Source of the DNA: Planotetraspora phitsanulokensis
GTDB taxonomy: Bacteria > Actinomycetota > Actinomycetes > Streptosporangiales > Streptosporangiaceae
Assembly: GCF_016863295.1 (NCBI RefSeq)
Contig: NZ_BOOP01000028.1
Coordinates: 1-64,000 of the forward strand
Reading direction: 5' to 3'
Length of the DNA: 64,000 nucleotides
Shown one piece after another: positions 1 to 64,000 of the stretch; the stretch's first letter is position 1; each line of letters begins with the position of its first letter. The position numbers were made by a program, and so were the translations under genes. Below the pieces are notes generated by a model. It was given only the letters and a program-made list of their open reading frames with translations, ran no database searches and was not told the DNA's origin.

Positions 1-309
1 GCATCCCCACCGCCATCGGAACCCGCCTGGGCGTCAGCGTGGCCCGGAGCGTCCGACCCGGAGGAGGCCTCACGTGATGACTCGGCGTCCGAGGGTGACT
101 CCCCCGACCCGGCGAAACGCAACACGGAAAACGGCAAACGGGCGGAGGCCCGGCGAGGGGTTCCCGATCCGGAAGGCGACATCCCTGAAGCGCCCGACGA
201 CTCCGAGCGCGCACTAGAGGAATCCTGGCGCGGAGAATTCAGGGGAGAAAACGGCACAGAGTCGTTCCGCGAAGAATCCGGCCGAGAAAACGACGAAGAA
301 TCCAGCTGA
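1..309 (+). CDS. C-terminal fragment of an acidic, disordered protein (5' end outside window)
   Basis: Frame 1 is open from the first base to a TGA at 307-309, giving 102 visible residues. They are rich in Glu, Asp, Ser and Pro with little hydrophobic content, and the end repeats E-E-S and E-N motifs, so this looks like an intrinsically disordered tail. No domain is recognisable and the function is unknown. GC-rich third positions support real coding. The competing reverse-strand frames in 214-457 are short and Trp/Arg-rich, which looks like antisense shadow. The start lies upstream of the window. Confidence 0.5.
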   Translation, partial: ASPPPSEPAWASAWPGASDPEEASRDDSASEGDSPDPAKRNTENGKRAEARRGVPDPEGDIPEAPDDSERALEESWRGEFRGENGTESFREESGRENDEESS

Positions 310-736
310 TGGGAATCGAGCCCGAACAAGTCGAGGGCCGCGGTGCCATCGGACGGCCGTGACCCGCCCCTGGCCACCACCTCGGCCCACCACTCCGGGC
401 CGCAGGGCCGCTGCACTGCCACACCCATACACCTCCTCGAACTGGTGTATGAATCATGGCATGCGGACCCGTCGATTCGCCATTATTTTCGAATCAGAAT
501 CTCACAGAATTGCGTCATAACATATCCGGACATTCGATCCATCTGTTTAGCGGTTTCCAACAAAGAAACCCAGGTGCCCCGCACTAGCCAATACAAATAT
601 CAATAAAAAGCCGGACATATAATCCGCGTCCCCACTGCCGGGCGACAACCGGAACGGCGCCTGCAGAGCTCAGCGAACTCCGGCAGGCGCCGTCCCTCAA
701 GCTCCCTGAAGCCCGGCTCGCATGCGGACACGCGCC
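310..736. other. Non-coding, locally AT-rich gap
   Basis: I see no convincing gene in these 427 bp. Roughly 455-630 is strikingly AT-rich for this genome. A perfect 8-bp inverted repeat (CATACACC at 426-433, GGTGTATG at 444-451, 10-nt loop) could be a terminator for the leftmost gene or an operator. A strong hairpin at 654-693 is listed separately. A GTG-started frame at 343-606 crosses the AT-rich part but has no coding-like codon bias. Confidence 0.6.
654..693. terminator. Hairpin terminator after the kinase gene
   Basis: ACGGCGCCTGC at 654-664 is perfectly complementary to GCAGGCGCCGT at 683-693, with an 18-nt loop. It lies 44 nt beyond the stop codon of the minus-strand kinase gene, where a terminator is expected. 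There is no clear U-tract, as is common in actinomycetes. Confidence 0.7.
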
Positions 737-3700
737 TCAGGAAGGCGCCAGCCGGGACACCCCTTCCGGACACGAGACGGCCGCCAGGGGCCGTTTGGCG
801 AGCACGTCACGAGCCTGCGCCCTGGCCAGGTTCCACCCGTTCCAGGCGTCCGGCTCAGCCAGGTGGTTGACGGACACCACATCGCGAAGCACGCAGCTGC
901 GAGTGGGCTCGGGCAAACGATCCAGAGTCGGTACGGCTTCCGCCCCCAGGTCACCCAGATAATCGTGGTCCAGCCGGTAGACGCCCCGGACCGTCAACTG
1001 GGTCTCGGCGACCCGGACGTCGGGATTCCAGACCGCGAACGCGAGCAAGCAGATCCCGGTGACCATGACGAGCGTGCGAGGCAACCACCGCAATCCCCGG
1101 TTCGAGAGCCATACGGCCCCCGCGACCAGAACCAGGACGAACACGGCGGCCAGCCACCAGATCGTCGCCCCGACCGAGGCGCGCAAGCGGGACCAGCCGT
1201 ACGCGCCGGTGTAAAGACCGAGGCGGTGCAAGGCGGAGGCGAGGATGACAAGCGTGAACGCGCACAGCAGGCCCAGCAGCACAGCAAGCAGTCGCTGGTC
1301 CTTGCGGGCCTTCGGCCCGAACAGGCCCACCGCCGCCACGACGATCCCGAGCACGAAGACGCTGACGGTCACGAGCTCGAAGAAGCCCGATCTGGCGTAC
1401 TCGGCATAGGTCAGCCCGGCCGTGGACAACACCCTGCGGTTGCCGCCGAACAACACGGTGATCTGTACCGCGACGAAGGACGCGAACAGCAGGTTGAGGC
1501 CCACGAGCGGGATGACCCAGACCGCACGGCTGACCGATATCCGCAGGTCGGGACCGTCGGTCTCGGCGGCCGGCCGGAGAGCCACGAGTACGGCCGCCGC
1601 CGCGCCCACCGCGAACACGAAGAACAGGAAGATCCGTGCCGGCAGACTCGACGCCCAGTCGGGGGCCTGGAGCACCTCGTCTGCGAACTTGGAGAAGACC
1701 GCGTCGGCGGAGACGAACAGCAGTCCGAAGACCAGAAGCAGCACGATCGTGATTCCGACGCTCGCCAGGAGCGGAACCACCCTCCTGTGCCTGACCAGCC
1801 GCTTCATCGGCGCTTCCAGGAACCAGGGCAGCGGAAAGACCGCGAGAACGACTGACAACCCCCCTCGCAGGGCACTGAGCCAGCCGGCTCCCGCGCCGGA
1901 GATTCCGAGTGCCGCGATGCAGAACGCCGCCAGCAGCAACGGCCAGACGAGCCAGTCCGCGTCGCGGAACAGTGCGACCGACACCAACGCGTACGCCATG
2001 ATCCCGAATGCCACGGTCCACGGCGTGATGCGCTCACGATTCGTGCCGAGCAGCGCCGGGAACACGCCCGCTCCGAACGCGACCGCTGTGATCACCAGGC
2101 CCGACCCCGTCGCCGCGTACGGCAGGGCCAGAGCGGCTACGAGTCCGACGGCACCGGCTGCCAGGAGCAGCCACCGCGGCGCGTCAGGCAACGCCGGCCG
2201 CGGGAACAGCGGGGGTGGCACGTAAGCGGGCGGCGGCGCGTTACGAGCGCCACCCGGTGACGGCGGACCATAGCCGGGCGGCGGCGCGTTACGAACGCCA
2301 CCCGGTGACTGCGGCCCTCCGCCAGGCGGCGGAACTTCACGTATGCCCGCCGGCGGACCGTATCCAGGAGGTGGTGGCCCGTGGTGGACTCCCCCGTACT
2401 GGTGCGGCCCGTAATGGGGCGGCGGGTAGGGCGCGCCTCCATACGGAGGCGGACCGTACGCGGCCGGCGTCGGGTGCGGGCCCTGTGCCGCCGCGGCCAG
2501 ATCCGCGGACCTGTCGCCAACCGGCGCGGGTTCTCTCAGGTCAAGGCCCTTCGCCTTGGCATCCCCGCGCTGGGGACTTCCCGCCGCGGCGGCCCCACGC
2601 TCGACGCCTCCCGCCGTGGCGCCCCCACGCTGGGGACCTCCCGCCGCGGCATCCCCACGCTCGACGTTTCCTGCCTTGGAATCCGTCGTTCTAGGACCGG
2701 CCGACGCATCCGTCTGCTCGGCTGCTTCCGATCCGGCGTTCCTCTGCTCAGGACCGGCCGACGCATCCGACCGCTCGACTCTTTCCGGCTCGGCGCCCCT
2801 CGGCTCGGCGCCCCTCGGCTCGGCGCCCCTCGGCTCAGCGTCCTGCGGCTCAGCGCCACCCGACGGATCCGACCGCTCGATTCCCTCCGGCTCGGATACG
2901 CGCTCCGGCCCGGATCCGCCACCGGCGCCGATCGGCGCCGGAGCGGAGTCGGCCGCGTTCGCCTCCTTGCCCGCGGTGTCCCCTGCGACTTCCGCCGTAC
3001 CCTTCTCCCCGCCCTGGACCTCGTCCGTCGATGCCCCCGGTATCCCATCCCTCATGTCTCCCCTTGCCCTTCCCGCGCGCCCGGTGGCTCCGGTCGCGTC
3101 CCGTCCCGCCGCCCCCGTCTCGGCAGTCGTCTGAAGCTCCCCCGTGAGCGCCCGTACCGTCAGACCGGTCTGCGCGACGGCCGCGACCGCGCGACCGCCG
3201 ACGGGTGCTTGTGCCGGCCCCTCTGTCGGCGCAAGCGTCGGCCCAGGCCCGTGAACAGGTCCCGACACCGGTCCTGGCACAGGTCCCGGCACCGGTCTCG
3301 ACACGGGTCCTGGCACAGGTCCCGGCACCTGTCTCGACACGGGTCCCCGGACAGATCCAGGTGCAGGGCCCGTCGATCCCTTCGTCCTGTTCGTGTCACC
3401 CGATTCCTGCACCCCCGAAGGCACGCCGACGAACCTCCCGGGAAGCGCGACGACCATGCGGCAACCCCAGCCGCCGCCCTGCCCGTCAGCTGCCGGATCC
3501 GCTGCCGAATCACCCGATTCCGGCTCGGCCGCGCGGATCGAACCCCCGTGAAGCTCGACGATCTCCCTGGTGATCGCGAGGCCCAGCCCCGCGCCTCCCG
3601 CGTCGGCCGCGCGTCCGGCGTCCAGCCGTGAGAACCGTTCGAAGATCCGCGTACGCTCCGCGTCCGGGATGCCCGGTCCCCGGTCGATGACGCTGATCTC

Positions 3701-4468
3701 CAGATCGGTCCCGGACGACCGCGCTTCGAGCCGTACCGTCTCGCCGGCTGGGCTGTGCCGTACGGCGTTGTCCAGCAGGTTCGCCAGAACCTGGGCGAGC
3801 AGCGCGGGGTCGGCGAGGACGGCAGTCCCGTGCGGCACGTCGCTGTCGACCCGCACCCCCTCCCGCGCGAGGGCGGCCTCGTTGGCGGCCTGCCGGCACA
3901 ACGACGCGAGGTCGAGCACCTCGGCCTCCATCGGACGGGCTCCGGAGTCGAGCCGGGAGAGATCGAGCAACTGGGCGACCAGGCGCCCGAGACGCTGGGT
4001 CTGGGCCAGCGCCGTACCGAGCGTGTCGATGTCGGGCTCGGACACCCCGTCGACGACGTTCTCCAGGACGGCCTGCAACCCGGTGATCGGTGTCCGCAAC
4101 TCGTGGCTGACGTTGGCCACCAGTTCGCGTCGCTGCCGGTCCACCTCGCCGAGGTCGGCGGCCATCGCGTTGAACGCCCTGGCGAGCTCTCCCACCTCGT
4201 CCCTCGACGTCGCCGACACCCGCATGCCGTACCTGCCCTTGGCGACCGTCTGCGCGGCGGCGGCCATCTCCCGCAGCGGCTTGGTCATCCCCATTGCGAG
4301 CAGCTGCACCATGATCAGCGCGAGCACGGCGGCGATCGCGATGCGCACCTCGCGCGACAGCCCGGCGTTGATCCCGACCTCGTTGACCACGAAGGCCGTC
4401 ACCACGGCGAGCACGATCACGATGCCGAGCTTCACCTTGATCCGGCCGAGGAAATCGAGGGGCCGCAT
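737..4468 (-). CDS. Sensor histidine kinase fused to a DUF4173/DUF4153-type membrane domain
   Basis: About 1243 aa, far longer than a normal kinase (350-500 aa). Residues 1-345 form a complete HAMP sensor kinase: membrane helices near 13-30 and 41-60, HAMP 61-113, the H-box SHELRTP with phospho-acceptor His122, N-box NLLDNAVRH near 230-238, DRGPGIPD near 262, and G2 box GGAGLGLAI near 291-299. Residues about 350-763 are low complexity, with GPVPGPV-type and GAEPR repeats and Tyr/Pro-rich stretches. Residues about 764-1145 hold many membrane helices with a YAEYARSGFFEL signature typical of DUF4173, then a soluble tail. The ATG at 4468 is preceded by GGAGGTGGGGC and lies 25 bp after the regulator gene. 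Upstream in-frame codons look like read-through. The partner response regulator is the preceding gene. Confidence 0.88.
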   Translation of the reverse strand: MRPLDFLGRIKVKLGIVIVLAVVTAFVVNEVGINAGLSREVRIAIAAVLALIMVQLLAMGMTKPLREMAAAAQTVAKGRYGMRVSATSRDEVGELARAFNAMAADLGEVDRQRRELVANVSHELRTPITGLQAVLENVVDGVSEPDIDTLGTALAQTQRLGRLVAQLLDLSRLDSGARPMEAEVLDLASLCRQAANEAALAREGVRVDSDVPHGTAVLADPALLAQVLANLLDNAVRHSPAGETVRLEARSSGTDLEISVIDRGPGIPDAERTRIFERFSRLDAGRAADAGGAGLGLAITREIVELHGGSIRAAEPESGDSAADPAADGQGGGWGCRMVVALPGRFVGVPSGVQESGDTNRTKGSTGPAPGSVRGPVSRQVPGPVPGPVSRPVPGPVPGPVSGPVHGPGPTLAPTEGPAQAPVGGRAVAAVAQTGLTVRALTGELQTTAETGAAGRDATGATGRAGRARGDMRDGIPGASTDEVQGGEKGTAEVAGDTAGKEANAADSAPAPIGAGGGSGPERVSEPEGIERSDPSGGAEPQDAEPRGAEPRGAEPRGAEPERVERSDASAGPEQRNAGSEAAEQTDASAGPRTTDSKAGNVERGDAAAGGPQRGGATAGGVERGAAAAGSPQRGDAKAKGLDLREPAPVGDRSADLAAAAQGPHPTPAAYGPPPYGGAPYPPPHYGPHQYGGVHHGPPPPGYGPPAGIREVPPPGGGPQSPGGVRNAPPPGYGPPSPGGARNAPPPAYVPPPLFPRPALPDAPRWLLLAAGAVGLVAALALPYAATGSGLVITAVAFGAGVFPALLGTNRERITPWTVAFGIMAYALVSVALFRDADWLVWPLLLAAFCIAALGISGAGAGWLSALRGGLSVVLAVFPLPWFLEAPMKRLVRHRRVVPLLASVGITIVLLLVFGLLFVSADAVFSKFADEVLQAPDWASSLPARIFLFFVFAVGAAAAVLVALRPAAETDGPDLRISVSRAVWVIPLVGLNLLFASFVAVQITVLFGGNRRVLSTAGLTYAEYARSGFFELVTVSVFVLGIVVAAVGLFGPKARKDQRLLAVLLGLLCAFTLVILASALHRLGLYTGAYGWSRLRASVGATIWWLAAVFVLVLVAGAVWLSNRGLRWLPRTLVMVTGICLLAFAVWNPDVRVAETQLTVRGVYRLDHDYLGDLGAEAVPTLDRLPEPTRSCVLRDVVSVNHLAEPDAWNGWNLARAQARDVLAKRPLAAVSCPEGVSRLAPS

Positions 4469-4493
4469 GCCCCACCTCCATCTCAGCGGGCGA

Positions 4494-5183
4494 TCACGGA
4501 CGCACGAGGGCGTAGCCGACGCCATGGACGGTACGGACGACGTCGGGGCCGAGCTTCCTCCGCAGCGCACGGACGTGGCTGTCCACGGTCCGCGTCGCGG
4601 CCCCCTCTGCGAACCCCCAGATGTCGGACAGCAGGCGCTCACGCTCGAACACCTGGCCCGGACGCTCGGCGAGCCGTCTGAGCAGGTCGAACTCGGTCCT
4701 GGTCAGCTGCGCCTCCTCGCCCCTGACGAAGACCCGCCGTTCGGCCGTGTCGATCTCCACCTCGCCCACCCGGATCACGGCGTCCTCATGGGCGAGCTGG
4801 CTGGCGCGCTCGACCCTGCGCAGCAGGGCGTCGATCCTGGCCACCAGCTCCCGCATGCTGAACGGCTTGGTCATGTAGTCGTCCGCGCCCACGCCGAGGC
4901 CGACGAGCACGTCGGTCTCCTCACCGAGCGCGGTCAGCATGAGGACCGGCACCGGGCGGGCCGCCTGCATCCGGCGGCAGACCTCGAGCCCGTTCAGTCC
5001 GGGCAGCAGCCGGTCGAGGACCACGACGTCGGGTTCCGCCTGGGCGTAGGCCGCGAGCGCCTCCTCCCCGTCGCCCGCGACGCGCACGTCGAAGCCCTCC
5101 GCGACCAGCCGGATCTGTACGGCTCTCGCGATCGTCTCGTCGTCCTCGACCACGAGGACGCGACGTTGTTGGGGGGTGGCCAT
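4494..5183 (-). CDS. OmpR/PhoB-family response regulator
   Basis: 229 aa. The receiver domain shows VVEDDE near residues 11-16, phospho-acceptor Asp57 in VVLDRLLPG and the conserved Lys in MTKPF. A winged-helix DNA-binding domain with RTVDSHVRALRRKLG follows, ending in VHGVGYALV. It is the first gene of a two-gene operon with the kinase fusion 25 bp downstream. I chose ATG 5183 because family members start just before VLVVEDD. That start has no good ribosome site, but a TACGCT box lies just upstream and could serve a leaderless message. A GTG at 5249, preceded by GGAGG at suitable spacing, would add 22 residues and cannot be excluded. Confidence 0.9.
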   Translation of the reverse strand: MATPQQRRVLVVEDDETIARAVQIRLVAEGFDVRVAGDGEEALAAYAQAEPDVVVLDRLLPGLNGLEVCRRMQAARPVPVLMLTALGEETDVLVGLGVGADDYMTKPFSMRELVARIDALLRRVERASQLAHEDAVIRVGEVEIDTAERRVFVRGEEAQLTRTEFDLLRRLAERPGQVFERERLLSDIWGFAEGAATRTVDSHVRALRRKLGPDVVRTVHGVGYALVRP

Positions 5184-5276
5184 GGCGACAGCGTAGGCCG
5201 ACCCTGTGCACGGACTCCCTAGGGAAATGTGAAGATCCTGTGCAATCACCCCCACCCACCTCCGACAAAACGGATG

Positions 5277-5299
5277 GTTTCGGTCTCTAGTTACGGGTA
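5277..5299 (+). promoter_or_regulatory. Sigma-B/F-type stress promoter for the hemerythrin gene
   Basis: GTTT at 5277-5280, a 14-nt spacer, then GGGTA at 5295-5299 matches the GTTT-N14-16-GGGTA promoter class used by SigB/SigF-type stress sigma factors of actinobacteria. It ends 27 nt before the hemerythrin ATG, the right distance for a short leader containing AAGGGGG. Confidence 0.65.
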
Positions 5300-5326
5300 G
5301 TCCGAATATGACCTGAAGGGGGCAGG

Positions 5327-5920
5327 ATGGACCGTCAGACCAAACCCGAGCTGATGCACGAGAACGATGTCATCGACTTGCTGATCCACCAGCACGGGCT
5401 CATCAGGAATCTGTTCGACGAGGTCGCCCGGACCCAGGGAAGGGAACGCCAGGAGGCGTTCAGCCGTCTCGTCCGGCTGTTGGCCGTCCACGAGACCGCC
5501 GAGGAGGAGATCGTTCATCCATATGCGCGGCGGAAGCTGATCGGCGGGGACACGATCGTTGACAACCGTCTCCAGGAGGAGGAAGAGGCCAAGGAGATGC
5601 TCAGCCGCCTCGACGACATGGACGTGACGAAGCCGGAGTTCTCCCAGGAGCTGGAACGGCTCCGCGCGGCCGTCTTCGCCCACGCCGCCGCCGAGGAGCG
5701 CTACGAGTTCTCCGAGCTCAAGGCCGCGACCACGGAGGCCGAGCGCCGGGCGATGGCGGTGGGCGTCAAGGCCGCCGAGGCCGTCGCCCCCACCCACCCG
5801 CATCCCGGCACCGAGTCGGCGATGAAGAATCTGATGCTCGGCGGACCTGTCGCGATCATGGATCGTGCGCGCGACGTGATCCGCAAGGCGATGGGAAAGC
5901 CCGAGTCGGGCCAGAGCTGA
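5327..5920 (+). CDS. Hemerythrin HHE domain-containing protein
   Basis: 197 aa, cytosolic, no signal peptide. Paired helices carry candidate di-iron ligands: His21/His23 in LLIHQHGL, His55 and Glu59 in AVHETAEEE, His64 in VHPYA, and a later FAHAAAEERYEF segment. HHE proteins bind O2, NO or peroxide through a di-iron centre. The ATG is preceded by AAGGGGGCAGG and by the sigma-B-type promoter at 5277-5299, suggesting an envelope, osmotic or nitrosative stress role. The C-terminal 45 residues lack obvious ligands. The last 65 bp overlap the 3' end of the convergent HxlR gene. Confidence 0.9.
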   Translation: MDRQTKPELMHENDVIDLLIHQHGLIRNLFDEVARTQGRERQEAFSRLVRLLAVHETAEEEIVHPYARRKLIGGDTIVDNRLQEEEEAKEMLSRLDDMDVTKPEFSQELERLRAAVFAHAAAEERYEFSELKAATTEAERRAMAVGVKAAEAVAPTHPHPGTESAMKNLMLGGPVAIMDRARDVIRKAMGKPESGQS

Positions 5921-6863
5921 CCAATACGGCCGGCGAGCCGGCGGACCTCGCGTCCGTCCCGACCGGGGGCGGCGGGAATCGGACGTCGTGCCTGTGCAGG
6001 GGGCGGCCGCACACCGCACAGGCGAGGACGGGTGTGAGCGCGGCGCCACAGGGCCTGTGGGTGATGGTGAGCCCGGAGCCCGGCGGCGCCGCGAACTCCC
6101 CCTGTGCCCAGTGGACCAGGAACGCGACGACCTCGAAGAATGCCAGCCCCTTCTCAGTGAGCCGGTAGTCACCGTCCGCCTGACGCAGGACTCCCAGTTC
6201 GACGAACCGGCGGAGCCGGTCGGTCAGCACCGACGGCGCCGCCCCCAGTTCGGACTGGAACGCCACGAAGCGCCGCGTGCCCAGGAGTGCCGCCGCCAGG
6301 ACCATCGTGCTCCAGCGGTCGCCGAGGATCTCCATCGAGTCGGGACGGTAGCCGAGCGCGTCGAGATCGGCGTCCGGCCGGGCCGTCCTGCGGCGGCGGC
6401 GCGGGAGTCCGATGCCGACGAAGGTGGCATGCGGCCCCCGGACCGTCTGGGTGTCCCGGGCGCTCATCGGCTCGCCGCACGCGCCGCACACGAGGTACGG
6501 CCTGGCCTCCCCGCCGCAGGACTCGTGGATCAGCGTGGGGCAGTCCCGGCGGGCCCATTCGCGTTCCCAGGAGTGGATCGCGACGATCAGCGGCCACACC
6601 CCGGACCCCCGGGCGGTGAGCCGGTATTCGTGCCGCGTGCGACCGTCCCGGTGGGCGACCGGCGTCAGCATGCCCGAGCCGACCAGGTCCTTCAGCCGGG
6701 AGGCGAGGACGGATTCGGAGATGGGCAGCGTGTCGCGCCAGCCCGCGAACGTCCTCACCTCGCGTACCAGGGCCCGCTGCAGGATCAGGAGCACCCACCG
6801 GTCGCCCAGAATCGCGAGAGCCTGCCCGATCACGCTCAGCCGGTGATTCGGGTCCTCTTCCAT
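5856..6863 (-). CDS. Double HxlR-type winged-helix transcriptional regulator
   Basis: 335 aa, about twice a normal HxlR protein. Two wHTH units are visible: residues about 9-100 (IGQALAILGDRWVLLILQRAL ... SESVLASRLKDLVGSGML) and about 175-255 (MEILGDRWSTMVLAAALLGTRRF ... PSVLTDRLRRFVELGVL). Each is followed by a Cys-rich tail, HESCGG...CGACGEP after the first and HRPCGA...CAVCGRP after the second, which could bind a metal or thiol ligand. HxlR proteins usually dimerise, so this fusion may act as a pseudo-dimer. The start ATG at 6863 has AGAGGA upstream. The 3' end overlaps the hemerythrin gene on the other strand by 65 bp. Targets are unknown. Confidence 0.88.
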   Translation of the reverse strand: MEEDPNHRLSVIGQALAILGDRWVLLILQRALVREVRTFAGWRDTLPISESVLASRLKDLVGSGMLTPVAHRDGRTRHEYRLTARGSGVWPLIVAIHSWEREWARRDCPTLIHESCGGEARPYLVCGACGEPMSARDTQTVRGPHATFVGIGLPRRRRRTARPDADLDALGYRPDSMEILGDRWSTMVLAAALLGTRRFVAFQSELGAAPSVLTDRLRRFVELGVLRQADGDYRLTEKGLAFFEVVAFLVHWAQGEFAAPPGSGLTITHRPCGAALTPVLACAVCGRPLHRHDVRFPPPPVGTDARSAGSPAVLVSSGPTRAFPSPCGSRRAHDP

Positions 6864-7194
6864 GGTTCGGGATCCTCTTTCCGGCCGGCGTTCTCCGTTC
6901 GACTCTCCGGTCGCCTGAGCGTCGCATCCGCGTTCGCCTCCGCGTGTGCCTCTGCGTTCGGCCCTGCGTGCGGCTCTGCGTTCGGCGGCCTTGACGCCCA
7001 GCCTGCCCCAGAGCGGGCCTTCGCGCGCAGATCCGCCGGGGCGGACTCTCCGGGAACAGACCCTGCGGCGACGGGACCCTGCGGGGGCGGGCCCGTCCGA
7101 CGGCTGGAACTAGGACGCGGTCCCGGACGTTCTTGTTGCGACGCACTCCGGCAGCCGGGGGCTGCTGGACGCTCCGACAATGAAAGGCCCCACG
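6864..7194. other. Gene-free interval with a degenerate 12-nt repeat
   Basis: This 331-bp interval separates the HxlR gene from the small membrane-protein gene. About 6921-6986 is an imperfect tandem repeat with a period near 12 nt, of the type CTCTGCGTTCGG / CCTGCGTGCGG. A reverse-strand frame covers it and translates to an Ala/Glu/His repeat with no credible domain or ribosome site, so I do not call it a gene. Confidence 0.5.
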
Positions 7195-7392
7195 ATGTCG
7201 CCACTCGGCAAGTACTACGTAGGCGCGGCGATCGTGTCCGTGCTCGCCCTCTTCGTGCTTCCGCTGCCGTCGATCCTGGCCTGGCTGATCACGATCGTCG
7301 CCCTGGGCGCGCCGGTCGCGGCCTACTTCATGCTCGACGAATCGCAGCGCGCCCGGCTGCGGAGGGCCCGCCGCCGCGGCATCGGCCGCTGA
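7195..7392 (+). CDS. Small two-helix membrane protein, unknown function
   Basis: 65 aa from the ATG at 7195, which has GAAAGG 7 nt upstream. A start at 7180 would add five residues. Two hydrophobic segments occupy roughly residues 8-24 and 27-44, followed by a strongly basic tail (RRARRRGIGR) expected to stay in the cytoplasm. No family recognised. It ends just before a strong bidirectional terminator. Confidence 0.6.
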   Translation: MSPLGKYYVGAAIVSVLALFVLPLPSILAWLITIVALGAPVAAYFMLDESQRARLRRARRRGIGR

Positions 7393-7399
7393 CCGGGCG

Positions 7400-7440
7400 A
7401 GAAACCGGCACTGACACCGGCACTGACACCGGCACCGGCG
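7400..7440. repeat. Short GGCACTGACACC tandem repeat
   Basis: The 12-mer GGCACTGACACC is repeated and followed by a degenerate GGCACCGGCGTC copy, directly after the small membrane-protein gene. No function evident. Confidence 0.5.
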
Positions 7441-7477
7441 TCACGCGGCCGGCGCCCAGGAAGCACGGAAAACAACG

Positions 7478-7503
7478 CGCCCGCGGTCTCACGACCGCGG
7501 GCG
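7478..7503. terminator. Bidirectional hairpin terminator
   Basis: CGCCCGCGGTC at 7478-7488 pairs perfectly with GACCGCGGGCG at 7493-7503 around a TCAC tetraloop. It sits between the ends of two convergent genes (7392 on plus, 7516 on minus), so it can terminate both. Confidence 0.85.
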
Positions 7504-7515
7504 AACAGTGATGCG

Positions 7516-7836
7516 TCAGGCCGTGGCGGCAGCAATCGTCTGGCGGACGCGCTCGGTGACGCTGCGCTCCAGGACGAACGACAGGAACGGGATCGTCCCC
7601 GCGAGCAACACGAGCAGCAGGTAGCCGATGGGCCACCGGACCTTGAGCCCGAGGTTGAGGGCGCCCACCAGATAGATCATGTAAAGGAACCCGTGGATCG
7701 GGCCGACGACGGCCACCATCGCACCGTCGTCGAAGCCGTATTTCACGACCATGCCGGCACAGAGCAAGAGCAGCATCACGCCGACGACGTACGCCATGAC
7801 GCGATAGAACTTGAGCGCGGATTCCACGTCGATCAT
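7516..7836 (-). CDS. DUF3817-type integral membrane protein
   Basis: 106 aa. Three hydrophobic segments (about 13-32, 40-60, 70-88) and the motif VGPIHGFLYMIYL identify the DUF3817 family of small three-helix membrane proteins, which has no known biochemical role. Family members often neighbour SURF1 or transporter genes, and a SURF1-like gene follows here. The start is ATG 7836 (MIDVESALKFYRVMAYVVG). The terminator at 7478-7503 lies directly downstream. Confidence 0.8.
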   Translation of the reverse strand: MIDVESALKFYRVMAYVVGVMLLLLCAGMVVKYGFDDGAMVAVVGPIHGFLYMIYLVGALNLGLKVRWPIGYLLLVLLAGTIPFLSFVLERSVTERVRQTIAAATA

Positions 7837-7915
7837 TACCTCTGCTGGGAAACGGTCCTCACACGATATCCGTGTCCCCCGCCGCTCCGTCCGGCGGTGT
7901 CACCCGGAGCGGCGG

Positions 7916-8704
7916 CTACGAGCCCTCGGCGACCGGAGCGGCGGACCTCCGGCCCTCCGTCCGCTCGTTCCGTACGGCGTCCCGCACGAAGTGGAACCAC
8001 ATGAAGACGGCGAACACCGCGAAGATCCACCACTGGGCCGCGTAGGCCAGGTTCCGCCACGAGAAGCCGATCCCCTCGGTCGGGGGCGGCACCGCCACCG
8101 CGCTCACGCCGGCGGGCGGGGCCGGGGAGGTCGCGACGACGAACCCGTCCCGCAGATGGGCGTCCGACCAGACGTTGACGAGCTCGGCCGTCGAGACCGT
8201 CGCCACCTGCCCGTCGGGGAGCGGGCCGCTCCGCTCCACCGCGTCGGTCTGCTCGGAGGGACGCAGCCGGCCTGTCACCGTCACCGGGCCCGGCGGCACG
8301 GCCGCCGCGGAATCGCCGGCCGACGGCACCCAGCCGCGGACGATCGGGATGGTCGTGCCGTCCGTCAGCCGCAACGGCGTCAGCAGCCAGAATCCCGCGC
8401 CTCTCGCGGCCCTGCCGCCGACGGCTTCCACGTCGGGGTGACGATCGGCGACGAGGAGCTGGCCGTGCGCGTCGAACGTCCCCGTGGCCGTCACCCGGCG
8501 GCTCGCGACCTCCCCGGTGACGTGCCTGCCCACGGTGGCGAGCTCCGTGACCGTCACCGGCGCGGGGTCGGGGGCGAGCTTGGGCTCGCCCGACGACTCG
8601 AAGACCCCGAGCTGCCATCGCCCCAGCAAGGTGAAGGAGATCAGCACCCCGATCACCAGCAGGTGCAGGGCCACCAGCCGGGGGGCGAACAGGGTACGGA
8701 GCAT
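7916..8704 (-). CDS. SURF1-family protein (cytochrome oxidase assembly-like)
   Basis: 262 aa. An N-terminal helix at about 12-32 contains the typical LGRWQL sequence. The periplasmic middle region has GTFDAHGQLLVADR and the hallmark FWLLTPLRLTDGTTIPIVRGWVP. A second helix near 222-243 has the SWRNLAYAAQWWIFAVFAVFMWFHFVRD signature. This N- and C-terminal helix arrangement is diagnostic of SURF1, which helps insert haem a into cytochrome c oxidase. The start ATG 8704 gives the short cytoplasmic N-terminus the family has. No oxidase gene is in the window. Confidence 0.88.
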   Translation of the reverse strand: MLRTLFAPRLVALHLLVIGVLISFTLLGRWQLGVFESSGEPKLAPDPAPVTVTELATVGRHVTGEVASRRVTATGTFDAHGQLLVADRHPDVEAVGGRAARGAGFWLLTPLRLTDGTTIPIVRGWVPSAGDSAAAVPPGPVTVTGRLRPSEQTDAVERSGPLPDGQVATVSTAELVNVWSDAHLRDGFVVATSPAPPAGVSAVAVPPPTEGIGFSWRNLAYAAQWWIFAVFAVFMWFHFVRDAVRNERTEGRRSAAPVAEGS

Positions 8705-8744
8705 GACTCACACGCTATCCGCCGATGCGGCCGCCCTCGCACAT

Positions 8745-8816
8745 GGAGGCCCCGCACCTCCCCGCCGGGCTCGTCGACCGTGCGCACGGAGGCCCCTTGC
8801 TTCCCCGCCGGGCCCG
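8745..8816. repeat. Imperfect direct repeat, 43-nt period
   Basis: GGAGGCCCC followed within about 10 nt by CCCCGCCGGGC occurs at 8745 and again at 8788, a 43-nt period. It sits between the SURF1-like and tail-anchored protein genes. Role unknown. Confidence 0.45.
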
Positions 8817-8900
8817 GCGATCGTCCGTCTCGGCCACATGCGAACGCAAATCCGACAATTCAGCATCCCGGGCGCCTCAAGTGTCGCTAGAGTTTCCGCC

Positions 8901-9071
8901 ATGTCAGAACCTCAGATGGACCCGGCCGGGAACACACAGGCTTTCCGGGCCTTCGCGAACGATCAGGACCCCGAGGCGGCCCAGAAGGAGCCCTCGCGCC
9001 TGCCGATGTTGATCGCCGTGGGCGTGGCGGTCGTCGTGGTGCTCGCCGTGGTGATCTACTTCGTTAGCTGA
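8901..9071 (+). CDS. Small single-pass (tail-anchored) membrane protein, unknown
   Basis: 56 aa. A polar N-terminus with several acidic residues (1-33) is followed by one strong C-terminal membrane helix, about 34-55, ending at FVS. No family recognised. The ATG at 8901 has no ribosome site, but TAGAGT lies 8 nt upstream and may be the -10 of a leaderless transcript. In-frame upstream sequence to 8484 overlaps the SURF1 gene on the other strand and is not coding-like. Confidence 0.65.
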   Translation: MSEPQMDPAGNTQAFRAFANDQDPEAAQKEPSRLPMLIAVGVAVVVVLAVVIYFVS

Positions 9072-9213
9072 CATCCCTTGACTTGCCGCCGACGACCGCG
9101 CCCGTCGGCGGCTTGTTCGCGTTCGGCTGGATCTGGACCCGCCGGCCGCCGGTGACTAGTTTGGACGGTGAGTCGATCAACTGGACTCAGCCGCCCGCCG
9201 CCGGGGAGACCAC

Positions 9214-10686
9214 ATGCCGCATCCGGCCATCACGATCATCGGCTCGGGTTTCGCGGGCCTGTGCATGGCGATCAAGCTCAAAGAGGCCGGCTGGCACGAC
9301 TTCGTGATCCTGGAGAAGGCGGACGACCTCGGCGGGACCTGGCGGGAGAACACCTACCCCGGGTGCGCCTGCGACGTCCCCTCGCCGCTCTACTCCTTCT
9401 CCTTCGCGCTCAACTCCGGCTGGTCGCGGCTGTTCTCCCCGCGCGAGGAGATCTGGGACTACCTCCGGGCCTGCGTCGACAGGTACGGCCTCGCCCCCCA
9501 CCTGCGTTTCGGCAAGGCCGTCCGCATGCTGGAGTTCGACGACGACCGGCGGACATGGCGGGTTTCGACGGCCGACGGGGAGTCCTTCGAGACCAACGCC
9601 GTCGTGTCGGGCATCGGCGCCCTGCACATCCCGAGGCTCCCCGAGATCGCAGGACGCGAGCGGTTCGCCGGCCCGGCCTTCCACTCGAGCGAATGGGACC
9701 ACTCCGTCGATCTGACCGGCAAGCGGGTGGCCGTCATCGGCACGGGGGCCTCGGCGATCCAGTTCGTTCCCGTCGTCGCGGAGCAGGCCGCCCGGCTCCA
9801 CGTGTTCCAGCGCACGCCCCCGTGGGTCCAGCCCAAGCCCGACCTCGTCGTCTCCGACCGCATGCGGCGGGCGCTGCGCGTCCCCGGAGCGGCGAGAGCC
9901 GTACGGAACTCGATCTACTGGCTGCTCGAGACCCGCGCCCTGGGGTTCACGGTCGATCCCGCGCTGATGAAGGTCCAGCAGCGGGTGGCCGAGCGGCACC
10001 TGGCCCGCCAGGTGACCGATCCGGTGCTGCGCGCCAAGCTGACCCCCGACTACACGATCGGCTGCAAGCGCATCCTGCTGTCCAGCGACTACTATCCCGC
10101 CCTGACCAGGGACAACGTGGAGCTCGTCACAGACGGCGTCAAGGAGATCAAAGAGCGGTCGATCGTCGACGCCGCGGGCGTCGAGCGCGAGGTGGACGTG
10201 ATCGTCTACGGCACCGGCTTCAAGGTCGTGGACGCCTTCGACGACCAGCGGATCGTCGGCAGGAACGGCCTGAAGATCCAGGACGCCTGGCGTAACGGGG
10301 TGGAGGCCTACCTCGGCGTCAGCACGGCCGGCTTCCCCAACCTGTTCTTCCTCCTGGGCCCCAACACCGGGCTCGGCCACACCTCGGTCGTGTTCATGAT
10401 CGAGGCGCAGGTCCGGTACGTCATGGACTGCCTGCGCCTACTCTCCCGGACCGGAGCGCGGGCTCTGGACGTCCGGGAGGAGGCGCAGCGGGCCTACAAC
10501 GAACGGCTCCAGCAGCGGCTCGACCGCCTCGTCTGGCACAGGGGCGGCTGCACGAGCTGGTATCTGGACGAGCACGGCAAGAACCGGGCGACCTGGCCGG
10601 GCTTCACCTTCGAGTACTGGGCGAGGACCCGGAAGGTGAAGCCCGAGGTCTACGAGCTCATCGGCCCTTCCCCGGCGAAGGACTGA
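9214..10686 (+). CDS. Flavin-containing (Baeyer-Villiger-type) monooxygenase
   Basis: 490 aa, the usual size for this family. FAD-binding GSGFAG lies at 10-15 and LGGTWRENTYPGCACD at 39-54. The Baeyer-Villiger fingerprint FAGPAFHSSEW spans 151-161, immediately before the NADPH-binding VIGTGASA at 174-181. The VIVYGTGF motif is near 330. Such enzymes insert oxygen into ketones or oxygenate soft heteroatoms using NADPH and O2. The natural substrate is unknown; steroid or terpenoid ketones are plausible given the lipid-degradation genes elsewhere in the window. GGGGAGACCAC precedes the ATG. The 3' end overlaps the convergent ggt gene by 29 bp. Confidence 0.92.
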   Translation: MPHPAITIIGSGFAGLCMAIKLKEAGWHDFVILEKADDLGGTWRENTYPGCACDVPSPLYSFSFALNSGWSRLFSPREEIWDYLRACVDRYGLAPHLRFGKAVRMLEFDDDRRTWRVSTADGESFETNAVVSGIGALHIPRLPEIAGRERFAGPAFHSSEWDHSVDLTGKRVAVIGTGASAIQFVPVVAEQAARLHVFQRTPPWVQPKPDLVVSDRMRRALRVPGAARAVRNSIYWLLETRALGFTVDPALMKVQQRVAERHLARQVTDPVLRAKLTPDYTIGCKRILLSSDYYPALTRDNVELVTDGVKEIKERSIVDAAGVEREVDVIVYGTGFKVVDAFDDQRIVGRNGLKIQDAWRNGVEAYLGVSTAGFPNLFFLLGPNTGLGHTSVVFMIEAQVRYVMDCLRLLSRTGARALDVREEAQRAYNERLQQRLDRLVWHRGGCTSWYLDEHGKNRATWPGFTFEYWARTRKVKPEVYELIGPSPAKD

Positions 10687-12475
10687 GCACCAGCGCGCTG
10701 CCTCCTCCGCGCCTCGCCGGCTCGGCGACCGCCTGAATCTTGCCGTGGCCGAGGAACTCCAGTCCGGTCGCCGCACCGATCTCCCCCACCGGCGGGCCGG
10801 GGACCAGGGAGAACGTGTGGCCGAGCGCCGTGAGCTGCGGGCCGTACCGGTCGATGAAGGCCTGCTCGGCCTGCGTGGTCGGGGTGTTGCGCTGCGAGGC
10901 CCTCGGCGCGGCGATCGCCTGCGGCAGGGTCATCCCGAAGTCGAGCCGGTTGACGAGGATCTGCAGCACGGTCGTGATGATCGTCGCGCCGCCGGGCGAG
11001 CCCACGGCCAGCAGCGGCCTGTCGTCCTTCAGCACGATCGTGGGGGCCATCGACGAACGCGGCCGCTTGCCGGGCGCCGGGAGGTTCGGGTCGCCGGGCG
11101 CGGGGCCGAAGGTGAAGTCGGTCATCTCGTTGTTCAGCAGGATGCCGCGGCCCGGCACCACGATCCCGGCGCCGCCGGTCTGCTCGATCGTGATGTTGTA
11201 GGCGGCCACGTTCCCCCAGCGGTCGGCCGTGACGAGGTGGGTCGTCTCCGGCCCTTCGGCCTTGTCCGGAGCGGCGGCCGGACCCGCGGGCGCGGTGCCG
11301 GAGCAGCCCGAGTAGGAGCCGTCGGGCGAGCCGGGCAGGGCGGGGTTCGGCATGGCCGTCGTGCCGATGAGGCAGGCCCGCTCCTTGGCGAAGCCGTTGG
11401 ACAACAGGCCGTCGAGCGGCACGTCCACGTACGCGGGGTCGCCCACGTAGGCGTTGCGGTCGGCGAAGGACAGGCGTGAGGCCTCGAGGTACTCGTGCAG
11501 CCCCACCCGGTGGCCGATGCTCGGGACCGCCTCGAGGATGTTCAGCGCCTCCGCGACGGTCGAGCCGCCGGACGAGGGGGGCGCCATGCCGTACACGTCG
11601 AGCCCCCGGTAGGAGATCTTCGTGGGCCGCCGTTCGAGCGCGCGGTACGCCGTGAGGTCGGACAACTCCATCAGCCCCTGCCTGACGACGCGCGTCGAGC
11701 CGGGGGTGACGGGCGGCTTCTTGACCGTCGCGACGATCTCCGCGCCGAGGCCTCCGCCGTACACCCAGGACGGGCCGCGCTTGGCCAGCTCGGTGTAGGT
11801 CCTGGCGAGGTCGGGGTTGCGGAAGACGGATCCGACCGGCGGCGGCTGGCCCCCGGGCAGGTAGAGGGCGGCCGTGGACGTGAAGTCGGCGAACCGCGCC
11901 GCGTTCTGCGCGGTCTGGTCGTAGAACGTCTGGTCGACGACGAAACCGTCCCTGGCCGTCTCGATCGCCGGGCGCAGCGCCTGGCCCAGGGACAGCGTGC
12001 CGAACCGGCGCAGCGCGAGATCCCACTGCGCGACGCTTCCGGGCACGCCGACGGAAAGTCCGCTGGTGACGGCGTCGGCGAAGGGGATGCCCTCGAAGAC
12101 CGTGGAGGTCATCGCCTTCGGCGCGGTCTCTCTGCCGTCGATGGTGGTGACGCGCCTGGTCCGCGCGTCGTAGTAGACGATGAAGCCGCCTCCCGCGAGC
12201 CCGGCCGAGTACGGCTCGGTCACTCCCAGCGTCGCGGCCCCTGCGACGGCGGCGTCCATGGCGTTGCCGCCCTGCCTGAGCACGCCGAGCGCGGCCTTGC
12301 TGGCGTCCAGGTCGACGGTGGACACGGCTCCGCCGTACCCCTCGGCGACCGGCTTCTTGACGTCCCATGAGGTGGTCGTCCTCGGGGGAGGACGTTCCCC
12401 TTCGGCCTGGGCGGGCGGCGCCACCAGGCTGATCAGCACGGCCAGCCCCAGCGACGCGACGACTGCGCTCCTCAT
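10658..12475 (-). CDS. ggt: Gamma-glutamyltransferase
   Basis: 605 aa precursor with a Sec signal peptide (hydrophobic core about 5-20, AQA cleavage near 24). Family marks include GGNAMDAAVAGAATLGVTEP near 69-88, the GLAGGGFIVYYD segment, and autocleavage/catalytic Thr411 in the ETTHLVTADRWGN motif, followed by NNEMTDF near 448. The enzyme hydrolyses or transfers the gamma-glutamyl group of glutathione and related compounds outside the membrane. A SSGGST oxyanion motif lies near 301. The start ATG has GGAGGTCGCAC upstream. It is divergent from the NarL-type two-component operon. Confidence 0.93.
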   Translation of the reverse strand: MRSAVVASLGLAVLISLVAPPAQAEGERPPPRTTTSWDVKKPVAEGYGGAVSTVDLDASKAALGVLRQGGNAMDAAVAGAATLGVTEPYSAGLAGGGFIVYYDARTRRVTTIDGRETAPKAMTSTVFEGIPFADAVTSGLSVGVPGSVAQWDLALRRFGTLSLGQALRPAIETARDGFVVDQTFYDQTAQNAARFADFTSTAALYLPGGQPPPVGSVFRNPDLARTYTELAKRGPSWVYGGGLGAEIVATVKKPPVTPGSTRVVRQGLMELSDLTAYRALERRPTKISYRGLDVYGMAPPSSGGSTVAEALNILEAVPSIGHRVGLHEYLEASRLSFADRNAYVGDPAYVDVPLDGLLSNGFAKERACLIGTTAMPNPALPGSPDGSYSGCSGTAPAGPAAAPDKAEGPETTHLVTADRWGNVAAYNITIEQTGGAGIVVPGRGILLNNEMTDFTFGPAPGDPNLPAPGKRPRSSMAPTIVLKDDRPLLAVGSPGGATIITTVLQILVNRLDFGMTLPQAIAAPRASQRNTPTTQAEQAFIDRYGPQLTALGHTFSLVPGPPVGEIGAATGLEFLGHGKIQAVAEPARRGGGSALVLSPSPGKGR

Positions 12476-12529
12476 GTGCGACCTCCACGACGTGGGCGAT
12501 CACTCCAGCATGACTGACGACGTCAGATA

Positions 12530-12553
12530 CCGGATGGAAATGTCCGCATCCGG
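12530..12553. promoter_or_regulatory. Inverted repeat in the ggt / two-component intergenic region
   Basis: CCGGATG at 12530-12536 and CATCCGG at 12547-12553 form a 7-bp inverted repeat with a 10-nt centre between two divergent genes. It is a possible operator, and no direct evidence identifies the protein. Confidence 0.4.
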
Positions 12554-12642
12554 ACGTGGGCCGCGACTACTCCTCCCGTCGTACGAGGCGGTGCCGCACC
12601 GGGAGGATGTGCTGGTCAACCGGATGGCCTAGCGTGCGTGGT

Positions 12643-13797
12643 GTGCGTTCCGAGTCCCCGTGGCCCCGATGGGCCGATCTCGTCCTGGCCGCCGTCGTCG
12701 GCGTGGTCCAGGTCGCCGGGACGATGGGCGCCCAGCACGTGCAGCTCTCGATCGCCGACCTGGGCCGCGTGCCGCTGGACTGGCGGGGATACGCGCTGCT
12801 GCTCGCCGGTCCCCTGGTGATCGCCGCCCGACGCCGCATACCCGTCGCCGCGTTGGTGATCGCGCTCGTCGCGACCTGCGTCTACCTCCTTTTCGACTTC
12901 TCCTACGGGCCGGTCTTCCTCAGTCTGGTCATCACCCTGTTCACCGCGGTGACGTCCGGCCACCGGCGGGCCGCGTGGCTGGGGGCGGGCGCCTTCTTCC
13001 TTTTCATTGTGGTGTACGCCGGCTGGCTCATCCCGAACCCCCGCGGCTGGTTCCACGACACGGCGTTCGCCGCGTTCCTGCTGCTCACGATGACCGGCTC
13101 GGAGTTCGTCCGGATCCGGCGGGAGCGCCTCGCCGAGCGCGAACGCGTGGCGCGGGAGGAGTCGAGGCGTCAGGCCAGCGAGGAGCGGCTGACCATGGCC
13201 CAGGAACTCCACGACGTGCTCGCGCACAACATCTCGCTGATCCACGTGCAGGCGGCCACCGCCCTGCACCTGCTCGACGACCATCCCGAGCAGGCGCGCA
13301 CCGCGCTCACCACGATCAAGCAGGCGTCCAAGGACGTCCTCACCGAGATGCGTGGCGTGCTGAGCCTGCTCCGTGAGGGCGCTCCCCGATCCCCCACCGC
13401 CGGGATGGACCGGGTGCACGAGCTCGCCGAGCGCAGCGGCCTGCCGGTCGAGGTGGAGGTCAGCGGATCGGTCAGGCGGCTTCCCGCGGGAACCGACCGG
13501 GCCGGGTACCGGATCGTCCAGGAGTCGTTGACCAACGTCTCCCGGCACGCCCCCGGCGCCGGCGTGACCATCCGCCTCTCGTACGACCCCCGGGCGTTCC
13601 ACATCGTCGTGGAGGACGACGGGGCTGGGGCGGCTCCGGCCATCTCCGGCCTCGGCAGCGGGAACGGCATCCCCGGCATGCGTGAGCGGGCCGCGGCGCT
13701 CGGCGGATCGCTGACCGCCGGACCGCTGCCCGGCGGAGGTTTCCGTGTGGAGGCCGTCCTTCCCCTGCCCGACGACCCGGCGATGGAGTCCATGTGA
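12643..13797 (+). CDS. NarL-type (HisKA_3) sensor histidine kinase
   Basis: About 384 aa. The N-terminal half holds roughly five or six membrane helices (to about residue 152), then a coiled linker rich in Arg/Glu. The DHp helix has the QELHDVLAHNISLI motif with phospho-acceptor His190. The C-terminal HATPase shows VEDDGAGAAP and GNGIPGMRERAAALGG. I take the GTG at 12643 because TAGCGT at 12630-12635 lies 7 nt before it, as in a leaderless promoter. GTG 12634 is an alternative, and the longer frame to 12556 has an Arg/Cys-rich N-terminus that does not look real. It overlaps the response regulator by 4 bp. Confidence 0.9.
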   Translation: MRSESPWPRWADLVLAAVVGVVQVAGTMGAQHVQLSIADLGRVPLDWRGYALLLAGPLVIAARRRIPVAALVIALVATCVYLLFDFSYGPVFLSLVITLFTAVTSGHRRAAWLGAGAFFLFIVVYAGWLIPNPRGWFHDTAFAAFLLLTMTGSEFVRIRRERLAERERVAREESRRQASEERLTMAQELHDVLAHNISLIHVQAATALHLLDDHPEQARTALTTIKQASKDVLTEMRGVLSLLREGAPRSPTAGMDRVHELAERSGLPVEVEVSGSVRRLPAGTDRAGYRIVQESLTNVSRHAPGAGVTIRLSYDPRAFHIVVEDDGAGAAPAISGLGSGNGIPGMRERAAALGGSLTAGPLPGGGFRVEAVLPLPDDPAMESM

Positions 13798-14456
13798 TCA
13801 AAGTGCTGCTGGCGGACGACCAGGCCCTCGTGCGGGCCGGCTTCCGCGCCCTGCTGAACGCGCAGGAGGGCATGACCGTCGTCGGCGAGGCCCCCGACGG
13901 GGCGGAGGCCGTACGGCTGGCCCGGGAGTTGCGGCCCGACGTCGTGCTGATGGACATCCGAATGCCGGGCATGGACGGCCTCGCCGCGACCCGCCGCATC
14001 GGCGAGGACGCCGACCTCGACGCCACGAAGATCATCATGTTGACCACGTTCGAGCTGGACGAGTACGTCTTCGAGGCCCTTCGCGGCGGGGCGAGCGGCT
14101 TCCTGGTCAAGGACACCGAGCCCGCCGAGCTGATCCAGGCCGTCCGGGTGGTCGCGTCGGGCGACGCGCTGCTGTCCCCCGGCGTCACCCGCAGGCTCAT
14201 CGCGGAGTACGCCTCCAAGGCGAAGGAACCGGGCGTCGGCGGCAACCTCGACGTTCTCACCGATCGGGAGCGGGAGGTCCTGTCGCTGGTCGGCACCGGC
14301 ATGACCAACGACGAGGTCGCCGCCGCCCTGTACATGTCCCCCGCCACGGCCAAGACCCACGTCTCCCGGGCGATGACGAAGCTTCACGCCCGGGACCGGG
14401 CCCAACTGGTCGTCATCGCCTACGAGTCCGGCCTGGTCAAGCCCGGCTGGCTCTGA
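13794..14456 (+). CDS. NarL/LuxR-family response regulator
   Basis: 220 aa. The receiver domain has LLADDQ near 5-10, phospho-acceptor Asp54 in VVLMDIRMPGMDG, and the conserved Lys in FLVKD. The C-terminal LuxR HTH reads LTDREREVLSLVGTGMTNDEVAAALYMSPATAKTHVSRAMTKL. The GTG start at 13794 overlaps the kinase TGA as GTGA, so translation is coupled and the two form a cognate pair. The signal is unknown. Confidence 0.93.
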   Translation: MIKVLLADDQALVRAGFRALLNAQEGMTVVGEAPDGAEAVRLARELRPDVVLMDIRMPGMDGLAATRRIGEDADLDATKIIMLTTFELDEYVFEALRGGASGFLVKDTEPAELIQAVRVVASGDALLSPGVTRRLIAEYASKAKEPGVGGNLDVLTDREREVLSLVGTGMTNDEVAAALYMSPATAKTHVSRAMTKLHARDRAQLVVIAYESGLVKPGWL

Positions 14457-14546
14457 TGCACGGGCGCCGGGTGAGCGAAGTGTTACTGGTCGCCCCCGGA
14501 CCGCCACGTTACGTTGCGGGAAACGCCCCGGTTCGAGGAGGACCAC

Positions 14547-14747
14547 GTGAAGTCCATCGCGCGATTCTGCGGCAACTGCAGCTGTGGCTGCCCCGAGCTT
14601 TTCGTAGATCTCTCGGCGCCGGCCGAGCGGCAGGTCGTGATCACCGACGACTTCGGGCAGCGGGTCGAGATGAGCCTCGACCAGTTCGGCTCGATCGTGG
14701 AGGCCGCGAAATCAGGGACTCTCGACGATCTGGCCCTCGTCCACTGA
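14547..14747 (+). CDS. Small cysteine-rich protein of unknown function
   Basis: 66 aa from a GTG with GAGGAGGACCAC upstream, a very good ribosome site. Near the N-terminus a tight cluster C-G-N-C-S-C-G-C-P provides four cysteines. The rest (VVITDDFGQRVEMSLDQFGSIVEAAKSGTLDDL) resembles the ITD/RDSK...F..FV...K.GE.D pattern of DUF397-like small actinobacterial proteins, without a confident match. It could bind Fe or Zn, or be a modified peptide precursor; no modification enzyme lies nearby. It stands alone downstream of the two-component pair. Confidence 0.65.
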   Translation: MKSIARFCGNCSCGCPELFVDLSAPAERQVVITDDFGQRVEMSLDQFGSIVEAAKSGTLDDLALVH

Positions 14748-14861
14748 GGACCGTCCACGCCCCCTCGCCCGCGGGAGACGTCCATCGGGCGCGCGGGGCG
14801 TTGACAAAGGACTTCCTAATTACGCTCCGTAGTTGCAACATCACGTGCCACCCTGACTCCC

Positions 14862-16271
14862 ATGACATTACTGGGAGCCATGAAGGCGGCGGTCCCGTGG
14901 CCTGACGTCCCGGTCCCGCGCAGCCCGGAGCCCGCGGATCCGTTCGAGGCGAAGCTGCTCTCGACGGCCCGGGCGGGTGACCCGGACGCCGCGCACCGTC
15001 TCGGCCGCCTCTACGCCGAGCGCGGCGACCGGTCCGCCGCCCGGTACTGGTGGGAGCGGTCCGCCCGGATGGGCAACGTCGACAGCACCTTCAACCTCGG
15101 CCTGTGGCACCAGCGGCACGGCACGACCGAAGAGGCGCTGGCCTGGTTCGAGCTGGCCGCCGCGACCGGTGACGCCGAGGCCGCGATCTATCTGGCCACG
15201 CTGCTCCTGGAGCGCCGCGGCGACGTCGCGGGCGCCCGGACCTGGTTCGAGCGGGCCGCGGCGGACGGCTCGTGTGTGGCGGCCCGGCGGCTGGCGCTGC
15301 TCTGCGAGGACATGGGCGACGCCATCGGCTCGCGCGACTGGCACCGCCGGGCGGCGACGGAGGGCGAGCTGGAGTCGGCCTACGACCTGGGCTTCCTCGG
15401 TTATTCGGCGGGCGACGAGGGCGAGGCGCGCCACTGGTGGGAGTACGCGGGACGGGCCGGCCACGCCGACGCGGCCTACCACCTCGGCCTGCTCCTCCAC
15501 GCGGCGCGCGATCCCGAGGCCGCCGCGACGCTCTACCAGCTCGCCGCCTGGCAGAACCACCCCCGGGCGGCCTTCGCGCTCGGCGGGCTGGCCCTGGCCA
15601 AGCGCGATCTCCGTACGGCACGGGCCTGGTTCGAACGGGCCGCGCACGCCGGTCGCGTCGACGGCCAGCGGATGGCCGGGTTCGTGTGCGTCGAACTGGA
15701 CGACCGTCCGGCAGCCGCTCACTGGTTCGCGCAGGCGGCCGCCGCCGGCGACGCGGAGGCCGCCTACGACTACGGCCTCCTGCTGATCGCCGAGCACGAC
15801 GACCTGGACGGCGGACGGCACTGGCTGGCCCAGGCCGCGGCCGCCGGCCACCACAGGGCGGCGGCGGAGCTGCGAACTCTCCAGGCCATGACCGGCGGGC
15901 CCGAGCAGCCTGAGGACGTGCCGCACGACGCGCCCTCGTGCTGGGACCACCCGACGGACCCCGAACTGGCGGCCCGGGCCGAGCTCGCGGTGGCCGCCGG
16001 CCGCCGCAGGGGCGACGCGGTGGCCGATGCCGCGGATCTGATCGAGATCCTCGGCACGTGGGATCTGATCACGCGCGGCCTGGCCGAACGGCACGATCCG
16101 GTCAGGTGGCTGACCGAGACGAGTGGCCTGCACGCTCCCGCCGTCGAGCATCTCTGCTCGGTGCGGGCGACCCTGCTGAAGCCGGGCACGGCTCCGTGGC
16201 CGGCTCCCGCCGAGGTCGAGCACGTCCTGGCGACGGCGCGCGACCTGCGCAGGCGCCTCGGCCTGCGCTAG
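14862..16271 (+). CDS. Sel1/TPR-like repeat protein
   Basis: 469 aa. Residues about 30-340 consist of some eight to nine consecutive helical-pair repeats of about 34-36 aa of the form A..LG.LY...GD...AR.WWE.AA..G...A, typical of Sel1-like repeats. They build a solenoid for protein-protein contacts. The last about 110 residues are non-repetitive and include LTETSGLHAPAVEHLCSVRATLLKPG. No signal peptide, so cytosolic. Candidate starts are ATG 14862 and ATG 14880 (GGGAG only 2 nt upstream of the latter). A TTGACA box at 14801-14806 may belong to its promoter. Partners unknown. Confidence 0.85.
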   Translation: MTLLGAMKAAVPWPDVPVPRSPEPADPFEAKLLSTARAGDPDAAHRLGRLYAERGDRSAARYWWERSARMGNVDSTFNLGLWHQRHGTTEEALAWFELAAATGDAEAAIYLATLLLERRGDVAGARTWFERAAADGSCVAARRLALLCEDMGDAIGSRDWHRRAATEGELESAYDLGFLGYSAGDEGEARHWWEYAGRAGHADAAYHLGLLLHAARDPEAAATLYQLAAWQNHPRAAFALGGLALAKRDLRTARAWFERAAHAGRVDGQRMAGFVCVELDDRPAAAHWFAQAAAAGDAEAAYDYGLLLIAEHDDLDGGRHWLAQAAAAGHHRAAAELRTLQAMTGGPEQPEDVPHDAPSCWDHPTDPELAARAELAVAAGRRRGDAVADAADLIEILGTWDLITRGLAERHDPVRWLTETSGLHAPAVEHLCSVRATLLKPGTAPWPAPAEVEHVLATARDLRRRLGLR

Positions 16272-16277
16272 GTCGCG

Positions 16278-16333
16278 TCTTACCAGGTCGTATGCCTTGA
16301 GCGGCTCTTACCAGGTCGAGTGGCCTGAGCGTC
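16278..16333. repeat. Two tandem 28-nt direct repeats
   Basis: TCTTACCAGGTCG begins at 16278 and again at 16306. The two 28-nt units also share TG-C-TGAGCG further on. They lie directly after the Sel1 gene and before the hairpin region. Confidence 0.6.
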
Positions 16334-16370
16334 CGAGCCGCTCAGGCCGGGGCCCCTGCCGCTCGGACGC
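16322..16370. terminator. Competing hairpins between Sel1 gene and ald
   Basis: GGCCTGAGC (16322-16330) pairs with GCTCAGGCC (16340-16348). Alternatively GCGTCCGAGC (16329-16338) pairs with GCTCGGACGC (16361-16370). Either can terminate the convergent Sel1 and ald transcripts; the two structures are mutually exclusive. Confidence 0.7.
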
Positions 16371-16408
16371 CGCTCTTGCGGCGGGCCCGGCTCAGGCGGC
16401 GGCCCGGC

Positions 16409-17524
16409 TCAGGCGGCGAGGACGTCGGCCACCGGGGTGAACGCGCTGCCGTGCGCGACGGCCACCGGCTCGTTCGTGAGCACACCCGCGTGGGTGTTGA
16501 GCCCGAGCTGGAGTGCGGCGTCCGCACGCAGCGCCTCCCGCCAGCCCCGGTCCGCCAGCTTGACGGCGTAGGGCAGCGTCGCGTTGGTCAGCGCGAACGT
16601 GGAGGTGTTGGCCACCGAGCCCGGCATGTTGGCCACGCAGTAGAAGATCGAGTTGTGCACCGTGAAGGTGGGGTCGGCGTGCGTGGTCGGCCGCGAGTCC
16701 TCGAAGCAGCCGCCCTGGTCGATCGCGATGTCGACGAGCACCGAACCCGGCTTCATGCGCGAGACCAGCTCGTTGGAGACCAGTGTCGGAGCCTTGGCGC
16801 CCGGGATGAGGACCGCGCCGATGACCAGGTCGGCTTCGAGCACGGCCTGCTCGAGGGCGTACGCGGTGGAGACGAGCGTCTTCAGCCGGCCCTGGTAGAT
16901 CGCGTCGATGAAGCGCAGCCGGTCGATGTTGACGTCGAGGATCGTCACGTCGGCGCCCATGCCGACGGCGATCTGCGCCGCGTTGAGCCCGGAGACGCCG
17001 CCGCCGATGACGACGACCTTGGCCGGGGCGACTCCGGGGACCCCGCCCGGCAGGACGCCGCGGCCGCCGTTGAAGCGCATCAGGTTGTACGCGCCGACCT
17101 GGGGAGCCAGGCGACCGGCGACCTCCGACATCGGGGCGAGGAGGGGCAGGGTGTTGCCCACCTGCACGGTCTCGTAGGCGATCGCGGTGGTCCCGGCCGA
17201 CAGCAGCGCGTCGGTGCAGGGCCGCGAGGCGGCCAGGTGGAGGTAGGTGAACAGCACGAGGTCCGAACGGAGCCTGCCGTACTCCTCGGCGATGGGCTCC
17301 TTGACCTTGAGCACCATCTCGGACTCACCCCAGACCGCGTCGGCCGTGTCGAGGATCTTGGCACCGACCGCGAGGTACTCCTCGTCCGTGATGTGCGATC
17401 CCAGACCCGCGCCACGCTGGACGTGGACGTCGTGTCCGTGACGGACGAGTTCGTGCACGCCCGCCGGAGTGGCGGCGACACGGTACTCGTGGTTCTTGAC
17501 CTCGGCAGGGACGCCGATCTTCAT
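16409..17524 (-). CDS. ald: Alanine dehydrogenase
   Basis: 371 aa, the standard length. It begins [17 protein letters not shown], with the pyruvate-site VLKVKEP Lys and the catalytic His in TYLHLAAS. The NAD Rossmann motif reads [27 protein letters not shown]. It interconverts L-alanine plus NAD with pyruvate, ammonia and NADH in the cytosol. AAAGGA lies upstream of the ATG. The class-III aminotransferase gene precedes it on the same strand with 65 bp between, mostly a perfect hairpin. Together they suggest use of alanine or beta-alanine-type amino donors. Confidence 0.95.
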
Positions 17525-17545
17525 GGGATGAATCCTTTCAGGCTG

Positions 17546-17582
17546 ACTCGGTACGGCCAGGCGCCGCCTGGCCGTACCGAGT
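17546..17582 (-). terminator. Perfect 18-bp hairpin between the aminotransferase gene and ald
   Basis: The 18 nt at 17546-17563 and at 17565-17582 are exact reverse complements around one centre base, giving a 16-bp stem with a 5-nt loop in practice. The hairpin starts 7 nt after the aminotransferase stop and ends 21 nt before the ald start codon. It can terminate, attenuate, or protect an mRNA end. No separate ald promoter is visible between hairpin and start. Confidence 0.8.
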
Positions 17583-17589
17583 TTGTCGG

Positions 17590-18972
17590 TCAGAGACGGG
17601 CCCAGGCCTCGGTGAGGACGGACCGGAGGATCGACTCGATCTCGTCGAACTCCTTGGGGCCGCAGATGAGCGGCGGAGCGAGCTGCACCACGGGGTCACC
17701 GCGGTCGTCGGCCCGGCAGTACAGGCCCGCTTCGAACAGGGCCTTGGACAAGAATCCGCGCAGCAGCCGTTCGCACTCCTCGTCGTTGAAGGTCTGCTTG
17801 GTCGACTTGTCCTTGACGAGCTCGATTCCGTAGAAGTATCCCGCCCCACGGACGTCGCCGACGATCGGCAGGTCGAGGAGCTTCTCGAGCGTGGAGCGGA
17901 AGACCGGCTCGTTGGCCGTGACGTGGCCGAGCAGGTCCTCACGCTCGAAGATGTCGAGGTTGGCCAGCGCCACGGCGGAGGCCACCGGGTGCCCGCCGAA
18001 CGTGTAGCCGTGCGCGAACGTCTCGTCGCCGTGCCGGAACGGCTCGAACAGCCGCTCGGACGCGATCATCGCACCGATGGGCGCGTATCCGCTGGTCAGA
18101 CCCTTGGCGCAGGTGATGATGTCGGGCACGTAGTCGAACTTGTAGCCGCCGAACATCGTGCCGAGGCGGCCGAAGGCGCAGATGACCTCGTCGGAGACGA
18201 GCAGCACGTCGTTCTCGTCGCAGATCTCGCGCAGCCGCTGGAAGTATCCGGGGGGCGGCGGGAAACACCCTCCGGCGTTCTGCACCGGCTCGACGAAGAC
18301 GGCGGCGACGGTGTCCGGGCCCTCCATCTCGATGGCCTTGCCGACCTGGTCGGCGGCCCAGCGGCCGAACGCCTCGGGGTCCTTGTCGAAGCCGGGGAAG
18401 CCGGAGATCTCGTCGGCCCGGTAGAGGTTGGTGTTGGGGACCTTCAGCGCGCCGGGGACCAGCGGCTCGAAGACCTGCTTGAGGCTGGGGATGCCGGTGA
18501 GGGAAAGGGCGCCGTGCGGGGTTCCGTGGTAGGCGATCGAACGGCTGATCACCTTGGTCTTGAGGGGCTTGCCCTGGGTTTTGAAGTACTGCTTGGCGAG
18601 CTTCCAGGCCGACTCGACGGCCTCGCCTCCGCCGGTCGTGAAGAAGACCCGGTTCAGGTCGCCTGGGGTGAGCTCTGCGAGTCTGGCCGCCAACTCGGCG
18701 GCCTTGGGATGGGCGTACGACCAGAGCGGGAAGAAGGCCAGCTCCTTGGCCTGCTTGGCGGCCGCCTCGGCGAGCTCGGCGCGGCCGTGGCCCACCTGTA
18801 CGACGAACAGCCCGGCGAGACCGTCGAGGTACCGCTTGCCGTGGATGTCATAGACGTAGGCGCCCTCGCCCTTCACGATCATCGGCACTTCCGCGCCGTC
18901 ATGGGAACTGTGCCGGGTGAAATGCATCCACAGGTTGTCTTGTGCGGCTTTGAGAACGTCCGGGCGCGTCAT
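17590..18972 (-). CDS. Class-III PLP-dependent (omega) aminotransferase
   Basis: 460 aa. Fold-type-I landmarks: TTGGGEAVESAWKLAK near 112-127, AYHG near 147, VEPVQNAGG near 228, DEV with PLP-nitrogen Asp261, PLP Lys290 in TCAKGLTSGYAPIG, and FAHGYTFGGHP. The overall pattern fits the omega-amino-acid:pyruvate group (beta-alanine, GABA or polyamine-derived donors), where pyruvate becomes alanine. The downstream alanine dehydrogenase could recycle that alanine to pyruvate. The exact donor cannot be read from sequence. Start ATG 18972 has GAAGG upstream. It is divergent from the M20 peptidase gene. Confidence 0.92.
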   Translation of the reverse strand: MTRPDVLKAAQDNLWMHFTRHSSHDGAEVPMIVKGEGAYVYDIHGKRYLDGLAGLFVVQVGHGRAELAEAAAKQAKELAFFPLWSYAHPKAAELAARLAELTPGDLNRVFFTTGGGEAVESAWKLAKQYFKTQGKPLKTKVISRSIAYHGTPHGALSLTGIPSLKQVFEPLVPGALKVPNTNLYRADEISGFPGFDKDPEAFGRWAADQVGKAIEMEGPDTVAAVFVEPVQNAGGCFPPPPGYFQRLREICDENDVLLVSDEVICAFGRLGTMFGGYKFDYVPDIITCAKGLTSGYAPIGAMIASERLFEPFRHGDETFAHGYTFGGHPVASAVALANLDIFEREDLLGHVTANEPVFRSTLEKLLDLPIVGDVRGAGYFYGIELVKDKSTKQTFNDEECERLLRGFLSKALFEAGLYCRADDRGDPVVQLAPPLICGPKEFDEIESILRSVLTEAWARL

Positions 18973-18998
18973 CGCAACCTTCCCTCAGGCGATAGGTG

Positions 18999-19008
18999 CT
19001 GTGCACAG
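18999..19008. promoter_or_regulatory. Palindrome CTGTGCACAG in a divergent promoter region
   Basis: A perfect 10-bp palindrome lies 27 nt upstream of the aminotransferase start, within the 254-bp AT-richer divergent region 18973-19226. The same region has a direct repeat of AATCCGTGA. It could be the site of an Lrp- or GntR-type regulator, but none is encoded next to it. Confidence 0.4.
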
Positions 19009-19226
19009 TGTGCATGTCGTTATCGCATTTTGCCAAGTGATTACGTGGTTGCAGTATCCGAGAAGTTCGGAATCCGTGATATCGACATGTAACCACAACG
19101 AAATCCGTGAGCCTTGATTCTGCGATCCCGCCGCCCGCGCGGCGGCCGCCGACCAGCGGATGTGGTCCAATGGGCAGACCCAACGGCCCAGCAGGCCCTA
19201 AATCACTACATTCTGGAGAAATCGCC

Positions 19227-20567
19227 GTGACCCCTGCGGAGATCGAAACAGCCGTCGAGGCGGGAATGCCGCAGGCGATCGAGGACCTCACGAAGCTCGT
19301 GTCGATCCCGTCCGTCGCGTTCCCCGGGCATCCGGAGGCACCGGTGCACGAGGCCGCGGCGGCCGTAGCGGACCTGCTGCGCTCGGTCGGCCTCCCCCAC
19401 GTCGAACTGATTCCCGTCGAGGGCAGCTTCCCCGCCGTCTACGCCACGGCCCCCGCGCCGGCCGGCGCCCCGACCGTGCTGCTCTACGCGCACTACGACG
19501 TGCAGCCCTCCGGCGACGTCGCCCTGTGGCGTACCCCGCCGTTCGAGCCGACGCTGATCGGCGGCGCGATGTACGGCAGAGGCGCGGCCGACGACAAGGG
19601 CGGCCTGATCGCCCACATCGCGGCACTGCGCGTCTTCCAGGGCGACTTCCCCGTCGGCCTGAAGGTCATCGTCGAGGGCCAGGAGGAATACGCCGGCGAA
19701 CGGCTCGAGTCGCTCGTGGAGGCCCGTCCCGAACTGGTGGACGCCGACGCAATGGTCATCGGCGACGTCGGCAACCCGAAGGTGGGCGACCCCGCGCTGA
19801 CGACCATGCTGCGCGGCATGGCCGCCTTCACGGTCGAGGTGCGCTCGCTCGGCGACGCCGTACACAGCGGATCGTTCGGCGGCGCGGCCCCGGACGCCCT
19901 GTCCGCGCTGATGCGCATGCTGACCGCCATGCACGACGACGCCGGCGACGTCCGGGTGCCGGGCCTGGAGCGGGGGACCTTCCCCGGCGAGAGCTCCTCC
20001 GAGAAGGAGTTCCGTGCGACTGCGGGCGTTCTCGACGGCGTCTCCCTGGTCGGCTCCGGATCGATCGCCGACCGGGTCTGGGCGTCGTACTCCATCACCG
20101 TGACCGGGCTCGACGTGCCCAGCGTGTCCGGGGCGATCAACGCGGTCCAGGCGGTGGCCCGGGCCCGCGTCACGATCCGCATCCCTCCGTCGGGTGACGC
20201 CGCGACGGCGCTGAAGACCGTGACCGCCTTCCTCGCGGAGGTCGCGCCCTGGGGCGTCCAGGTGTCGTTCGACGACCTGGTCACCGGTTCCGGCTTCCGC
20301 GCCCCCGAGGGGGGTCCGGCGCGGGCGGCGATCGAGAAGGCGATGGAGCACGCCTTCGGCCGCGCTCCGCGCGAGGTCGGGCAGGGCGGGTCGATCCCGC
20401 TGGTCGCGAAGCTGGCCGCCCTCCACCCGCAGGCGGAGATCCTGCTCTACGGGGTCGAGGACGAGGACGCCTCCATCCACGCGCCGAACGAGCGCGTGAT
20501 CCTCGACGAACTCCGCCGCATCATCACCGCCGAAGCCCTCTTCCTGTCCACCTACCTCCACCCGTGA
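19227..20567 (+). CDS. M20-family metallopeptidase (dipeptidase-like)
   Basis: 446 aa. Di-zinc site residues are visible: His89 and Asp91 in AHYDVQPSGD, bridging Asp122 in GAADDKGG, the catalytic/ligand Glu pair in VEGQEEYAGE (153-154), and a C-terminal His in ASIHAPNE. The lid/dimerisation domain spans about 185-320. Such enzymes hydrolyse dipeptides or N-acyl amino acids in the cytosol. I use GTG 19227 because GGAGAAATCGCC precedes it. A longer frame to 19107 lacks a ribosome site. The TGA stop is embedded in the first copy of the GTGATCATGCACA repeat. Confidence 0.92.
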   Translation: MTPAEIETAVEAGMPQAIEDLTKLVSIPSVAFPGHPEAPVHEAAAAVADLLRSVGLPHVELIPVEGSFPAVYATAPAPAGAPTVLLYAHYDVQPSGDVALWRTPPFEPTLIGGAMYGRGAADDKGGLIAHIAALRVFQGDFPVGLKVIVEGQEEYAGERLESLVEARPELVDADAMVIGDVGNPKVGDPALTTMLRGMAAFTVEVRSLGDAVHSGSFGGAAPDALSALMRMLTAMHDDAGDVRVPGLERGTFPGESSSEKEFRATAGVLDGVSLVGSGSIADRVWASYSITVTGLDVPSVSGAINAVQAVARARVTIRIPPSGDAATALKTVTAFLAEVAPWGVQVSFDDLVTGSGFRAPEGGPARAAIEKAMEHAFGRAPREVGQGGSIPLVAKLAALHPQAEILLYGVEDEDASIHAPNERVILDELRRIITAEALFLSTYLHP

Positions 20568-20691
20568 TCATGCACAGGTTCGGAACAAGGGTGCCTCACC
20601 TGCGGCAACGCTGAGTGTGATCATGCACAACCTCGGCCGGAGGGCGTCCCACCTGCGACGCCCCATAGGGGTGGGGTTGTGCACATCACAC
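20564..20691. repeat. GTGATCATGCACA intergenic repeat: two tandem 53-nt units plus an inverted remnant
   Basis: Units begin at 20564 and 20617, exactly 53 nt apart. Both carry GTGATCATGCACA at position 1, AGGG at 25-28 and CACCTGCG at 34-41. An imperfect inverted copy (GGTTGTGCACATCACAC, 20675-20691) can pair with the second head. The same unit recurs at 32604-32656 on the other strand. Bases 2-4 of the first copy are the stop codon of the M20 gene. Confidence 0.8.
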
Positions 20692-20724
20692 TGACGGGCT
20701 GACGTTTCGGGACGGGCTGAGGAG

Positions 20725-20753
20725 TAGGCTCGTTTTTGTACCGACTGGTCAGT
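20725..20753 (+). promoter_or_regulatory. Promoter -10 and TetR-type operator of the ATPase/YhgE/TetR operon
   Basis: TAGGCT at 20725-20730 is a plausible -10. Just downstream, 20740-20753 fits the imperfect palindrome ACNGACNNGTCNGT typical of TetR operators. Its position over the transcription start suggests repression, most simply by the TetR protein encoded at the end of the operon. Confidence 0.5.
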
Positions 20754-20766
20754 TCAAAGGATTGCG

Positions 20767-21525
20767 ATGACAGTCCAGGACGCCGCGAAGACCGCGGCCT
20801 TCATGGGAGCCGACGCACGCGCCGACAGGCTCTCCCTCAACGGGCCGCACGGCTGGGTCTATCGCGACGTGTCGCTCAGAGCCGCCCCCGGGACGCTCAC
20901 CGTGATCGAAGGGGAGGCCGGCAGCGGCCGCACGAGCCTGCTGCTCACGCTGGCGGGACGGATGAGGCCGACCGAGGGCATGCTCACGGTGGACGGCCTC
21001 ACCTCACGGCACAAGATCCAGCGGATCGCGGCGCTGGGCCTCCTCACCGAGGTCAACGCGTTCGACGACGCCCTGTCCGTACGGGAGCACCTCAACGAGA
21101 GGCTCCGCTTCCGGCGCCGCAGGAACACCGACGTCGTCAGAGCGGCGTTCGCCCGCGCGGGCCTGGACCCGGGCGCCCTTCCCGACGGCGACCGGACGCT
21201 GGTCAGGCGCCTCATGCGGGACCAGACGGTACGCCTCGGGATCGCCCTCGCCCTGCTCGACGAGCCTCGCCTTCTCGTGGTCGACGACACCGACTCCGGC
21301 CTGCCCGAGGACAGGCGCAGGGCACTGTGGCGGACTCTTCGCGAGCTCGCCGACGCCGGGCTCACGGTCATCGCGACCTGCACCGACACGCGCATGGCCG
21401 GTTGGGTCGCCGACGCCGTCGTCACGCTCACACCCGCCGCCGACACATCCGCCATCGACACAGCCGTCACCGCCACATTCGCGGCCGGCGCCTCCGTGCC
21501 CGGCGCGCTCCAGGGGGAACAGTGA
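20767..21525 (+). CDS. ABC-type ATPase homologue with degenerate catalytic motifs
   Basis: 252 aa, with the ABC ATPase fold order. The Walker A region is GEAGSGRT (49-56), with Arg55 where Lys is normal. No LSGGQ signature is seen; the equivalent region is LMRDQTVRLGIALALLDEP. Walker B ends VVDDTDSG, with Asp174 at the usual catalytic Glu. It is therefore probably a weak or regulatory ATPase, presumably partnered with the YhgE-type membrane protein whose GTG overlaps its stop by 4 bp. ATTGCG before the ATG is a poor ribosome site. First gene of a three-gene coupled operon. Confidence 0.82.
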   Translation: MTVQDAAKTAAFMGADARADRLSLNGPHGWVYRDVSLRAAPGTLTVIEGEAGSGRTSLLLTLAGRMRPTEGMLTVDGLTSRHKIQRIAALGLLTEVNAFDDALSVREHLNERLRFRRRRNTDVVRAAFARAGLDPGALPDGDRTLVRRLMRDQTVRLGIALALLDEPRLLVVDDTDSGLPEDRRRALWRTLRELADAGLTVIATCTDTRMAGWVADAVVTLTPAADTSAIDTAVTATFAAGASVPGALQGEQ

Positions 21526-23666
21526 ATCTCGGACGGCTCGAACTGCGGCGTTTCATGCGGTCGCGGCTCACGAGGATCGCCCTGGTGGGCGTGGTGACGC
21601 TGCCCCTCCTCTACGCGGGCCTCTACCTGTGGTCGTTCTGGGACCCGCAGGGCAACCTCAAGCACCTCCCGGTGGCCCTGGTCGTCGAGGATCAGCCCGC
21701 CACCGCCGACGGCGAGACGATCGACGCGGGCCGCGAACTGGCCGCCGAACTGAAGGAGCGCGACGTCTTCGCCTGGCATGACGTCGACGCCACTGGGGCG
21801 GCCCAGGGCGTCGAGGACGGCACCTACTACCTCTCCCTCACCATCCCCAAGGACTTCAGCGCCGACCTGGCCTCGCCGTCCGGCGACGGGGACCCGACCC
21901 CGGCGAGACTCGGGGTCCGCGTGGACACCGGGCGCAGCTACATCGTCCGTTCGATCTCCGACGCCGTGTTCGAGGAGGTCAAGCAGGCGGCCGGCCAGAG
22001 CGCCGTCCACGGCTATCTCGACCAGATCTTCCTGTCCTTCGGCGACCTGCACGACCAGACCGCCGAGGCCGCCGACGGGGCCGGGCGGCTCCACGACGGG
22101 ACGGCCTCCGCCAGAGACGGCGCGGCCACCCTGCGCAGCGGACTCGGGGACGCCCAGGACGCCGCGGGCGGCCTCTCAGCCGGAGCCGCGACGCTCCACC
22201 GCGGTTCCCGGACCCTGGCCGGGGGCCTGGACGACGCCGCCGGCGGCGCACGCGACCTGACCTCCGGACTCGCCACGGCCGACAAAGGCGCGGCCGATCT
22301 CCGCAAGGGGGTGTCGGCCCTCGACAAGGGGTCCGCCACGCTCGCCAAGGGGAACAAGCAGGCCTACGACCAGGTGCACGCCCTGTCCCCCACCGTCAAC
22401 GAGGCCGCCGACACCTTCGCCCCCGTCCTGACGGCGAACGGCGAGCGGGTTCGGGGCGCGGCCCTTCGCCTCGCCGACGACGCGGACCGGCTGGCCGACA
22501 AGGCGGACGCCTCCGAGTCGCAGGAGCTGCGGGACCTCGCGGCCGAGGCGCGGGCCGTCGCGGACGGCGCCCGCCAGGTCGCGGACGCCGCGCCCGAGCT
22601 CGGGACCCGGCTCGATCACGCGCGGGACGAGTTCAACGACCTCGACCACGGCCTGAAGCGGCTCTCGGACGGCGCGGCGAGCCTGCACCGGGGCACGGGC
22701 GAGGCGCTCGACGGCGCCACGTCGCTGGCCGGCGGACTCGGGACCCTGCACGACGGAGCCCGCGACTTGTCGGCGGGGCTCGGCAGGCTCGACGCCGGCG
22801 CGGGTTCGCTCGACGCGGGTCTCGGCACCCTGGCCTCCGGAGCCGACCGGCTCGACGGCGGCATCGACCAGCTGTACGGCGGGGCGGGAAGGCTCGACAC
22901 CGGCCTGGTCAAGCTGACCGACGGCGCGAGCGACCTGGCCACAGGTCTGAGCGACGGCGCGGCCAAAATCCCGGATTACGGGACGGCCGACCGCGGCAGC
23001 CGTACGGGCATGATGAGCGATCCCGTCCGGCTGGACACCGAGGTCGACAACGGGGTGCCCAACTACGGCACGGGCTTCGCGCCGTTCTTCGTGCCGCTGG
23101 CCCTGTGGGTGGGCGCGATGATCACCTACATGGTCCTGCGCCCGATGAACCCGCGCCTGGTCGCGGGATCGGCTCCCGCGTGGCGTACGGCTCTCGCGGG
23201 CTGGCTGCCGGGGCTCGCGCTCGGGGCTCTGCAGGTCGCGGTGCTGCTGGCCGTCCTCCGGCTCGGCCTCGGACTGTCGGCCGAACACTGGGCCGGGGTC
23301 GCCGCGTTCCTCGTGCTGACGGCCGCGGCCTTCCTCGCGATCGTCCAGGCGGTGAACGCGCTCCTCGGCCCGCCCGGGCGGGTCGCCGTGCTCGCGCTGC
23401 TGATGCTGCAGCTCACCTCGGCCGCCGGCACCTACCCCATCGAGACCTCGCCGGGCTTCTTCCAGGCCGTCTCCCCGTGGCTGCCGATGAGCTGGGTGGT
23501 CGCCGGAATGCGGCGGCTGATCAGTGGCGGCGACCTGACCGTGGTGTGGCAGGGTGGCGGCGTGCTCACCGCCTTCGTCGTCCTCGGCCTGACGGTCACC
23601 GTGCTGGCCGTCCGGAAGGGCCGCACCTGGACCGTGCAGCGTCTCAAGCCGGAGCTGGCGCTGTGA
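21522..23666 (+). CDS. YhgE/Pip-family (ABC-2-like) membrane protein
   Basis: 714 aa. One N-terminal membrane helix (about 19-38) precedes a large extracytoplasmic region (about 40-510), then about five C-terminal helices. The extracytoplasmic part has many 7-residue-spaced repeats of the G.G...L..G...L..G type (GAGRLHDGTASARDGAATLRSG and onward), the coil signature of YhgE/Pip proteins. Relatives include phage-infection and type VII secretion-associated proteins, plus exporters in ABC-2 form. The GTG start overlaps the ATPase stop as GTGA with GGGGGAAC upstream. It probably exports a lipid or hydrophobic compound together with the ATPase-like protein. Substrate unknown. Confidence 0.88.
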   Translation: MNLGRLELRRFMRSRLTRIALVGVVTLPLLYAGLYLWSFWDPQGNLKHLPVALVVEDQPATADGETIDAGRELAAELKERDVFAWHDVDATGAAQGVEDGTYYLSLTIPKDFSADLASPSGDGDPTPARLGVRVDTGRSYIVRSISDAVFEEVKQAAGQSAVHGYLDQIFLSFGDLHDQTAEAADGAGRLHDGTASARDGAATLRSGLGDAQDAAGGLSAGAATLHRGSRTLAGGLDDAAGGARDLTSGLATADKGAADLRKGVSALDKGSATLAKGNKQAYDQVHALSPTVNEAADTFAPVLTANGERVRGAALRLADDADRLADKADASESQELRDLAAEARAVADGARQVADAAPELGTRLDHARDEFNDLDHGLKRLSDGAASLHRGTGEALDGATSLAGGLGTLHDGARDLSAGLGRLDAGAGSLDAGLGTLASGADRLDGGIDQLYGGAGRLDTGLVKLTDGASDLATGLSDGAAKIPDYGTADRGSRTGMMSDPVRLDTEVDNGVPNYGTGFAPFFVPLALWVGAMITYMVLRPMNPRLVAGSAPAWRTALAGWLPGLALGALQVAVLLAVLRLGLGLSAEHWAGVAAFLVLTAAAFLAIVQAVNALLGPPGRVAVLALLMLQLTSAAGTYPIETSPGFFQAVSPWLPMSWVVAGMRRLISGGDLTVVWQGGGVLTAFVVLGLTVTVLAVRKGRTWTVQRLKPELAL

Positions 23667-24376
23667 CCGGCGCGGCCAGGCCGGCGCCCGCCGAGCCGGG
23701 AGGGCGACGCGGCGAGACGCGGCAGAAGATCTATCGCGCGGCCGTGGAGCTCATCGCCGAGCAGGGGTTCACCGCGACGACCGTCGACGCCATCGCCGAC
23801 AGGGCCGGAGTCGCCAAGGGCACCGTGTTCTACAACTTCGGCAGTAAGGAAGGCCTGTTCGCCGAGCTGCTCGGCCACGGCGTCCAGCGGCTCGCCGACA
23901 CACTGGCCGAGGCGGCCCGCCCCGAGACGGCGCGCTTCGAAGCGACGCGTTCCGAAGCGACGCGTCCTGAAACGACACGTGCCGAACCCGCGCGGGCCGG
24001 CCGGGCGGGCGCGCTCGAAGCGCTCGACGCCGTGGTGCTCGCGCAACTGCGGTTCTTCGACGAGTACGGCCCGTTCGCGCGTGTGCTGGTCGCCGAGATG
24101 TGGCGCGAAGCCTGGCAGGAGGTCGTGATCCGGCTTCGCGCGGGCGCGTTGGGCGTCTACCAGGGCGTCCTCGACGACGCGGTCGCCGCGGGAGAGCTCA
24201 GGAGCGGACTCGACACCGGCACCGCCGCGACCGCGATCTTCGGCATGGTCCTGACTGTGGCGATCGAGCGACGGGCGCTGCATCCCGAATCACCGTTGGA
24301 GGACGTGCACGCGACCCTCACCGAGCTGATCCACGGACGGATCTCCGGCCCGGGTACGGCGCCGCCGAACGGATGA
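23663..24376 (+). CDS. TetR-family transcriptional regulator
   Basis: 237 aa. The N-terminal HTH reads IYRAAVELIAEQGFTATTVDAIADRAGVAKGTVFYNFGSKEGLFAELL. The ligand domain is split by an unusual insert of about 30 residues, an ET.R.EA-type repeat encoded by near-identical 15-nt repeats around 23920-23990. The GTG at 23663 overlaps the YhgE stop by 4 bp, so it is the third coupled gene and likely autoregulates the operon through the palindrome at 20740-20753. Confidence 0.9.
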   Translation: MTGAARPAPAEPGGRRGETRQKIYRAAVELIAEQGFTATTVDAIADRAGVAKGTVFYNFGSKEGLFAELLGHGVQRLADTLAEAARPETARFEATRSEATRPETTRAEPARAGRAGALEALDAVVLAQLRFFDEYGPFARVLVAEMWREAWQEVVIRLRAGALGVYQGVLDDAVAAGELRSGLDTGTAATAIFGMVLTVAIERRALHPESPLEDVHATLTELIHGRISGPGTAPPNG

Positions 24377-24381
24377 TCGCG

Positions 24382-24413
24382 CGTTAGCCGGACGAGATCA
24401 TCGGAAACTAACG
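24382..24413. terminator. Probable hairpin terminator of the TetR operon
   Basis: CGTTAG (24382-24387) and CTAACG (24408-24413) enclose an inner CCG...CGG pairing, 6 nt after the TetR stop. Confidence 0.5.
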
Positions 24414-24480
24414 TGGATCGCGAAACGTCGGGAAAGATGTCGGCGATTCCGTCTGCAACGCCGACCTCTCGGGAGGAAGC

Positions 24481-26310
24481 GTGTACCCCCCAGCGCAGCG
24501 GCGTCGCCGCGGCTTCGCCCCGTTCATCATCGCGATCGTCGTGGCGGGCGCCCTCATCGTCGGCCTGCGGGCGCTCTTCGGCGGCACGGACGCCGGCGGC
24601 TCGGGAGGCTCATCGAGCTCGGAAGGCTCGGGCACAGGACAGTCGGCCTGCGGCGACGACGGTGTGAAGCTGAACATCGTGGCCTCGAGCGAGAAGGCGG
24701 CGGTCCTGCGCACGATCGCCGACGCCTACAACGGCCGCGAGGCCGCCGGGCGCTGCGCCGAAGTGGTCGTGACCACCAAGGCGTCCGGCGACGCGATGCA
24801 GGCGCTCGCACGCGGCTGGGACACCCGCAGGGACGGCCCGAAGCCGGACGTGTGGACCCCCGCGAGCGCGGGTTGGGTCAGCCTGCTCCAGCAACGGATG
24901 CCCGCCGCGGCGGACAGGGCCGCTCCCGTCCCCGCACAGAACCCCACCATCGCCGCGTCTCCCCTGGTCATCGCCATGCCCAAGCCGATGGCCCAGGCGC
25001 TCGGATGGCCGTCGAAGAAGATCGGCTGGACGCAGATCCTCGATCTGGCCAACGACCCGAAGGGCTGGGCGAAGTACGGGCATCCCGAATGGGGTCCCTT
25101 CCGCCTCGGCAAGACGAACCCGAACTACTCCACATCCGGGCTGAACGCCACGATCGGCGCCTACTTCGCCGCCACGGGGCTGTCGGGGGACCTGACGAAA
25201 CAGGATGTGGCGAACGCGAAGACCCGGAAGTTCATCAGCGGAATGGAACGGTCGATCGTCCACTACGGCGACATCTCGCTCACCTTCCTGTCGAATCTCC
25301 AGCACGCGGACGACGCCGGCACAGCCATGTCGTACATCTCGGCCGTGACCATCGAAGAGAAGTCGGTCTGGGACTACAACCAGGGCAACCCGTCGGGCGA
25401 CCCGAAGACCCTCGGGCAGCACGCCAAGCCGAAGGTCCCGCTCGTGGCGATCTATCCCGCGGAGGGCACGCTCTTCTCCGACCATCCGTACGCCGAGCTG
25501 ACCGGGCTCGACCCCGCCAAGAAGGCCGCGGCCGACGACTTCCTCAAGTACCTGCGGTCGGAGGGCCAGCGCGAGTTCGCGAAGTACGCCTTCCGGTCGT
25601 TCGACGGCAAGGCCGGCGACCTGATCACCGCGGAGAACGGGCTCAACCCCAAGGAGCCCGCCACCACGCTGAGCGTCCCGGCTCCCGCCGTGCTCGACGA
25701 GATCCTCAAGAGCTGGGGCGAGCTGCGCAAGCCGGCCAACGTCCTGATGGTCATCGACACGTCCGGCTCCATGGGCGCGGACGTCCCCGGCACCGGTAAG
25801 AGCAAGCTCGACCTGGCCAAGCAGGCCGCGATCAACGCGTTGTCGCAGTTCGGGCCGAACGACAAGGTCGGCCTGTGGATGTTCTCCCTCAACCAGGACG
25901 GCGCCAAGGACTACCGGGCGCTGGTCCCGGTGAAGAAGCTCGCCAAGGGCGAACTGACGGACCGCATCCGCGACCTGATCCCCAACGGGGGCACGGGCCT
26001 GTACGACACCGCGCTGGCGTCCTACCAGGACGTGATGAGCCGCAGGGGCGACGACACGATCAACGCGGTCGTCCTGCTCACCGACGGCAAGAACGAGGAC
26101 AACAACTCGATCACCCTCGACGACCTCCTCCCCGACCTGCGCACGGAGGCGGGGCAGGACACCGTCCGCCTGTTCACGATCGCGTACGGCGCGGACGCCG
26201 ACCTGGACGTCCTCAAGCAGATCTCGCAGACCACCGACGCCGCCGCCTACGACTCACGTGAACCGGGAAGCATCGATCAGGTGTTCACGGCCGTGATCTC
26301 CAACTTCTGA
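24481..26310 (+). CDS. Membrane-anchored solute-binding / von Willebrand factor A chimera
   Basis: 609 aa. A basic N-terminus is followed by a membrane helix (about 11-32), then a Gly/Ser linker to about 55. Residues about 60-385 look like a type-2 periplasmic binding domain (LNIVASSEKAAVLRTIADAYNG, then KPDVWTPASAGWV). Residues about 418-605 are a vWA domain with an intact MIDAS motif D426-T-S-G-S and LLTDGKNEDNN. The protein is expected outside the membrane, held by the N-terminal helix. The vWA part should bind a metal-dependent protein partner; the ligand is unknown. The GTG start has GGGAGGAAGC upstream. The next gene starts 15 bp later and is probably co-transcribed. Confidence 0.87.
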   Translation: MYPPAQRRRRGFAPFIIAIVVAGALIVGLRALFGGTDAGGSGGSSSSEGSGTGQSACGDDGVKLNIVASSEKAAVLRTIADAYNGREAAGRCAEVVVTTKASGDAMQALARGWDTRRDGPKPDVWTPASAGWVSLLQQRMPAAADRAAPVPAQNPTIAASPLVIAMPKPMAQALGWPSKKIGWTQILDLANDPKGWAKYGHPEWGPFRLGKTNPNYSTSGLNATIGAYFAATGLSGDLTKQDVANAKTRKFISGMERSIVHYGDISLTFLSNLQHADDAGTAMSYISAVTIEEKSVWDYNQGNPSGDPKTLGQHAKPKVPLVAIYPAEGTLFSDHPYAELTGLDPAKKAAADDFLKYLRSEGQREFAKYAFRSFDGKAGDLITAENGLNPKEPATTLSVPAPAVLDEILKSWGELRKPANVLMVIDTSGSMGADVPGTGKSKLDLAKQAAINALSQFGPNDKVGLWMFSLNQDGAKDYRALVPVKKLAKGELTDRIRDLIPNGGTGLYDTALASYQDVMSRRGDDTINAVVLLTDGKNEDNNSITLDDLLPDLRTEAGQDTVRLFTIAYGADADLDVLKQISQTTDAAAYDSREPGSIDQVFTAVISNF

Positions 26311-26325
26311 GCCCGGGAGCCCCCC

Positions 26326-27081
26326 TTGTCCCGCTTCAGTGAGGAACTGCGCGACCCCTGGGGACTGCTCATGGGCGCCACCGCGGGCGGCGCGGCGTGG
26401 GCCGTCAACGTGCACCCGGCCGGGGCCGTCGTCGTGGGCGTGGCCGTGTGGCTGGTCAAGTCGTTCGCGTCGGCGTGGCAGGCGACCGGAGGCGAGAGCC
26501 GTACCGGGCCGGTGGAACCGCCGGTCACGAAGGGCAGCCCGGAGGAGGCGTGGTTACGGCGCGCGGAACGTGCGGCGGACGGCTTCGGCGACCTGGCGGC
26601 CTCCATGCGGGGCCGGATCCTGCTCGACCGGATCGCGTCCATGCGCCCCCAGGTGGACGACACGGTCGCGACGTTGCGCCGGCTGGCCGGGCAGGCGTCC
26701 GTCACCGGCGCGGCGCTCGCCCGCTTCGACCCCGCCTTCCTGCGGGAGGAGCTGGCACGGCTCGAGCGGGCCCGCGCGTCCGCGCCGGCCGACGTGGTGG
26801 GCGACCTGGACCGGTCGATCGCGTCGCTGAAGTCGCAGCGGCAGGTCCACGACCGGTTGTCGGCGACCCGGGCGCAGGTGCTGGCCAGGCTCGAGTCCGG
26901 TGCGATCGACCTCGAGGGCCTGGTCGCGCGGGCGGTCGAGGTGTCGGCGATGACCGCCACCTCCACGGCCGACAGCGGGACCCGCGACCTGGACGACCTC
27001 GTATCCGAACTGGAGCTGACCCGGCAGAGCCTGCACGAGGTCGAGGAGGCCGCCCGCCAGGATCTCGGCCAGACCCCCTGA
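26326..27081 (+). CDS. Membrane-associated coiled-coil protein, partner of the vWA protein
   Basis: 251 aa from a TTG with GGGAG upstream. One or two hydrophobic segments at about 15-45 are followed by a long, mostly alpha-helical charged region with heptad-like leucines (MRPQVDDTVATLRRLAGQ, LREELARLERARA, LDDLVSELELTRQSLHEVEEA). I do not recognise a named family. Its position directly after the solute-binding-vWA gene suggests the two act together at the membrane. Confidence 0.72.
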   Translation: MSRFSEELRDPWGLLMGATAGGAAWAVNVHPAGAVVVGVAVWLVKSFASAWQATGGESRTGPVEPPVTKGSPEEAWLRRAERAADGFGDLAASMRGRILLDRIASMRPQVDDTVATLRRLAGQASVTGAALARFDPAFLREELARLERARASAPADVVGDLDRSIASLKSQRQVHDRLSATRAQVLARLESGAIDLEGLVARAVEVSAMTATSTADSGTRDLDDLVSELELTRQSLHEVEEAARQDLGQTP

Positions 27082-27091
27082 TCTCCCCGGC

Positions 27092-28066
27092 TCAGGCGGC
27101 CAGCAGCCGCTCGAGCTCGGCCGGCCCGGCGTTCGCCCCCGTGCAGACCACGGCCACCTCACGACCGGCGAACTCCTCGCGTACGGCGAGCAGCCCGGCG
27201 AGCGCCGCCGCTCCCGCGCCCTCGGCCAGCGTGTGGGCCTCCGCGAGGAGCATCCGCTGGGCGCGCCGGATGTCGTCGTCGCCGACCAGCAGGAAGTCGG
27301 CCAGCCCCTCCCGCATGACGGCCTGGGTCGTCGCGAAGGCGGAACCGGTCGCCAGGCCGTCCACGACGGTCTCGCACGGCCGGGTGACGAGCTCCTTCGA
27401 CGCCCAGGAGTCGTGGGCTGCCGGCGCCGAGGCCGACTGCACGGCGATCACCCGGCAGCGGGGGGCGAGCGCCCCTGCCACGAGGCACGCGGCGGCCGCG
27501 CCCGTGCCGCTGCCGACGGGGACGAAGACGGCGTCCAGGCCGGGCCGCGCCGCCAGCATCTCGAGGTAGAGCGTGGCCACTCCCGCGATGATGTCCGGCT
27601 CGTCGGCCGGGCTGATCAGGCGTCTGCCCTGGTCGTCGGCCATCGCGCGAGCGTGGTCCGCCGCCTCGACCATGGTGGCGCCCGCGACGGTCACCGTCGC
27701 CCCGAGCGCCTCGACGGCCGCGACCTTGGCCGGATTGGGGTTCTCCGGCATCACGATCGAGCACGCGACGCCGTACAGCCGGGCGGCGTAGGCCACCGAC
27801 TGCGCGTGGTTGCCGGTGGAGTAGGCGACAACTCCTCGCCGCCGATCGGGCATCCGGGCCAGCAGGTTGATCCCCCCGCGTACCTTGAAGGCGCCCGTCG
27901 GCTGCACGTTCTCATGTTTGACGTGGACGCGCGCCCCCACGATCGCGTCGAGGACGGGATAGGACCACATGGGCGTCTCGGGCAGGTGTCCGGCGATCAG
28001 CCGCCGGGCCTCCAGCACGTCGCGAAGCTCTGTCACGGACTCCAGCGTGGCGCTCCTCCATGGCAT
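27092..28066 (-). CDS. Threonine/serine dehydratase-like PLP enzyme (fold type II)
   Basis: 324 aa. Schiff-base Lys61 lies in the diagnostic PTGAFKVRGG. The STGNHAQSVAYAARLYG substrate loop and the phosphate-binding VPVGSGTGAAA near residue 180 follow. The enzyme should deaminate L-threonine or L-serine to the 2-oxo acid, or racemise related hydroxy amino acids. It lacks a C-terminal ACT regulatory domain, so it resembles the catabolic form. ATG 28066 is my start; a GTG nine codons further in is possible and neither has a clear ribosome site. It is divergent from a LysR regulator with a shared operator. Confidence 0.86.
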   Translation of the reverse strand: MPWRSATLESVTELRDVLEARRLIAGHLPETPMWSYPVLDAIVGARVHVKHENVQPTGAFKVRGGINLLARMPDRRRGVVAYSTGNHAQSVAYAARLYGVACSIVMPENPNPAKVAAVEALGATVTVAGATMVEAADHARAMADDQGRRLISPADEPDIIAGVATLYLEMLAARPGLDAVFVPVGSGTGAAAACLVAGALAPRCRVIAVQSASAPAAHDSWASKELVTRPCETVVDGLATGSAFATTQAVMREGLADFLLVGDDDIRRAQRMLLAEAHTLAEGAGAAALAGLLAVREEFAGREVAVVCTGANAGPAELERLLAA

Positions 28067-28079
28067 AGGTCCAACTGAA

Positions 28080-28104
28080 GTCTTCTCATCGACCGATAGA
28101 AGAC
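28080..28104. promoter_or_regulatory. LysR-type operator between dehydratase and LysR genes
   Basis: GTCTTCT (28080-28086) and AGAAGAC (28098-28104) are perfect inverted arms separated by 11 nt, fitting the T-N11-A rule for LysR-family sites. It lies between the two divergent starts at 28066 and 28122. Confidence 0.7.
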
Positions 28105-28121
28105 ATTGATAAGTTGCGCGC

Positions 28122-28994
28122 ATGCTCGACGTCGTGAGGCTGCGGGTCCTGCTCGCCGTGTCGAGGACCGGCTCGGTGACCGCGGCGGCCCGGGAACTCA
28201 ACTACACGCAGCCCTCGGTCAGCCACCACCTCTCCCGGCTGGAGGCGGAGACCGGGGCGAAGCTCGTCCAGCGGGCAGGCCGCGGCATCCGGCTCACCGA
28301 GGCGGGCCGGATGCTGGCGGAACGCGCGGCCGAGATCCTCGGCCGGATCGACTCCGCCTCGGCCGAGTTGGCGGCCCATGTCGGGCTCCGCGCCGGCCGG
28401 GTGCGACTGGCCGCCTTCCCCTCCGCGCTCGGGACCCTCGTCCCCGAGGCGGCTGTACGGCTCGCGCACGATCACCCGGGGCTGGACCTGCGCCTGACCG
28501 AGGCGGAACCGCCCGAGGCGCTGCGCATGTTGCGCGCCGGGGACGTGGACGTTGCGGTGGTCTTCCAGTACGGCCCGGCGGGCGTTTCCTCCGAGGGCTC
28601 GGGCGGTCTTCGGATGACGCCGCTTCTCGACGAGCCGAGCCTCCTCGTCACCCCCGGCGGATCGCCGTCCGCGACTCTGCCGGACCACGCGGAGTCCCGC
28701 TGGATCGCGGGCTGCGACCGATGCCGCGCCCACCTGCTCGATCTGTGCTCCGACTCCGGATTCGAGCCGAGCATCTCGTTCACCACGGACGACTACGTGG
28801 CGGTTCAGGCCATGGTGGCCGCGGGCCTGGGAGTGGCCGTCCTGCCGCGACTGGCCCTGTCTGCGCATCGGCATCCCGGCGTCCAGGTGACCGAGATCCC
28901 CGGGTCGACGCGGCGGGTGTTCGCGGCGACGTACGGCGAACCGCCCGATCCCCCGGCGACCGCGGCGCTGCTCGCCGCCCTCGCGGGCGGCTGA
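28122..28994 (+). CDS. LysR-family transcriptional regulator
   Basis: 290 aa. The N-terminal HTH is LRVLLAVSRTGSVTAAARELNYTQPSVSHHLSRLEAETGAKLVQRAGRGIRLTEAG, and the effector domain begins near residue 90. It probably controls the divergent dehydratase gene, and perhaps the LysE exporter gene 45 bp downstream, through the T-N11-A palindrome at 28080-28104. The effector is likely an amino acid, by context only. Confidence 0.93.
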   Translation: MLDVVRLRVLLAVSRTGSVTAAARELNYTQPSVSHHLSRLEAETGAKLVQRAGRGIRLTEAGRMLAERAAEILGRIDSASAELAAHVGLRAGRVRLAAFPSALGTLVPEAAVRLAHDHPGLDLRLTEAEPPEALRMLRAGDVDVAVVFQYGPAGVSSEGSGGLRMTPLLDEPSLLVTPGGSPSATLPDHAESRWIAGCDRCRAHLLDLCSDSGFEPSISFTTDDYVAVQAMVAAGLGVAVLPRLALSAHRHPGVQVTEIPGSTRRVFAATYGEPPDPPATAALLAALAGG

Positions 28995-29039
28995 AAATCG
29001 GGATGCCCCGGCGGGCGGTTACTTCGTACCATCACGAAC

Positions 29040-29672
29040 ATGCCACCCATGACGACGCTCGCCCTGTTCGCGGCCGCGACCCTCGCACTGCTCCTGGTGC
29101 CGGGCCCCGCAGTGGTCTACATCGTGACCCGCAGCGTCGCCCAAGGCCGCGCGGCGGGGCTGGTGTCCGTGCTCGGAGTGCACGCCGGCTCGGTGGTGCA
29201 CGTGACCGCGGCGGCGCTCGGGATCAGCGCCCTGCTCGCGGCGTCGGCGACGGCGTTCGCGATCGTGAAGTACCTGGGTGCGGCCTATCTGGTCTACCTG
29301 GGGGTCCGCAAGCTGATCAAACGGTCCGCCGAGGAGGAGCCCTTCGAGATGCGGCGGGCGTCCCGGTCCCGGCTGTTCGGTGAGGGGTTCGTCGTCAACG
29401 TGCTCAACCCGAAGACGGCGATCTTCTTTCTGGCCTTCCTGCCGCAGTTCGCCGACCCGTCGCGGGGACCCGTGGCGCCGCAGATCGTGGTGCTGGGGCT
29501 CATCTGGATCGTGCTCGGGATGGTCAGCGACGGCGGGTACGCCCTGCTGTCGTCGGCCCTGGCCGGGAGGCTGCGCGGGTCGGCCCGGGCCCGGCGGCGC
29601 CTGGACGTCGGCAGCGGCGTGGTCTACCTGGGCCTCGGAGCCGTCGCCGCCCTCACCTCCGACTCGGTGTGA
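29040..29672 (+). CDS. LysE/RhtB-family amino acid exporter
   Basis: 210 aa with about five or six membrane helices. Family marks are the N-terminal LLVPGPAVVYIVTRSVAQGRAAGL and the mid-protein FVVNVLNPKTAIFFLAFLPQF. These proteins export amino acids or homoserine-type compounds. Its place after the LysR gene and near the threonine/serine dehydratase suggests a role in overflow of hydroxy amino acids. ATG 29040 or 29049 could be the start. The TGA stop is inside the GTGATCATGCACAAG repeat. Confidence 0.9.
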   Translation: MPPMTTLALFAAATLALLLVPGPAVVYIVTRSVAQGRAAGLVSVLGVHAGSVVHVTAAALGISALLAASATAFAIVKYLGAAYLVYLGVRKLIKRSAEEEPFEMRRASRSRLFGEGFVVNVLNPKTAIFFLAFLPQFADPSRGPVAPQIVVLGLIWIVLGMVSDGGYALLSSALAGRLRGSARARRRLDVGSGVVYLGLGAVAALTSDSV

Positions 29673-29754
29673 TCATGCACAAGCTCAGCATGCCCAGGCA
29701 TGCTGAGCCCGGGCGGCTCGGCACGCCCAGGCCTCACCACTTGTGCATGATCAC
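29669..29754. repeat. Inverted pair of GTGATCATGCACAAG elements between convergent genes
   Basis: GTGATCATGCACAAG at 29669-29683 and its perfect complement CTTGTGCATGATCAC at 29740-29754 face each other. Between them is a second hairpin, CTCAGCATGC / GCATGCTGAG. Both flanking genes end inside the element: the LysE stop is bases 2-4 of the left copy and the CoA-ligase stop is bases 2-4 of the right copy read on minus. It probably works as a bidirectional terminator. Confidence 0.85.
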
Positions 29755-31343
29755 CCCTCGTGTTGGGCGGACTCGGCCACCTGCTTGGCCCATCGGTAGT
29801 CGGCCTTGCCGGCCGGCGACCGGAGCACTTCCTCCACGAAGGCATAGGTACGGGGAACCTTGTACCCCGACAACAACCCCCGGCAGTGGACGTCCAGTTC
29901 CTCCCACGTGGGAGCCGTTCCCTCGTACGGCTGGACCACGGCGGCCACCCGGGACCCCCATCGGTCGTCCGGAATCCCGGTGACGACGGCGTCGAACACC
30001 GACGGGTGCCCCTTCAACACCGCCTCGACCTCCTCGGGGAAGACCTTCTCCCCGCCGGTGTTGATGCACTGCGAGCCACGGCCGAATATCTGGATCGTCC
30101 CGTCTTCCTCCACCATGGCCAGGTCGCCCGTCAGCAGCCACTTGGTGCCGTCGCCGTCCGTCACGAACGTGCGCTCGGTCTTGTCCGGGTCGTTGTAGTA
30201 CCCGAAGGCGATGCGCCCCGACCTCGCGACCATGCCCATCACGCCCGAACCCGGCTCGACGGGCCTGAGCTTCTCGTCCAGTACGGCGATGCCCGCATGG
30301 GCGTTGGGCTGGTACTTGAGCCCGGCCTCCGGCGACGAGCCGGCGACCCCCGACGCCGTGTAGCCCGACTCCGTCGAGCCGAAGCTGTCCATGATCATCG
30401 TGTTCGGGAGCAGCTCCTGCAGCCGCGCCCGTACGGTGCCGCTGAGGATCGCCCCGGTCGAGCTGACGACGACGAGCGACGACAGGTCGTACGCCCCGGT
30501 GGCGATCTCCTCGGCCAGCGGGCGCGCCATCGCGTCGCCGGTGATGTTGATGCTCAGGACCTTCTCGCGTTCGATCGCCCGCAACACCGCGACCGGGTCG
30601 AACTTGCGGACGTAGACCATGGTGGAGCCCATGCACCAGCACAGGAACGTCCCCATCTGCGCCGCGCCGTGCATCAGCGGCGGCGCGGCCATCATGACGA
30701 TCGGGCTGGCGTTGCGCGCCTGCTCGATGACCGCCTCCGGCGTCTCCAGCGGCGCGCCGTACGGGTTGCCGGCGCCGAACGCCATGAACAGGTCCTCGAC
30801 CCGCCACATCACGCCCTTGGGCATGCCGGTGGTCCCGCCGGTGTAGATGATGTAGACGTCCTCGCCGGTCCGCGGTTCGAACCCCCTCGTCGCGGGTTGC
30901 CCTGCCAGCGCCTCGCCGTACGGCACGGCTCCCGGGACGGCGGAGTCGCCGCCGACGGCGACGAGGTGGCGCAGCGCCGGCGCTTCGAGTGAGGCGGCGG
31001 CGACCCTCCCGTCGAACTCGACGTCGAACAGCAGCGCCACGATGTCGGAGTCGCGGTAGAGGTAGACGAGCTCCGCCTCGACGTAGCGGTAGTTCACGTT
31101 GACGGGCACGGCCCGGATCTTCAGCGCCGCCAGCAGGGCGGTGATGTACTCCAGCCCGTTGTAGAGCTGGATCCCGACATGCTGCCCGCGCCGTACGCCC
31201 TGGGCGGCCAGGTGGTGGGCGAGCCGGTTGGCCTGCGCGTCGAGTTCGGCATATGTCATACGGGCGTCGCCGCAGACGACGGCCACCCTGTCCCCGATCG
31301 TGTCCGCGAACCCTTCGAAAAGGTCGGCGTGGTTGAACTCCAT
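29751..31343 (-). CDS. FadD19-like acyl/steroid-CoA ligase
   Basis: 530 aa. AMP-binding enzyme: P-loop-like YTGGTTGMPKGVMW near 168-181, SFGSTESGYTASG near 322, LTGDLAMVEEDGTIQIFGR near 403, and catalytic Lys near the C-terminus in SPAGKADYRWAK. The opening (TIGDRVAVVCGDARMTYAELDAQANRLAHHL) and the close (SGYKVPRTYAFVEEVLRSPAGKADYRWAKQ) recall FadD19, which activates C26 steroid acids for side-chain oxidation. That assignment rests on family memory, not a search. GAGAGAGG lies upstream of ATG 31343. It follows the thiolase-like gene by 33 bp in the same transcription unit. Confidence 0.85.
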   Translation of the reverse strand: MEFNHADLFEGFADTIGDRVAVVCGDARMTYAELDAQANRLAHHLAAQGVRRGQHVGIQLYNGLEYITALLAALKIRAVPVNVNYRYVEAELVYLYRDSDIVALLFDVEFDGRVAAASLEAPALRHLVAVGGDSAVPGAVPYGEALAGQPATRGFEPRTGEDVYIIYTGGTTGMPKGVMWRVEDLFMAFGAGNPYGAPLETPEAVIEQARNASPIVMMAAPPLMHGAAQMGTFLCWCMGSTMVYVRKFDPVAVLRAIEREKVLSINITGDAMARPLAEEIATGAYDLSSLVVVSSTGAILSGTVRARLQELLPNTMIMDSFGSTESGYTASGVAGSSPEAGLKYQPNAHAGIAVLDEKLRPVEPGSGVMGMVARSGRIAFGYYNDPDKTERTFVTDGDGTKWLLTGDLAMVEEDGTIQIFGRGSQCINTGGEKVFPEEVEAVLKGHPSVFDAVVTGIPDDRWGSRVAAVVQPYEGTAPTWEELDVHCRGLLSGYKVPRTYAFVEEVLRSPAGKADYRWAKQVAESAQHEG

Positions 31344-31376
31344 ACGAGTGACCTCTCTCCCGGGAGGGCTGACCGA

Positions 31377-32525
31377 TCAGGGTTTCTGCGCTCCGACGAT
31401 CCACATGGCGAAGAATTGCGCCCCTCCGCCGTAGGCGTGGCCGAGGGCCGTGCGGGCGCCGTCGACCTGATGTTCACCGGCCATGCCTCTCACCTGCAGC
31501 GCCGCCTCCGCGAACCGGATCAGGCCGGAGGCGCCGATGGGGTTGGAGGACAGCACTCCGCCCGAGGCGTTCCACGGGATGTCGCCGTCGAACGCCGTGC
31601 AGCCGGCCTCGGTGAGCTTCCATCCCTCGCCTTCGGCGGCGAAGCCGAGGTTCTCCAGCCACATCGGCTCGTACCAGGAGAAGGGCACGTACACCTCGGC
31701 GACGTCGATCTCCCTGCGCGGATCGGTGATGCCGGCCTGGCGGTAGACGTCGGCCGCGCAGTCCTTGCCGGCCTGCGGACTCACCGTGTCGCGATCGGCC
31801 CGCGCCATCGGCTCGGACCGCATGGCGGTGCCGTGCACCCAGGCGGGCGTCCCGGTCACCTTGTCCTCGGAGGCGAGCACCATCGCGCAGGCGCCGTCCG
31901 ACGACGGGCAGGTCTCGAGGTAGCGGATCGGCTCCCACAACATCGGCGTCGACTCGACCATCTGCCGGTTGATGCCGGGGATCTTCAGATGGGCGTAGGG
32001 GTTCTTCAGGGCGTTCTGCCGGTCCTTGACCGCGACCAGCGTGCCGATGTGGTCGGGCGCGCCCGACCTGCGCATGTACTCGCGGATGTGCGGCGCGAAG
32101 TACCCGCCCGCGCCGACGACGAGCGAGGCGTTGAACGGCAGGTGCGTGGACAGCGCCCAGGTCGCGTTCGACTCCGACTGCTTCTCGAAGGCGACCACGA
32201 GCACGCGGTCGTGCACTCCGCCCTGGATCAGCGACGCGCCGACCAGCGCCGTCGACCCGCCGACCGACCCCGCCGTGTGGACGCGCGTCATCGGCTTGCC
32301 CGCCGCGCCCAGCGCGTCCGCGAGGTACGCCTCGGGCATCATCACGCCCTCGAACAGGTCGGGGGCCTTGCCGATCACGACGGCGTCGATGTCCTTGAAC
32401 GTCAGGCCCGCGTCTTCGAGCGCGCGGAGGGCGGCCTCCCTGACCAGACCGGCGATGGAGACGTCCCGCCGCTTGGTCTGGTAGCGCGTCTGGCCGACGC
32501 CGATCACGGCACAACGGTTACCCAC
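31377..32525 (-). CDS. Thiolase-fold lipid-transfer-like protein (Ltp3-type, putative aldolase)
   Basis: 382 aa. It has the thiolase overall pattern (MGNRCAVIGVGQTRY start, NASGGVLSSNPIGASGLIRFAEAALQVRG close) and the C-terminal ALGHAYGGGAQ region. At the place of the acyl-accepting Cys it shows HTAGSVGGST, i.e. no Cys. Proteins of this type that pair with DUF35 partners (Ltp2, and Ltp3/Ltp4 of sterol degraders) act as side-chain retro-aldolases, not thiolases. Size and order after the second thiolase-like gene match Ltp3. Weak ribosome site. It probably cleaves a C-C bond in an activated branched side chain. Confidence 0.82.
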   Translation of the reverse strand: MGNRCAVIGVGQTRYQTKRRDVSIAGLVREAALRALEDAGLTFKDIDAVVIGKAPDLFEGVMMPEAYLADALGAAGKPMTRVHTAGSVGGSTALVGASLIQGGVHDRVLVVAFEKQSESNATWALSTHLPFNASLVVGAGGYFAPHIREYMRRSGAPDHIGTLVAVKDRQNALKNPYAHLKIPGINRQMVESTPMLWEPIRYLETCPSSDGACAMVLASEDKVTGTPAWVHGTAMRSEPMARADRDTVSPQAGKDCAADVYRQAGITDPRREIDVAEVYVPFSWYEPMWLENLGFAAEGEGWKLTEAGCTAFDGDIPWNASGGVLSSNPIGASGLIRFAEAALQVRGMAGEHQVDGARTALGHAYGGGAQFFAMWIVGAQKP

Positions 32526-32540
32526 GGCAGCACCTCGATT

Positions 32541-32656
32541 GCATGATCACGATCGACGACTTCCCGGCTCAGGGCGTGAATTCACGAACTTGTGCATGAT
32601 CACGCCAGGGGTTTTCGCAGGTGGGCGGCCCTGATCACGAACCTGTGCATGATCAC
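32541..32656. repeat. GTGATCATGC intergenic repeat: three copies on minus at 53-nt spacing
   Basis: Read on minus, heads begin at 32656, 32603 and 32550, each exactly 53 nt apart. The first is a full unit with AGGG at 25-28 and CACCTGCG at 34-41, as at 20564 and 20617. The second keeps only the head GTGATCATGCACAAGTTCGTG. The third is cut after GTGATCATGC. The array fills the gap between the two thiolase-like genes. Confidence 0.85.
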
Positions 32657-32687
32657 GGCCAAGGGCGGGGGGCGGGGGCATGAGCGG

Positions 32688-33707
32688 TCACGCCTCCAGG
32701 ACGGTGACGAGGTTGTGCTGGAGGCAGGGGCCCGACGTGGCGTGGGCGACGGTGCGGCCGGCGCCGCCGTCGAGGATCCGCGACGCTGCCTCGCCGATGC
32801 GGATCAGCCCCGTCGCCATGACGGGGTTGGCCGCGAGCGCCCCGCCCGAGGGGTTGACCACCGTCTCCGCCGGCAACTCGAGCGCCTGGCGGAGGATGAG
32901 CTCCTCGTGGCTGAACTGAGCGTGCAGCTCCGCGACGTCGACCGGCCCCTTGCCGACCCCCGCCGCCCGGCCGGCGGCCTCCGCGGACGGCGACCGCGTG
33001 AGGTCACGCATGCCGAGGTAGTGGGGCTCGATCCGGTGGGCGATGCCGGTGATCCAGGCGGGGCGCTCCGCCAGCTCCCGGGCGAGGTCGCCCGCGGCCA
33101 GCACGATCGCGGCGGCGCCGTCGGTGATCGGCGCCACGTCGTACGGCCTGAGCGGCGCGACCTCGAACTCCTCCCCGGCGGGGTCGCCGAGGTCGAGCGC
33201 GTGGGGATTGTTCCGGCCGTCCGCGCGGCTGCGCCGTACGATCTCGTCGAGCTCGGCCCGGCCCGCACCGTACGCGCTCGCCTGCAGGGCGGCGAAGGAG
33301 ACCTGGTCGAGACCGAGCGGCGCCAGATAGTACGGGTCGAGCTGTAGGGTCATGATCTCCCGGAGGTCGCCCATGGACGACTTGCCGAAGCCGTAGACCA
33401 GCGCCGAGTCCACGTCTCCGTGCTGGAGCCGCACCCAGGCCTCGTACAGGGCCCACGCGGCGTCCATCTCGACGTGGCTCTCCGAGATCGGCGGCCAGGC
33501 TCCGATGGAGTCCAGCGCGGAGACGAAGGAGAACGGCGCACCGGCCAGGTAGTCGCAGCTCCCGGAGCAGGTGAACCCGAACCTCGACAGGCCGGTACGT
33601 TCCTTGACCTCCTGGATCACCGGGTGGATCAGCTCGAAGTCGGTCAGTCCCTCGTCGTGGTCGGTGTGCTGGGTCTGGGCGAAGGCGATGACCGCCACCT
33701 CACGCAT
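32688..33707 (-). CDS. Second thiolase-fold protein (Ltp4-type, putative aldolase subunit)
   Basis: 339 aa, shorter than a normal thiolase (about 390). The start MREVAVIAFAQTQHTDHDEG and the C-terminal NPSGGALAANPVMATGLIRIGEAASRIL plus AHATSGPCLQHNLVTVLEA fix the fold. The nucleophile position lies in a segment reading ISESHVEMDAAWALYEA, again without Cys. The length resembles mycobacterial Ltp4. GGGAGGAGCCGT precedes ATG 33707. The DUF35 gene lies 13 bp upstream, as expected for a thiolase-like/DUF35 aldolase complex. Confidence 0.82.
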   Translation of the reverse strand: MREVAVIAFAQTQHTDHDEGLTDFELIHPVIQEVKERTGLSRFGFTCSGSCDYLAGAPFSFVSALDSIGAWPPISESHVEMDAAWALYEAWVRLQHGDVDSALVYGFGKSSMGDLREIMTLQLDPYYLAPLGLDQVSFAALQASAYGAGRAELDEIVRRSRADGRNNPHALDLGDPAGEEFEVAPLRPYDVAPITDGAAAIVLAAGDLARELAERPAWITGIAHRIEPHYLGMRDLTRSPSAEAAGRAAGVGKGPVDVAELHAQFSHEELILRQALELPAETVVNPSGGALAANPVMATGLIRIGEAASRILDGGAGRTVAHATSGPCLQHNLVTVLEA

Positions 33708-33720
33708 ACGGCTCCTCCCC

Positions 33721-34623
33721 TCACAGCTCGACGTCCGGCTCGCCCGTGGGGGCGAACCATCGGATGTTGGCCATCGACATCGTGCGTTCCTCCGGCGGCG
33801 CCCAGACGGCCCTGACGCGCATCCCCTGACGCACCTCGTGGGCCGGCACGTCGCCCATCAGCGCGATCATCGGGACGTCCGCCCCGTCGAGCAGGATGTA
33901 GGCCGACACGAACGGCACCTCGGGCGCCCGCGGGTCGGGGAGGTTGTTGATCGCGAAGGTCGTCACGGTGCCGGTGTCGGGCAGCTCGACCTCTTCGGAG
34001 ATCGCCGAGCCGCACTCGGGGCACGACGTCCGGAAGGGCATGTAGACCTTGACGCAGCGGGTGCAGCGCCCGCCCAGGAAGACGCCATCGCGGACGCCCT
34101 CCAGGAACCGGGCGAGCGACCGGCCAGGCCGGACGCGGTACTCCATGCGGATGGGCGCGACCATCGCCGTGACTTCCGGAACGAAGCACGAAATATCGGT
34201 TATGTGGCCGATGCGGTCCGCCTCCGGCTTCCATCGGGGACGGACGCGCAGCCCCGGATGCATCGCCTTCGCCCCGTCGGCGCCGACCGCGTGGACGAGC
34301 GCCGTGTCCGCGCCGTCCAGCTTGATCAGCGCCCACGCGAACGGCCGGTCCAGCGGGTGGCCCTTACGCGGCGCGTCGACCCAGGCCCAGCTCATCACGG
34401 TTCCGGCCGGGCCGACCTCGACGAAGTCGCCGGTCACCGGCTCCCCCGTCTCCGGCTCGTACTCCAGCGGCGGCACGAGCACCCGGCCCTCGGCGGTGCG
34501 CACCCCGACGACGCGGCCGTCGCGCAGCTCCGTGAGGAAGCGCCCGATCACCGGCCCCGTCGTCCGCGTGTATCCACCGGGGAACTCGAGCGCGTGCTCG
34601 GCGACCAGCGGTTCAGATGGCAC
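33721..34623 (-). CDS. Tandem OB-fold DUF35 protein
   Basis: About 300 aa. The C-terminal half is a classical DUF35: a rubredoxin-like zinc ribbon CTRC...CPEC, then an OB fold with GTVTTFAINN...PFVSAYILLDGADVPMIALM. The N-terminal half has a second OB-like unit without the zinc ribbon (GTVMSWAWVDAP...PFAWALIKLDGADTALVHAV). DUF35 proteins bind thiolase-like aldolases and contribute the acyl-CoA channel. GTG 34623 fits GGAGG with a 9-nt spacer; GTG 34629 and a codon at 34650 are alternatives. It overlaps the preceding CoA-ligase gene slightly, indicating coupling. Confidence 0.86.
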   Translation of the reverse strand: MPSEPLVAEHALEFPGGYTRTTGPVIGRFLTELRDGRVVGVRTAEGRVLVPPLEYEPETGEPVTGDFVEVGPAGTVMSWAWVDAPRKGHPLDRPFAWALIKLDGADTALVHAVGADGAKAMHPGLRVRPRWKPEADRIGHITDISCFVPEVTAMVAPIRMEYRVRPGRSLARFLEGVRDGVFLGGRCTRCVKVYMPFRTSCPECGSAISEEVELPDTGTVTTFAINNLPDPRAPEVPFVSAYILLDGADVPMIALMGDVPAHEVRQGMRVRAVWAPPEERTMSMANIRWFAPTGEPDVEL

Positions 34624-36193
34624 GGTCACGGCCCTCCCAGTACGGGTCACGGAGTTTGCGCTTGAGGAGCTTGCCGTTCGGTTCGCGCGGCATGTCCTCG
34701 ATGAAGTCGACGGTCTTCGGCCACTTCATCCGCGACAGCCGGCCTTCGAGCGAGCCGAGGATCTCCGCGGCCAGCTCGGGTCCGGGGTCGTTGCCGGGCA
34801 TGGGCTCGACGACCGCCTTGATCTGCTCACCCCACTCGTCGTCGGGGATGCCGAAGACGGCGACGTCGGCGACCTTGGGATGGACCATCAGCTCGTTCTC
34901 GATCTCGGCCGGATAGATGTTGGTCCCACCCGAGATGATCATGTCGGCCTTGCGGTCGCACAGGAACAGGTAGCCCTCTTCGTTGAGATAACCGATGTCC
35001 CCGACAGTGAAGTAGTCAGTGTCTCCACCGACCCCCCTTCGGGCACCCGCCCCCGCCGCGAGCCTGTTCGCGGCGGTCTTCTCGGGATCGCCCTTGTACT
35101 CGAAGGCCATCCCCATCTTCATGTAGATCGTGCCGGGGGTCCCCACGGGAACGGGTTCATGGTCGTCGTCCACGATGAGCAGCTCGCTGATCGGCCAGGC
35201 CGTGCCGACCGTGCCCGGGTGCTTCTTCCAGCCGTCCGGGGTGGCGAGGGTGCCGCCGCCCTCCGTGGCCGCGTAGTACTCGTAGACGCAGTCGCCCCAC
35301 CACTCGAACATCGCCCACTTGACCGGGACGGGACAGGGGGCGGCCGCGTGGATCATCCACCTGAGCGAGGACAGGTCGTACCGCGACTTGACCTCGTCGG
35401 GCAGCGCGAGCAGGCGCTTGAAGTGCGTCGGGACCATGTGCGAGTTGGTCACGCCGTGCTTCTCGCACAGCCGCAGCGTCTCCTCTGCGTCCCACTTGTC
35501 CATGTAGACCAGCGTGTGGCCCATGTGCAGGGCCGTGCCGCCGAACTGCGTCACGGCGGTGTGGTAGTTCGGCGAGGTGACCAGGTGGGCGTTGGGACGG
35601 CCGGGCGTCACGCCGAACAACGTCAGCAACCCCGTCATGAGCTCCGCGGCGTCGTCCGGATCCAGCCCGGTCAGGCCCCGCCTGACGCCCTTGGGACGGC
35701 CCGTCGTACCCGACGTGTAGTGCATCGTGGCGCCGGCCGTACGGTCCTCGGGAGCCGAGTCCGGCTGGCCCTCGGTCAGCTCCGCGACCGGCCGGAAGCC
35801 GTCGATCGTCCCGAACGAGAACCGGCGCTCGGGCTCGATCTCCTCGGCGGCCCTGACGGCCTCGGCGGCGTACCGCTCGTGGGCGAAGAAGGCCTTGGCC
35901 TCGCTGTCGGCCAGGATGTAGGCGATCTCGGGACCCGTCAGGTGCCAGTTGACCGGCGTGTAGTACCAGCCCACCTGCAACGCCGCCAGGTAGAGCGTGA
36001 GCCCGTCCACCCCGTTGGGCATGAGGCCGCAGATGCCGTCCCCGGCCTTCAGCCCGAGCGCGCGCAGACCGTGGACCAAGCGGTTGGCCCGCGACAGCAC
36101 CTCGCCGGCCGTGTACTCGGCGCCGTCGGGATCGATCGCGGCGATCCACCCAGGATCCGCCTGCGCAAGCCTCCAGAAACCCAGCGAGCCCAT
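34613..36193 (-). CDS. Acyl-CoA synthetase (FadD-type AMP-dependent ligase)
   Basis: 526 aa. P-loop YTSGTTGRPKGVRRG near 178-192, YEYYAATEGGG near 307, DYFTVGDIGYLNEEGYLFLCDRKADMIISGG near 400-430, and catalytic Lys in REPNGKLLKRKLR at the end. It is similar in size to the broad FadD fatty-acid/steroid ligases; the exact substrate is not readable. ATG 36193 has AAGGGAGTTCC upstream. First gene of the minus-strand catabolic unit. The divergent enoyl-CoA hydratase shares its promoter region, with a KstR-like palindrome. Confidence 0.9.
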   Translation of the reverse strand: MGSLGFWRLAQADPGWIAAIDPDGAEYTAGEVLSRANRLVHGLRALGLKAGDGICGLMPNGVDGLTLYLAALQVGWYYTPVNWHLTGPEIAYILADSEAKAFFAHERYAAEAVRAAEEIEPERRFSFGTIDGFRPVAELTEGQPDSAPEDRTAGATMHYTSGTTGRPKGVRRGLTGLDPDDAAELMTGLLTLFGVTPGRPNAHLVTSPNYHTAVTQFGGTALHMGHTLVYMDKWDAEETLRLCEKHGVTNSHMVPTHFKRLLALPDEVKSRYDLSSLRWMIHAAAPCPVPVKWAMFEWWGDCVYEYYAATEGGGTLATPDGWKKHPGTVGTAWPISELLIVDDDHEPVPVGTPGTIYMKMGMAFEYKGDPEKTAANRLAAGAGARRGVGGDTDYFTVGDIGYLNEEGYLFLCDRKADMIISGGTNIYPAEIENELMVHPKVADVAVFGIPDDEWGEQIKAVVEPMPGNDPGPELAAEILGSLEGRLSRMKWPKTVDFIEDMPREPNGKLLKRKLRDPYWEGRDRAI

Positions 36194-36289
36194 CGGAACT
36201 CCCTTGTCCGGTGCGTACTGACTTCCCCCGGATCGCCGCAGTGAAGCACGTTCTCGTTCTATCGACAAGCCCTGGCATTACTGGGGGGT

Positions 36290-36317
36290 TACGAACAAGA
36301 ATCTGTTCTAGTTCGTA
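36290..36317. promoter_or_regulatory. KstR/TetR-type operator in the divergent CoA-ligase/hydratase promoter
   Basis: A 28-bp inverted repeat with 11 of 14 base pairs, arms TACGAAC and GTTCGTA. Its centre (36297-36310) reads AAGAATCTGTTCTA, two mismatches from TNNAACNNGTTNNA. It lies 97 bp before the ligase start and 62 bp before the hydratase start. Confidence 0.6.
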
Positions 36318-36378
36318 GACGCACACTAACCCGGGCCGCCCCTGCCGAGCAATCGCTTGATCAATTTGGAGAGTCTCC

Positions 36379-37194
36379 ATGGAGCTCCTGTCAATCAGCA
36401 CGCCGCACTGCCGCGTCGAGCGCGACGGACATGTCGTCGTCGTCACGATGGACCGCCCTGAGGCCAGGAACGCCCTCTCCATGGACATGCTGGTCGGCCT
36501 CGCCGACGCGTGGGCCTACATCTCCGCCGAGCCGGACGTGCGCGTGGGCATCCTGACGGGTGCGAACGGCACGTTCTGCGCGGGCGCCGACCTCAAGGCC
36601 ATGGGCACGCCGTCCAGCGACCCGCGCGTCCTCCAGCGTGCCCAGGAGATCCCCGACGTCCACTGGAAGGGCCTGTTGCGCGGCAGCGGGGCCCTGCCCA
36701 CCAAACCGATCATCTGCGCGGTGGAGGGCTACGCGGTGGCCGGCGGCACGGAGCTGCTCGTCGGCACGGACCTGCGGATCGTGGCCGAGTCGGCGACACT
36801 CGGCCTGTTCGAGGCCCGCCGGGCGCTGTTCCCGATGGGAGGAAGCGCCGTACGGCTGCCGCGTCAGATCCCGTACGCGTTCGCGATGGACGTGCTGCTG
36901 ACCGGGCGGGCGATCACCGCGCAGGAGGCGCTGTCGATGGGCCTGGTCAACCGGGTCGTGCCGGACGGTGAGGCGCTCGCCGCCGCCCGTGAGACGGCCG
37001 ACCAGGTCGCGGCGTGCGGTCCGCTGGCCGTGCAGGCGATCCTGCGCACCTACCGCGAGACCCTCGGCATGGCGGAGGAGGAGGCGCTCAAGGTGTCGGA
37101 CGCCATCGGCTGGCCGGTCATCGGCTCGCAGGACGCCAAGGAGGGGTCGCTCGCGTTCCGCGAGAAGCGCCCGGCCGTCTACCGAGGCGAGTAG
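36379..37194 (+). CDS. Enoyl-CoA hydratase/isomerase (EchA-type crotonase)
   Basis: 271 aa. Crotonase fold marks: MDRPEARNALSMDM near 23-36, oxyanion-hole segment GTFCAGADLKAMG near 69-81, EGYAVAGGTELLVGTDLRIVAESATLGLFEARRALFPMGG near 116-155 with acidic catalytic candidates. It hydrates 2-enoyl-CoA intermediates during beta-oxidation. A divergent position from the CoA ligase is also seen for EchA19 near FadD19 in mycobacteria, so a steroid-enoyl-CoA substrate is plausible. GGAGAGTCTCC precedes the ATG. Confidence 0.9.
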   Translation: MELLSISTPHCRVERDGHVVVVTMDRPEARNALSMDMLVGLADAWAYISAEPDVRVGILTGANGTFCAGADLKAMGTPSSDPRVLQRAQEIPDVHWKGLLRGSGALPTKPIICAVEGYAVAGGTELLVGTDLRIVAESATLGLFEARRALFPMGGSAVRLPRQIPYAFAMDVLLTGRAITAQEALSMGLVNRVVPDGEALAAARETADQVAACGPLAVQAILRTYRETLGMAEEEALKVSDAIGWPVIGSQDAKEGSLAFREKRPAVYRGE

Positions 37195-37219
37195 GCGACA
37201 CGTCCCACCCCGGATCGGG

Positions 37220-38374
37220 TCAGGCCCGGCCCTGGATCAGCGCCCGGGTACCCGTCGTACGCCACCGTTCCCCCGTCGCGTCGAGCGCGGCCGTCACGTC
37301 CGGTGCGACGCCGACGAGGACGTCCGACTTGAGCGTGCGCAACGCGACCACGGGCCCGGGGAAGTACGCGGTGACCTCGGCGAACGGGATGTCCGACGGC
37401 CACAGCCTGTCGCCGACGAGCCTGCGGTAGTTGAGGTCGCCCTTGGTGAGGGTCAGCGACGCGTCGGCGAAGTCGTCCCGCAGGCTGTCCGGCATGTCGC
37501 TGTAGGGCAGCGGAGCGCACGCGAAGGGGTGGGTGCGCAGCACGAGGCGCCCCGACCTCAGGGCCTGCCGGAGACGCACCCCGGCCTTGCCCGCCTCGCC
37601 CGGCGCTCCGGCCAGGCGCCGAAGGCCGGCAAGGACGTCCGCGGGCGTGGCGTCGGACACGAAGTACGGCTGCGGCTTGACGTGCAGCACGACCTCGGTG
37701 GCCAGCCGCCGGGCGAGGAGATGGTCGATCAGGGCCAGGTCGGGCAGCAACTCGCGGCCGGCGTTGTCCGCGACGAAGACGATCCGGCCGGGAGGGCCGT
37801 CGTGCACCAGAGACCACAGGAGCGCGCTGTCGTCGGCGACGAGGTCGGCCGACTTGTCGTCTCCGAGCTCACCGGTGATCTGGAAGGTGAGGTCGGCGCG
37901 GTTCCCCCACAGGGAGGCGAGGAGCAGCGCCGTCTCCTTCTCGGCCTGGGACGCCGAGGCGACCGTGTCCAGGCTCGCGAGTTCCTCGTCGACGACCGAG
38001 CCCGCGAGTTCGGCCTGCTTGAACGGCTCGAACGGGTCGACGCCCCGCCACGGCCCGTCCGCGAAGTACCCCGTGGCCTCGAGCACCCTGCGGTAGAAGA
38101 AGCTCTCCGCCCAGAGGAAGGGCGCGTCCGTCCATCGTCCGCGAAGGTAGGCGCGTCCCCAGGTCAGCCAGGCCGCGAAGTCGTGGGCCGAGGCCTCGAG
38201 AGGCTGCATCGTGTCGGAGATGGCCTCCTCGAGCAGCCGGTCGAGCGCCTCGAGCCGATCAGGCGAGTACGGCAGGGCATCCCTGACCTGCCTGATGAGG
38301 GCCGGATGCCGGTCGCGGAAGACGCCCAGCGCGTAGGCTCCCGGCACGTTGCCGAGGATCGGCGGGGCGCTCAC
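37220..38374 (-). CDS. DUF89/ARMT1-like damage-control phosphatase
   Basis: About 384 aa. DUF89 metal/phosphate-site motifs are visible: VFVADNAGRELLPDL near the middle, then LTLTKGDLNYRRLVGD and the C-terminal VVALRTLKSDVLVGV. The family hydrolyses damaged or surplus sugar phosphates. I use GTG 38374 (VSAPPILGNVPGAYALG) because family members begin close to this sequence and GGGGGA lies upstream. ATG 38431 would add 19 low-complexity residues. It follows the GT-C-like genes on the same strand and is convergent with the enoyl-CoA hydratase. Confidence 0.85.
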   Translation of the reverse strand: MSAPPILGNVPGAYALGVFRDRHPALIRQVRDALPYSPDRLEALDRLLEEAISDTMQPLEASAHDFAAWLTWGRAYLRGRWTDAPFLWAESFFYRRVLEATGYFADGPWRGVDPFEPFKQAELAGSVVDEELASLDTVASASQAEKETALLLASLWGNRADLTFQITGELGDDKSADLVADDSALLWSLVHDGPPGRIVFVADNAGRELLPDLALIDHLLARRLATEVVLHVKPQPYFVSDATPADVLAGLRRLAGAPGEAGKAGVRLRQALRSGRLVLRTHPFACAPLPYSDMPDSLRDDFADASLTLTKGDLNYRRLVGDRLWPSDIPFAEVTAYFPGPVVALRTLKSDVLVGVAPDVTAALDATGERWRTTGTRALIQGRA

Positions 38375-38562
38375 GGCCGTCCCCCGCCGCTCGTGCTCCG
38401 CGTCGCCGGCCGCCGGCGTCCTGTCGCCCATCTCTCCACAGCCCCCCAGTCCGGCGCCCAATGGTCAGCTTGCATTCCATCATCACCGGACCGGCGGACC
38501 CGGCACCGCCCTCACCGGCGCCGTCCCCCTCCAGCCTCATCGGCGCCGCGAGGCCGGGGAGG

Positions 38563-40392
38563 TCACGACGGCACCGGCGCCGGGTCGCCGACGGCGACGG
38601 CCTTCACGCAGATGCCTCCGTTGACGGAGAGCGGCAGCGATCGGACGGCGGAGCGCACGGGGAAGTACACGACACCGTCCCCTCTCTTCATCGGCAGCGT
38701 CACCAGCCGCCCGTCCACCGTCGCGGTCGCCTCCGTGTCGCCCAGCGCGGCGTAGCCGATGCCCGCGACGGTCACCGGCCCGCCGTCCGTGCTCAGCGGA
38801 AGGTCGACCACGTCGCCGGTCGCGGGGAAGCACGGCAGGCCCGCGGGAGGACCGAGCAGGCCGCCCTTGATCGTCATCTTGACCAGCCGGCCCTTGTCGT
38901 CGAAGACGCGGGGCTCTGTGGACGGTCGCGGTGCGCGCATGCTCTCGACGGCCCACTCCGGGGCCACGGGTGCGAGCACGCGGGAGGTCAGGTCGGTGAG
39001 GCCGGTCGCCGGGATCGGCATCTCCAGCGGCACGTCGCTGGGGAAGATGACCGTGCCTGCGGGCGCCGCTGCGAGGGCGCGGGCCGCGTTGCCGATGTAC
39101 GCCCGCTGCTCGGTGGTGTCGATCAGCCCGCCGAAGGAGCTGATCGACAGGATCGACAGCGCGGCCATCACGCCCCCGAGCACTCCGGCCGCCGCCTTGA
39201 CGGCCGGCCCGGACGGCGGCCTGATCAGGTAAGTCCGGCGACCGTTCTCGGCCAGGTCGCGGACGGGGAGGAAGGCGAGGGCCAGACACACGGCGACCAC
39301 CGGCGCGGCGTCCGAGACGTACCGCATCTCCCGGCCGGACCACTCGGTGGCACGGCCCAGCCAGGTGAACAGGGTGTCGGCCACCAGGAGCCACGTCAGC
39401 AGGACGAGCCAGGCCCGCCACGCGCCCCGGCGGAAGACCATGCTCGTCACGAAGGCCAGCGTCCAGACGATTCCGGCGACGACCACGAGCGCGACCGGTG
39501 GCGACGCGTTGGCGAAGTGGCCGGCGCCCGGCTGCCAGGCGGCGGGGCCGCCGATCGCGCCCGTGAAGAACGTCGCACCGATCAGCCGCCCGGCGTACGG
39601 CAGCAGGCCGATGCCGCGTTCGACGCCCACGGCCACGTACGAGCTGGCCGTGGCACCCGAGACGAGGTAGACCGTGCCGTACCCGGCGAGCAGCAGGCCG
39701 TGCAGAACAAGAAGCAGGCGCCGCCGCAGGAGCAGCCGGAGCGCGTCGCGGACGCCGCGGACCCCGGAGACGAGGATCGGGGCGGCGACCACCGTCACCA
39801 CCACGAGCAGCAGCGGGATGACGGCCGCCTTGACGAAGAAGAACAGGCCGAAGGCCGTCCAGGCCACCGCTCGCAGACCCGGCCCGAGAGTTCCCTCGCG
39901 AAGGTGGCGGACGTGGGCGTACAGCGCGCCCGCCACGGCGAGCTGGAGGGGGACGCTGAGCACGGCCGCCGAGTACCAGGCGACCGCGGGCACCGTCAGC
40001 GGCGAGAACAGGTAGAAGGCGAGCGGCGCCAGGATCGCCGGCCTGTCGCCGAACAGCAGGCGCAAGGTGCGCAGGACGTAGACGTACGCCCCGACCTGCA
40101 GGAGGAGCACCACGGACCAGGTCAGGACCCAGTTGTATCCGGCGGCCCAGGTGAGGATCCAGGTGAGGAGCAGGCCTCCCGGCATGTGCTGGCCGTACAC
40201 CGGCTGGGTCAGGTAGGACCAGCCGGGCGGTCCCTCCGTGGCGAGGGCGACGAAGCGGAAGTCGTCGACGCTGTACCAGGTGGCGCGCAGCGCGACCACC
40301 TGGCAGACGACGGACAGGGGGATCATCGCCCAGGCCGCGGCGGCGATCCTCTTCCCGTGCCGCCACGCCGGCAGCGCGATCCTCGGTGACAC
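38563..40392 (-). CDS. GT-C-like polytopic membrane protein, paralog 1 of 4
   Basis: 609 aa. About ten to twelve membrane helices are followed by an extracytoplasmic C-terminal beta-rich domain of about 170 residues, the layout of GT-C glycosyltransferases. The first external loop carries Asp43-Asp44 in SVDDFRF, the place of the catalytic acidic pair that uses polyprenyl-phosphate sugars. The next loop has GQHMPGG. The C-terminal domain ends with SVNGGICVKAVAVGDPAPVP, shared in pattern with paralogs at 40402, 54476 and 58080. GTG 40392 lies 9 bp after the paralog 2 stop (GAGG within that stop region). Probable sugar donor: DPA or another polyprenyl-phosphate sugar. Confidence 0.78.
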   Translation of the reverse strand: MSPRIALPAWRHGKRIAAAAWAMIPLSVVCQVVALRATWYSVDDFRFVALATEGPPGWSYLTQPVYGQHMPGGLLLTWILTWAAGYNWVLTWSVVLLLQVGAYVYVLRTLRLLFGDRPAILAPLAFYLFSPLTVPAVAWYSAAVLSVPLQLAVAGALYAHVRHLREGTLGPGLRAVAWTAFGLFFFVKAAVIPLLLVVVTVVAAPILVSGVRGVRDALRLLLRRRLLLVLHGLLLAGYGTVYLVSGATASSYVAVGVERGIGLLPYAGRLIGATFFTGAIGGPAAWQPGAGHFANASPPVALVVVAGIVWTLAFVTSMVFRRGAWRAWLVLLTWLLVADTLFTWLGRATEWSGREMRYVSDAAPVVAVCLALAFLPVRDLAENGRRTYLIRPPSGPAVKAAAGVLGGVMAALSILSISSFGGLIDTTEQRAYIGNAARALAAAPAGTVIFPSDVPLEMPIPATGLTDLTSRVLAPVAPEWAVESMRAPRPSTEPRVFDDKGRLVKMTIKGGLLGPPAGLPCFPATGDVVDLPLSTDGGPVTVAGIGYAALGDTEATATVDGRLVTLPMKRGDGVVYFPVRSAVRSLPLSVNGGICVKAVAVGDPAPVPS

Positions 40393-40401
40393 TGGGGAGC
40401 C

Positions 40402-42231
40402 TCAGCCTTCCGTGGCCGGCACGGCGACGCCGACGACGCCGCCCGTAACGCAGATGTTCTGCGTCGTGGTGATCTGCATTTCCGTGCTTTTCGCGCGCGT
40501 CATGAAATACATGTTGTGGTTGCCGGCGGGAAGCGTCAGGTCGACCCTCGTCGTCCCCATCAGCACGGTCGCCGGGCCGCCGGCCGCGTCGAGGTAGGAG
40601 AACCCGGCGAGGGCGTAGTCGCCCTTGGTGGCGATCGGGATCGTCATGGTGCCGCCCATGCGCGGGAAGCACCGCGCACCTCCAGGCGGCCGCGCCTGGC
40701 CGGCGAAGGGCCGCATGGCCGTCAGGTTCCCGTCGGAGTCCAGGACCTTGGGGTCGACCGACGGCTGCGGGTCGCGCATCATCGCGCGGACGTCTGGAGG
40801 CGCGAGCGGGCCGAGCACGTGCGCGCTGAGGTTGGCCTCCCCGAACCCGTAGAACAGCACGTCGTCGGGCAGCGCGTGCGGATACAGCTGGGTGCCCGGC
40901 GGGAGGGTCGCGAGAGTGCGCTGGGCGGTCGCCAGGTAGGTCCGGTCACGATCGGCCCTCGCCTCGAAGCCCGACGTGAAGCGCTCGACGGATACGACCG
41001 ACAGGAGCAGGCAGGCGCCCGCGAACACGCCTCCGGCGGCCGCCGCCCTGCCCGCGGGGAACGCCCGTCTGTACGGCTCCCGCTCATCCCGAACCGGGAG
41101 CGTGGCGAGCGCGAGGCACAGCGCGAGCGCGAGCGCGGCGTCGGCGAGGTACCGCGGTTCGAGGGCCTGCGAGGCGTAATGCCCGCGTCCCAGCACGACC
41201 GGCACGAAGTCGACGACGAGCAGGTAGGCGATCAGGCCCGCCCACGCCCAGCCCGCGGCTCTGCGGCAGCGCAGGGTCACCACGATGAGCGCGGCGAAGA
41301 CCAGCCACGACGACACCAGCAGCAGACCCGGAGGGACGGCCCAGCCGCCGTACCAGTCGATCGGACCGCCCAGAGCGAGCGTGGGGAACACCTTGCCGAG
41401 CAGGGTCCCGGCGAAGGCGGCCGTCTCCGAGAAGGAGGGGAACCCGACGGGCTGGTCCGACGTGTCGAGCCCGAGCGCGAAGAACACGGCGCAGGCGGCG
41501 AGCACCGCGGCGTAGACCAGCCAGGCCCTCAGGTGGCGGACCACGGCCGTCCGCACGCCGCCGAAGTATCCCGCCGTCACCACGAGGGCCAGCAGGGGGA
41601 AGGCGCCCGCGGCCTTGAGGAAGAACGACCCCAGGGCCATGAGGAACCAGAAGGCCGCGGCCGCGACGTGGCGCATGCGCCCGCTGCGCAGGTAGAGGAC
41701 GTGCGAGGTCAGGGCGAGCGCGAGCGTGAGCTGGAGGGGGACGGCCTCGAGTCCGGCCGCCCACCACAGCAGCGCGGGCACCGTGAGCGGCGTGAAGAGG
41801 TACAGCCCGAACGGGACCAGGATCGCGGGACGCGACCCGAACAGCACCCGCAGCAGCCGGTAGACCGCGAACGACGCGGCGACCTGCAGGACCAGCAGCG
41901 CCGACGCGGCGAGGACCCAGTTGTAGACGTCCGCGCGGGAGACGGCCCAGACGACGGCGAACCCGACGGGGAGCAGCTTCGGGCCGTACAACGACGTGAG
42001 GTAGTCCCAGTCGAAGGGGTGCTCCATGGCCCTGACGATGTAGGCGTAGTCGTCGCCCCAGAAGAAGCTCCGGCCGAGCAGCACGCCCTTCCACACCAGC
42101 TGGACCGTGACGAGCACCGCCGCGACCAGGCTGAGCCCGTGACGCCGTAGGAAGCCCGCGCCCATCCAGGAGGGGAGCGCGAGCTCCACGACGACCTCTC
42201 CCCCACCCGCGGCCTGCTTCGAGGTCGCCAC
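40402..42231 (-). CDS. GT-C-like polytopic membrane protein, paralog 2 of 4
   Basis: 609 aa. Same architecture: N-terminal helix about 33-52, first-loop Asp60-Asp61 in FFWGDDYAY, further loops with YGPKLLPVGF, about ten to twelve helices, then a C-terminal beta domain with TLPAGNHNMYFMT and TQNICVTGGVVGVAVP. GTG 42231 is preceded by CGGGAGTCAC. It is first in a unit with paralog 1 and probably the DUF89 gene. No catalytic activity is proven for these families; the GT-C assignment rests on topology, the acidic pair and neighbours. Confidence 0.78.
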   Translation of the reverse strand: MATSKQAAGGGEVVVELALPSWMGAGFLRRHGLSLVAAVLVTVQLVWKGVLLGRSFFWGDDYAYIVRAMEHPFDWDYLTSLYGPKLLPVGFAVVWAVSRADVYNWVLAASALLVLQVAASFAVYRLLRVLFGSRPAILVPFGLYLFTPLTVPALLWWAAGLEAVPLQLTLALALTSHVLYLRSGRMRHVAAAAFWFLMALGSFFLKAAGAFPLLALVVTAGYFGGVRTAVVRHLRAWLVYAAVLAACAVFFALGLDTSDQPVGFPSFSETAAFAGTLLGKVFPTLALGGPIDWYGGWAVPPGLLLVSSWLVFAALIVVTLRCRRAAGWAWAGLIAYLLVVDFVPVVLGRGHYASQALEPRYLADAALALALCLALATLPVRDEREPYRRAFPAGRAAAAGGVFAGACLLLSVVSVERFTSGFEARADRDRTYLATAQRTLATLPPGTQLYPHALPDDVLFYGFGEANLSAHVLGPLAPPDVRAMMRDPQPSVDPKVLDSDGNLTAMRPFAGQARPPGGARCFPRMGGTMTIPIATKGDYALAGFSYLDAAGGPATVLMGTTRVDLTLPAGNHNMYFMTRAKSTEMQITTTQNICVTGGVVGVAVPATEG

Positions 42232-42340
42232 GTGACTCCCGCCCGTTTCACCGAATAATCGTCCAAAGACGATTTAGTCGACTCCTGTGCTCACGGGCGA
42301 GCACACGGGGATAACGTTTGGCCTCGCACGCCGCGGACGG

Positions 42341-43453
42341 TCAGTCGGCCGTGATGCGGTCGAGGCGCTCCATCGCCTCGATGTACTCCTCGACCATCTC
42401 GAAGACGACCTGCCGGGCCGTCTTGACCTGGTTCATCGCACCGATGATCTGCCCCGCGGGGAAGGTGGCGAGCTCCGCCGCGTCGGAGTTGCCGATCCGG
42501 CGCAACGCGGGCGAGACCAGCATGTACTGCAGCGGCATCGGCAGCGTCCCGGGAGAGTCGGCGGACTCCCAGGCGTCGGTCCACTCGTTCTTGAGCAGCC
42601 GCGCGGGCTTGCCGGTCCAACTGCGCGACCGGACGGTGTCACGCGAGGTGGCCTCCAGGATGCGCTTCTTGGCCATCTCCGGAGTGTCTGCCTCCTCCAC
42701 GGTGAGCCAGATGGACCCGGTCCACACGCCGTCGGCTCCGAGCGCCATCCCCGCGGCCATCTGACGGCCGCCGCCGATGCCTCCCGCGGCCAGGACGGGC
42801 ACGTCGACCGCGTCGACGACCTGGGGGATCAGCACCATCGTGGAGATCTCCCCGGTGTGCCCGCCCGCCTCGGTGCCCTGCGCCACGATGACGTCCACGC
42901 CCACCTCGACCTGCTTGATCGCGTGACGCGGAGTGGAGGCGAGCGCGGCCACCTTGACGCCCTTCGAGTGGGCGAGCTCGACCACGTCGGCCGGCGGCGG
43001 GCCGAGGGCGTTGGCCAGCAGCGCGATGGGGTGCTTCAGCGCCACCTCGACCTGCGGACGCGCGGTCGCGTCCGTCCAGCCGAGCAGCACCTTCCCGGGA
43101 TCGGACCCGGTCAGGGTCGGCACGTTGTGCTTGGCGAGCAGGTCCTCGACGAAGGCCCGGTGCTCGGGTGTGATCATTCCCTGTAGCCGGGCGACCAGGT
43201 CGGCCGGAGAGTCGAGGCCGAGGTCGGAGCCGGCGTAGGACGCCGGCATGACCACGTCCACGCCGTACGGCCGGCCGCCGACGTGCTCGTCGATCCAGGC
43301 GAGCTCCACCTCGAGCTCTTCCGGCGTGTAGGCGAGGGCGCCGAGCACTCCCATGCCGCCGGCGCGGCTGACCGCGGCGACGACGTCCCGGCAATGACTG
43401 AAAGCGAAGATCGGCAACTCGATGCCGAACATGTCGGTGACACGGGTCCGCAT
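42341..43453 (-). CDS. Nitronate monooxygenase-family flavoprotein (IpdC/2-nitropropane dioxygenase-like)
   Basis: 370 aa. FMN-dependent TIM barrel: MFGIELPIFAFSHCRDVVAAVSRAGGMGVLGA at the N-terminus, VDVIVAQGTEAGGHTGEISTMVLIPQVVDAV with the phosphate site, VPVLAAGGIGGGRQMAAGMALGADGVWTGS near 220-250. The family covers nitronate oxidation and also, in steroid degraders, the IpdC-type reduction of ring-derived CoA thioesters. A perfect KstR-type palindrome overlaps its -35, which favours lipid/steroid catabolism. ATG 43453 is the family start; the upstream frame is not needed. It is divergent from a LysR gene. Confidence 0.86.
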   Translation of the reverse strand: MRTRVTDMFGIELPIFAFSHCRDVVAAVSRAGGMGVLGALAYTPEELEVELAWIDEHVGGRPYGVDVVMPASYAGSDLGLDSPADLVARLQGMITPEHRAFVEDLLAKHNVPTLTGSDPGKVLLGWTDATARPQVEVALKHPIALLANALGPPPADVVELAHSKGVKVAALASTPRHAIKQVEVGVDVIVAQGTEAGGHTGEISTMVLIPQVVDAVDVPVLAAGGIGGGRQMAAGMALGADGVWTGSIWLTVEEADTPEMAKKRILEATSRDTVRSRSWTGKPARLLKNEWTDAWESADSPGTLPMPLQYMLVSPALRRIGNSDAAELATFPAGQIIGAMNQVKTARQVVFEMVEEYIEAMERLDRITAD

Positions 43454-43459
43454 GCCTCG

Positions 43460-43498
43460 ACTGTACGACCGGATGCCACGAAACTGCAACGCGTTCTA
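43460..43498 (-). promoter_or_regulatory. Promoter with KstR-type operator for the nitronate monooxygenase gene
   Basis: On minus: TTGCAG (43489-43484), 18-nt spacer, TACAGT (43465-43460), then 6 nt to ATG. TGCAACGCGTTCTA at 43485-43498 is a perfect match to TNNAACNNGTTNNA and overlaps the -35, a position suited to repression. Confidence 0.75.
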
Positions 43499-43678
43499 CA
43501 ACGCCGATTTTCATCGGTCCTACCACCCGGTAACCACACGGGATCACCATGATGATCAGCTGACAAGAACACGTTTCAAACAACGCTCCGGACCTGCGGA
43601 TCGACTCCGCGGACAATCGTCCCGACTCAATGGCGAAATCCCCGACGAATAAGAGTCAGATTTCATGACATAACAGCA

Positions 43679-43707
43679 TTGCGGGCATACCACTGCGGTC
43701 GTAGTTT
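43679..43707 (+). promoter_or_regulatory. Leaderless promoter of the LysR gene
   Basis: TTGCGG (43679-43684), a 17-nt spacer and TAGTTT (43702-43707) end 6 nt before the LysR ATG, so transcription should start at or next to the start codon. Confidence 0.7.
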
Positions 43708-43713
43708 CCCGGT

Positions 43714-44673
43714 ATGGATCTGGAGCTCCGCCACCTCAAGATCGTGCGAGCGGTCGCCGAGTCCGGCAGCGTCACCAAGGCCGCCACCCGGCTCGGCCTG
43801 GCCCAGCCGTCCCTGACCGCACAGCTCAAACGGATCGAGCGCACGCTCGGCGGTCCCCTTTTCGAGCGTGACCGCAACGGCGCGCGGCCGACGCCCCTCG
43901 GCGAGATGGTGCTCTCGCGCGCGCGGGTCCTGCTGCCCGCCGTGCGCGAGCTCCAGGAGGACGCGGTGCGGTTCGCCAACACGTCCGAGGACATCCCCGG
44001 GTACCGCATCGGAGCCACTCACGGGCCGATTCTCGGGGGGCTCGTCGAACGTCTGACCTCCGCTTATCCCACGACCCCCGTGACCACGCGCACCTCGTGG
44101 TCGGCGCGGGAGCTGACCTCGCTCGTCACCTCGGGCAGACTCGACTTCGCACTGGTCGGGACCTGCGGCGACAGCCCGCCGCCACAGGCCGAGGCGATGA
44201 GCTGGAGCACGGTCGCCGCCGATCCGGTCTTCGTCCTCCTGGCGGAGAACCATCCGCTCGCGGGAGAAGACGAGCTGGAGTTGTCCCAGCTCGCCGGCGA
44301 GTGCTGGGCCGTCGCGCCGGGAGACGGGTGTTTCGCCGACTGCTTCGCCGGCGCCTGCACGCGGGCGGGCTTCGTCCCCCTGTCCATCTACGAGACCGAC
44401 GTCGCCACGTGCCTGCACCTGGTGGGCGTGGGAAAGACCGTCGCCCTCTGCCAGGCGACCTTCCAGCTGACGGCCGGTCTCGTGATGATGCCGCTGGTCG
44501 GCGCGCCGCTGCGCTGGCGTCATCTGCTCGGCTGGCACGACGACTCCGTCGCCTCGCGGGTCTCGTCCTCCGTCGTCCACCACGCGCGCGCCGCGCACGC
44601 CGACACCGTACGGCGAAGCCGTCGTTACGCCGACTGGCTCATCGCCCATCCCCGATTCAGGGCCGTTCCATAA
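43714..44673 (+). CDS. LysR-family transcriptional regulator
   Basis: 319 aa. N-terminal HTH: LKIVRAVAESGSVTKAATRLGLAQPSLTAQLKRIERTLGGPLFERDRNGARPTPLG. The effector domain begins near 94 (YRIGATHGPILGG). It has several Cys (ECWAVAPGDGCFADCFAGACTRAG near 192-215), unusual for LysR and possibly redox- or metal-responsive. Divergent from the nitronate monooxygenase gene, its possible target. The start has no ribosome site, and the promoter at 43679-43707 indicates a leaderless message. Confidence 0.92.
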   Translation: MDLELRHLKIVRAVAESGSVTKAATRLGLAQPSLTAQLKRIERTLGGPLFERDRNGARPTPLGEMVLSRARVLLPAVRELQEDAVRFANTSEDIPGYRIGATHGPILGGLVERLTSAYPTTPVTTRTSWSARELTSLVTSGRLDFALVGTCGDSPPPQAEAMSWSTVAADPVFVLLAENHPLAGEDELELSQLAGECWAVAPGDGCFADCFAGACTRAGFVPLSIYETDVATCLHLVGVGKTVALCQATFQLTAGLVMMPLVGAPLRWRHLLGWHDDSVASRVSSSVVHHARAAHADTVRRSRRYADWLIAHPRFRAVP

Positions 44674-44760
44674 TTCGGCGGTAGGGGCCATCTGATAGAT
44701 CCACACGCGGCAGCGGCTCGGTTACTTTGGCGGCACCCCCCACCACCCGAGGAGAGCCAA

Positions 44761-46257
44761 ATGCCCCGCAGACGCACGGTCACCGCCGTATGCGCTCTGG
44801 TCATCGGCGCCATCACCGTGATGGCGTCTCCCGCGGCCGCCGCGCCCAACCCCGGCGCCGCTCCCGGATTCTCCGTCTCCGCCGTCAAACCTCCGCCCGG
44901 CATGGTCGAGGCCATGACGCGCGACCTCGACCTCAGCACCGACCAGGCCGAGGTCCGCCTGGTCAACGAGTCCCGGGCCGGTGCGGCCGAGTCCCAGCTC
45001 CGCAAGGACCTCAGCGACTCGTTCGCCGGCTCGTGGGTCGCGGGCGACACCTCCTCGACGCTCGTGGTCGCCACCACGGACGCGTCCAAGGCGGCCTCCA
45101 TCACCGCGTCGGGCGTCCAGGCCAGGACGGTCGACTACAACCTCGCCACGCTGAACGCCGCCAAGCAGGCGCTGGACCTCAAGGCCGCGTCCGCGCCAAG
45201 GACCGCGCCCGTCTGGTACGTCGACGTCCGCAGCAACCGCGTCGTCGTCCTGACCTCGCAGCCCGCCCAGGCCGAGGCCTTCGTCGCCGCCAGCGGCGTG
45301 GACAGGGCTCTCGTGAGCGTCCAGTTGTCCAACGAGCAGCCCCGCACGTACTACAACGTCCGCGGCGGCGACGCGTACTACATCAACGGCTCCTCGCGTT
45401 GCTCCGTCGGCTTCGCCATCACCCGCGGAACCACCAACGGTTTCGTGAGCGCCGGGCACTGCGGCCGGGCGGGCAACTCGACGACCGGCTACAACCAGGT
45501 CGCGCAGGGCACCTTCCAGGGCTCCTCCTTCCCCGGGAACGACTACTCCTGGGTCGCCGTCAACAGCAACTGGACTCCCGTCCCCTACGTCAACAACGGC
45601 AGCGGCGGCAACGTCACCGTCAGCGGCTCGACCGTCGCCGTCGTCGGCGCCTCGATCTGCCGCTCCGGCTCCACCACCGGCTGGCACTGCGGCACCGTCC
45701 AGCAGCTCAACACCAGCGTGACCTACTCCCAGGGCACCGTCTCCGGAGTCACCCGCACCAACGTCTGCGCCGAACCCGGCGACTCCGGCGGCTCCTTCAT
45801 CTCCGGCAGCCAGGCCCAGGGCGTCACCTCCGGCGGCTCGGGCAACTGCACCAGCGGCGGCACGACCTACTTCCAGCCCGTCAACGAGATCCTGTCGACC
45901 TACGGCCTCACCCTCGTGACGTCCGGGGGCGGCGGTGGCGGCGGCACGTGCACCGGCTACCAGAGCACCTACACCGGCAGCCTGAGCAGCGGCGCGAGCG
46001 CCTACCAGCCGAACGGCACGTACTACACGACGACCGTCACCGGCACCCACCGCGGCTGCCTCGACGGTCCGACCGGTGTCGACTTCGACCTCTACCTGCA
46101 GAAGTGGAACGGCAGCACGTGGGTCGACGTCGCGCAGGGCACCTCGTCCGGCCCTGACGAGACAGTCACCTACACCGGCACCGCCGGCCAGTACCGCTAC
46201 CGCGTCCACGCCTACAGCGGATCCGGCTCCTACTCCCTGGGCGTCACCAGGCCGTAG
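44761..46257 (+). CDS. Secreted alpha-lytic-type serine protease (S1E) with C-terminal domain
   Basis: 498 aa prepro-enzyme. A signal peptide (to about AAA 28) precedes an alpha-lytic-type pro-region (about 45-195), an intramolecular chaperone normally cleaved off. The mature domain starts near 200, with His233 in SAGHC, Asp261 in GNDYS and Ser342 in GDSGG; cysteines 214/234, 300/310 and 336/363 can form three disulfides. A Gly8 linker (about 389-396) leads to an extra beta domain (about 397-498) of pre-peptidase C-terminal/binding type. It is secreted and probably degrades proteins outside the cell. GAGGAG precedes the ATG. A shorter paralog follows. Confidence 0.93.
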   Translation: MPRRRTVTAVCALVIGAITVMASPAAAAPNPGAAPGFSVSAVKPPPGMVEAMTRDLDLSTDQAEVRLVNESRAGAAESQLRKDLSDSFAGSWVAGDTSSTLVVATTDASKAASITASGVQARTVDYNLATLNAAKQALDLKAASAPRTAPVWYVDVRSNRVVVLTSQPAQAEAFVAASGVDRALVSVQLSNEQPRTYYNVRGGDAYYINGSSRCSVGFAITRGTTNGFVSAGHCGRAGNSTTGYNQVAQGTFQGSSFPGNDYSWVAVNSNWTPVPYVNNGSGGNVTVSGSTVAVVGASICRSGSTTGWHCGTVQQLNTSVTYSQGTVSGVTRTNVCAEPGDSGGSFISGSQAQGVTSGGSGNCTSGGTTYFQPVNEILSTYGLTLVTSGGGGGGGTCTGYQSTYTGSLSSGASAYQPNGTYYTTTVTGTHRGCLDGPTGVDFDLYLQKWNGSTWVDVAQGTSSGPDETVTYTGTAGQYRYRVHAYSGSGSYSLGVTRP

Positions 46258-46312
46258 CGGCGGACCCCCGGAACCGGCCGTGATCAGCCGGCCGTGAACC
46301 ACAACACGCGAC

Positions 46313-46344
46313 AGGCGCCGCCGTACACGTGTACGGCGGCGCCT
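46313..46344. terminator. 32-bp perfect palindrome terminator
   Basis: Bases 46313-46328 and 46329-46344 are exact reverse complements (AGGCGCC...GGCGCCT), giving a 14-bp stem with a 4-nt loop. It lies 55 bp after the first protease gene and before the second. Confidence 0.9.
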
Positions 46345-46424
46345 CCGTGTCCCGCGGATCATCCGCAGGTAGATTCGGCACCGCTCCCCCCGGACCGTGA
46401 ACGGCGACGAGACGAGGAGAGAGC

Positions 46425-47579
46425 ATGCTCCGCAGGCGTACGGCGACCGGGGGATCCGCCCTGGTGATCGGCATCATGGCCATCTGCGCCCTGATCACCG
46501 CACCCGCCGTCGCCGACCCCGAGCCCGAGACGGCGGACGCGCTCGCCTCGCAGGCGTTGCTCGACGCGATCCAGCACGACCTCGGCCTCAGCGCGGACCA
46601 GGCCAGGACCCGGCTCCGCAACGAGGCGCGTGCGAGCGCGTCCGAGGCGGTCCTGCGAAACAGGCTCGGCGACAGCTACGGAGGCGCGTGGGTCACCGGG
46701 CCGGCGTCCGAGACGTTCGTCGTGGCGACGACGGACGCCTCGGAGAGCACGGCCATCACCGAGTCGGGCGCGACGCCTCAGGTCGTCAAGCACAGCGTCG
46801 CGGAGTTGACCGCGAGCAAGGAGGCGCTGGACCGGCACTCCTCCACCGCCCCCCTCAGCACCCCCGTCTGGTACGTCGACGTCCGCGGCAACCGCGTCGT
46901 CGTCCTGACGTCCCAGCCCTCGGAGGCCGACGCCTTCGTCGCCAGGAGCGGCGCCGACATCTCGCTCGCCGACGTGGAGCGGTCGGATGAACGACCGCGG
47001 ACCTATCTGGACGTGCGCGGCGGGGACGCGTACTACATCAACGGCTCCTCACGCTGCTCCGTCGGCTTCGCCATCACCCGCGGAACCACCAACGGTTTCG
47101 TGAGCGCCGGCCACTGCGCCGACGCGGGCAACGCGACGACCGGCTACAACCAGGCCGCGCAGGGCACCTTCCAGGGCTCGTCCTTCCCCGGGAACGACTA
47201 CTCCTGGGTCGCCGTCAACAGCGACTGGACTCCCGTCCCCTACGTCGGCAGCGGCGGCGGCAACGTCACGGTCAGGGGCTCGGCCGTCGCCGTCGTCGGC
47301 GCCTCCGTCTGCCGTTCCGGCTCCACCACCGGCTGGCACTGCGGCACCGTCGAGCAGCGGGACGCGAGCGTGGCCTACTCCCAGGGCACCGTCTCCGGAG
47401 TCATCCGCACCAACGTCTGCGCCGAGCCCGGCGACTCCGGCGGCTCCTTCATCTCCGGCAGCCAGGCCCAGGGCGTCACCTCCGGCGGCTCGGGCGACTG
47501 CACCAGCGGCGGCACGACCTACTTCCAGCCCGTCAACGAGATCCTGTCGGCCTACGGCCTCACCCTCGTGACCGGCTAA
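46425..47579 (+). CDS. Secreted alpha-lytic-type serine protease (S1E), second copy
   Basis: 384 aa prepro-enzyme with a signal peptide to about VADP (32) and a pro-region to about 196. Triad His230 in SAGHC, Asp258 in GNDYS and Ser338 in GDSGG. It ends right after the catalytic domain and lacks the C-terminal domain of the upstream copy. The mature part is almost identical to that of the first protease, while signal and pro-regions have diverged clearly. This suggests tandem duplication followed by gene conversion over the mature domain. CGAGGAGAGAGC precedes the ATG. Confidence 0.93.
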   Translation: MLRRRTATGGSALVIGIMAICALITAPAVADPEPETADALASQALLDAIQHDLGLSADQARTRLRNEARASASEAVLRNRLGDSYGGAWVTGPASETFVVATTDASESTAITESGATPQVVKHSVAELTASKEALDRHSSTAPLSTPVWYVDVRGNRVVVLTSQPSEADAFVARSGADISLADVERSDERPRTYLDVRGGDAYYINGSSRCSVGFAITRGTTNGFVSAGHCADAGNATTGYNQAAQGTFQGSSFPGNDYSWVAVNSDWTPVPYVGSGGGNVTVRGSAVAVVGASVCRSGSTTGWHCGTVEQRDASVAYSQGTVSGVIRTNVCAEPGDSGGSFISGSQAQGVTSGGSGDCTSGGTTYFQPVNEILSAYGLTLVTG

Positions 47580-47614
47580 CACGGCGGTCCGACCCCGGCG
47601 AACCGGCACTCGGG

Positions 47615-48364
47615 TCAGCGCGGCAGGCGCCGCCACACCGCCTGGGGCAGCACGCGCATGACCGCGAACACCGGACGCAGCCTGCCGGGCACCCAAACCG
47701 TGCGCCGCCCGGACCGCAGCCCGTCGATGACCGCGTCGGCGACGGCGTCCACCGTCACCGACATCGGAGCCGGGGTCATGCCCTCGGTCATGCGCCCGAC
47801 GACGAAGCCGGGCCGGACGACCACCACCCGGGCGCCGGAGCCGTGGAGCGAGTCGGCGAGGCCCTGGGCGAAACCGTCCAGGCCGGCCTTGGCCGAGCCG
47901 TACACGAAGTTGGCCTTGCGGACGCGCACGCCCGCAACGGACGACAACACGACGAGCGTGCCGTGGCCCTGCTCCCGCAGCCGCCGGGCCGCGGCGAGGC
48001 CGATCGACACGTGCCCGCCGAAGTTGACCGCGACGTCGCGCGCGGCGGCGACGGGGTCCACGTCGTAGACGGACTGGCGGCCGAGCACCCCGAAGGCCGG
48101 GATCACGACGTCGAGGTCGCCCAGCTCCGCGACGGCGTGCTCGATCAGCGCGGCGTGCGTCTCGGGCCGGGCGGCGTCGAAGTCGGCCAGATGAACGTCC
48201 GCGCCCAGCTTCCGCAGCTCCTCCGCCGGTGCGGTGCCACCCCGCGCGGCCAGCATGACGCGGCGCGCACCGGCTCTGACCAGGCGCTCGACGATCGCGA
48301 GGCCGATCTCGCTGCGGCCGCCGAGGAGCAGGACGGTGTCGACGGAACCCAGGGCGTTCTTCAT
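47615..48364 (-). CDS. dprE2: Decaprenylphosphoryl-beta-D-erythro-pentofuranosid-2-ulose 2-reductase DprE2
   Basis: 249 aa SDR. The nucleotide motif is LLLGGRSEIGLAI (about 12-24), the GG.SEIG form typical of DprE2, with VVIPAFGVLGRQ near 86-97. Catalytic Ser141/Ser142, Tyr155 and Lys159 lie in SSVAGVRVRKANFVYGSAKAGLDGFAQGL. It reduces the 2-keto intermediate made by DprE1 to DPA, the only known donor of cell-wall arabinofuranose. GGGGGAGACA precedes the ATG at 48364, 10 bp after the dprE1 stop. Last gene of the operon. Confidence 0.92.
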   Translation of the reverse strand: MKNALGSVDTVLLLGGRSEIGLAIVERLVRAGARRVMLAARGGTAPAEELRKLGADVHLADFDAARPETHAALIEHAVAELGDLDVVIPAFGVLGRQSVYDVDPVAAARDVAVNFGGHVSIGLAAARRLREQGHGTLVVLSSVAGVRVRKANFVYGSAKAGLDGFAQGLADSLHGSGARVVVVRPGFVVGRMTEGMTPAPMSVTVDAVADAVIDGLRSGRRTVWVPGRLRPVFAVMRVLPQAVWRRLPR

Positions 48365-48374
48365 TGTCTCCCCC

Positions 48375-49724
48375 TCACAGGCACAACCTTCTCGCGAGGT
48401 CGGAGCGGAACACGCCATCCGGGTCGGCGCCGTCGCGGATCGCCCGCCACTCGTCCAGACGAGGGTAGGTCGAGGCCACCATGGCGGCCGGCATCCGGGA
48501 GTCCTTGGCCAGGTACAGCCTGCCTCCGGCGGCGGCCACCCACTCGTCGAACAGGGTCAGCATCCCGGCCAGCCCTCGTTGTCCCACCGGGATGTCGAGC
48601 GCGAGCGTCCAGCCCGGCATGGGGAAGGACAACATCCCCGGCGTCCCCTGTCCGAACCTCTTGAGCACGGTGAGGAAGGACACCACGCCCTCGTTCGAGA
48701 GGCGCTCCACCACGCGGCGCAGCGTCCCCTCCGCTCCGAACGGCACGACGAACTGGTACTGCACGAATCCGCGGGAGCCGTACATGCGGTTCCAGTGGGC
48801 CACGCCGTCCAGCGGGTGGAAGAACGGCGCGATCCCCTGGACGAGCCCACGTTTGGCGGCGGGCGCCTTGCCGTACCAGGCGGCGTTGAACGCGCCGACC
48901 GTCGCCCGGTTGAGCAGGCCCGGCGGCACCCACGGCGGCGCGGACAGGCGGGGCCGCGGCGCGAACGCGAGGGGATCGCGCCGCATGCGGACGGGAAGGT
49001 CGTCCCTGGCGGCGTGGTCGCCGCGTGTCAGCACGCTGCGGCCCATGCGGCCTCCCCGGGCGAGCAGGTCGATCCAGGCGACCGTGTAGCGGTACCGGTC
49101 GTCGGTCGCGGTCATGACCTCGAGGGTCTCGTCGAGGTCGCGGGTGCGCTCGACGTCGACCCGCATGCGCGAGGTCTCCACCGGAACGCACGCGAAGGTC
49201 GCCTCCACGACGACGCCGGTCAGCCCCATGCCGCCGACCGTGGCCCAGAACAGCTCGTCGGCGGGGGTGAGCACCCGCAACGATCCGTCCGCGGCGAGCA
49301 GGCTGAGCGACCGCACGTGAGCGCCGAACGAGGAGTCGACGTGGTGGTTCTTGCCGTGGACGTCCGCGGCCACGGCTCCGCCCACGGTGACGTGGCGCGT
49401 GCCCGGCGTCACCGGCACGAACCAGCCACGCGGGACGAGCTCGGTCATCAGGTCGTGCAGGCTCATGCCCGCGGACGCCGTCACCAGCCCGGTCGCGGGG
49501 TCGTGGGCCCACGACGGGGCGAGGGCCGTGCAGTCGAGCACCAGCCCTCCCGAGTTCTGGGCGGCGTCGCCGTACGACCGGCCGAGACCTCGCGCGACGA
49601 CCCCGCGTCCGGTCGCCGTCCGCAGGAGTTCGGCCGCCTCCTCCACCGATTGCGGGCGCGACAACCGGGCGGGCGTCGGGGCCGTACGTCCCCACCCCGT
49701 CAGGAGCGTCGTGTCGAGCGTCAT
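48375..49724 (-). CDS. dprE1: Decaprenylphosphoryl-beta-D-ribose oxidase DprE1
   Basis: 449 aa FAD oxidase of the VAO fold. ARGLGRSYGDAAQNSGG near 44-60 and ADVHGKNHHVDSSFGAHVRSLSLL near 120-142 form the flavin/substrate region with the conserved VHGKNHH histidine. C-terminal YLAKDSRMPAAMVASTYPRLDEW includes Lys407. It oxidises decaprenylphosphoryl-ribose at C2 in the periplasmic space. The site equal to benzothiazinone-target Cys387 of the tubercle bacillus is Ala375 (in GWTLALDIPVG), predicting natural resistance. It sits 10 bp after the phosphoribosyltransferase gene. Confidence 0.94.
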   Translation of the reverse strand: MTLDTTLLTGWGRTAPTPARLSRPQSVEEAAELLRTATGRGVVARGLGRSYGDAAQNSGGLVLDCTALAPSWAHDPATGLVTASAGMSLHDLMTELVPRGWFVPVTPGTRHVTVGGAVAADVHGKNHHVDSSFGAHVRSLSLLAADGSLRVLTPADELFWATVGGMGLTGVVVEATFACVPVETSRMRVDVERTRDLDETLEVMTATDDRYRYTVAWIDLLARGGRMGRSVLTRGDHAARDDLPVRMRRDPLAFAPRPRLSAPPWVPPGLLNRATVGAFNAAWYGKAPAAKRGLVQGIAPFFHPLDGVAHWNRMYGSRGFVQYQFVVPFGAEGTLRRVVERLSNEGVVSFLTVLKRFGQGTPGMLSFPMPGWTLALDIPVGQRGLAGMLTLFDEWVAAAGGRLYLAKDSRMPAAMVASTYPRLDEWRAIRDGADPDGVFRSDLARRLCL

Positions 49725-49734
49725 GTCGGGGAGC

Positions 49735-50664
49735 TCACGTCAGGTAGACCCCGACGGCCAGAGACAGCAGCAACAGCCCGATGAAGACCTGCAGCGGACG
49801 GTCCCGCAGGGCGAGTTCCTCCGGTTCCTCCCCCACACCCCGGTCCACGAGCAGGGCGTGCCGCAGCACGACGAGGACGAACGGGACGATGCTGACGGCA
49901 TAGGGCGCACGGGCGAGGCCCTCGTGCTCCTGCAGGGCCCACAGGCAGTAGGTGACGATCATCGCGCCCGACGCCATGACCCGGACGTGCCCCAGGTAGG
50001 CGACCGTGTACGTCACCAAGGTGGCCCGGGTGCCGTTGCCGCCCTGGGCGCGCAGCTCCGCCTCCCTCTTGCCCGCCACGAGCAGGAGGGACCCGAGCGA
50101 GATGACGACGAGGAACCAGCTCGTCACCGGCACGGCCACCGCGACCGCACCCGCGTAGGCCCGGATCACGTGGCAGCCGGCGACGGCGACCAGGTCCACC
50201 ACCGGCTGCCGCTTGAGCCAGAACGTGTAGGAGGACGTCAGCGCGATGTAGGCGGCCACCACGGCGGCCAGCCGCCAGCCGCCGGCCCAGCCGGTGAGGA
50301 GACCGGCGGCGATGAGGACCGCGCCGACCAGACGCGCGAGCCGTACGGACACCACGCCGGAGGCGATCGGCCGCGACCGCTTGCGCGGGTGCCGCCGGTC
50401 GGCCTCAACGTCGGCGGAGTCGTTGAACAGGTACGTGCCGCTCGCCGTCAGGCAGAACGCCGCGAACGCGACGAGCGAGCCGCGCATCCCCGCGCCCGTG
50501 GTGAGCACGCCCGCGGCCGCCGGAGCGGCGAAGACGAGCGCGTTCTTGAGCCACTGGCGGGGACGGCAGGCGCGGAACAGCCCCGCCGCCACCGAGCGCG
50601 CGGAGCCCGCGCTCGCCGGTGAATCGTCCACCGGCGAGCGGAGAGCCGTGCCTTCGGGGCTCAT
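49735..50664 (-). CDS. Decaprenyl-phosphate phosphoribosyltransferase (UbiA family)
   Basis: 309 aa with about nine membrane helices. The UbiA motif NDSADVEADRRHP (81-93) supplies the Mg/diphosphate aspartates. FRACRPRQWLKN near 30-41 matches DPPR synthases. It adds phosphoribosyl diphosphate to decaprenyl phosphate, the first committed step to DPA. A phosphatase for the 5-phosphate intermediate is not in this operon. It is followed directly by dprE1 and dprE2, and preceded by the DUF3068 gene after a 51-bp gap. Start ATG 50664 has only a weak ribosome site. Confidence 0.92.
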   Translation of the reverse strand: MSPEGTALRSPVDDSPASAGSARSVAAGLFRACRPRQWLKNALVFAAPAAAGVLTTGAGMRGSLVAFAAFCLTASGTYLFNDSADVEADRRHPRKRSRPIASGVVSVRLARLVGAVLIAAGLLTGWAGGWRLAAVVAAYIALTSSYTFWLKRQPVVDLVAVAGCHVIRAYAGAVAVAVPVTSWFLVVISLGSLLLVAGKREAELRAQGGNGTRATLVTYTVAYLGHVRVMASGAMIVTYCLWALQEHEGLARAPYAVSIVPFVLVVLRHALLVDRGVGEEPEELALRDRPLQVFIGLLLLSLAVGVYLT

Positions 50665-50715
50665 CGCCGCCGTCCCGCTCGCGTCACGGCCGGCGTCGGT
50701 CCGCGCGTCCGTGTC

Positions 50716-51675
50716 TCACTCCGTGTCGGCCGCGGACGCCGTCGCCGGCACGTCCTTGGACGCCGCGGAGGAGGGAGCGCGCAGGAGCACGAATCCCGCG
50801 ATGCCGAGGATGAGGCCGACGATGAGCGACAACAGCGGGAGGGTCGTCTTGATGAGCGCGATCTGGTCCATGCTGTCCCTGGCGGTCTTGACCAGTTCGG
50901 CGGTGGTCTGCGGGGTGAAGGCCGCAGTGGCGATCAGCGCGGGCATCCGCTCGACCCCGTCGGCCGTCTTGAGCACCTCGTGACGCTGCTGCTCCTGCCT
51001 GACCGGCGCGCCCGTCGTGGGCTCCACCCAGAAGGTGACGACGCCGTCGTAGACGCGGTCGACCTGGACGTCGCCCGGGTCGGTCATGCCCAGCACCGAC
51101 GCGGGCGCGGTGAGCGTCTGGACGACAGTGGGATCGATCTTCTGCTGGAACTTGTAGACCTTGAGCCCGTCGACGGTGTCCTCGCCCACGAAGGCCGCGT
51201 CCCAGGCCTTGCGGGTGGAGGTGTCGAAGACCTTGTAGGTCTTCTTCTCCACGCCGAAGGGGAACAGGAAGATCTGGCCCTGCAGCTGGACCGGCTGCTT
51301 GTCCACGCTCACGCCGCAGCAGTTGACCCCGGCGCCGTTGTACGCGTTGAACGCGCTGCGGAACTCCGACAGCGAGATCGACGGCCTGCCGTTGGTCACA
51401 TCGTTCACGGCGGTGAACTGGTCCCAGACGACGCGGTCGTCCTTCGACTCCGCCACGTCGCCCCGAGTCGTGACGGTGATGTCGAGGTTGCCGGTGAGGA
51501 CCTTCAGGTCCTGCTGGCTGAAGTACTGCGCGTTGTCCGCGGAGAGCTTCGAGACGGAGTACTGGTCGGACGGAGCCTTGATGACCTTGCCCGCCACCTG
51601 GAATCTCAACAGCGGGGCCAGAACGACAAGGAACGCCCCGACGGCTAGCAGAACAACTCCGGTGGCGCGGCGCAT
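50716..51675 (-). CDS. DUF3068 membrane-anchored protein, copy 1
   Basis: 319 aa. N-terminal helix at about 5-24, large extracytoplasmic domain to about 275, second helix at about 277-299, short polar tail. Signature DUF3068 pieces: APLLRFQVAGKVIKAPSDQY, NAYNGAGVNCCGVSVD, LFPFGVEKKTYKVFD, VDGLKVYKFQQKI, TFWVEPTTGAPVRQE. The biochemical role is unknown; family members are linked to AftD/arabinan loci in mycobacteria. AGGAGGAGCGA precedes the ATG. It is first in the DUF3068-UbiA-dprE1-dprE2 operon, with KstR-like boxes upstream. Confidence 0.88.
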   Translation of the reverse strand: MRRATGVVLLAVGAFLVVLAPLLRFQVAGKVIKAPSDQYSVSKLSADNAQYFSQQDLKVLTGNLDITVTTRGDVAESKDDRVVWDQFTAVNDVTNGRPSISLSEFRSAFNAYNGAGVNCCGVSVDKQPVQLQGQIFLFPFGVEKKTYKVFDTSTRKAWDAAFVGEDTVDGLKVYKFQQKIDPTVVQTLTAPASVLGMTDPGDVQVDRVYDGVVTFWVEPTTGAPVRQEQQRHEVLKTADGVERMPALIATAAFTPQTTAELVKTARDSMDQIALIKTTLPLLSLIVGLILGIAGFVLLRAPSSAASKDVPATASAADTE

Positions 51676-51739
51676 TCGCTCCTCCTGGGGCATCCCGCAC
51701 TGGGGGGTGAGAGACTGTGAAATTGTGGGTGTTATGTAC

Positions 51740-51826
51740 TGAAACAGGTTTCTATTCCGCGTTATGTTAGTCGCGCACGTGACCCACGTCACCAGGGATG
51801 CGGAAAAGTGACCGAAACAGGTTCTA
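51740..51826. promoter_or_regulatory. Two KstR-like boxes between DUF3068 and acyltransferase genes
   Basis: GAAACAGGTTTC (51741-51752, perfect palindrome) and CGAAACAGGTTCTA (51813-51826) each have AACAGGTT at the core and one mismatch to TNNAACNNGTTNNA. They lie between and at the starts of the divergent genes at 51675 and 51808. The region also has GTTATGT twice. Confidence 0.5.
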
Positions 51827-53091
51827 GCGAGATGCCGGCGGACTCCCCGCGAACGGAGAATTCCCGTCTCGTCTCCCCCGGCCTGTCGGCCACCGGCGGG
51901 CGTCAGGCGTCCCTGGACGGGCTGCGTGCCGTCGCCGCGTTCGGCGTGCTCCTGTTCCACGTGTCGATCGAGACCGGGACCGCGCTCCGCGAGGGGTTCC
52001 TCGGCGGCATCCTCGCCCGCGGCGAGGTAGGAGTGCCGATCTTCTTCACTCTCTCCGGCCTGCTGCTGTACCGGCCGTGGGCGCGGGCGGTGCTGGCGGA
52101 CTCGCCCGATCCCGACACCAAGGTCTACCTGTGGAAGCGCCTGCTCCGGATCATGCCGGCGTACTGGCTGGTCGTCGTCGTGGCCCTGCTGCTGTGGGCG
52201 GACGGCCACCGCGGCGACCTGTGGACGTGGACCGAGATGTTGCTCCTGCTGCACAACTACGACATCGACCACTGGTGGTACGGCCTGGGGCCGCAGGGCC
52301 TCGGCCAGATGTGGAGCCTCTCGGTCGAGGTCGCGTTCTACCTCACGCTCCCCATCATGGCCGCGGCCCTGCGCGCCTACGCGACGCGAGGCGGCGCGCC
52401 GGTGGCCGTCCGGGCGAAGCGACTGCTCATCGGTCTCGCCGCATTCGGCGCCGTGTCCTACGTCTACACGGTCTTCGAGTTCCACCCCGACTACCGGCCG
52501 TGGATGAACATCTGGCTGCCGCGCTCGTGGACGTTCTTCGTCCCCGGCATGATGCTCGCCGTCGTCGCCGCGTGGGCGCGCACCGGCGCCGAGTCACCGC
52601 GGCGCTTCAGCCGCGCCGTCCACTCGTCCACGGGTTCGTTGTGGCTGGTCGCGGCCTTGGCCTACGTGATCGCGGCCACGCCGGTGACCGGCGCCCGGTT
52701 CGTCGGCATCGACGGCATGTGGGCCGGCCTGGTGGAACAGGTCCTCTACACGACGGTGGCGTTCTGCCTGATCGCCCCCGCCGCCCTGCAACCGGAACGC
52801 GGCGGGCTCGCCGGGTCAGTGCTGGGCGGCCGCGTGATGAGTTATCTGGGCCGGGTGTCCTACAGCGTCTTCCTGTGGCAGTTCGTCGTGCTCTACCTGT
52901 GGCGGGACTTCACCGGCCAGAAGACGTGGACGGGCGACCTCGTCCTCAACTTCGTCCCGGTGGCCGGGCTCACCCTCCTGCTGGCGCACCTGACCTACCG
53001 CTACGTCGAGGAGCCCGCCCGCCGGCTGATCCACTACGTGACACCCCGTCCGGATCCGGCGACGGACGCCGCCCTTCAGCCGGCCCCCTAA
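51808..53091 (+). CDS. Acyltransferase-3 family membrane protein
   Basis: 427 aa. After a polar N-terminus, LDGLRAVAAFGVLLFHVSIETG near 36-57 has the conserved Arg and catalytic-candidate His. FFTLSGLLLYRPW, a QMWSLSVEVAFYLTLPIM segment near 170 and about ten helices follow. Such enzymes O-acylate (e.g. acetyl, succinyl) envelope polysaccharides or lipids. A mycobacterial relative lies beside DUF3068 and AftD, so decoration of the arabinan-type polymer is a reasonable guess. GTG 51808 is the longest start; ATG 51832 would place the second KstR-like box upstream of the gene. The stop overlaps the convergent SDR stop. Confidence 0.88.
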   Translation: MTETGSSEMPADSPRTENSRLVSPGLSATGGRQASLDGLRAVAAFGVLLFHVSIETGTALREGFLGGILARGEVGVPIFFTLSGLLLYRPWARAVLADSPDPDTKVYLWKRLLRIMPAYWLVVVVALLLWADGHRGDLWTWTEMLLLLHNYDIDHWWYGLGPQGLGQMWSLSVEVAFYLTLPIMAAALRAYATRGGAPVAVRAKRLLIGLAAFGAVSYVYTVFEFHPDYRPWMNIWLPRSWTFFVPGMMLAVVAAWARTGAESPRRFSRAVHSSTGSLWLVAALAYVIAATPVTGARFVGIDGMWAGLVEQVLYTTVAFCLIAPAALQPERGGLAGSVLGGRVMSYLGRVSYSVFLWQFVVLYLWRDFTGQKTWTGDLVLNFVPVAGLTLLLAHLTYRYVEEPARRLIHYVTPRPDPATDAALQPAP

Positions 53092-53792
53092 AAGACCTCC
53101 ACTCCGTAGGTCCCCTCCAGCGGCCCGGACAGCGAGGCCCGGACCGAGCGGCTCACCTCGTCGGCCAGCACCTCCTGGCTCCCCTCGAGCAGTGCACGCA
53201 TGGTCTGCTCCGCGACGTCCTCCGGCGCGATCTTCGGGGCCGTCGTCCACGCGCTGAGATCGGTGTCGACGTAGCCGGAATGCACCCCGACCACCAGCGT
53301 CCCCTGCTCGGCCAGCCCGACGCGCAGTGCGTTGGTCAGCGACCACTGGGCCGACTTGGCCGCCGCGTATCCGGGCGCCAGAGGCATCGCGCGCCACGAG
53401 ACCAGAGAGAGCATGTTCACCAGGGCCCCGCCCCCGTTGCGGGCGAGCACCGGCGCGAACGCCCGGGAGACCGCCCAGGTACCGAGGTAGTTGACCTCCA
53501 TCTCGTGCCGCGCGCCGTCGAACGATCCGTCGAGCAGTCCCGTGCCGCCGGCGACGCCCGCGTTGTTGATCACAATCGTGACGTCACCGGCGAGCTCCGC
53601 CGCTGCCGCCACCTGGTCCTGGTCGGTGACGTCGAGCCGCACCGGGATCAGGCCGGCGTCCTTCACGGCCTCCGGGTCCCGCGATCCGGCGTAGACCTTC
53701 GCCGCGCCGTGCTCGAGCAGGGCCAACGCGAAGGCCCGCCCGATTCCGCGGTTGGCACCGGTGACCAGAGCCGCCGCTCCCTTGATCTGCAT
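53088..53792 (-). CDS. SDR-family NAD(P)-dependent oxidoreductase
   Basis: 234 aa. Nucleotide motif TGANRGIGRA (11-20), NNAGVAGGTG, Ser in NMLSLVSW, and catalytic YAAAK in APGYAAAKSAQWS. The substrate is unknown. It is divergent from a TetR gene across a 79-bp promoter with two operator copies, so the TetR probably represses it. ATG 53792 with GGGAGAACGACC is better than the upstream codon at 53810. The last 4 bp overlap the acyltransferase stop on the other strand. Confidence 0.9.
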   Translation of the reverse strand: MQIKGAAALVTGANRGIGRAFALALLEHGAAKVYAGSRDPEAVKDAGLIPVRLDVTDQDQVAAAAELAGDVTIVINNAGVAGGTGLLDGSFDGARHEMEVNYLGTWAVSRAFAPVLARNGGGALVNMLSLVSWRAMPLAPGYAAAKSAQWSLTNALRVGLAEQGTLVVGVHSGYVDTDLSAWTTAPKIAPEDVAEQTMRALLEGSQEVLADEVSRSVRASLSGPLEGTYGVEVF

Positions 53793-53818
53793 GGTCGTTC
53801 TCCCGTTCATTCCATCGG

Positions 53819-53868
53819 TAGACCGATCGGTCGATTCACTATAGATAGACCGAGTGGTCTATAGTCAA
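53819..53868. promoter_or_regulatory. Divergent SDR/TetR promoters with two operator copies
   Basis: TAGACCGATCGGTCGA (53819-53834) and TAGACCGAGTGGTCTA (53846-53861) are near-identical palindromes. Plus strand: TATAGT at 53860-53865, 6 nt before GTG 53872. Minus strand: TTGACT (53868-53863) and TATAGT (53843-53838), 19-nt spacer. Both promoters are overlapped by operators, the classic TetR autoregulation layout. Confidence 0.75.
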
Positions 53869-53871
53869 GTC

Positions 53872-54468
53872 GTGGACACGACGAAGACCCAGAAGGCCGC
53901 CCGGGGCGAGGGCCCGCGCGAGCGTCTGCTGCGCGCCGCCGGCACGCTGACCTACCGCGAAGGGACACACGTCGGGATCGACGCCATCCTCACCTCGGCC
54001 GACGTCGCCCGCCGATCGCTCTACCAGCACTTCGGCGGCAAGGACGGCCTCGTCGCGGAGGTGCTCAGGGAGACCTCCGAGCGCACCGAGCAGGGATACG
54101 CCGACGCCCTGGCCTCCGGTGGAGACGATCCGCGCACCCGGCTGCGGGCACTGTTCGCGCACCTCGAGAAGCTGCCGGACGCGCCCGGATACCGAGGCTG
54201 CCCCTTCGTCAACGCCGACCTTTCGCTCGCCGATCCGGCGCATCCGGCGCATGACGTGATCCGCGCCCACAAGCGGCGCCTGCGCGCGCTGATTGAGGCC
54301 GAGCTGCGCGCCGCCGGGCACCCCGACCCGGTCACGGCGGGCGTCCAACTGGTGCTGCTGATAGACGGCGCCGCCGTCACCGCGGCCTCCCGGCCCGACG
54401 AACGGCCGGCCGCCGCCGCCAGCGCGCTGGCCGAACTCGTGATCTCCCAGACGGCCCCGGCGAGCTAG
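53872..54468 (+). CDS. TetR-family transcriptional regulator
   Basis: 198 aa. HTH: RLLRAAGTLTYREGTHVGIDAILTSADVARRSLYQHFGGKDGLVAEVLRET. The C-terminal part (GYRGCPFVNADLSLADPAHP) fits the TetR_C group near SDR or oxidoreductase genes. GTG 53872 is used because TATAGT ends 6 nt upstream (leaderless). It most likely represses itself and the divergent SDR. The inducer is unknown. Confidence 0.9.
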   Translation: MDTTKTQKAARGEGPRERLLRAAGTLTYREGTHVGIDAILTSADVARRSLYQHFGGKDGLVAEVLRETSERTEQGYADALASGGDDPRTRLRALFAHLEKLPDAPGYRGCPFVNADLSLADPAHPAHDVIRAHKRRLRALIEAELRAAGHPDPVTAGVQLVLLIDGAAVTAASRPDERPAAAASALAELVISQTAPAS

Positions 54469-54475
54469 ATCTCCG

Positions 54476-56320
54476 TCAGGGGCCGGGAACGACCGCGCCG
54501 AACGCCACGGCCTTCAGGCAGAGGCCGTCGGGCACGGTGACGCGCATGCCCTGCCCGACACCGGGGTGGGGGAAGTACACCGGCCGCTCCTGCGCGGTCG
54601 CCGGCAGATCCATGCGAGTGGACGCCGAGCCGAGCGACACCTCGACCGTGACCGGACGTTCGCTGGTGTACCTCAACCACCCGACCGCCTCGGGACCGCC
54701 CAGCGACTCGACGGGAAACGAGACGGCCCCGTCCTTCAACGGATAGCACGAGCCTTCTTCGGCTCCGTCGAGATAGCCGTAGATCCCCTTCACGGGGACG
54801 AGCCTGCCCGTGTCGTCGATGACGTACGGCTTGTCCGTCGGCGCGGGATCACGCATTCTCCGCCGCAGTCCCTCGTCGGCGAGAGGGGTGAGGACGCGTG
54901 AGGTGAGCCGCCGCTCGCCGTTCCACGGCAGCACCGCGTAGTCCGGGACCGGCCGCGTATAGATCTGCGCTCCCGCGGGGACCGCCGCGAGCGAGGCCCG
55001 CGCGGTGTCCAGATAGGCGCGGATCCGGTCGCCCACCACGAGCGTCCCGCCGTACGACGTGATGGACGCGATCGACATGCCCACCACGGCGAACGTCGCG
55101 AGCGCCGCCACCAGGGGCATGACGTCGGGGTACGGCCGGCGCATCGCCCGCTCCTCTCCCCGGACCGGCAGGAAGGCCAGCGCGAGGCAGATCGCCGCGA
55201 TGAGGGCCGCGTCGGCCACATAACGGGTCTCGGCGCCCACCAGGTCGGTGTACCGGCCACGGGCGAGCACGGTCGGCGCCGCGTCGGCCACGAGGACGAA
55301 GGCCGCCGCGATCAGCCAGGCCCGCCAGGCGTGCCTGCGATACACGCAGGTGAGCGCGATCACGACGGCGATCGTGAGCCATGACCCGACCACGAAGGGG
55401 GACGAGGGATCGGAGAGCCCGCCGGTCCCGGCCAGACCTCCCCAGTTGAGCGGGCCTCCGACGACGCCGGTGGGGAACGTCTTGCCGAGCATCCATCCGA
55501 GCAGCCCGGCCGTGACGTCCCCCTTGGGCGCTCCCGCACCCTCGTCGCCGGCCGTCCCCTGCTGCGCGAGATAGAGCACGGCGTAGGCCGCCAGGACCCC
55601 CGCGTAGGTCAGCCAGATCCGGGTGTGCGTCCGCACCTCCCGCACCGTCGACCGCACCCAGCCCCCTTCGGAGCCGAGGTAGGCCGTGACGACGGCGAAC
55701 GTCACGAACGGCAGGAAGACACCCTTGGTCGAGAACGCCATGCCGAACAGGGCCCAGTACAGCCCACGCCAGGCGTGGCGCGTGTCCCCGGTCTGCGCGA
55801 ACCGCACATGGGCGGCCAGCGAGAAGACGATCGCCACCTGCAGGGGGACGGCGTTCAGCGCCGCCGACCACCAGCTCAGCGCCGGCACGGTGAGGGGCGC
55901 GAAGACGTAGACGGCCAGTGGGATCAGGATCCCCGTTCGCCCGCCGAAGAGACGGCGCAGCAGCACCAGCATCCCGGCCGACGCCGCGGCCTGCAGGGCC
56001 AGCATCACCGTGCAGACCAGGAACCAGTTATAGGCGGCCGCCCGCGACACCACCCAGACCAGCAGGAGGGCGCCCGGCATGAGGTGCCCCTTGTGCACCC
56101 GCATGAGGTAGTCCCACGTGAGGCCGTGCTCGTGGGCGTCGCCGACGAACAGGAAGTCGTCCTCGATGAAGTAGGACCGGGAAAGGACGTGGGCCTTGAA
56201 GACCAGCGACACGGCGATCAGGGCGAGGGCCGCCAGCGTCACCCGGTCGGGCCGCGGGGCGGCGAGGCGGATCCGGATCGTTCCCGGCCGGCGCACGTGC
56301 TCGATCTCGGTCTCCGTCAC
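54476..56320 (-). CDS. GT-C-like polytopic membrane protein, paralog 3 of 4
   Basis: 614 aa, same layout as the other paralogs. The N-terminal helix at about 28-48 is followed by Asp54-Asp55 in FIEDDFLFVGDAHEHG, KGHLMPGALL, and many helices. The C-terminal domain contains SGSCYPLKD-type and YFPHPGVGQGMRVTVPDGLCLKAVAFG elements. GTG 56320 has GGAGGGACGACC upstream; a start at 56350 would run through a KstR-type box. It is divergent from the methyltransferase gene, and its end lies 7 bp from the TetR stop. Confidence 0.78.
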   Translation of the reverse strand: MTETEIEHVRRPGTIRIRLAAPRPDRVTLAALALIAVSLVFKAHVLSRSYFIEDDFLFVGDAHEHGLTWDYLMRVHKGHLMPGALLLVWVVSRAAAYNWFLVCTVMLALQAAASAGMLVLLRRLFGGRTGILIPLAVYVFAPLTVPALSWWSAALNAVPLQVAIVFSLAAHVRFAQTGDTRHAWRGLYWALFGMAFSTKGVFLPFVTFAVVTAYLGSEGGWVRSTVREVRTHTRIWLTYAGVLAAYAVLYLAQQGTAGDEGAGAPKGDVTAGLLGWMLGKTFPTGVVGGPLNWGGLAGTGGLSDPSSPFVVGSWLTIAVVIALTCVYRRHAWRAWLIAAAFVLVADAAPTVLARGRYTDLVGAETRYVADAALIAAICLALAFLPVRGEERAMRRPYPDVMPLVAALATFAVVGMSIASITSYGGTLVVGDRIRAYLDTARASLAAVPAGAQIYTRPVPDYAVLPWNGERRLTSRVLTPLADEGLRRRMRDPAPTDKPYVIDDTGRLVPVKGIYGYLDGAEEGSCYPLKDGAVSFPVESLGGPEAVGWLRYTSERPVTVEVSLGSASTRMDLPATAQERPVYFPHPGVGQGMRVTVPDGLCLKAVAFGAVVPGP

Positions 56321-56345
56321 GGTCGTCCCTCCACCGCTTCGCGGA

Positions 56346-56375
56346 TGCAACGTGTTCTATATACCGTGTTAGGCT
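56346..56375. promoter_or_regulatory. KstR-type box and leaderless promoter between GT-C and methyltransferase genes
   Basis: TGCAACGTGTTCTA at 56346-56359 is a perfect match to TNNAACNNGTTNNA, 26 bp before the GT-C start and 24 bp before the methyltransferase start. TAGGCT at 56370-56375 lies 7 nt before ATG 56383 and can serve as its -10. Confidence 0.65.
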
Positions 56376-56382
56376 CCGCCGG

Positions 56383-57123
56383 ATGGAGACCCCCGAGGCG
56401 TTCCGCGCGGACCTCGCGCGGTCGGTCCGCCTGCTCGGCGCCTTCCGCCTGGAGCAGAGCGATCCGAGCTTCTTCTACGGCCTGCTGGCCAGGGACACGG
56501 TGGCCCAGCTGTCCGCCTACACCGATCTGAACGGCGCGCTGGTGGCCGACATCGGCGGCGGGCCGGGCTACTTCGCCGAGGCGCTGCGCGCCGCCGGAGC
56601 CCGCACGGTCTGCGTGGACTGCGACGCGGGCGAGATGCGCGCGCGTGACGGCGTCATGCCCGAAGGCGCACTCCTGGGCAGCGCGCTGGAGATCCCGCTG
56701 CGTACCGGGTCCGTCGACGTGAGCTTCTCCTCCAACGTGCTGGAGCACGTGCCCGACCCCCTGACCATGGCCGACGAGCTCGTCAGGGTGACCCGGCCGG
56801 GCGGGCTCGTCTATCTGTCGTACACGTCGTGGCTGTCGCCCTGGGGCGGCCACGAGACCTCGCCCTGGCACTACTTCGGCGGCCACCGTGCGGCCCGTCG
56901 CTACGAACGCCGGTACGGCAGGCCGCCCAAGAACGTCTACGGCGAGAGCATGTACGCCGTGTCGGTGGCGCGGATGCTGAAATGGGCGCGACGCCAGGCG
57001 AGCGCCGAGGTGCTCGACACGATCCCCCGCTACCACCCTCGCTGGGCCCGGCATGTGACGCTCCTACCGGGGATCCGCGAGATCGTCACGTGGAACCTGC
57101 TGCTCGTCCTGCGCAGGCGCTGA
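56383..57123 (+). CDS. Class-I SAM-dependent methyltransferase
   Basis: 246 aa. SAM site VADIGGGPGYFAEALRAAGA near 54-73, acidic loop VCVDCDAGEM, and motif SFSSNVLEHVPDP near 117-129. No membrane segment. Mycobacteria carry a similar-size methyltransferase close to the DUF3068/AftD region, so methylation of an envelope glycan or its lipid carrier is plausible but unproven. Its 3' 60 bp overlap the end of the convergent DUF3068 gene. Confidence 0.88.
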   Translation: METPEAFRADLARSVRLLGAFRLEQSDPSFFYGLLARDTVAQLSAYTDLNGALVADIGGGPGYFAEALRAAGARTVCVDCDAGEMRARDGVMPEGALLGSALEIPLRTGSVDVSFSSNVLEHVPDPLTMADELVRVTRPGGLVYLSYTSWLSPWGGHETSPWHYFGGHRAARRYERRYGRPPKNVYGESMYAVSVARMLKWARRQASAEVLDTIPRYHPRWARHVTLLPGIREIVTWNLLLVLRRR

Positions 57124-58083
57124 GCGGGGCCGCCGCCGAGACGCCCAGATCCCCGCGCCGATGAGCAGCAGCCCGAAGCCGGCCGCGCCGATCGGCAGGA
57201 TGGTGCGCAGCCATCTGCTCCACGTGGCGTAGGCCGCGGCCTCGGCCTCGTTGAGGGCGATCTCGTTCGCGGGCGTCCGCAGGTCGGCGGCCAGCACGAC
57301 CAGCCGTTCCACCCCGTCGGCCGTGCGGAAGGCCTCCCGCCGGTTCTCCTCGGACTTGACGGGCACGCCGCTCACCGGCTCGACCCAGACCGTCCGCTCC
57401 GTCTGCGCCCACCTGGTCACGGTGAAGCTCCGGTCGCCCCGCAGGCCCAGCGTCGTGCCCGGGATGCGGATCGCGACGTCCTCGACCTTCGTCGCCGGCA
57501 CGTGTTGCCTGTACCGGTAGGTCGTGACGCCGTCAACGGACTCCACCCCGTCGAACACCATCGGCAGCGTCCGCTTCATCTGGGGGTCGAAGTACGCGTA
57601 GTCCTGTTTCCGCGCGTCGAACGGCCAGCGGAACGCCAGGCCCGACTGGCGGGCCGCGGGATCGTCGTCGACGTACTCTCCGCAGCAGTTCACGATCGCG
57701 CCGGTGCGCCGGTCGAAGGCGACCTTGCGTTCGTGGTAGTCGATGCGGTCGCCGTCCCCGGTGTCGAGGGAGCTCGACTCGAGCCAGACCGCGCGGTCGT
57801 CGTCGCCCGCCGCGGCGTCCCCGTTCAGCGCGCGCGTGAGCACGACCGGGCCGGTTCGCGACCGCATCGCGGCGGTGTCGAAGTAGGTGGCCGACGCGGT
57901 GTACAGGTGACTGGTCGACGAGTGTTCGAGCGGCATCCGGATGACCCTGTCGTGCACGAAGCCGCGCAGCAGCGGGACGAGGGTGAGCAGGAACGCGCCC
58001 GCCCCGGCCAGGGTGAGCGCCGCGGCGCGGCGCAGGGACGCGCGACCCGGAACGGAGGCCCGCCGGCCCTGGACGGCGGTCAC
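57064..58083 (-). CDS. DUF3068 membrane-anchored protein, copy 2
   Basis: 339 aa. N-terminal helix about 20-40, external domain, second helix about 292-313, basic tail. Shared DUF3068 signatures with copy 1: LVPLLRGFVHDRVIRMP, AIVNCCGEYVDDDP, WPFDARKQDYAYFDP, VDGVTTYRYRQHVP, TVWVEPVSGVPVKSEENRREAF. GTG 58083 overlaps the stop of GT-C paralog 4 as GTGA, so the three genes aftD, GT-C 4 and DUF3068 are translationally coupled. Role unknown. Confidence 0.88.
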   Translation of the reverse strand: MTAVQGRRASVPGRASLRRAAALTLAGAGAFLLTLVPLLRGFVHDRVIRMPLEHSSTSHLYTASATYFDTAAMRSRTGPVVLTRALNGDAAAGDDDRAVWLESSSLDTGDGDRIDYHERKVAFDRRTGAIVNCCGEYVDDDPAARQSGLAFRWPFDARKQDYAYFDPQMKRTLPMVFDGVESVDGVTTYRYRQHVPATKVEDVAIRIPGTTLGLRGDRSFTVTRWAQTERTVWVEPVSGVPVKSEENRREAFRTADGVERLVVLAADLRTPANEIALNEAEAAAYATWSRWLRTILPIGAAGFGLLLIGAGIWASRRRPRSAPAQDEQQVPRDDLADPR

Positions 58084-59948
58084 GACGCCGGCACCGCTTC
58101 GCCGACGGAGACGTCCCCGAAACAGATCTGCGCTCCCATGGGCAGGCCGGACACGAGGACCTTCGGCAGGTTCGCCGGGGCCGTGAAGAGGATCCGGCCC
58201 AGCCCCTGTCCGATCGTCACGTCGTATCTCCTGTCGCCGAGATAGAGGACGGCGGGGGCGCTCGCGGCCGAGGAGTAGCCGATCCGGACCACGTCCCCGG
58301 CCTGCGGGACCTTCTGCAGCGGGATCTCCACCCCTGCCCCGGCCACGGGATAGCAGCCGCCGGGCGCGGCGGTCCGCTCCCCCGACCCTTCGGCCGCACG
58401 CAGACGGCCCTGGTCGTCGACGACCAGGACGTTCGTGGACGGCGCCGGATGGCGCATGCGCTCGCGTTGTGCGGGCGTCGCCAGCGGGGCCAGGACGCGG
58501 GAGGTCATGGCGTACTCGCCGTAGGCCGCGTCGATCACGTCCCCGGGGGCCCGGCGGTCCAGGATGACGGCGTCCTGCGGGGCCGTACGCAGCGCGGCGG
58601 CGGCGGTCGTGAGATAGGCGTGCGCCCTGTCGTTGCCCAGATAGCTGGACAGGACGCTGACCGAGGCGAGTGAGCCCACGAGGAAGCCGCCGAGCAGGAG
58701 CCCGCCCGCGCCGGTCACCAGGTCTCTGGGCGGACGCGCGCGATAGGGCCGGTCCTCGCCGGTGAACGGCAGGAGGGCCGCTCCCACGGCGAGCGCGAGC
58801 ACGGGGGCCGCGTCGACGACGTACCGCGTCTCCATGCCGTGGAAGGCCCCGAGGATGTGGACGCGCCCGTAGTACGTCGGCACGACGTCGGCGACCACCA
58901 GGTAGCCGAGCAGCAGGCCCCAGGCCCGCAGGGCGCGCCGGCGGTAGCGGGCGGTGACCACCAGCAGGGCGAGGGCGACGACCGCCGCGAGGCCGACGAG
59001 CAGGGCGGGCGGGCTGGCGACGGCCCGGTCGGGACCGGAGAACCACTTCCAGGGGCCGCCCAGCGTCGTGCCGAGGAAGGTGTCGAGGAGCAGCTTCTTG
59101 ATGAAGCCGAGCCCCTCCGGCAGCGTCGGCCATCCGCTCATGTCGGCGGTGTCCCGGCCGGCGACCAGGTAACCGGCCACGTACGCCACGACGACGGCCG
59201 CGTACGCCGCCCACAGTCCCGCGTGCCTGCGCAGCACCCCTCGCACGCCGCCGCCGTCCGAGAAGTACGCGAGCGTCAGCGCGAACAACAGCGGCGGCAG
59301 CGCCGCCGCCTTCAGGAAGGAGCACAGACCCACGACGAGCCACGCCGTCGCCGCCACCGCGTGCAGGAGGCGGCCGTCGCGCAGGTGGAGGACATGGCTG
59401 GTGATCGCCATGGGGATCGCGACCAGCAGCGGCACGAGGTTGAGCGCCGCCGACCACCAGGTGAGCGCGGGCACGGTGAACGGCGCGAACAGGTAGACCG
59501 CGAGCGGGACCAGGATCGCCCGTCTGCGCCCGAACAGCACGACCAGCATGCGGAGGACGGCGAGGCCGGAGACCGTGAACAGGACCAGCATGCTGCCCGC
59601 CGCCAGGCCCCAGCTGTACGGCGCGATCCGGGTGACGAACCAGGCCAGGGCGAATCCCACCGGCATGAACTGCCCGTAGTGGACGCGGGTCAGGTAGTCC
59701 CACGAGAGGGGGCCGTCCACCGCCCGCGCGGCGAACTCGAAGTCGTCCTCCTTGAAGTACGCCAGGCTCACGACCTCGGCCCGCCACCACAGCTGGAGCA
59801 CGAGCAGGACGACCGCGGCCAGCATGACGCCGTTGCGCCGGACGAACGCGCCCCAGGCCGACAGCAGCGCCACCGTCTCCGCGGGAAGCGTGATGCGGAT
59901 CCGCGGCGGCTCGGGCCGCGGAGTGACATCCGAGATCACCTTGGTCAC
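58080..59948 (-). CDS. GT-C-like polytopic membrane protein, paralog 4 of 4
   Basis: 622 aa. Helix about 39-58, then Asp68-Asp69 in YFKEDDFEFAARAVDG, YGQFMPVGFALAWF, about ten further helices, and the C-terminal domain ending GLPMGAQICFGDVSVGEAVPAS. GTG 59948 overlaps the aftD stop by 4 bp and its own stop overlaps DUF3068, placing it physically within the aftD operon. Best functional guess of the four: a polyprenyl-phosphate arabinose (or other sugar) transferase working with AftD. Confidence 0.82.
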   Translation of the reverse strand: MTKVISDVTPRPEPPRIRITLPAETVALLSAWGAFVRRNGVMLAAVVLLVLQLWWRAEVVSLAYFKEDDFEFAARAVDGPLSWDYLTRVHYGQFMPVGFALAWFVTRIAPYSWGLAAGSMLVLFTVSGLAVLRMLVVLFGRRRAILVPLAVYLFAPFTVPALTWWSAALNLVPLLVAIPMAITSHVLHLRDGRLLHAVAATAWLVVGLCSFLKAAALPPLLFALTLAYFSDGGGVRGVLRRHAGLWAAYAAVVVAYVAGYLVAGRDTADMSGWPTLPEGLGFIKKLLLDTFLGTTLGGPWKWFSGPDRAVASPPALLVGLAAVVALALLVVTARYRRRALRAWGLLLGYLVVADVVPTYYGRVHILGAFHGMETRYVVDAAPVLALAVGAALLPFTGEDRPYRARPPRDLVTGAGGLLLGGFLVGSLASVSVLSSYLGNDRAHAYLTTAAAALRTAPQDAVILDRRAPGDVIDAAYGEYAMTSRVLAPLATPAQRERMRHPAPSTNVLVVDDQGRLRAAEGSGERTAAPGGCYPVAGAGVEIPLQKVPQAGDVVRIGYSSAASAPAVLYLGDRRYDVTIGQGLGRILFTAPANLPKVLVSGLPMGAQICFGDVSVGEAVPAS

Positions 59949-62900
59949 GGCACTCCAGAAAGGTGGGTGTCCCTGCGGGCCTCAGACGCCGCCAGCGGCG
60001 CCTGCCCAACCGGATCAGGGATCCGCGGCGCCCGCGTCCCCGCCGGGTCGTCGGGCACGTTGGCGAACAGGCGGGCGAGGAGCGGCAGGCAGAGCAGTTG
60101 CGGCACGAGGTCGCTCAGCGGCTCACCCCAGGCGGTGTTCTCCGCGAGCAGCAGCGCCGTGCCCACCGCCAGGCTCAGCCCGGCCAGAGCCAGCGAGGCC
60201 AGCGCGGCGGGGGCGGACGAGAGCGCGCGCGAAACGGCCACGACGACGGTCCCCCGCCGGGCGTGCTCGCCCGCCGAGACCCGCCGGAACAACACGGTCG
60301 CGGCGAAAAGCGCGCTCAGCACCGCGAGGCCCGTCAGGCCGCCGATCCAGAACCCGTAGAGCGGCACGAACGGCCACAGCCACTTGACCCGCATCCCCCG
60401 GGGGCCGACAGGCGGATGGGCGGCACGGCGCCGAACGGGGACCGCGGCGGCGGCCACGACGAGCAGCACCAGCACCGCACCGACCGCCAGGCCCACGCGG
60501 TACACGCCGTCCGGCCGGTAGCTCATGGTCACGGTCCCGGTCGTGCCCGCGGGCAGGATCCACGCCTGCCGCCACCCGTCGAGCCGCGCCGGAGCGAGTT
60601 CGCGCCCGGCCACGGAGGCGTGCCATCCGTTGTTGTAGTTCTCGTTGACGACCAGATAGCTGGCCGCGGTCGCGTCGACCTCGACGCGGCGCTCCCAGCC
60701 CGTCCACTCCTTGACGTCCACCGGCCGGGTCACCGTCGGCGCCGCCGCCACGGCACCGGGCCGGCGGATGACGGCCGTCCGGATCCGGTACGGGTCCTGC
60801 GGCGACGCGGACAGCCGCGTCTGCCCCGGCAGGACGTTGAAGTTCTCGCAGGCCTCGTACGTGAGCGGCCTTCCGGCGAGGACGTCGGCGAGCGTCCCGC
60901 CGACGATCCTGGTGTGCACCGGAGCACCGTCGACCGACAGCGTGGGACCATAGCCGCACGGCAGCCGCAGCGGGTAGCCGCCGAGCGCCCCCAGGGGCTT
61001 CACGCCGGGGATCGTGACGTCGTTCACCTCGATCGGCCGCGAGCTGGACGCGGTGAACACGATCGAGAGCTTCCCGGTCTTCATCGGCGGGAACTCGATC
61101 CAGCCGTCGCGGCCGACCCAGCCCTCACGCGTGCCGCCGTCGCCCCGCAGGGTCAGGCGCACCGGAGGCGGCCCGATGGAGGAGTCGGGGAACACCACCT
61201 TGATCCGGGAGAGGGTGACCGGACGGGCCATGGTGACGTCGAGCGTGGGCGAGCGGTCGAGCGGGTCGGCGTACCAGACCGTCGCCGGATCGCCGTCGAA
61301 GGCGGATCGCGCGATGGTCGCCGGGTCGTCGGTGTACGTCGAGGACGAGGTGACGGTGAGCGGCTCGCCGGGGAGCGTGGTGACCCGCTCGATCTCCGAA
61401 CGGGAGGTGAGCACGGCCTGCCCGGTGAGGGTCCGCTCGCCCGAGCCCTGGGACTCGTAGGCCCGGTTGAAGCCGTAGGCGTCCTCGCCCTGGATCTCGA
61501 GCCCGTTCGAGCAGGCCCAGACGTACGACCCGCGCATGCAGGCAGGCACGTCCCCGTTCCTGCTGAAGGAGACGACCGCCTCGCCGCGGGGGTCGCCGGG
61601 AGCCTGCGGGACGACGATGGTCCTGCCGGGGGTCACCCCGGGGATCGTGAGCTCGGCGATCCCGACCCGGCTGCCCAGCTTCGTCTTGGGCTCGTAGGCC
61701 AGCTTCGTGATCCGGATGCGCACCCGCGTGGTCGGCCCGGGCGGCACGGCGAGGCGTTGCGGCTCGGCGGTCGTCCTGACGGACTGGAGCAGGCTTCCCG
61801 TGTCGGTCTCGACGGCGACCTGCGAGGGCGGCGGCCCGATGTACCCCTGGTCCAGCGCGAGCGTCACCGACGGGAGATCGGTGGGCTTGGTGAGCGTCAC
61901 CTCGAGCCACTCGCCCAGTGAGCCCTTCCATCCGGCGGACCGCCAGCCGGTCCGCCTGTCTCCGTCGACGGCCGCGAAGGGCTGGCGCCCGGGATCGCGG
62001 GAGCCGGGCATGGCGGTCGCGTCGGCCTCCGACGACGACGCCCGCACAGCGGCGATCTCCAGCAACTGGGCCGTCGACTGGAAGGGCTCCCAGGAGGGGT
62101 CGGTGAGGTCAGGACCCGACGCGGTCTCCCCGGGCGTGAGGGTGGCGCCGGCGACCTGTCTCAGGTCGCTCAGCTCGACGTCGGTCTTCCTCAGCGTGTC
62201 GGTGAGGACCGTGTCGTACGCGGGGATCGCCGAGGCGCCGGGATCGTCGCCGAGGACGACGGGCCGGTCGTCGGGCAGCAGGCCCTGCTCCGCCAGGTCG
62301 AGGACCGCCTCGGGGGCTCCTCCCACGCGCAGGGCGCCCGCCACCGGCACGGTGCCGATCAGTGGGGCCGCCTTCTCCACCCGGTAGATCTCCAGGGCGG
62401 TGTAGGGCTGGTCGAGCCAGCTCGAGGCGATGGTGCCGAGCCGCTCTCCGACTGCCGGGCCGAACCGTTTGACCAGCGTGATCCCGGGTGAGTCCTCGAT
62501 GGCCTGATGGACGCGCGCGGGCCAGGCCGTGCCGATGGTGCGGCGCTCGAGGTCGTTGCGCACCACCAGGTAGCCGACCCCGATCCGGCGCAGCGTCTCG
62601 GTGAGCCCGGCCGAGCCCTGTCCCGAGGCGAAGCGGTCGTCGATGGCCGCCAGCAGCCTGCTGGATCCCGCCGACCCCCAGGGGACGATGGTGTGCGTCG
62701 CCCATCGGGCCGTGAGTAGCGGCTGGAGGGGCTCGTCCAGCGGGCGTCCCCACTGGTACTCGCCGCGTTTGGAGCCGGGAACGGCCAGGACCATCTGGTC
62801 GCCGGCGTTCTCGTCGAGCCACGTGGTCGCCTGCTTCCAGTAGCCCGGGATCTCCGTGAACGACCCGGACGGCGCGAGCCCCTCCGCGACGATCGGCACG

Positions 62901-64000
62901 CAGGTCACCGCGACCATCGCCGCGCCGGCGGCCGTCAGCGGCAGCCGGGCGCGCGGCCTGACCAGGCAGAGCAGCCCGGCTAGCCCGAGTACGACGGGCA
63001 GCCGGATCAGCGCGTCGAACTTGTGGAGGTTGCGGAACGCCGCGAGCGGCCCGTCGAGCGCCTGCACGACGGCGTCGTTCAGCGGGCCCGCGACGGCGCT
63101 CGCGTGACCGGCCGCCACGATCGCCACGCCCACGAGAAGCGTGATGAGCAGAAAGGACCGTTCCGGCAGGCTCCGCATGGCCAGACCGGCCAGCCCGAGC
63201 CCCGCGAGCAGGACGGTGACCACGATCAGCCACGGGCTGAAGGCCTGCTGGTAGGCCCCCGCCATCCACGGCTGGCCGTCCACCGACAGGAACGCCAGCC
63301 AGCTCGAGGTGCCGCGCAGGACGTTGGTCAGCGACGTCACGCCGGTCGTCGCGGTGGCGTTCTCGATGAACGGGAGGAAGGAGAAGACGTAGCGGCCCAT
63401 GACGAGCAGCGGGACCGCCCACCAGAACGACACCGCCGCGATCAGGACGCACCACCACGCCATCAGCCGGCGGCGCAGCGGCCCGCGAGCCCGGGTCAGC
63501 AGATAGAGGGCGGGCGCGACGAGGACGGCGAGCTCCGCCGTGGCGTTGACGCCGCCGCAGAAGAGGAACGCGACAGCCGACAGCGCGGCGGCCCTGCGCG
63601 GTCCCGTCGTCCCCTCCGCGCCCCGGACCAGCGGAAGCATGATCCACGGCATCAGGGCGCTGGGCAGGAACTCGGAGGAGTTGATCCCGATCAGCGCCTG
63701 TGCGTGCGGCGCCAGCGCGTACGCGAGACCGGCGAGGATGCGTGTGTTGGGCGTGCCGATCCGCAGCGCCCGGGCGAGTTGTACCACTCCGAGGAAGGCG
63801 GCGCAGAGCACGAACGACATCCACAGCCGCTGAACGTTCCACGCGGGCATGTCGAGCTTGAGCCACAGCGCGTAGAAGGGCCCCATCGGGAACAGGTAGC
63901 CGTAGGCCTGGTTCTGCAGGTGACCGAAGTAGTCGTCGTCCCACAGGTGCAGCGCCCGGCTGAGGAAGCGCAGCGGATCGACCGCCATGTCGAGCTTGGT
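59945..64000 (-). CDS. aftD: Alpha-(1->3)-arabinofuranosyltransferase AftD (5' end outside window)
   Basis: About 1351 residues visible, open through the window edge; the first visible residues TKLDMAVDPLRFLSRALHLWDDDYFGHLQNQAYGYLFPMGPF are the AftD N-terminal region with the acidic GT-C pair, so only a short N-terminus is missing. An N-terminal membrane block runs to about residue 430. A long external region follows with two galactose-binding/F5-F8 type C-like units (GWRSAGWKGSLGEWLEVTL and FDGDPATVWYADPLDRSPTLDVTMA). C-terminal helices begin near 1160. AftD transfers arabinofuranose from DPA onto arabinan. It heads the operon aftD/GT-C 4/DUF3068. Confidence 0.93.
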   Translation of the reverse strand, partial: TKLDMAVDPLRFLSRALHLWDDDYFGHLQNQAYGYLFPMGPFYALWLKLDMPAWNVQRLWMSFVLCAAFLGVVQLARALRIGTPNTRILAGLAYALAPHAQALIGINSSEFLPSALMPWIMLPLVRGAEGTTGPRRAAALSAVAFLFCGGVNATAELAVLVAPALYLLTRARGPLRRRLMAWWCVLIAAVSFWWAVPLLVMGRYVFSFLPFIENATATTGVTSLTNVLRGTSSWLAFLSVDGQPWMAGAYQQAFSPWLIVVTVLLAGLGLAGLAMRSLPERSFLLITLLVGVAIVAAGHASAVAGPLNDAVVQALDGPLAAFRNLHKFDALIRLPVVLGLAGLLCLVRPRARLPLTAAGAAMVAVTCVPIVAEGLAPSGSFTEIPGYWKQATTWLDENAGDQMVLAVPGSKRGEYQWGRPLDEPLQPLLTARWATHTIVPWGSAGSSRLLAAIDDRFASGQGSAGLTETLRRIGVGYLVVRNDLERRTIGTAWPARVHQAIEDSPGITLVKRFGPAVGERLGTIASSWLDQPYTALEIYRVEKAAPLIGTVPVAGALRVGGAPEAVLDLAEQGLLPDDRPVVLGDDPGASAIPAYDTVLTDTLRKTDVELSDLRQVAGATLTPGETASGPDLTDPSWEPFQSTAQLLEIAAVRASSSEADATAMPGSRDPGRQPFAAVDGDRRTGWRSAGWKGSLGEWLEVTLTKPTDLPSVTLALDQGYIGPPPSQVAVETDTGSLLQSVRTTAEPQRLAVPPGPTTRVRIRITKLAYEPKTKLGSRVGIAELTIPGVTPGRTIVVPQAPGDPRGEAVVSFSRNGDVPACMRGSYVWACSNGLEIQGEDAYGFNRAYESQGSGERTLTGQAVLTSRSEIERVTTLPGEPLTVTSSSTYTDDPATIARSAFDGDPATVWYADPLDRSPTLDVTMARPVTLSRIKVVFPDSSIGPPPVRLTLRGDGGTREGWVGRDGWIEFPPMKTGKLSIVFTASSSRPIEVNDVTIPGVKPLGALGGYPLRLPCGYGPTLSVDGAPVHTRIVGGTLADVLAGRPLTYEACENFNVLPGQTRLSASPQDPYRIRTAVIRRPGAVAAAPTVTRPVDVKEWTGWERRVEVDATAASYLVVNENYNNGWHASVAGRELAPARLDGWRQAWILPAGTTGTVTMSYRPDGVYRVGLAVGAVLVLLVVAAAAVPVRRRAAHPPVGPRGMRVKWLWPFVPLYGFWIGGLTGLAVLSALFAATVLFRRVSAGEHARRGTVVVAVSRALSSAPAALASLALAGLSLAVGTALLLAENTAWGEPLSDLVPQLLCLPLLARLFANVPDDPAGTRAPRIPDPVGQAPLAASEARRDTHLSGVP

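Follow-up and report, generated by a model that had tools for sequence, protein, structure and literature searches.

What would Planotetraspora, a soil actinomycete of the family Streptosporangiaceae, make with a locus that joins genes for decaprenyl-phospho-arabinofuranose (DPA) to AftD and to four GT-C-like paralogs? All of the genes named for this locus in an earlier note were found in the window (the whole stretch of 64,000 nucleotides that was analysed). The proposal of a dedicated DPA-plus-AftD locus is supported.

The three DPA genes are on the minus strand, and their products all score above NCBIfam equivalog cut-offs. These are DprE2 (47615 to ~48364; NF053786, 295 bits, cut-off 250), for which the ATG after GGGGGAG was taken as the start, DprE1 (48375..49724; NF053785, 617.8 bits, cut-off 500; PDB 4aut, E 4.5e-127), and the UbiA-family decaprenyl-phosphate phosphoribosyltransferase, DPPRS (49735..50664; NF008978, 379.8 bits, cut-off 207; PDB 8j8j, E 3.7e-62). 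DUF3068 (PF11271) has two matches genome-wide, both at the locus and both on the minus strand: DUF3068/PgfA-LmcA protein a (50716 to ~51693; NF053601 PgfA, 287.1 bits, cut-off 160; LmcA 7n3v, E 2.5e-14) and protein b (57064..58083; NF053601, 269.2 bits, cut-off 160). Two genes are on the plus strand, namely a TmaT-like membrane acyltransferase (51808..53091; Acyl_transf_3, PF01757), with no NCBIfam model above cut-off, and an MtrP-like methyltransferase (56383..57123; PF08241). AftD (59945..64150 of the contig, minus strand; PF11847, 735.5 bits; CBM_AftD, 63.5 bits; F5/8 type C domains; E 5.5e-139 against the PDB AftD 6w98) has its first codons beyond the window end at 64000, and the locus extends further into GT4 (contig 64147-65463) and MmpA (contig 65929-67527), just past the window.

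The GT-C-like paralogs are all on the minus strand. Paralogs 1 (P0001, 38563..40392) and 2 (P0002, 40402..42231) are in tandem, paralog 3 (P0003) extends from 54476 to ~56320, and paralog 4 (P0004, 58080..59948) has 4-bp overlaps on both sides. The two genes previously placed at 38.6-42.2 kb and the one at 54.5 kb are confirmed, as are the acyltransferase and the methyltransferase. The region between 42.3 and 47.6 kb holds an NMO-type flavoenzyme gene, a LysR gene, and two alpha-lytic protease prodomain genes, with no sign of locus membership. The 4-bp overlaps, each GTGA, are found at the GT4/AftD, AftD/paralog 4, and paralog 4/DUF3068b junctions. The earlier note had divided the genes between two operons; the genes and overlaps are borne out, but the separation is not, the two being parts of one locus that is conserved in other genera.

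Judged from gene content and identity, the locus is a homolog of the tmaT/mtrP/mmpA/lmcA locus of Corynebacterineae, which the earlier note overlooked. The members of the tmaT locus (presumably Rv0224c-Rv0228 and Rv0236c) are MtrP, GT4, MmpA, LmcA/PgfA, TmaT, and AftD, and homologs of all six are grouped in Planotetraspora. BLAST identities to the Rhodococcus, Gordonia, and Williamsia copies, in some cases along part of the protein, are 32-33% for AftD, 50-54% for the MtrP-like protein (54% to the methyltransferase of the Rhodococcus tmaT locus), 35-37% for GT4, 34-36% for MmpA, 32-34% for the TmaT-like protein (to the acyltransferase adjoining AftD in the three genera), and 24-28% for DUF3068; the TmaT and MtrP assignments derive from BLAST against the correspondingly placed Rhodococcus genes and not from a curated model.

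In Corynebacterineae, the tmaT locus has been assigned to trehalose-mycolate export or LM/LAM synthesis. Unlike it, the Planotetraspora locus includes DPA synthesis genes, the GT-C-like family, and two DUF3068 genes, and its host belongs to a family from which mycolic acids are absent according to PMC6113628. A literature search on PgfA, MmpA, TmaT, LmcA, MtrP, and AftD (yielding PMC8698533, PMC7775120, PMC8972800, and PMC11175481, among others) gave papers that, judged by title and opening of the abstract, all concern Corynebacteriales, and none on this locus in other organisms; MmpA is said in PMC8698533 to have no homologs beyond corynebacteria and mycobacteria. The Planotetraspora MmpA passes the cut-off of the NCBIfam model 'trehalose lipid delivery protein', a name that is being transferred to organisms without mycolates.

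The distribution of the locus was derived from an order-level sample of 150 Streptosporangiales genomes, of which 126 bear AftD, 24 lack it, and 97 bear a paralog. AftD is present in all 97 paralog-bearing genomes (within 25 kb of a paralog in 64), and a paralog match in none of the 24 AftD-less genomes (Fisher 2e-13, kinship uncorrected). The paralog counts are lower bounds: the best three candidates per genome were scored in one search, which found three of the window's four paralogs, and the best eight in another.

The full core (AftD, methyltransferase, acyltransferase, UbiA, DprE1, DprE2, and DUF3068) occurs in conserved order in 24 of the 54 loci examined. Where the locus is split, one block contains a paralog with the methyltransferase, acyltransferase, DUF3068a, UbiA, DprE1, and DprE2 (all three genomes examined; L138, L140, and L143), and the other contains MmpA, GT4, AftD, and DUF3068b (both examined; L139 and L141). 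AftD, the acyltransferase, the methyltransferase, a paralog, UbiA, DprE1, and DprE2 are also grouped in a remote actinobacterium (L112). In four AftD-plus-paralog loci (L029, L030, L036, and L037) the stretch examined contains no DPA gene, one AftD locus with UbiA and DprE1 (L136) belongs to a genome with no paralog match, and another Planotetraspora genome (G509) matches neither AftD nor a paralog.

In profile scans of the window proteins and of family members, no Pfam or NCBIfam model was found for the paralog family. The four align along their full length, with 37% identity to the first and 96 invariant columns out of 663, and a genome-wide search returned four matches, the window's own. 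The acidic D-D pair noted earlier after the first helix of all four (residues 43-44 of paralog 1) is among the invariant columns, and its two positions are conserved in 99% and 100% of 85 family members, directly after the first hydrophobic stretch; an acidic motif in the loop that follows TM1 is a feature of the GT-C superfamily. In these members, the polar residues of D-D, K, R, and RY..D, situated after TM1 and ahead of the late helices, are invariant or nearly so. The C-terminus, for which the earlier note gave a beta domain, forms a non-membrane region of about 190 residues. In the tree, the clades of paralogs 1 (5 rows, the sole one outside Planotetraspora on a long branch), 2 (10 rows), and 4 (18 rows) have a support of 100, and that of paralog 3, the largest orthologous clade (29 rows), a support of 99; most contain several genera.

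A PDB search with a four-row paralog profile gave no match at E up to 1. A 56-row profile gave two at E < 0.001, to short designed Ig-like proteins at the C-terminal part (2.7e-4 and 5.1e-4), which we attribute to chance or composition and which could hint at no more than a beta-sandwich. In hhalign comparisons, a paralog profile scored 43 against MmpA, versus 14-22 for three unrelated controls, with a probability of 41% for the larger MmpA set and 0.8% for the smaller; paralog against AftD gave a probability of 0.8%, the background level, and MmpA against AftD 98.8%. Orthology of the paralogs to Rv0226c/MmpA was considered and rejected: Rhodococcus MmpA (L071 and L077) is not matched by the paralog model, the true MmpA adjoins the locus genes, and three loci (L036, L107, and L108) hold both a paralog and MmpA.

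Curated models show DPPRS, DprE1, DprE2, and AftD to be common to this organism and the mycobacterial DPA/Emb pathway, which comprises Rv3790, Rv3791, Rv3806c, Emb, and Aft. An Ala stands where the 4aut sequence has Cys in all 32 DprE1 reading frames of the locus set, in which some loci overlap. In contrast to that pathway, the Planotetraspora genome has no match to Emb (PF04602), the lack of which had been remarked in the window, or to AftA (PF12250), and none to GlfT2 (PF17994), with C. glutamicum positive as a control for each. No Emb was found over cut-off in any of the 150 order-level genomes, where there is one sub-threshold match. For full-length Pks13, the best match in the Planotetraspora genome is 105 bits (cut-off 2100). 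The lipomannan enzyme MptB is matched partially (143 of 553 positions, 50 bits, cut-off 40). The idea that the paralogs replace Emb is not supported as a rule, because 29 of the 126 AftD-bearing genomes have no paralog match and Emb is over cut-off in none of the 150; mycobacteria, which possess Emb, have a paralog homolog too.

Arabinose is not listed in the whole-cell sugar reports for species of Microbispora, Nonomuraea, and Streptosporangium, one of them Microbispora catharanthi CR1-09, the genome of which contains the full locus (L014). A search of the literature for arabinan in Streptosporangiales or in actinomycetes that lack mycolates gave nothing usable.

From what is directly established, namely the gene identities, the synteny, the co-occurrence, and the lack of matches to Emb, AftA, and GlfT2, the locus is best explained, with a probability of about 0.58, as a DPA-making, membrane-transferase machine that places arabinose on a carrier glycan, with accessory decoration. 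DPPRS would add phosphoribose to decaprenyl phosphate, and DprE1 and DprE2 would epimerise the product to decaprenyl-phospho-arabinofuranose in the cytoplasm. After a presumed flipping step, AftD, the AftD-like MmpA, and the four paralogs, which are probably GT-C arabinosyltransferases, would place arabinofuranose on the carrier glycan outside the membrane. The PgfA/LmcA beta-barrel proteins may transport the lipid-linked acceptor or product, or present it, and its decoration or initiation may fall to GT4, the TmaT-like acyltransferase, and the MtrP-like methyltransferase. What results would probably be a minor glycan, either anchored to lipid (LAM-like) or located at the cell surface, and not arabinogalactan. 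The conserved order, the co-occurrence with AftD, the split loci, L112, the conserved residues, the paralog-MmpA similarity, and the neighbourhood of the mycobacterial homolog described below speak for this explanation; the background-level paralog-AftD comparison, the modest paralog-MmpA probability, the unlisted arabinose, the loci L029, L030, L036, L037, and L136, and the Rhodococcus, Gordonia, and Williamsia loci described below speak against it. The three-component pentofuranose systems (GT136, Citrobacter O antigen) described in PMC11127046 similarly contain a polyprenyl phosphoribosyltransferase, an epimerase, and a periplasmic GT-C, with a catalytic Asp proposed after TM1 of the last; the likeness is one of gene kinds, the acceptor there being the O antigen and the flippase a MATE protein.

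The family extends to mycobacteria, in which a homolog near galE, presumably Rv3635, is an uncharacterised membrane protein; whole-word literature searches for Rv3635 gave no mention. In four genomes this homolog was matched at E 1.1e-155 to 3.7e-159 by a profile holding Rhodococcus, Gordonia, and Williamsia rows, and it is 28-33% identical (BLAST) to the window paralogs. In three of the four it is near galE and a GT2 gene, a neighbourhood that we take to be the PpgS arabinogalactan-decoration locus, the GT2 presumably belonging to the polyprenyl-phospho-GalNAc pathway. HolB and adenylate cyclase are its neighbours, and in the stretches examined AftD and the DPA genes are not beside it; in 14 Rhodococcus, Gordonia, and Williamsia loci, neither AftD/DPA genes nor the six mycobacterial neighbour genes are beside the paralog. 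The roles given to PpgS-locus genes in PMC9671496 concern arabinogalactan decoration.

This mycobacterial position away from the DPA genes would suit GT-C enzymes that decorate an AftD/DPA polymer from a different lipid-linked donor (polyprenyl-phospho-mannose, -hexosamine, or -ribose), as would PMT_2, the Pfam family with the most member matches, if weak ones (3 of 56, best E 0.0026; in another scan 2 of 10, below the gathering score). We consider such a donor unlikely: in Streptosporangiales the family remains beside UbiA-DprE1-DprE2 in loci from which AftD is separated (all three split cases), and the scanned proteins of the window locus include no GT2 polyprenyl-sugar synthase. The paralogs might instead be non-catalytic, serving PgfA and the acyltransferase as membrane scaffolds or in lipid delivery, since they also adjoin DUF3068 genes and a membrane-anchor role in a complex is proposed for the AftD-like MmpA in PMC8698533; the near-invariance of their polar residues in 85 members, as an active site would predict, makes this quite improbable.

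A remnant of a mycobacterial envelope locus, acquired horizontally or degenerate and doing little in these hosts, would agree with the missing envelope genes, the unreported arabinose, and the lack of both AftD and paralog in G509. Nevertheless, the reading frames are intact, the gene order is kept in many genera, most paralog clades are multi-generic, and identities to the Mycobacteriales copies are low (~24-54%), so a remnant appears highly improbable. The paralogs are most likely DPA-using arabinosyltransferases acting on a minor, likely lipid-anchored glycan, as their conserved residues and gene neighbourhood suggest.

The occurrence of the locus in a family without mycolic acids suggests that the machinery may predate the mycolic-acid envelope; the same gene set may have been taken over later for mycolate export in Corynebacterineae. 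A broader proposal, tentative and held at less than even odds, is that the paralogs and the mycobacterial galE-adjacent protein belong to a single, so far undescribed, family of arabinosyltransferases that depend on DPA, and that MmpA, TmaT, MtrP, and PgfA derive from a pre-mycolate arabinan or lipoglycan machine. PgfA, MmpA, TmaT, and MtrP are currently understood through mycolate transport or lipoglycan synthesis. With the whole set joined to DPA synthesis in a mycolate-free family, a role in arabinan formation can be tested without mycolates, and the uncharacterised mycobacterial membrane protein gains a functional lead. If the broader proposal is true, the primary role of MmpA, TmaT, MtrP, and PgfA may concern arabinan-bearing glycolipids, in mycobacteria as well.

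By Pfam and NCBIfam models, the genes named in the earlier note are present in the window, which belongs to a genome of 9.17 Mb (95 contigs, completeness 100). DPPRS (UbiA), DprE1 and DprE2, the genes of decaprenyl-phospho-arabinofuranose (DPA) synthesis, each exceed their NCBIfam equivalog cut-offs, and the cut-off of the PgfA model is passed by both DUF3068 proteins (DUF3068a, 50716-51693, and DUF3068b, 57064-58083, minus strand). The identity of AftD (minus strand, from 59945) is upheld by a PF11847 domain together with carbohydrate-binding domains. Its start lies beyond the window, at contig position 64150, where a GT4 glycosyltransferase gene overlaps it by 4 bp (64147-65463, outside the window), followed by an MmpA homolog (65929-67527, also outside; NF053599, 372.7 bits, cut-off 210). 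The 4-bp overlaps described previously are indeed found, as GTGA overlaps chaining GT4, AftD, paralog 4 (58080-59948, minus strand) and DUF3068b. Gene picks based on GC3 recovered most of the named genes; the acyltransferase (51808-53091, plus strand) and DUF3068b were missed there and are shown by family models.

Several other genes lie in or near the locus. An SDR gene with an adjoining TetR regulator (53088-54468) stands beside the acyltransferase and paralog 3 (54476 to about 56320, minus strand), and among the AftD-bearing fetched loci the SDR occurs only in those of Planotetraspora (L005, L007, L027). Between DprE2 and paralog 2 lie, among others, two adjacent genes (44761-46257 and 46425-47579) whose products have an alpha-lytic protease prodomain, PF02983; paralog 2 is at 40402-42231 on the minus strand. 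An ARMT1-like damage-control phosphatase (PF01937; 37220-38461) is immediately downstream of paralog 1 (38563-40392, minus strand). The stretch 29751-37194 resembles a cluster for steroid side-chain degradation: it encodes acyl-CoA ligases, thiolase-like proteins, an OB-fold protein of the ChsH2 type and an enoyl-CoA hydratase close to EchA19 (338 bits, cut-off 400). DprE1 of the window (48375-49724) has Ala where the PDB 4aut sequence has Cys, presumably Cys387, the benzothiazinone target; the same Ala is found in 32/32 DprE1 reading frames of the 54 fetched loci, a set with some overlapping members.

For comparison, AftD regions were taken from Rhodococcus koreensis, R. opacus, Williamsia maris, Gordonia polyisoprenivorans and a Phycicoccus. 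In Rhodococcus, AftD is followed in turn by an acyltransferase (TmaT position), DUF3068 (LmcA/PgfA position), a membrane-protein gene, MmpA (573 residues), GT4 and methyltransferase (MtrP position). Sequence likeness to these Rhodococcus genes is 54% for the methyltransferase (56383-57123 in the window, plus strand), 36% for GT4, 35% for MmpA, 32-34% for the acyltransferase, 32-33% for AftD and 26-28% for DUF3068. Judged by sequence, the window locus is the tmaT locus of the Corynebacterineae. The membrane protein between DUF3068 and MmpA in R. koreensis (L071:7277-8557, 426 residues) looks by eye like a polysaccharide flippase, which would suit a lipid-linked glycan.

The names MmpA, TmaT, MtrP and NCgl2760/LmcA come from C. 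glutamicum and mycobacteria, according to the accessible part of PMC8698533; excerpts of PMC9678360 deal with PgfA, TMM and LAM, and one of PMC8972800 describes LmcA as a beta-barrel. The DUF3068 family is confined to actinobacteria in the excerpted text of PMC9678360, so its presence outside the Corynebacterineae is not new. The available text of PMC8698533 states that MmpA and Rv0226c have no homologs beyond corynebacteria and mycobacteria, and that they are partially homologous to AftD (data not shown in that paper). Both of these statements can be updated by the present data. MmpA homologs, some incomplete at the end of the stretch, occur in AftD-bearing loci of Microbispora, Nonomuraea, Streptosporangium, Sphaerisporangium, Sinosporangium, Actinorugispora and Phycicoccus, and the profile alignment of MmpA with AftD has a probability of 98.8 (E 4.4e-17), against 0.04-0.66 for control profiles of AT3, UbiA and DprE1.

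Among named genomes, 54 loci with the paralog family were found. The nearest are those of Planotetraspora mira, silvatica and kaengkrachanensis, at 85-92% for paralog 1 and as much as 97% for the remaining genes, which marks the source of the window as a Planotetraspora-like member of the Streptosporangiaceae. AftD is present in 33/54, and the full core (AftD, methyltransferase, acyltransferase, UbiA, DprE1, DprE2, DUF3068) in 24/54. Fourteen of the 21 AftD-less loci are from Rhodococcus, Gordonia and Williamsia; the other seven (L001-L003, L019, L026, L033, L038) are adjoining halves of a counted locus, short contigs or MAG fragments. Among the nine AftD loci without the full core, four have no DPA gene in the stretch covered (L029, L030, L036, L037), L012 is a short contig, L032 ends after UbiA, L011 lacks the acyltransferase, and L028 and L035 lack the methyltransferase. 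In a genus of the same order the locus is split. The methyltransferase, paralog 3, acyltransferase, DUF3068, UbiA, DprE1 and DprE2 stand together (3/3 fetched: L138, L140, L143), and MmpA, GT4, AftD and a second DUF3068 elsewhere (2/2: L139, L141); the paralog thus goes with DPA synthesis, not with AftD. A remote actinobacterium (L112) has AftD, paralog, UbiA, DprE1, DprE2 and, assigned by Pfam only, the acyltransferase and methyltransferase in one stretch. In a distant actinobacterium (L109:5088-13623), two tandem paralogs adjoin a divergent AftD (24% identity), and the other locus genes are absent from the 16 kb examined.

At the level of the order (150 genomes), the paralog family is found in 97 genomes and AftD in 126; with eight candidates scored per genome, the paralog counts, including a single match in 80 of the 97, are lower bounds. 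All 97 paralog-bearing genomes have AftD, and paralog matches are missing from all 24 AftD-less genomes (Fisher 2.0e-13, kinship not taken into account). The two lie within 25 kb in 64/97 genomes, on different contigs in 28 (assembly breaks being possible) and far apart on the same contig in five. At the level of the phylum, at least 19/396 genomes have a paralog match (three candidates scored per genome), 13 of them in the mycobacterial family. G509 (completeness 99), which belongs to the same genus as the window, has no AftD and, with 8/40 paralog candidates scored, no paralog match; as a natural loss it is a possible control. Counting against a strict rule of linkage are seven AftD loci fetched from paralog-less genomes (L132-L137, L142), which all have MmpA, GT4, AftD, acyltransferase and DUF3068, with the methyltransferase in 3/7; L136 also has UbiA and DprE1.

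The four paralogs, which have no Pfam or NCBIfam match and are the only family members found in their genome, align end to end (37% to the first; 96/663 columns invariant). In a tree of 85 members, made by a quick method and with several long branches, each falls into a separate clade (18 rows for paralog 4, 29 for 3, 10 for 2 and 5 for 1), and a further clade holds 14 members from Rhodococcus, Gordonia and Williamsia. Paralogs 2, 3 and 4 each have a multi-genus clade; therefore, their duplications are older than the split of those genera. For paralog 1 this status depends on one long-branched row (L011), flagged by the program as possibly a false join. In the numbering of paralog 4, D69, K213, G297, W302, R362, Y376 and D379 are conserved in 100% of the members, and D68, G298, P299 and C532 in 99%. 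Since all four retain the D-D pair as well as R and RY..D, none of them looks dead by that measure.

By family-averaged hydropathy, the acidic pair lies after the first helix as had been proposed (D-D at 54-55 of paralog 3, just past the hydrophobic stretch 26-43), and further hydrophobic stretches to 419 precede a non-membrane C-terminus of about 190 residues. This predicted layout is that described for GT-C enzymes in the accessible part of PMC11127046. PMT_2 matches weakly in 3/56 members (best E 0.0026) and in 2/10 further proteins, where the best E of 7.4e-5 does not reach the gathering score. With hhalign, the paralog profile aligns with MmpA at a probability of 41% (score 43; unrelated controls 14-22) and with AftD at 0.8%, and sequence searches of the PDB gave only short designed Ig-like chains and matches with E > 0.5. 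At the sequence level, the putative GT-C fold therefore has weak support.

In four mycobacterial genomes fetched for context, the homolog is found close to HolB, an adenylate cyclase and a membrane protein that is conserved (4/4), galE of at least 74% identity (3/4; a 30% epimerase-like match in the fourth) and a GT2 gene (3/4); two of the four genomes supplied the neighbour genes used as queries, and a PE-PGRS gene adjoins in one. We take this neighbourhood to be the Rv3630-Rv3635 region, with Rv3635 as the homolog, Rv3634c as galE and Rv3631 as PpgS. In the literature collection searched, no paper contains Rv3635 as a whole word. Rv3634c, PpgS and Rv3632 have roles in the galactosamine decoration of arabinogalactan, as far as the available text of PMC9671496 goes. 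Should this assignment hold, the homolog belongs to an arabinan-decoration locus in mycobacteria and to a DPA locus in the window, which suggests arabinan as the substrate or product that both share. The six neighbour genes are missing from all 14 Rhodococcus, Gordonia and Williamsia loci, so the neighbourhood is not general.

The lack of Emb noted for the window extends to the whole genome. PF04602 (Emb), PF12250 (AftA) and PF17994 (GlfT2) have no match there, with a positive C. glutamicum control each time; this search for arabinan and galactan genes covered these three. PF04602 passes its cut-off in 0/150 genomes of the order, with one sub-threshold match. Against the Pks13 model the genome reaches 105 bits at most (cut-off 2100); C. 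glutamicum alone among the controls exceeds the cut-off, and similar partial matches occur in 11/14 other control genomes. The part of PMC6113628 available lists Planotetraspora among the Streptosporangiaceae and says that this family lacks mycolic acids. The MptB model gives a single partial match (50 bits, cut-off 40; 143/553 positions).

An abundant arabinan is unlikely, because arabinose is not among the whole-cell sugars reported in the portions available of species descriptions: galactose, glucose, mannose and madurose in Microbispora clausenae; galactose, glucose, madurose and some xylose in M. catharanthi CR1-09; madurose, ribose, mannose and glucose in Nonomuraea corallina and N. composti; and galactose and madurose in Streptosporangium roseum. 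CR1-09, the sole genome examined of these five species, bears the full locus (L014). A literature search, as far as its sources were accessible, gave no sugar data for Planotetraspora. A minor lipoglycan or a masked decoration is possible.

In the proposed mechanism, DPA would be synthesized in the cytoplasm, a step assigned from curated families, and arabinofuranose would be transferred outside the membrane by AftD, MmpA and the paralogs, the last two being putative transferases. The acceptor may be handled by the PgfA barrels and would carry methyl- and acyl-group decorations. The DPA/AftD/tmaT core is already known; the literature searches made found no description of the paralog family or of this arrangement in organisms that lack mycolates. 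The locus itself is genuine, of old standing and conserved.
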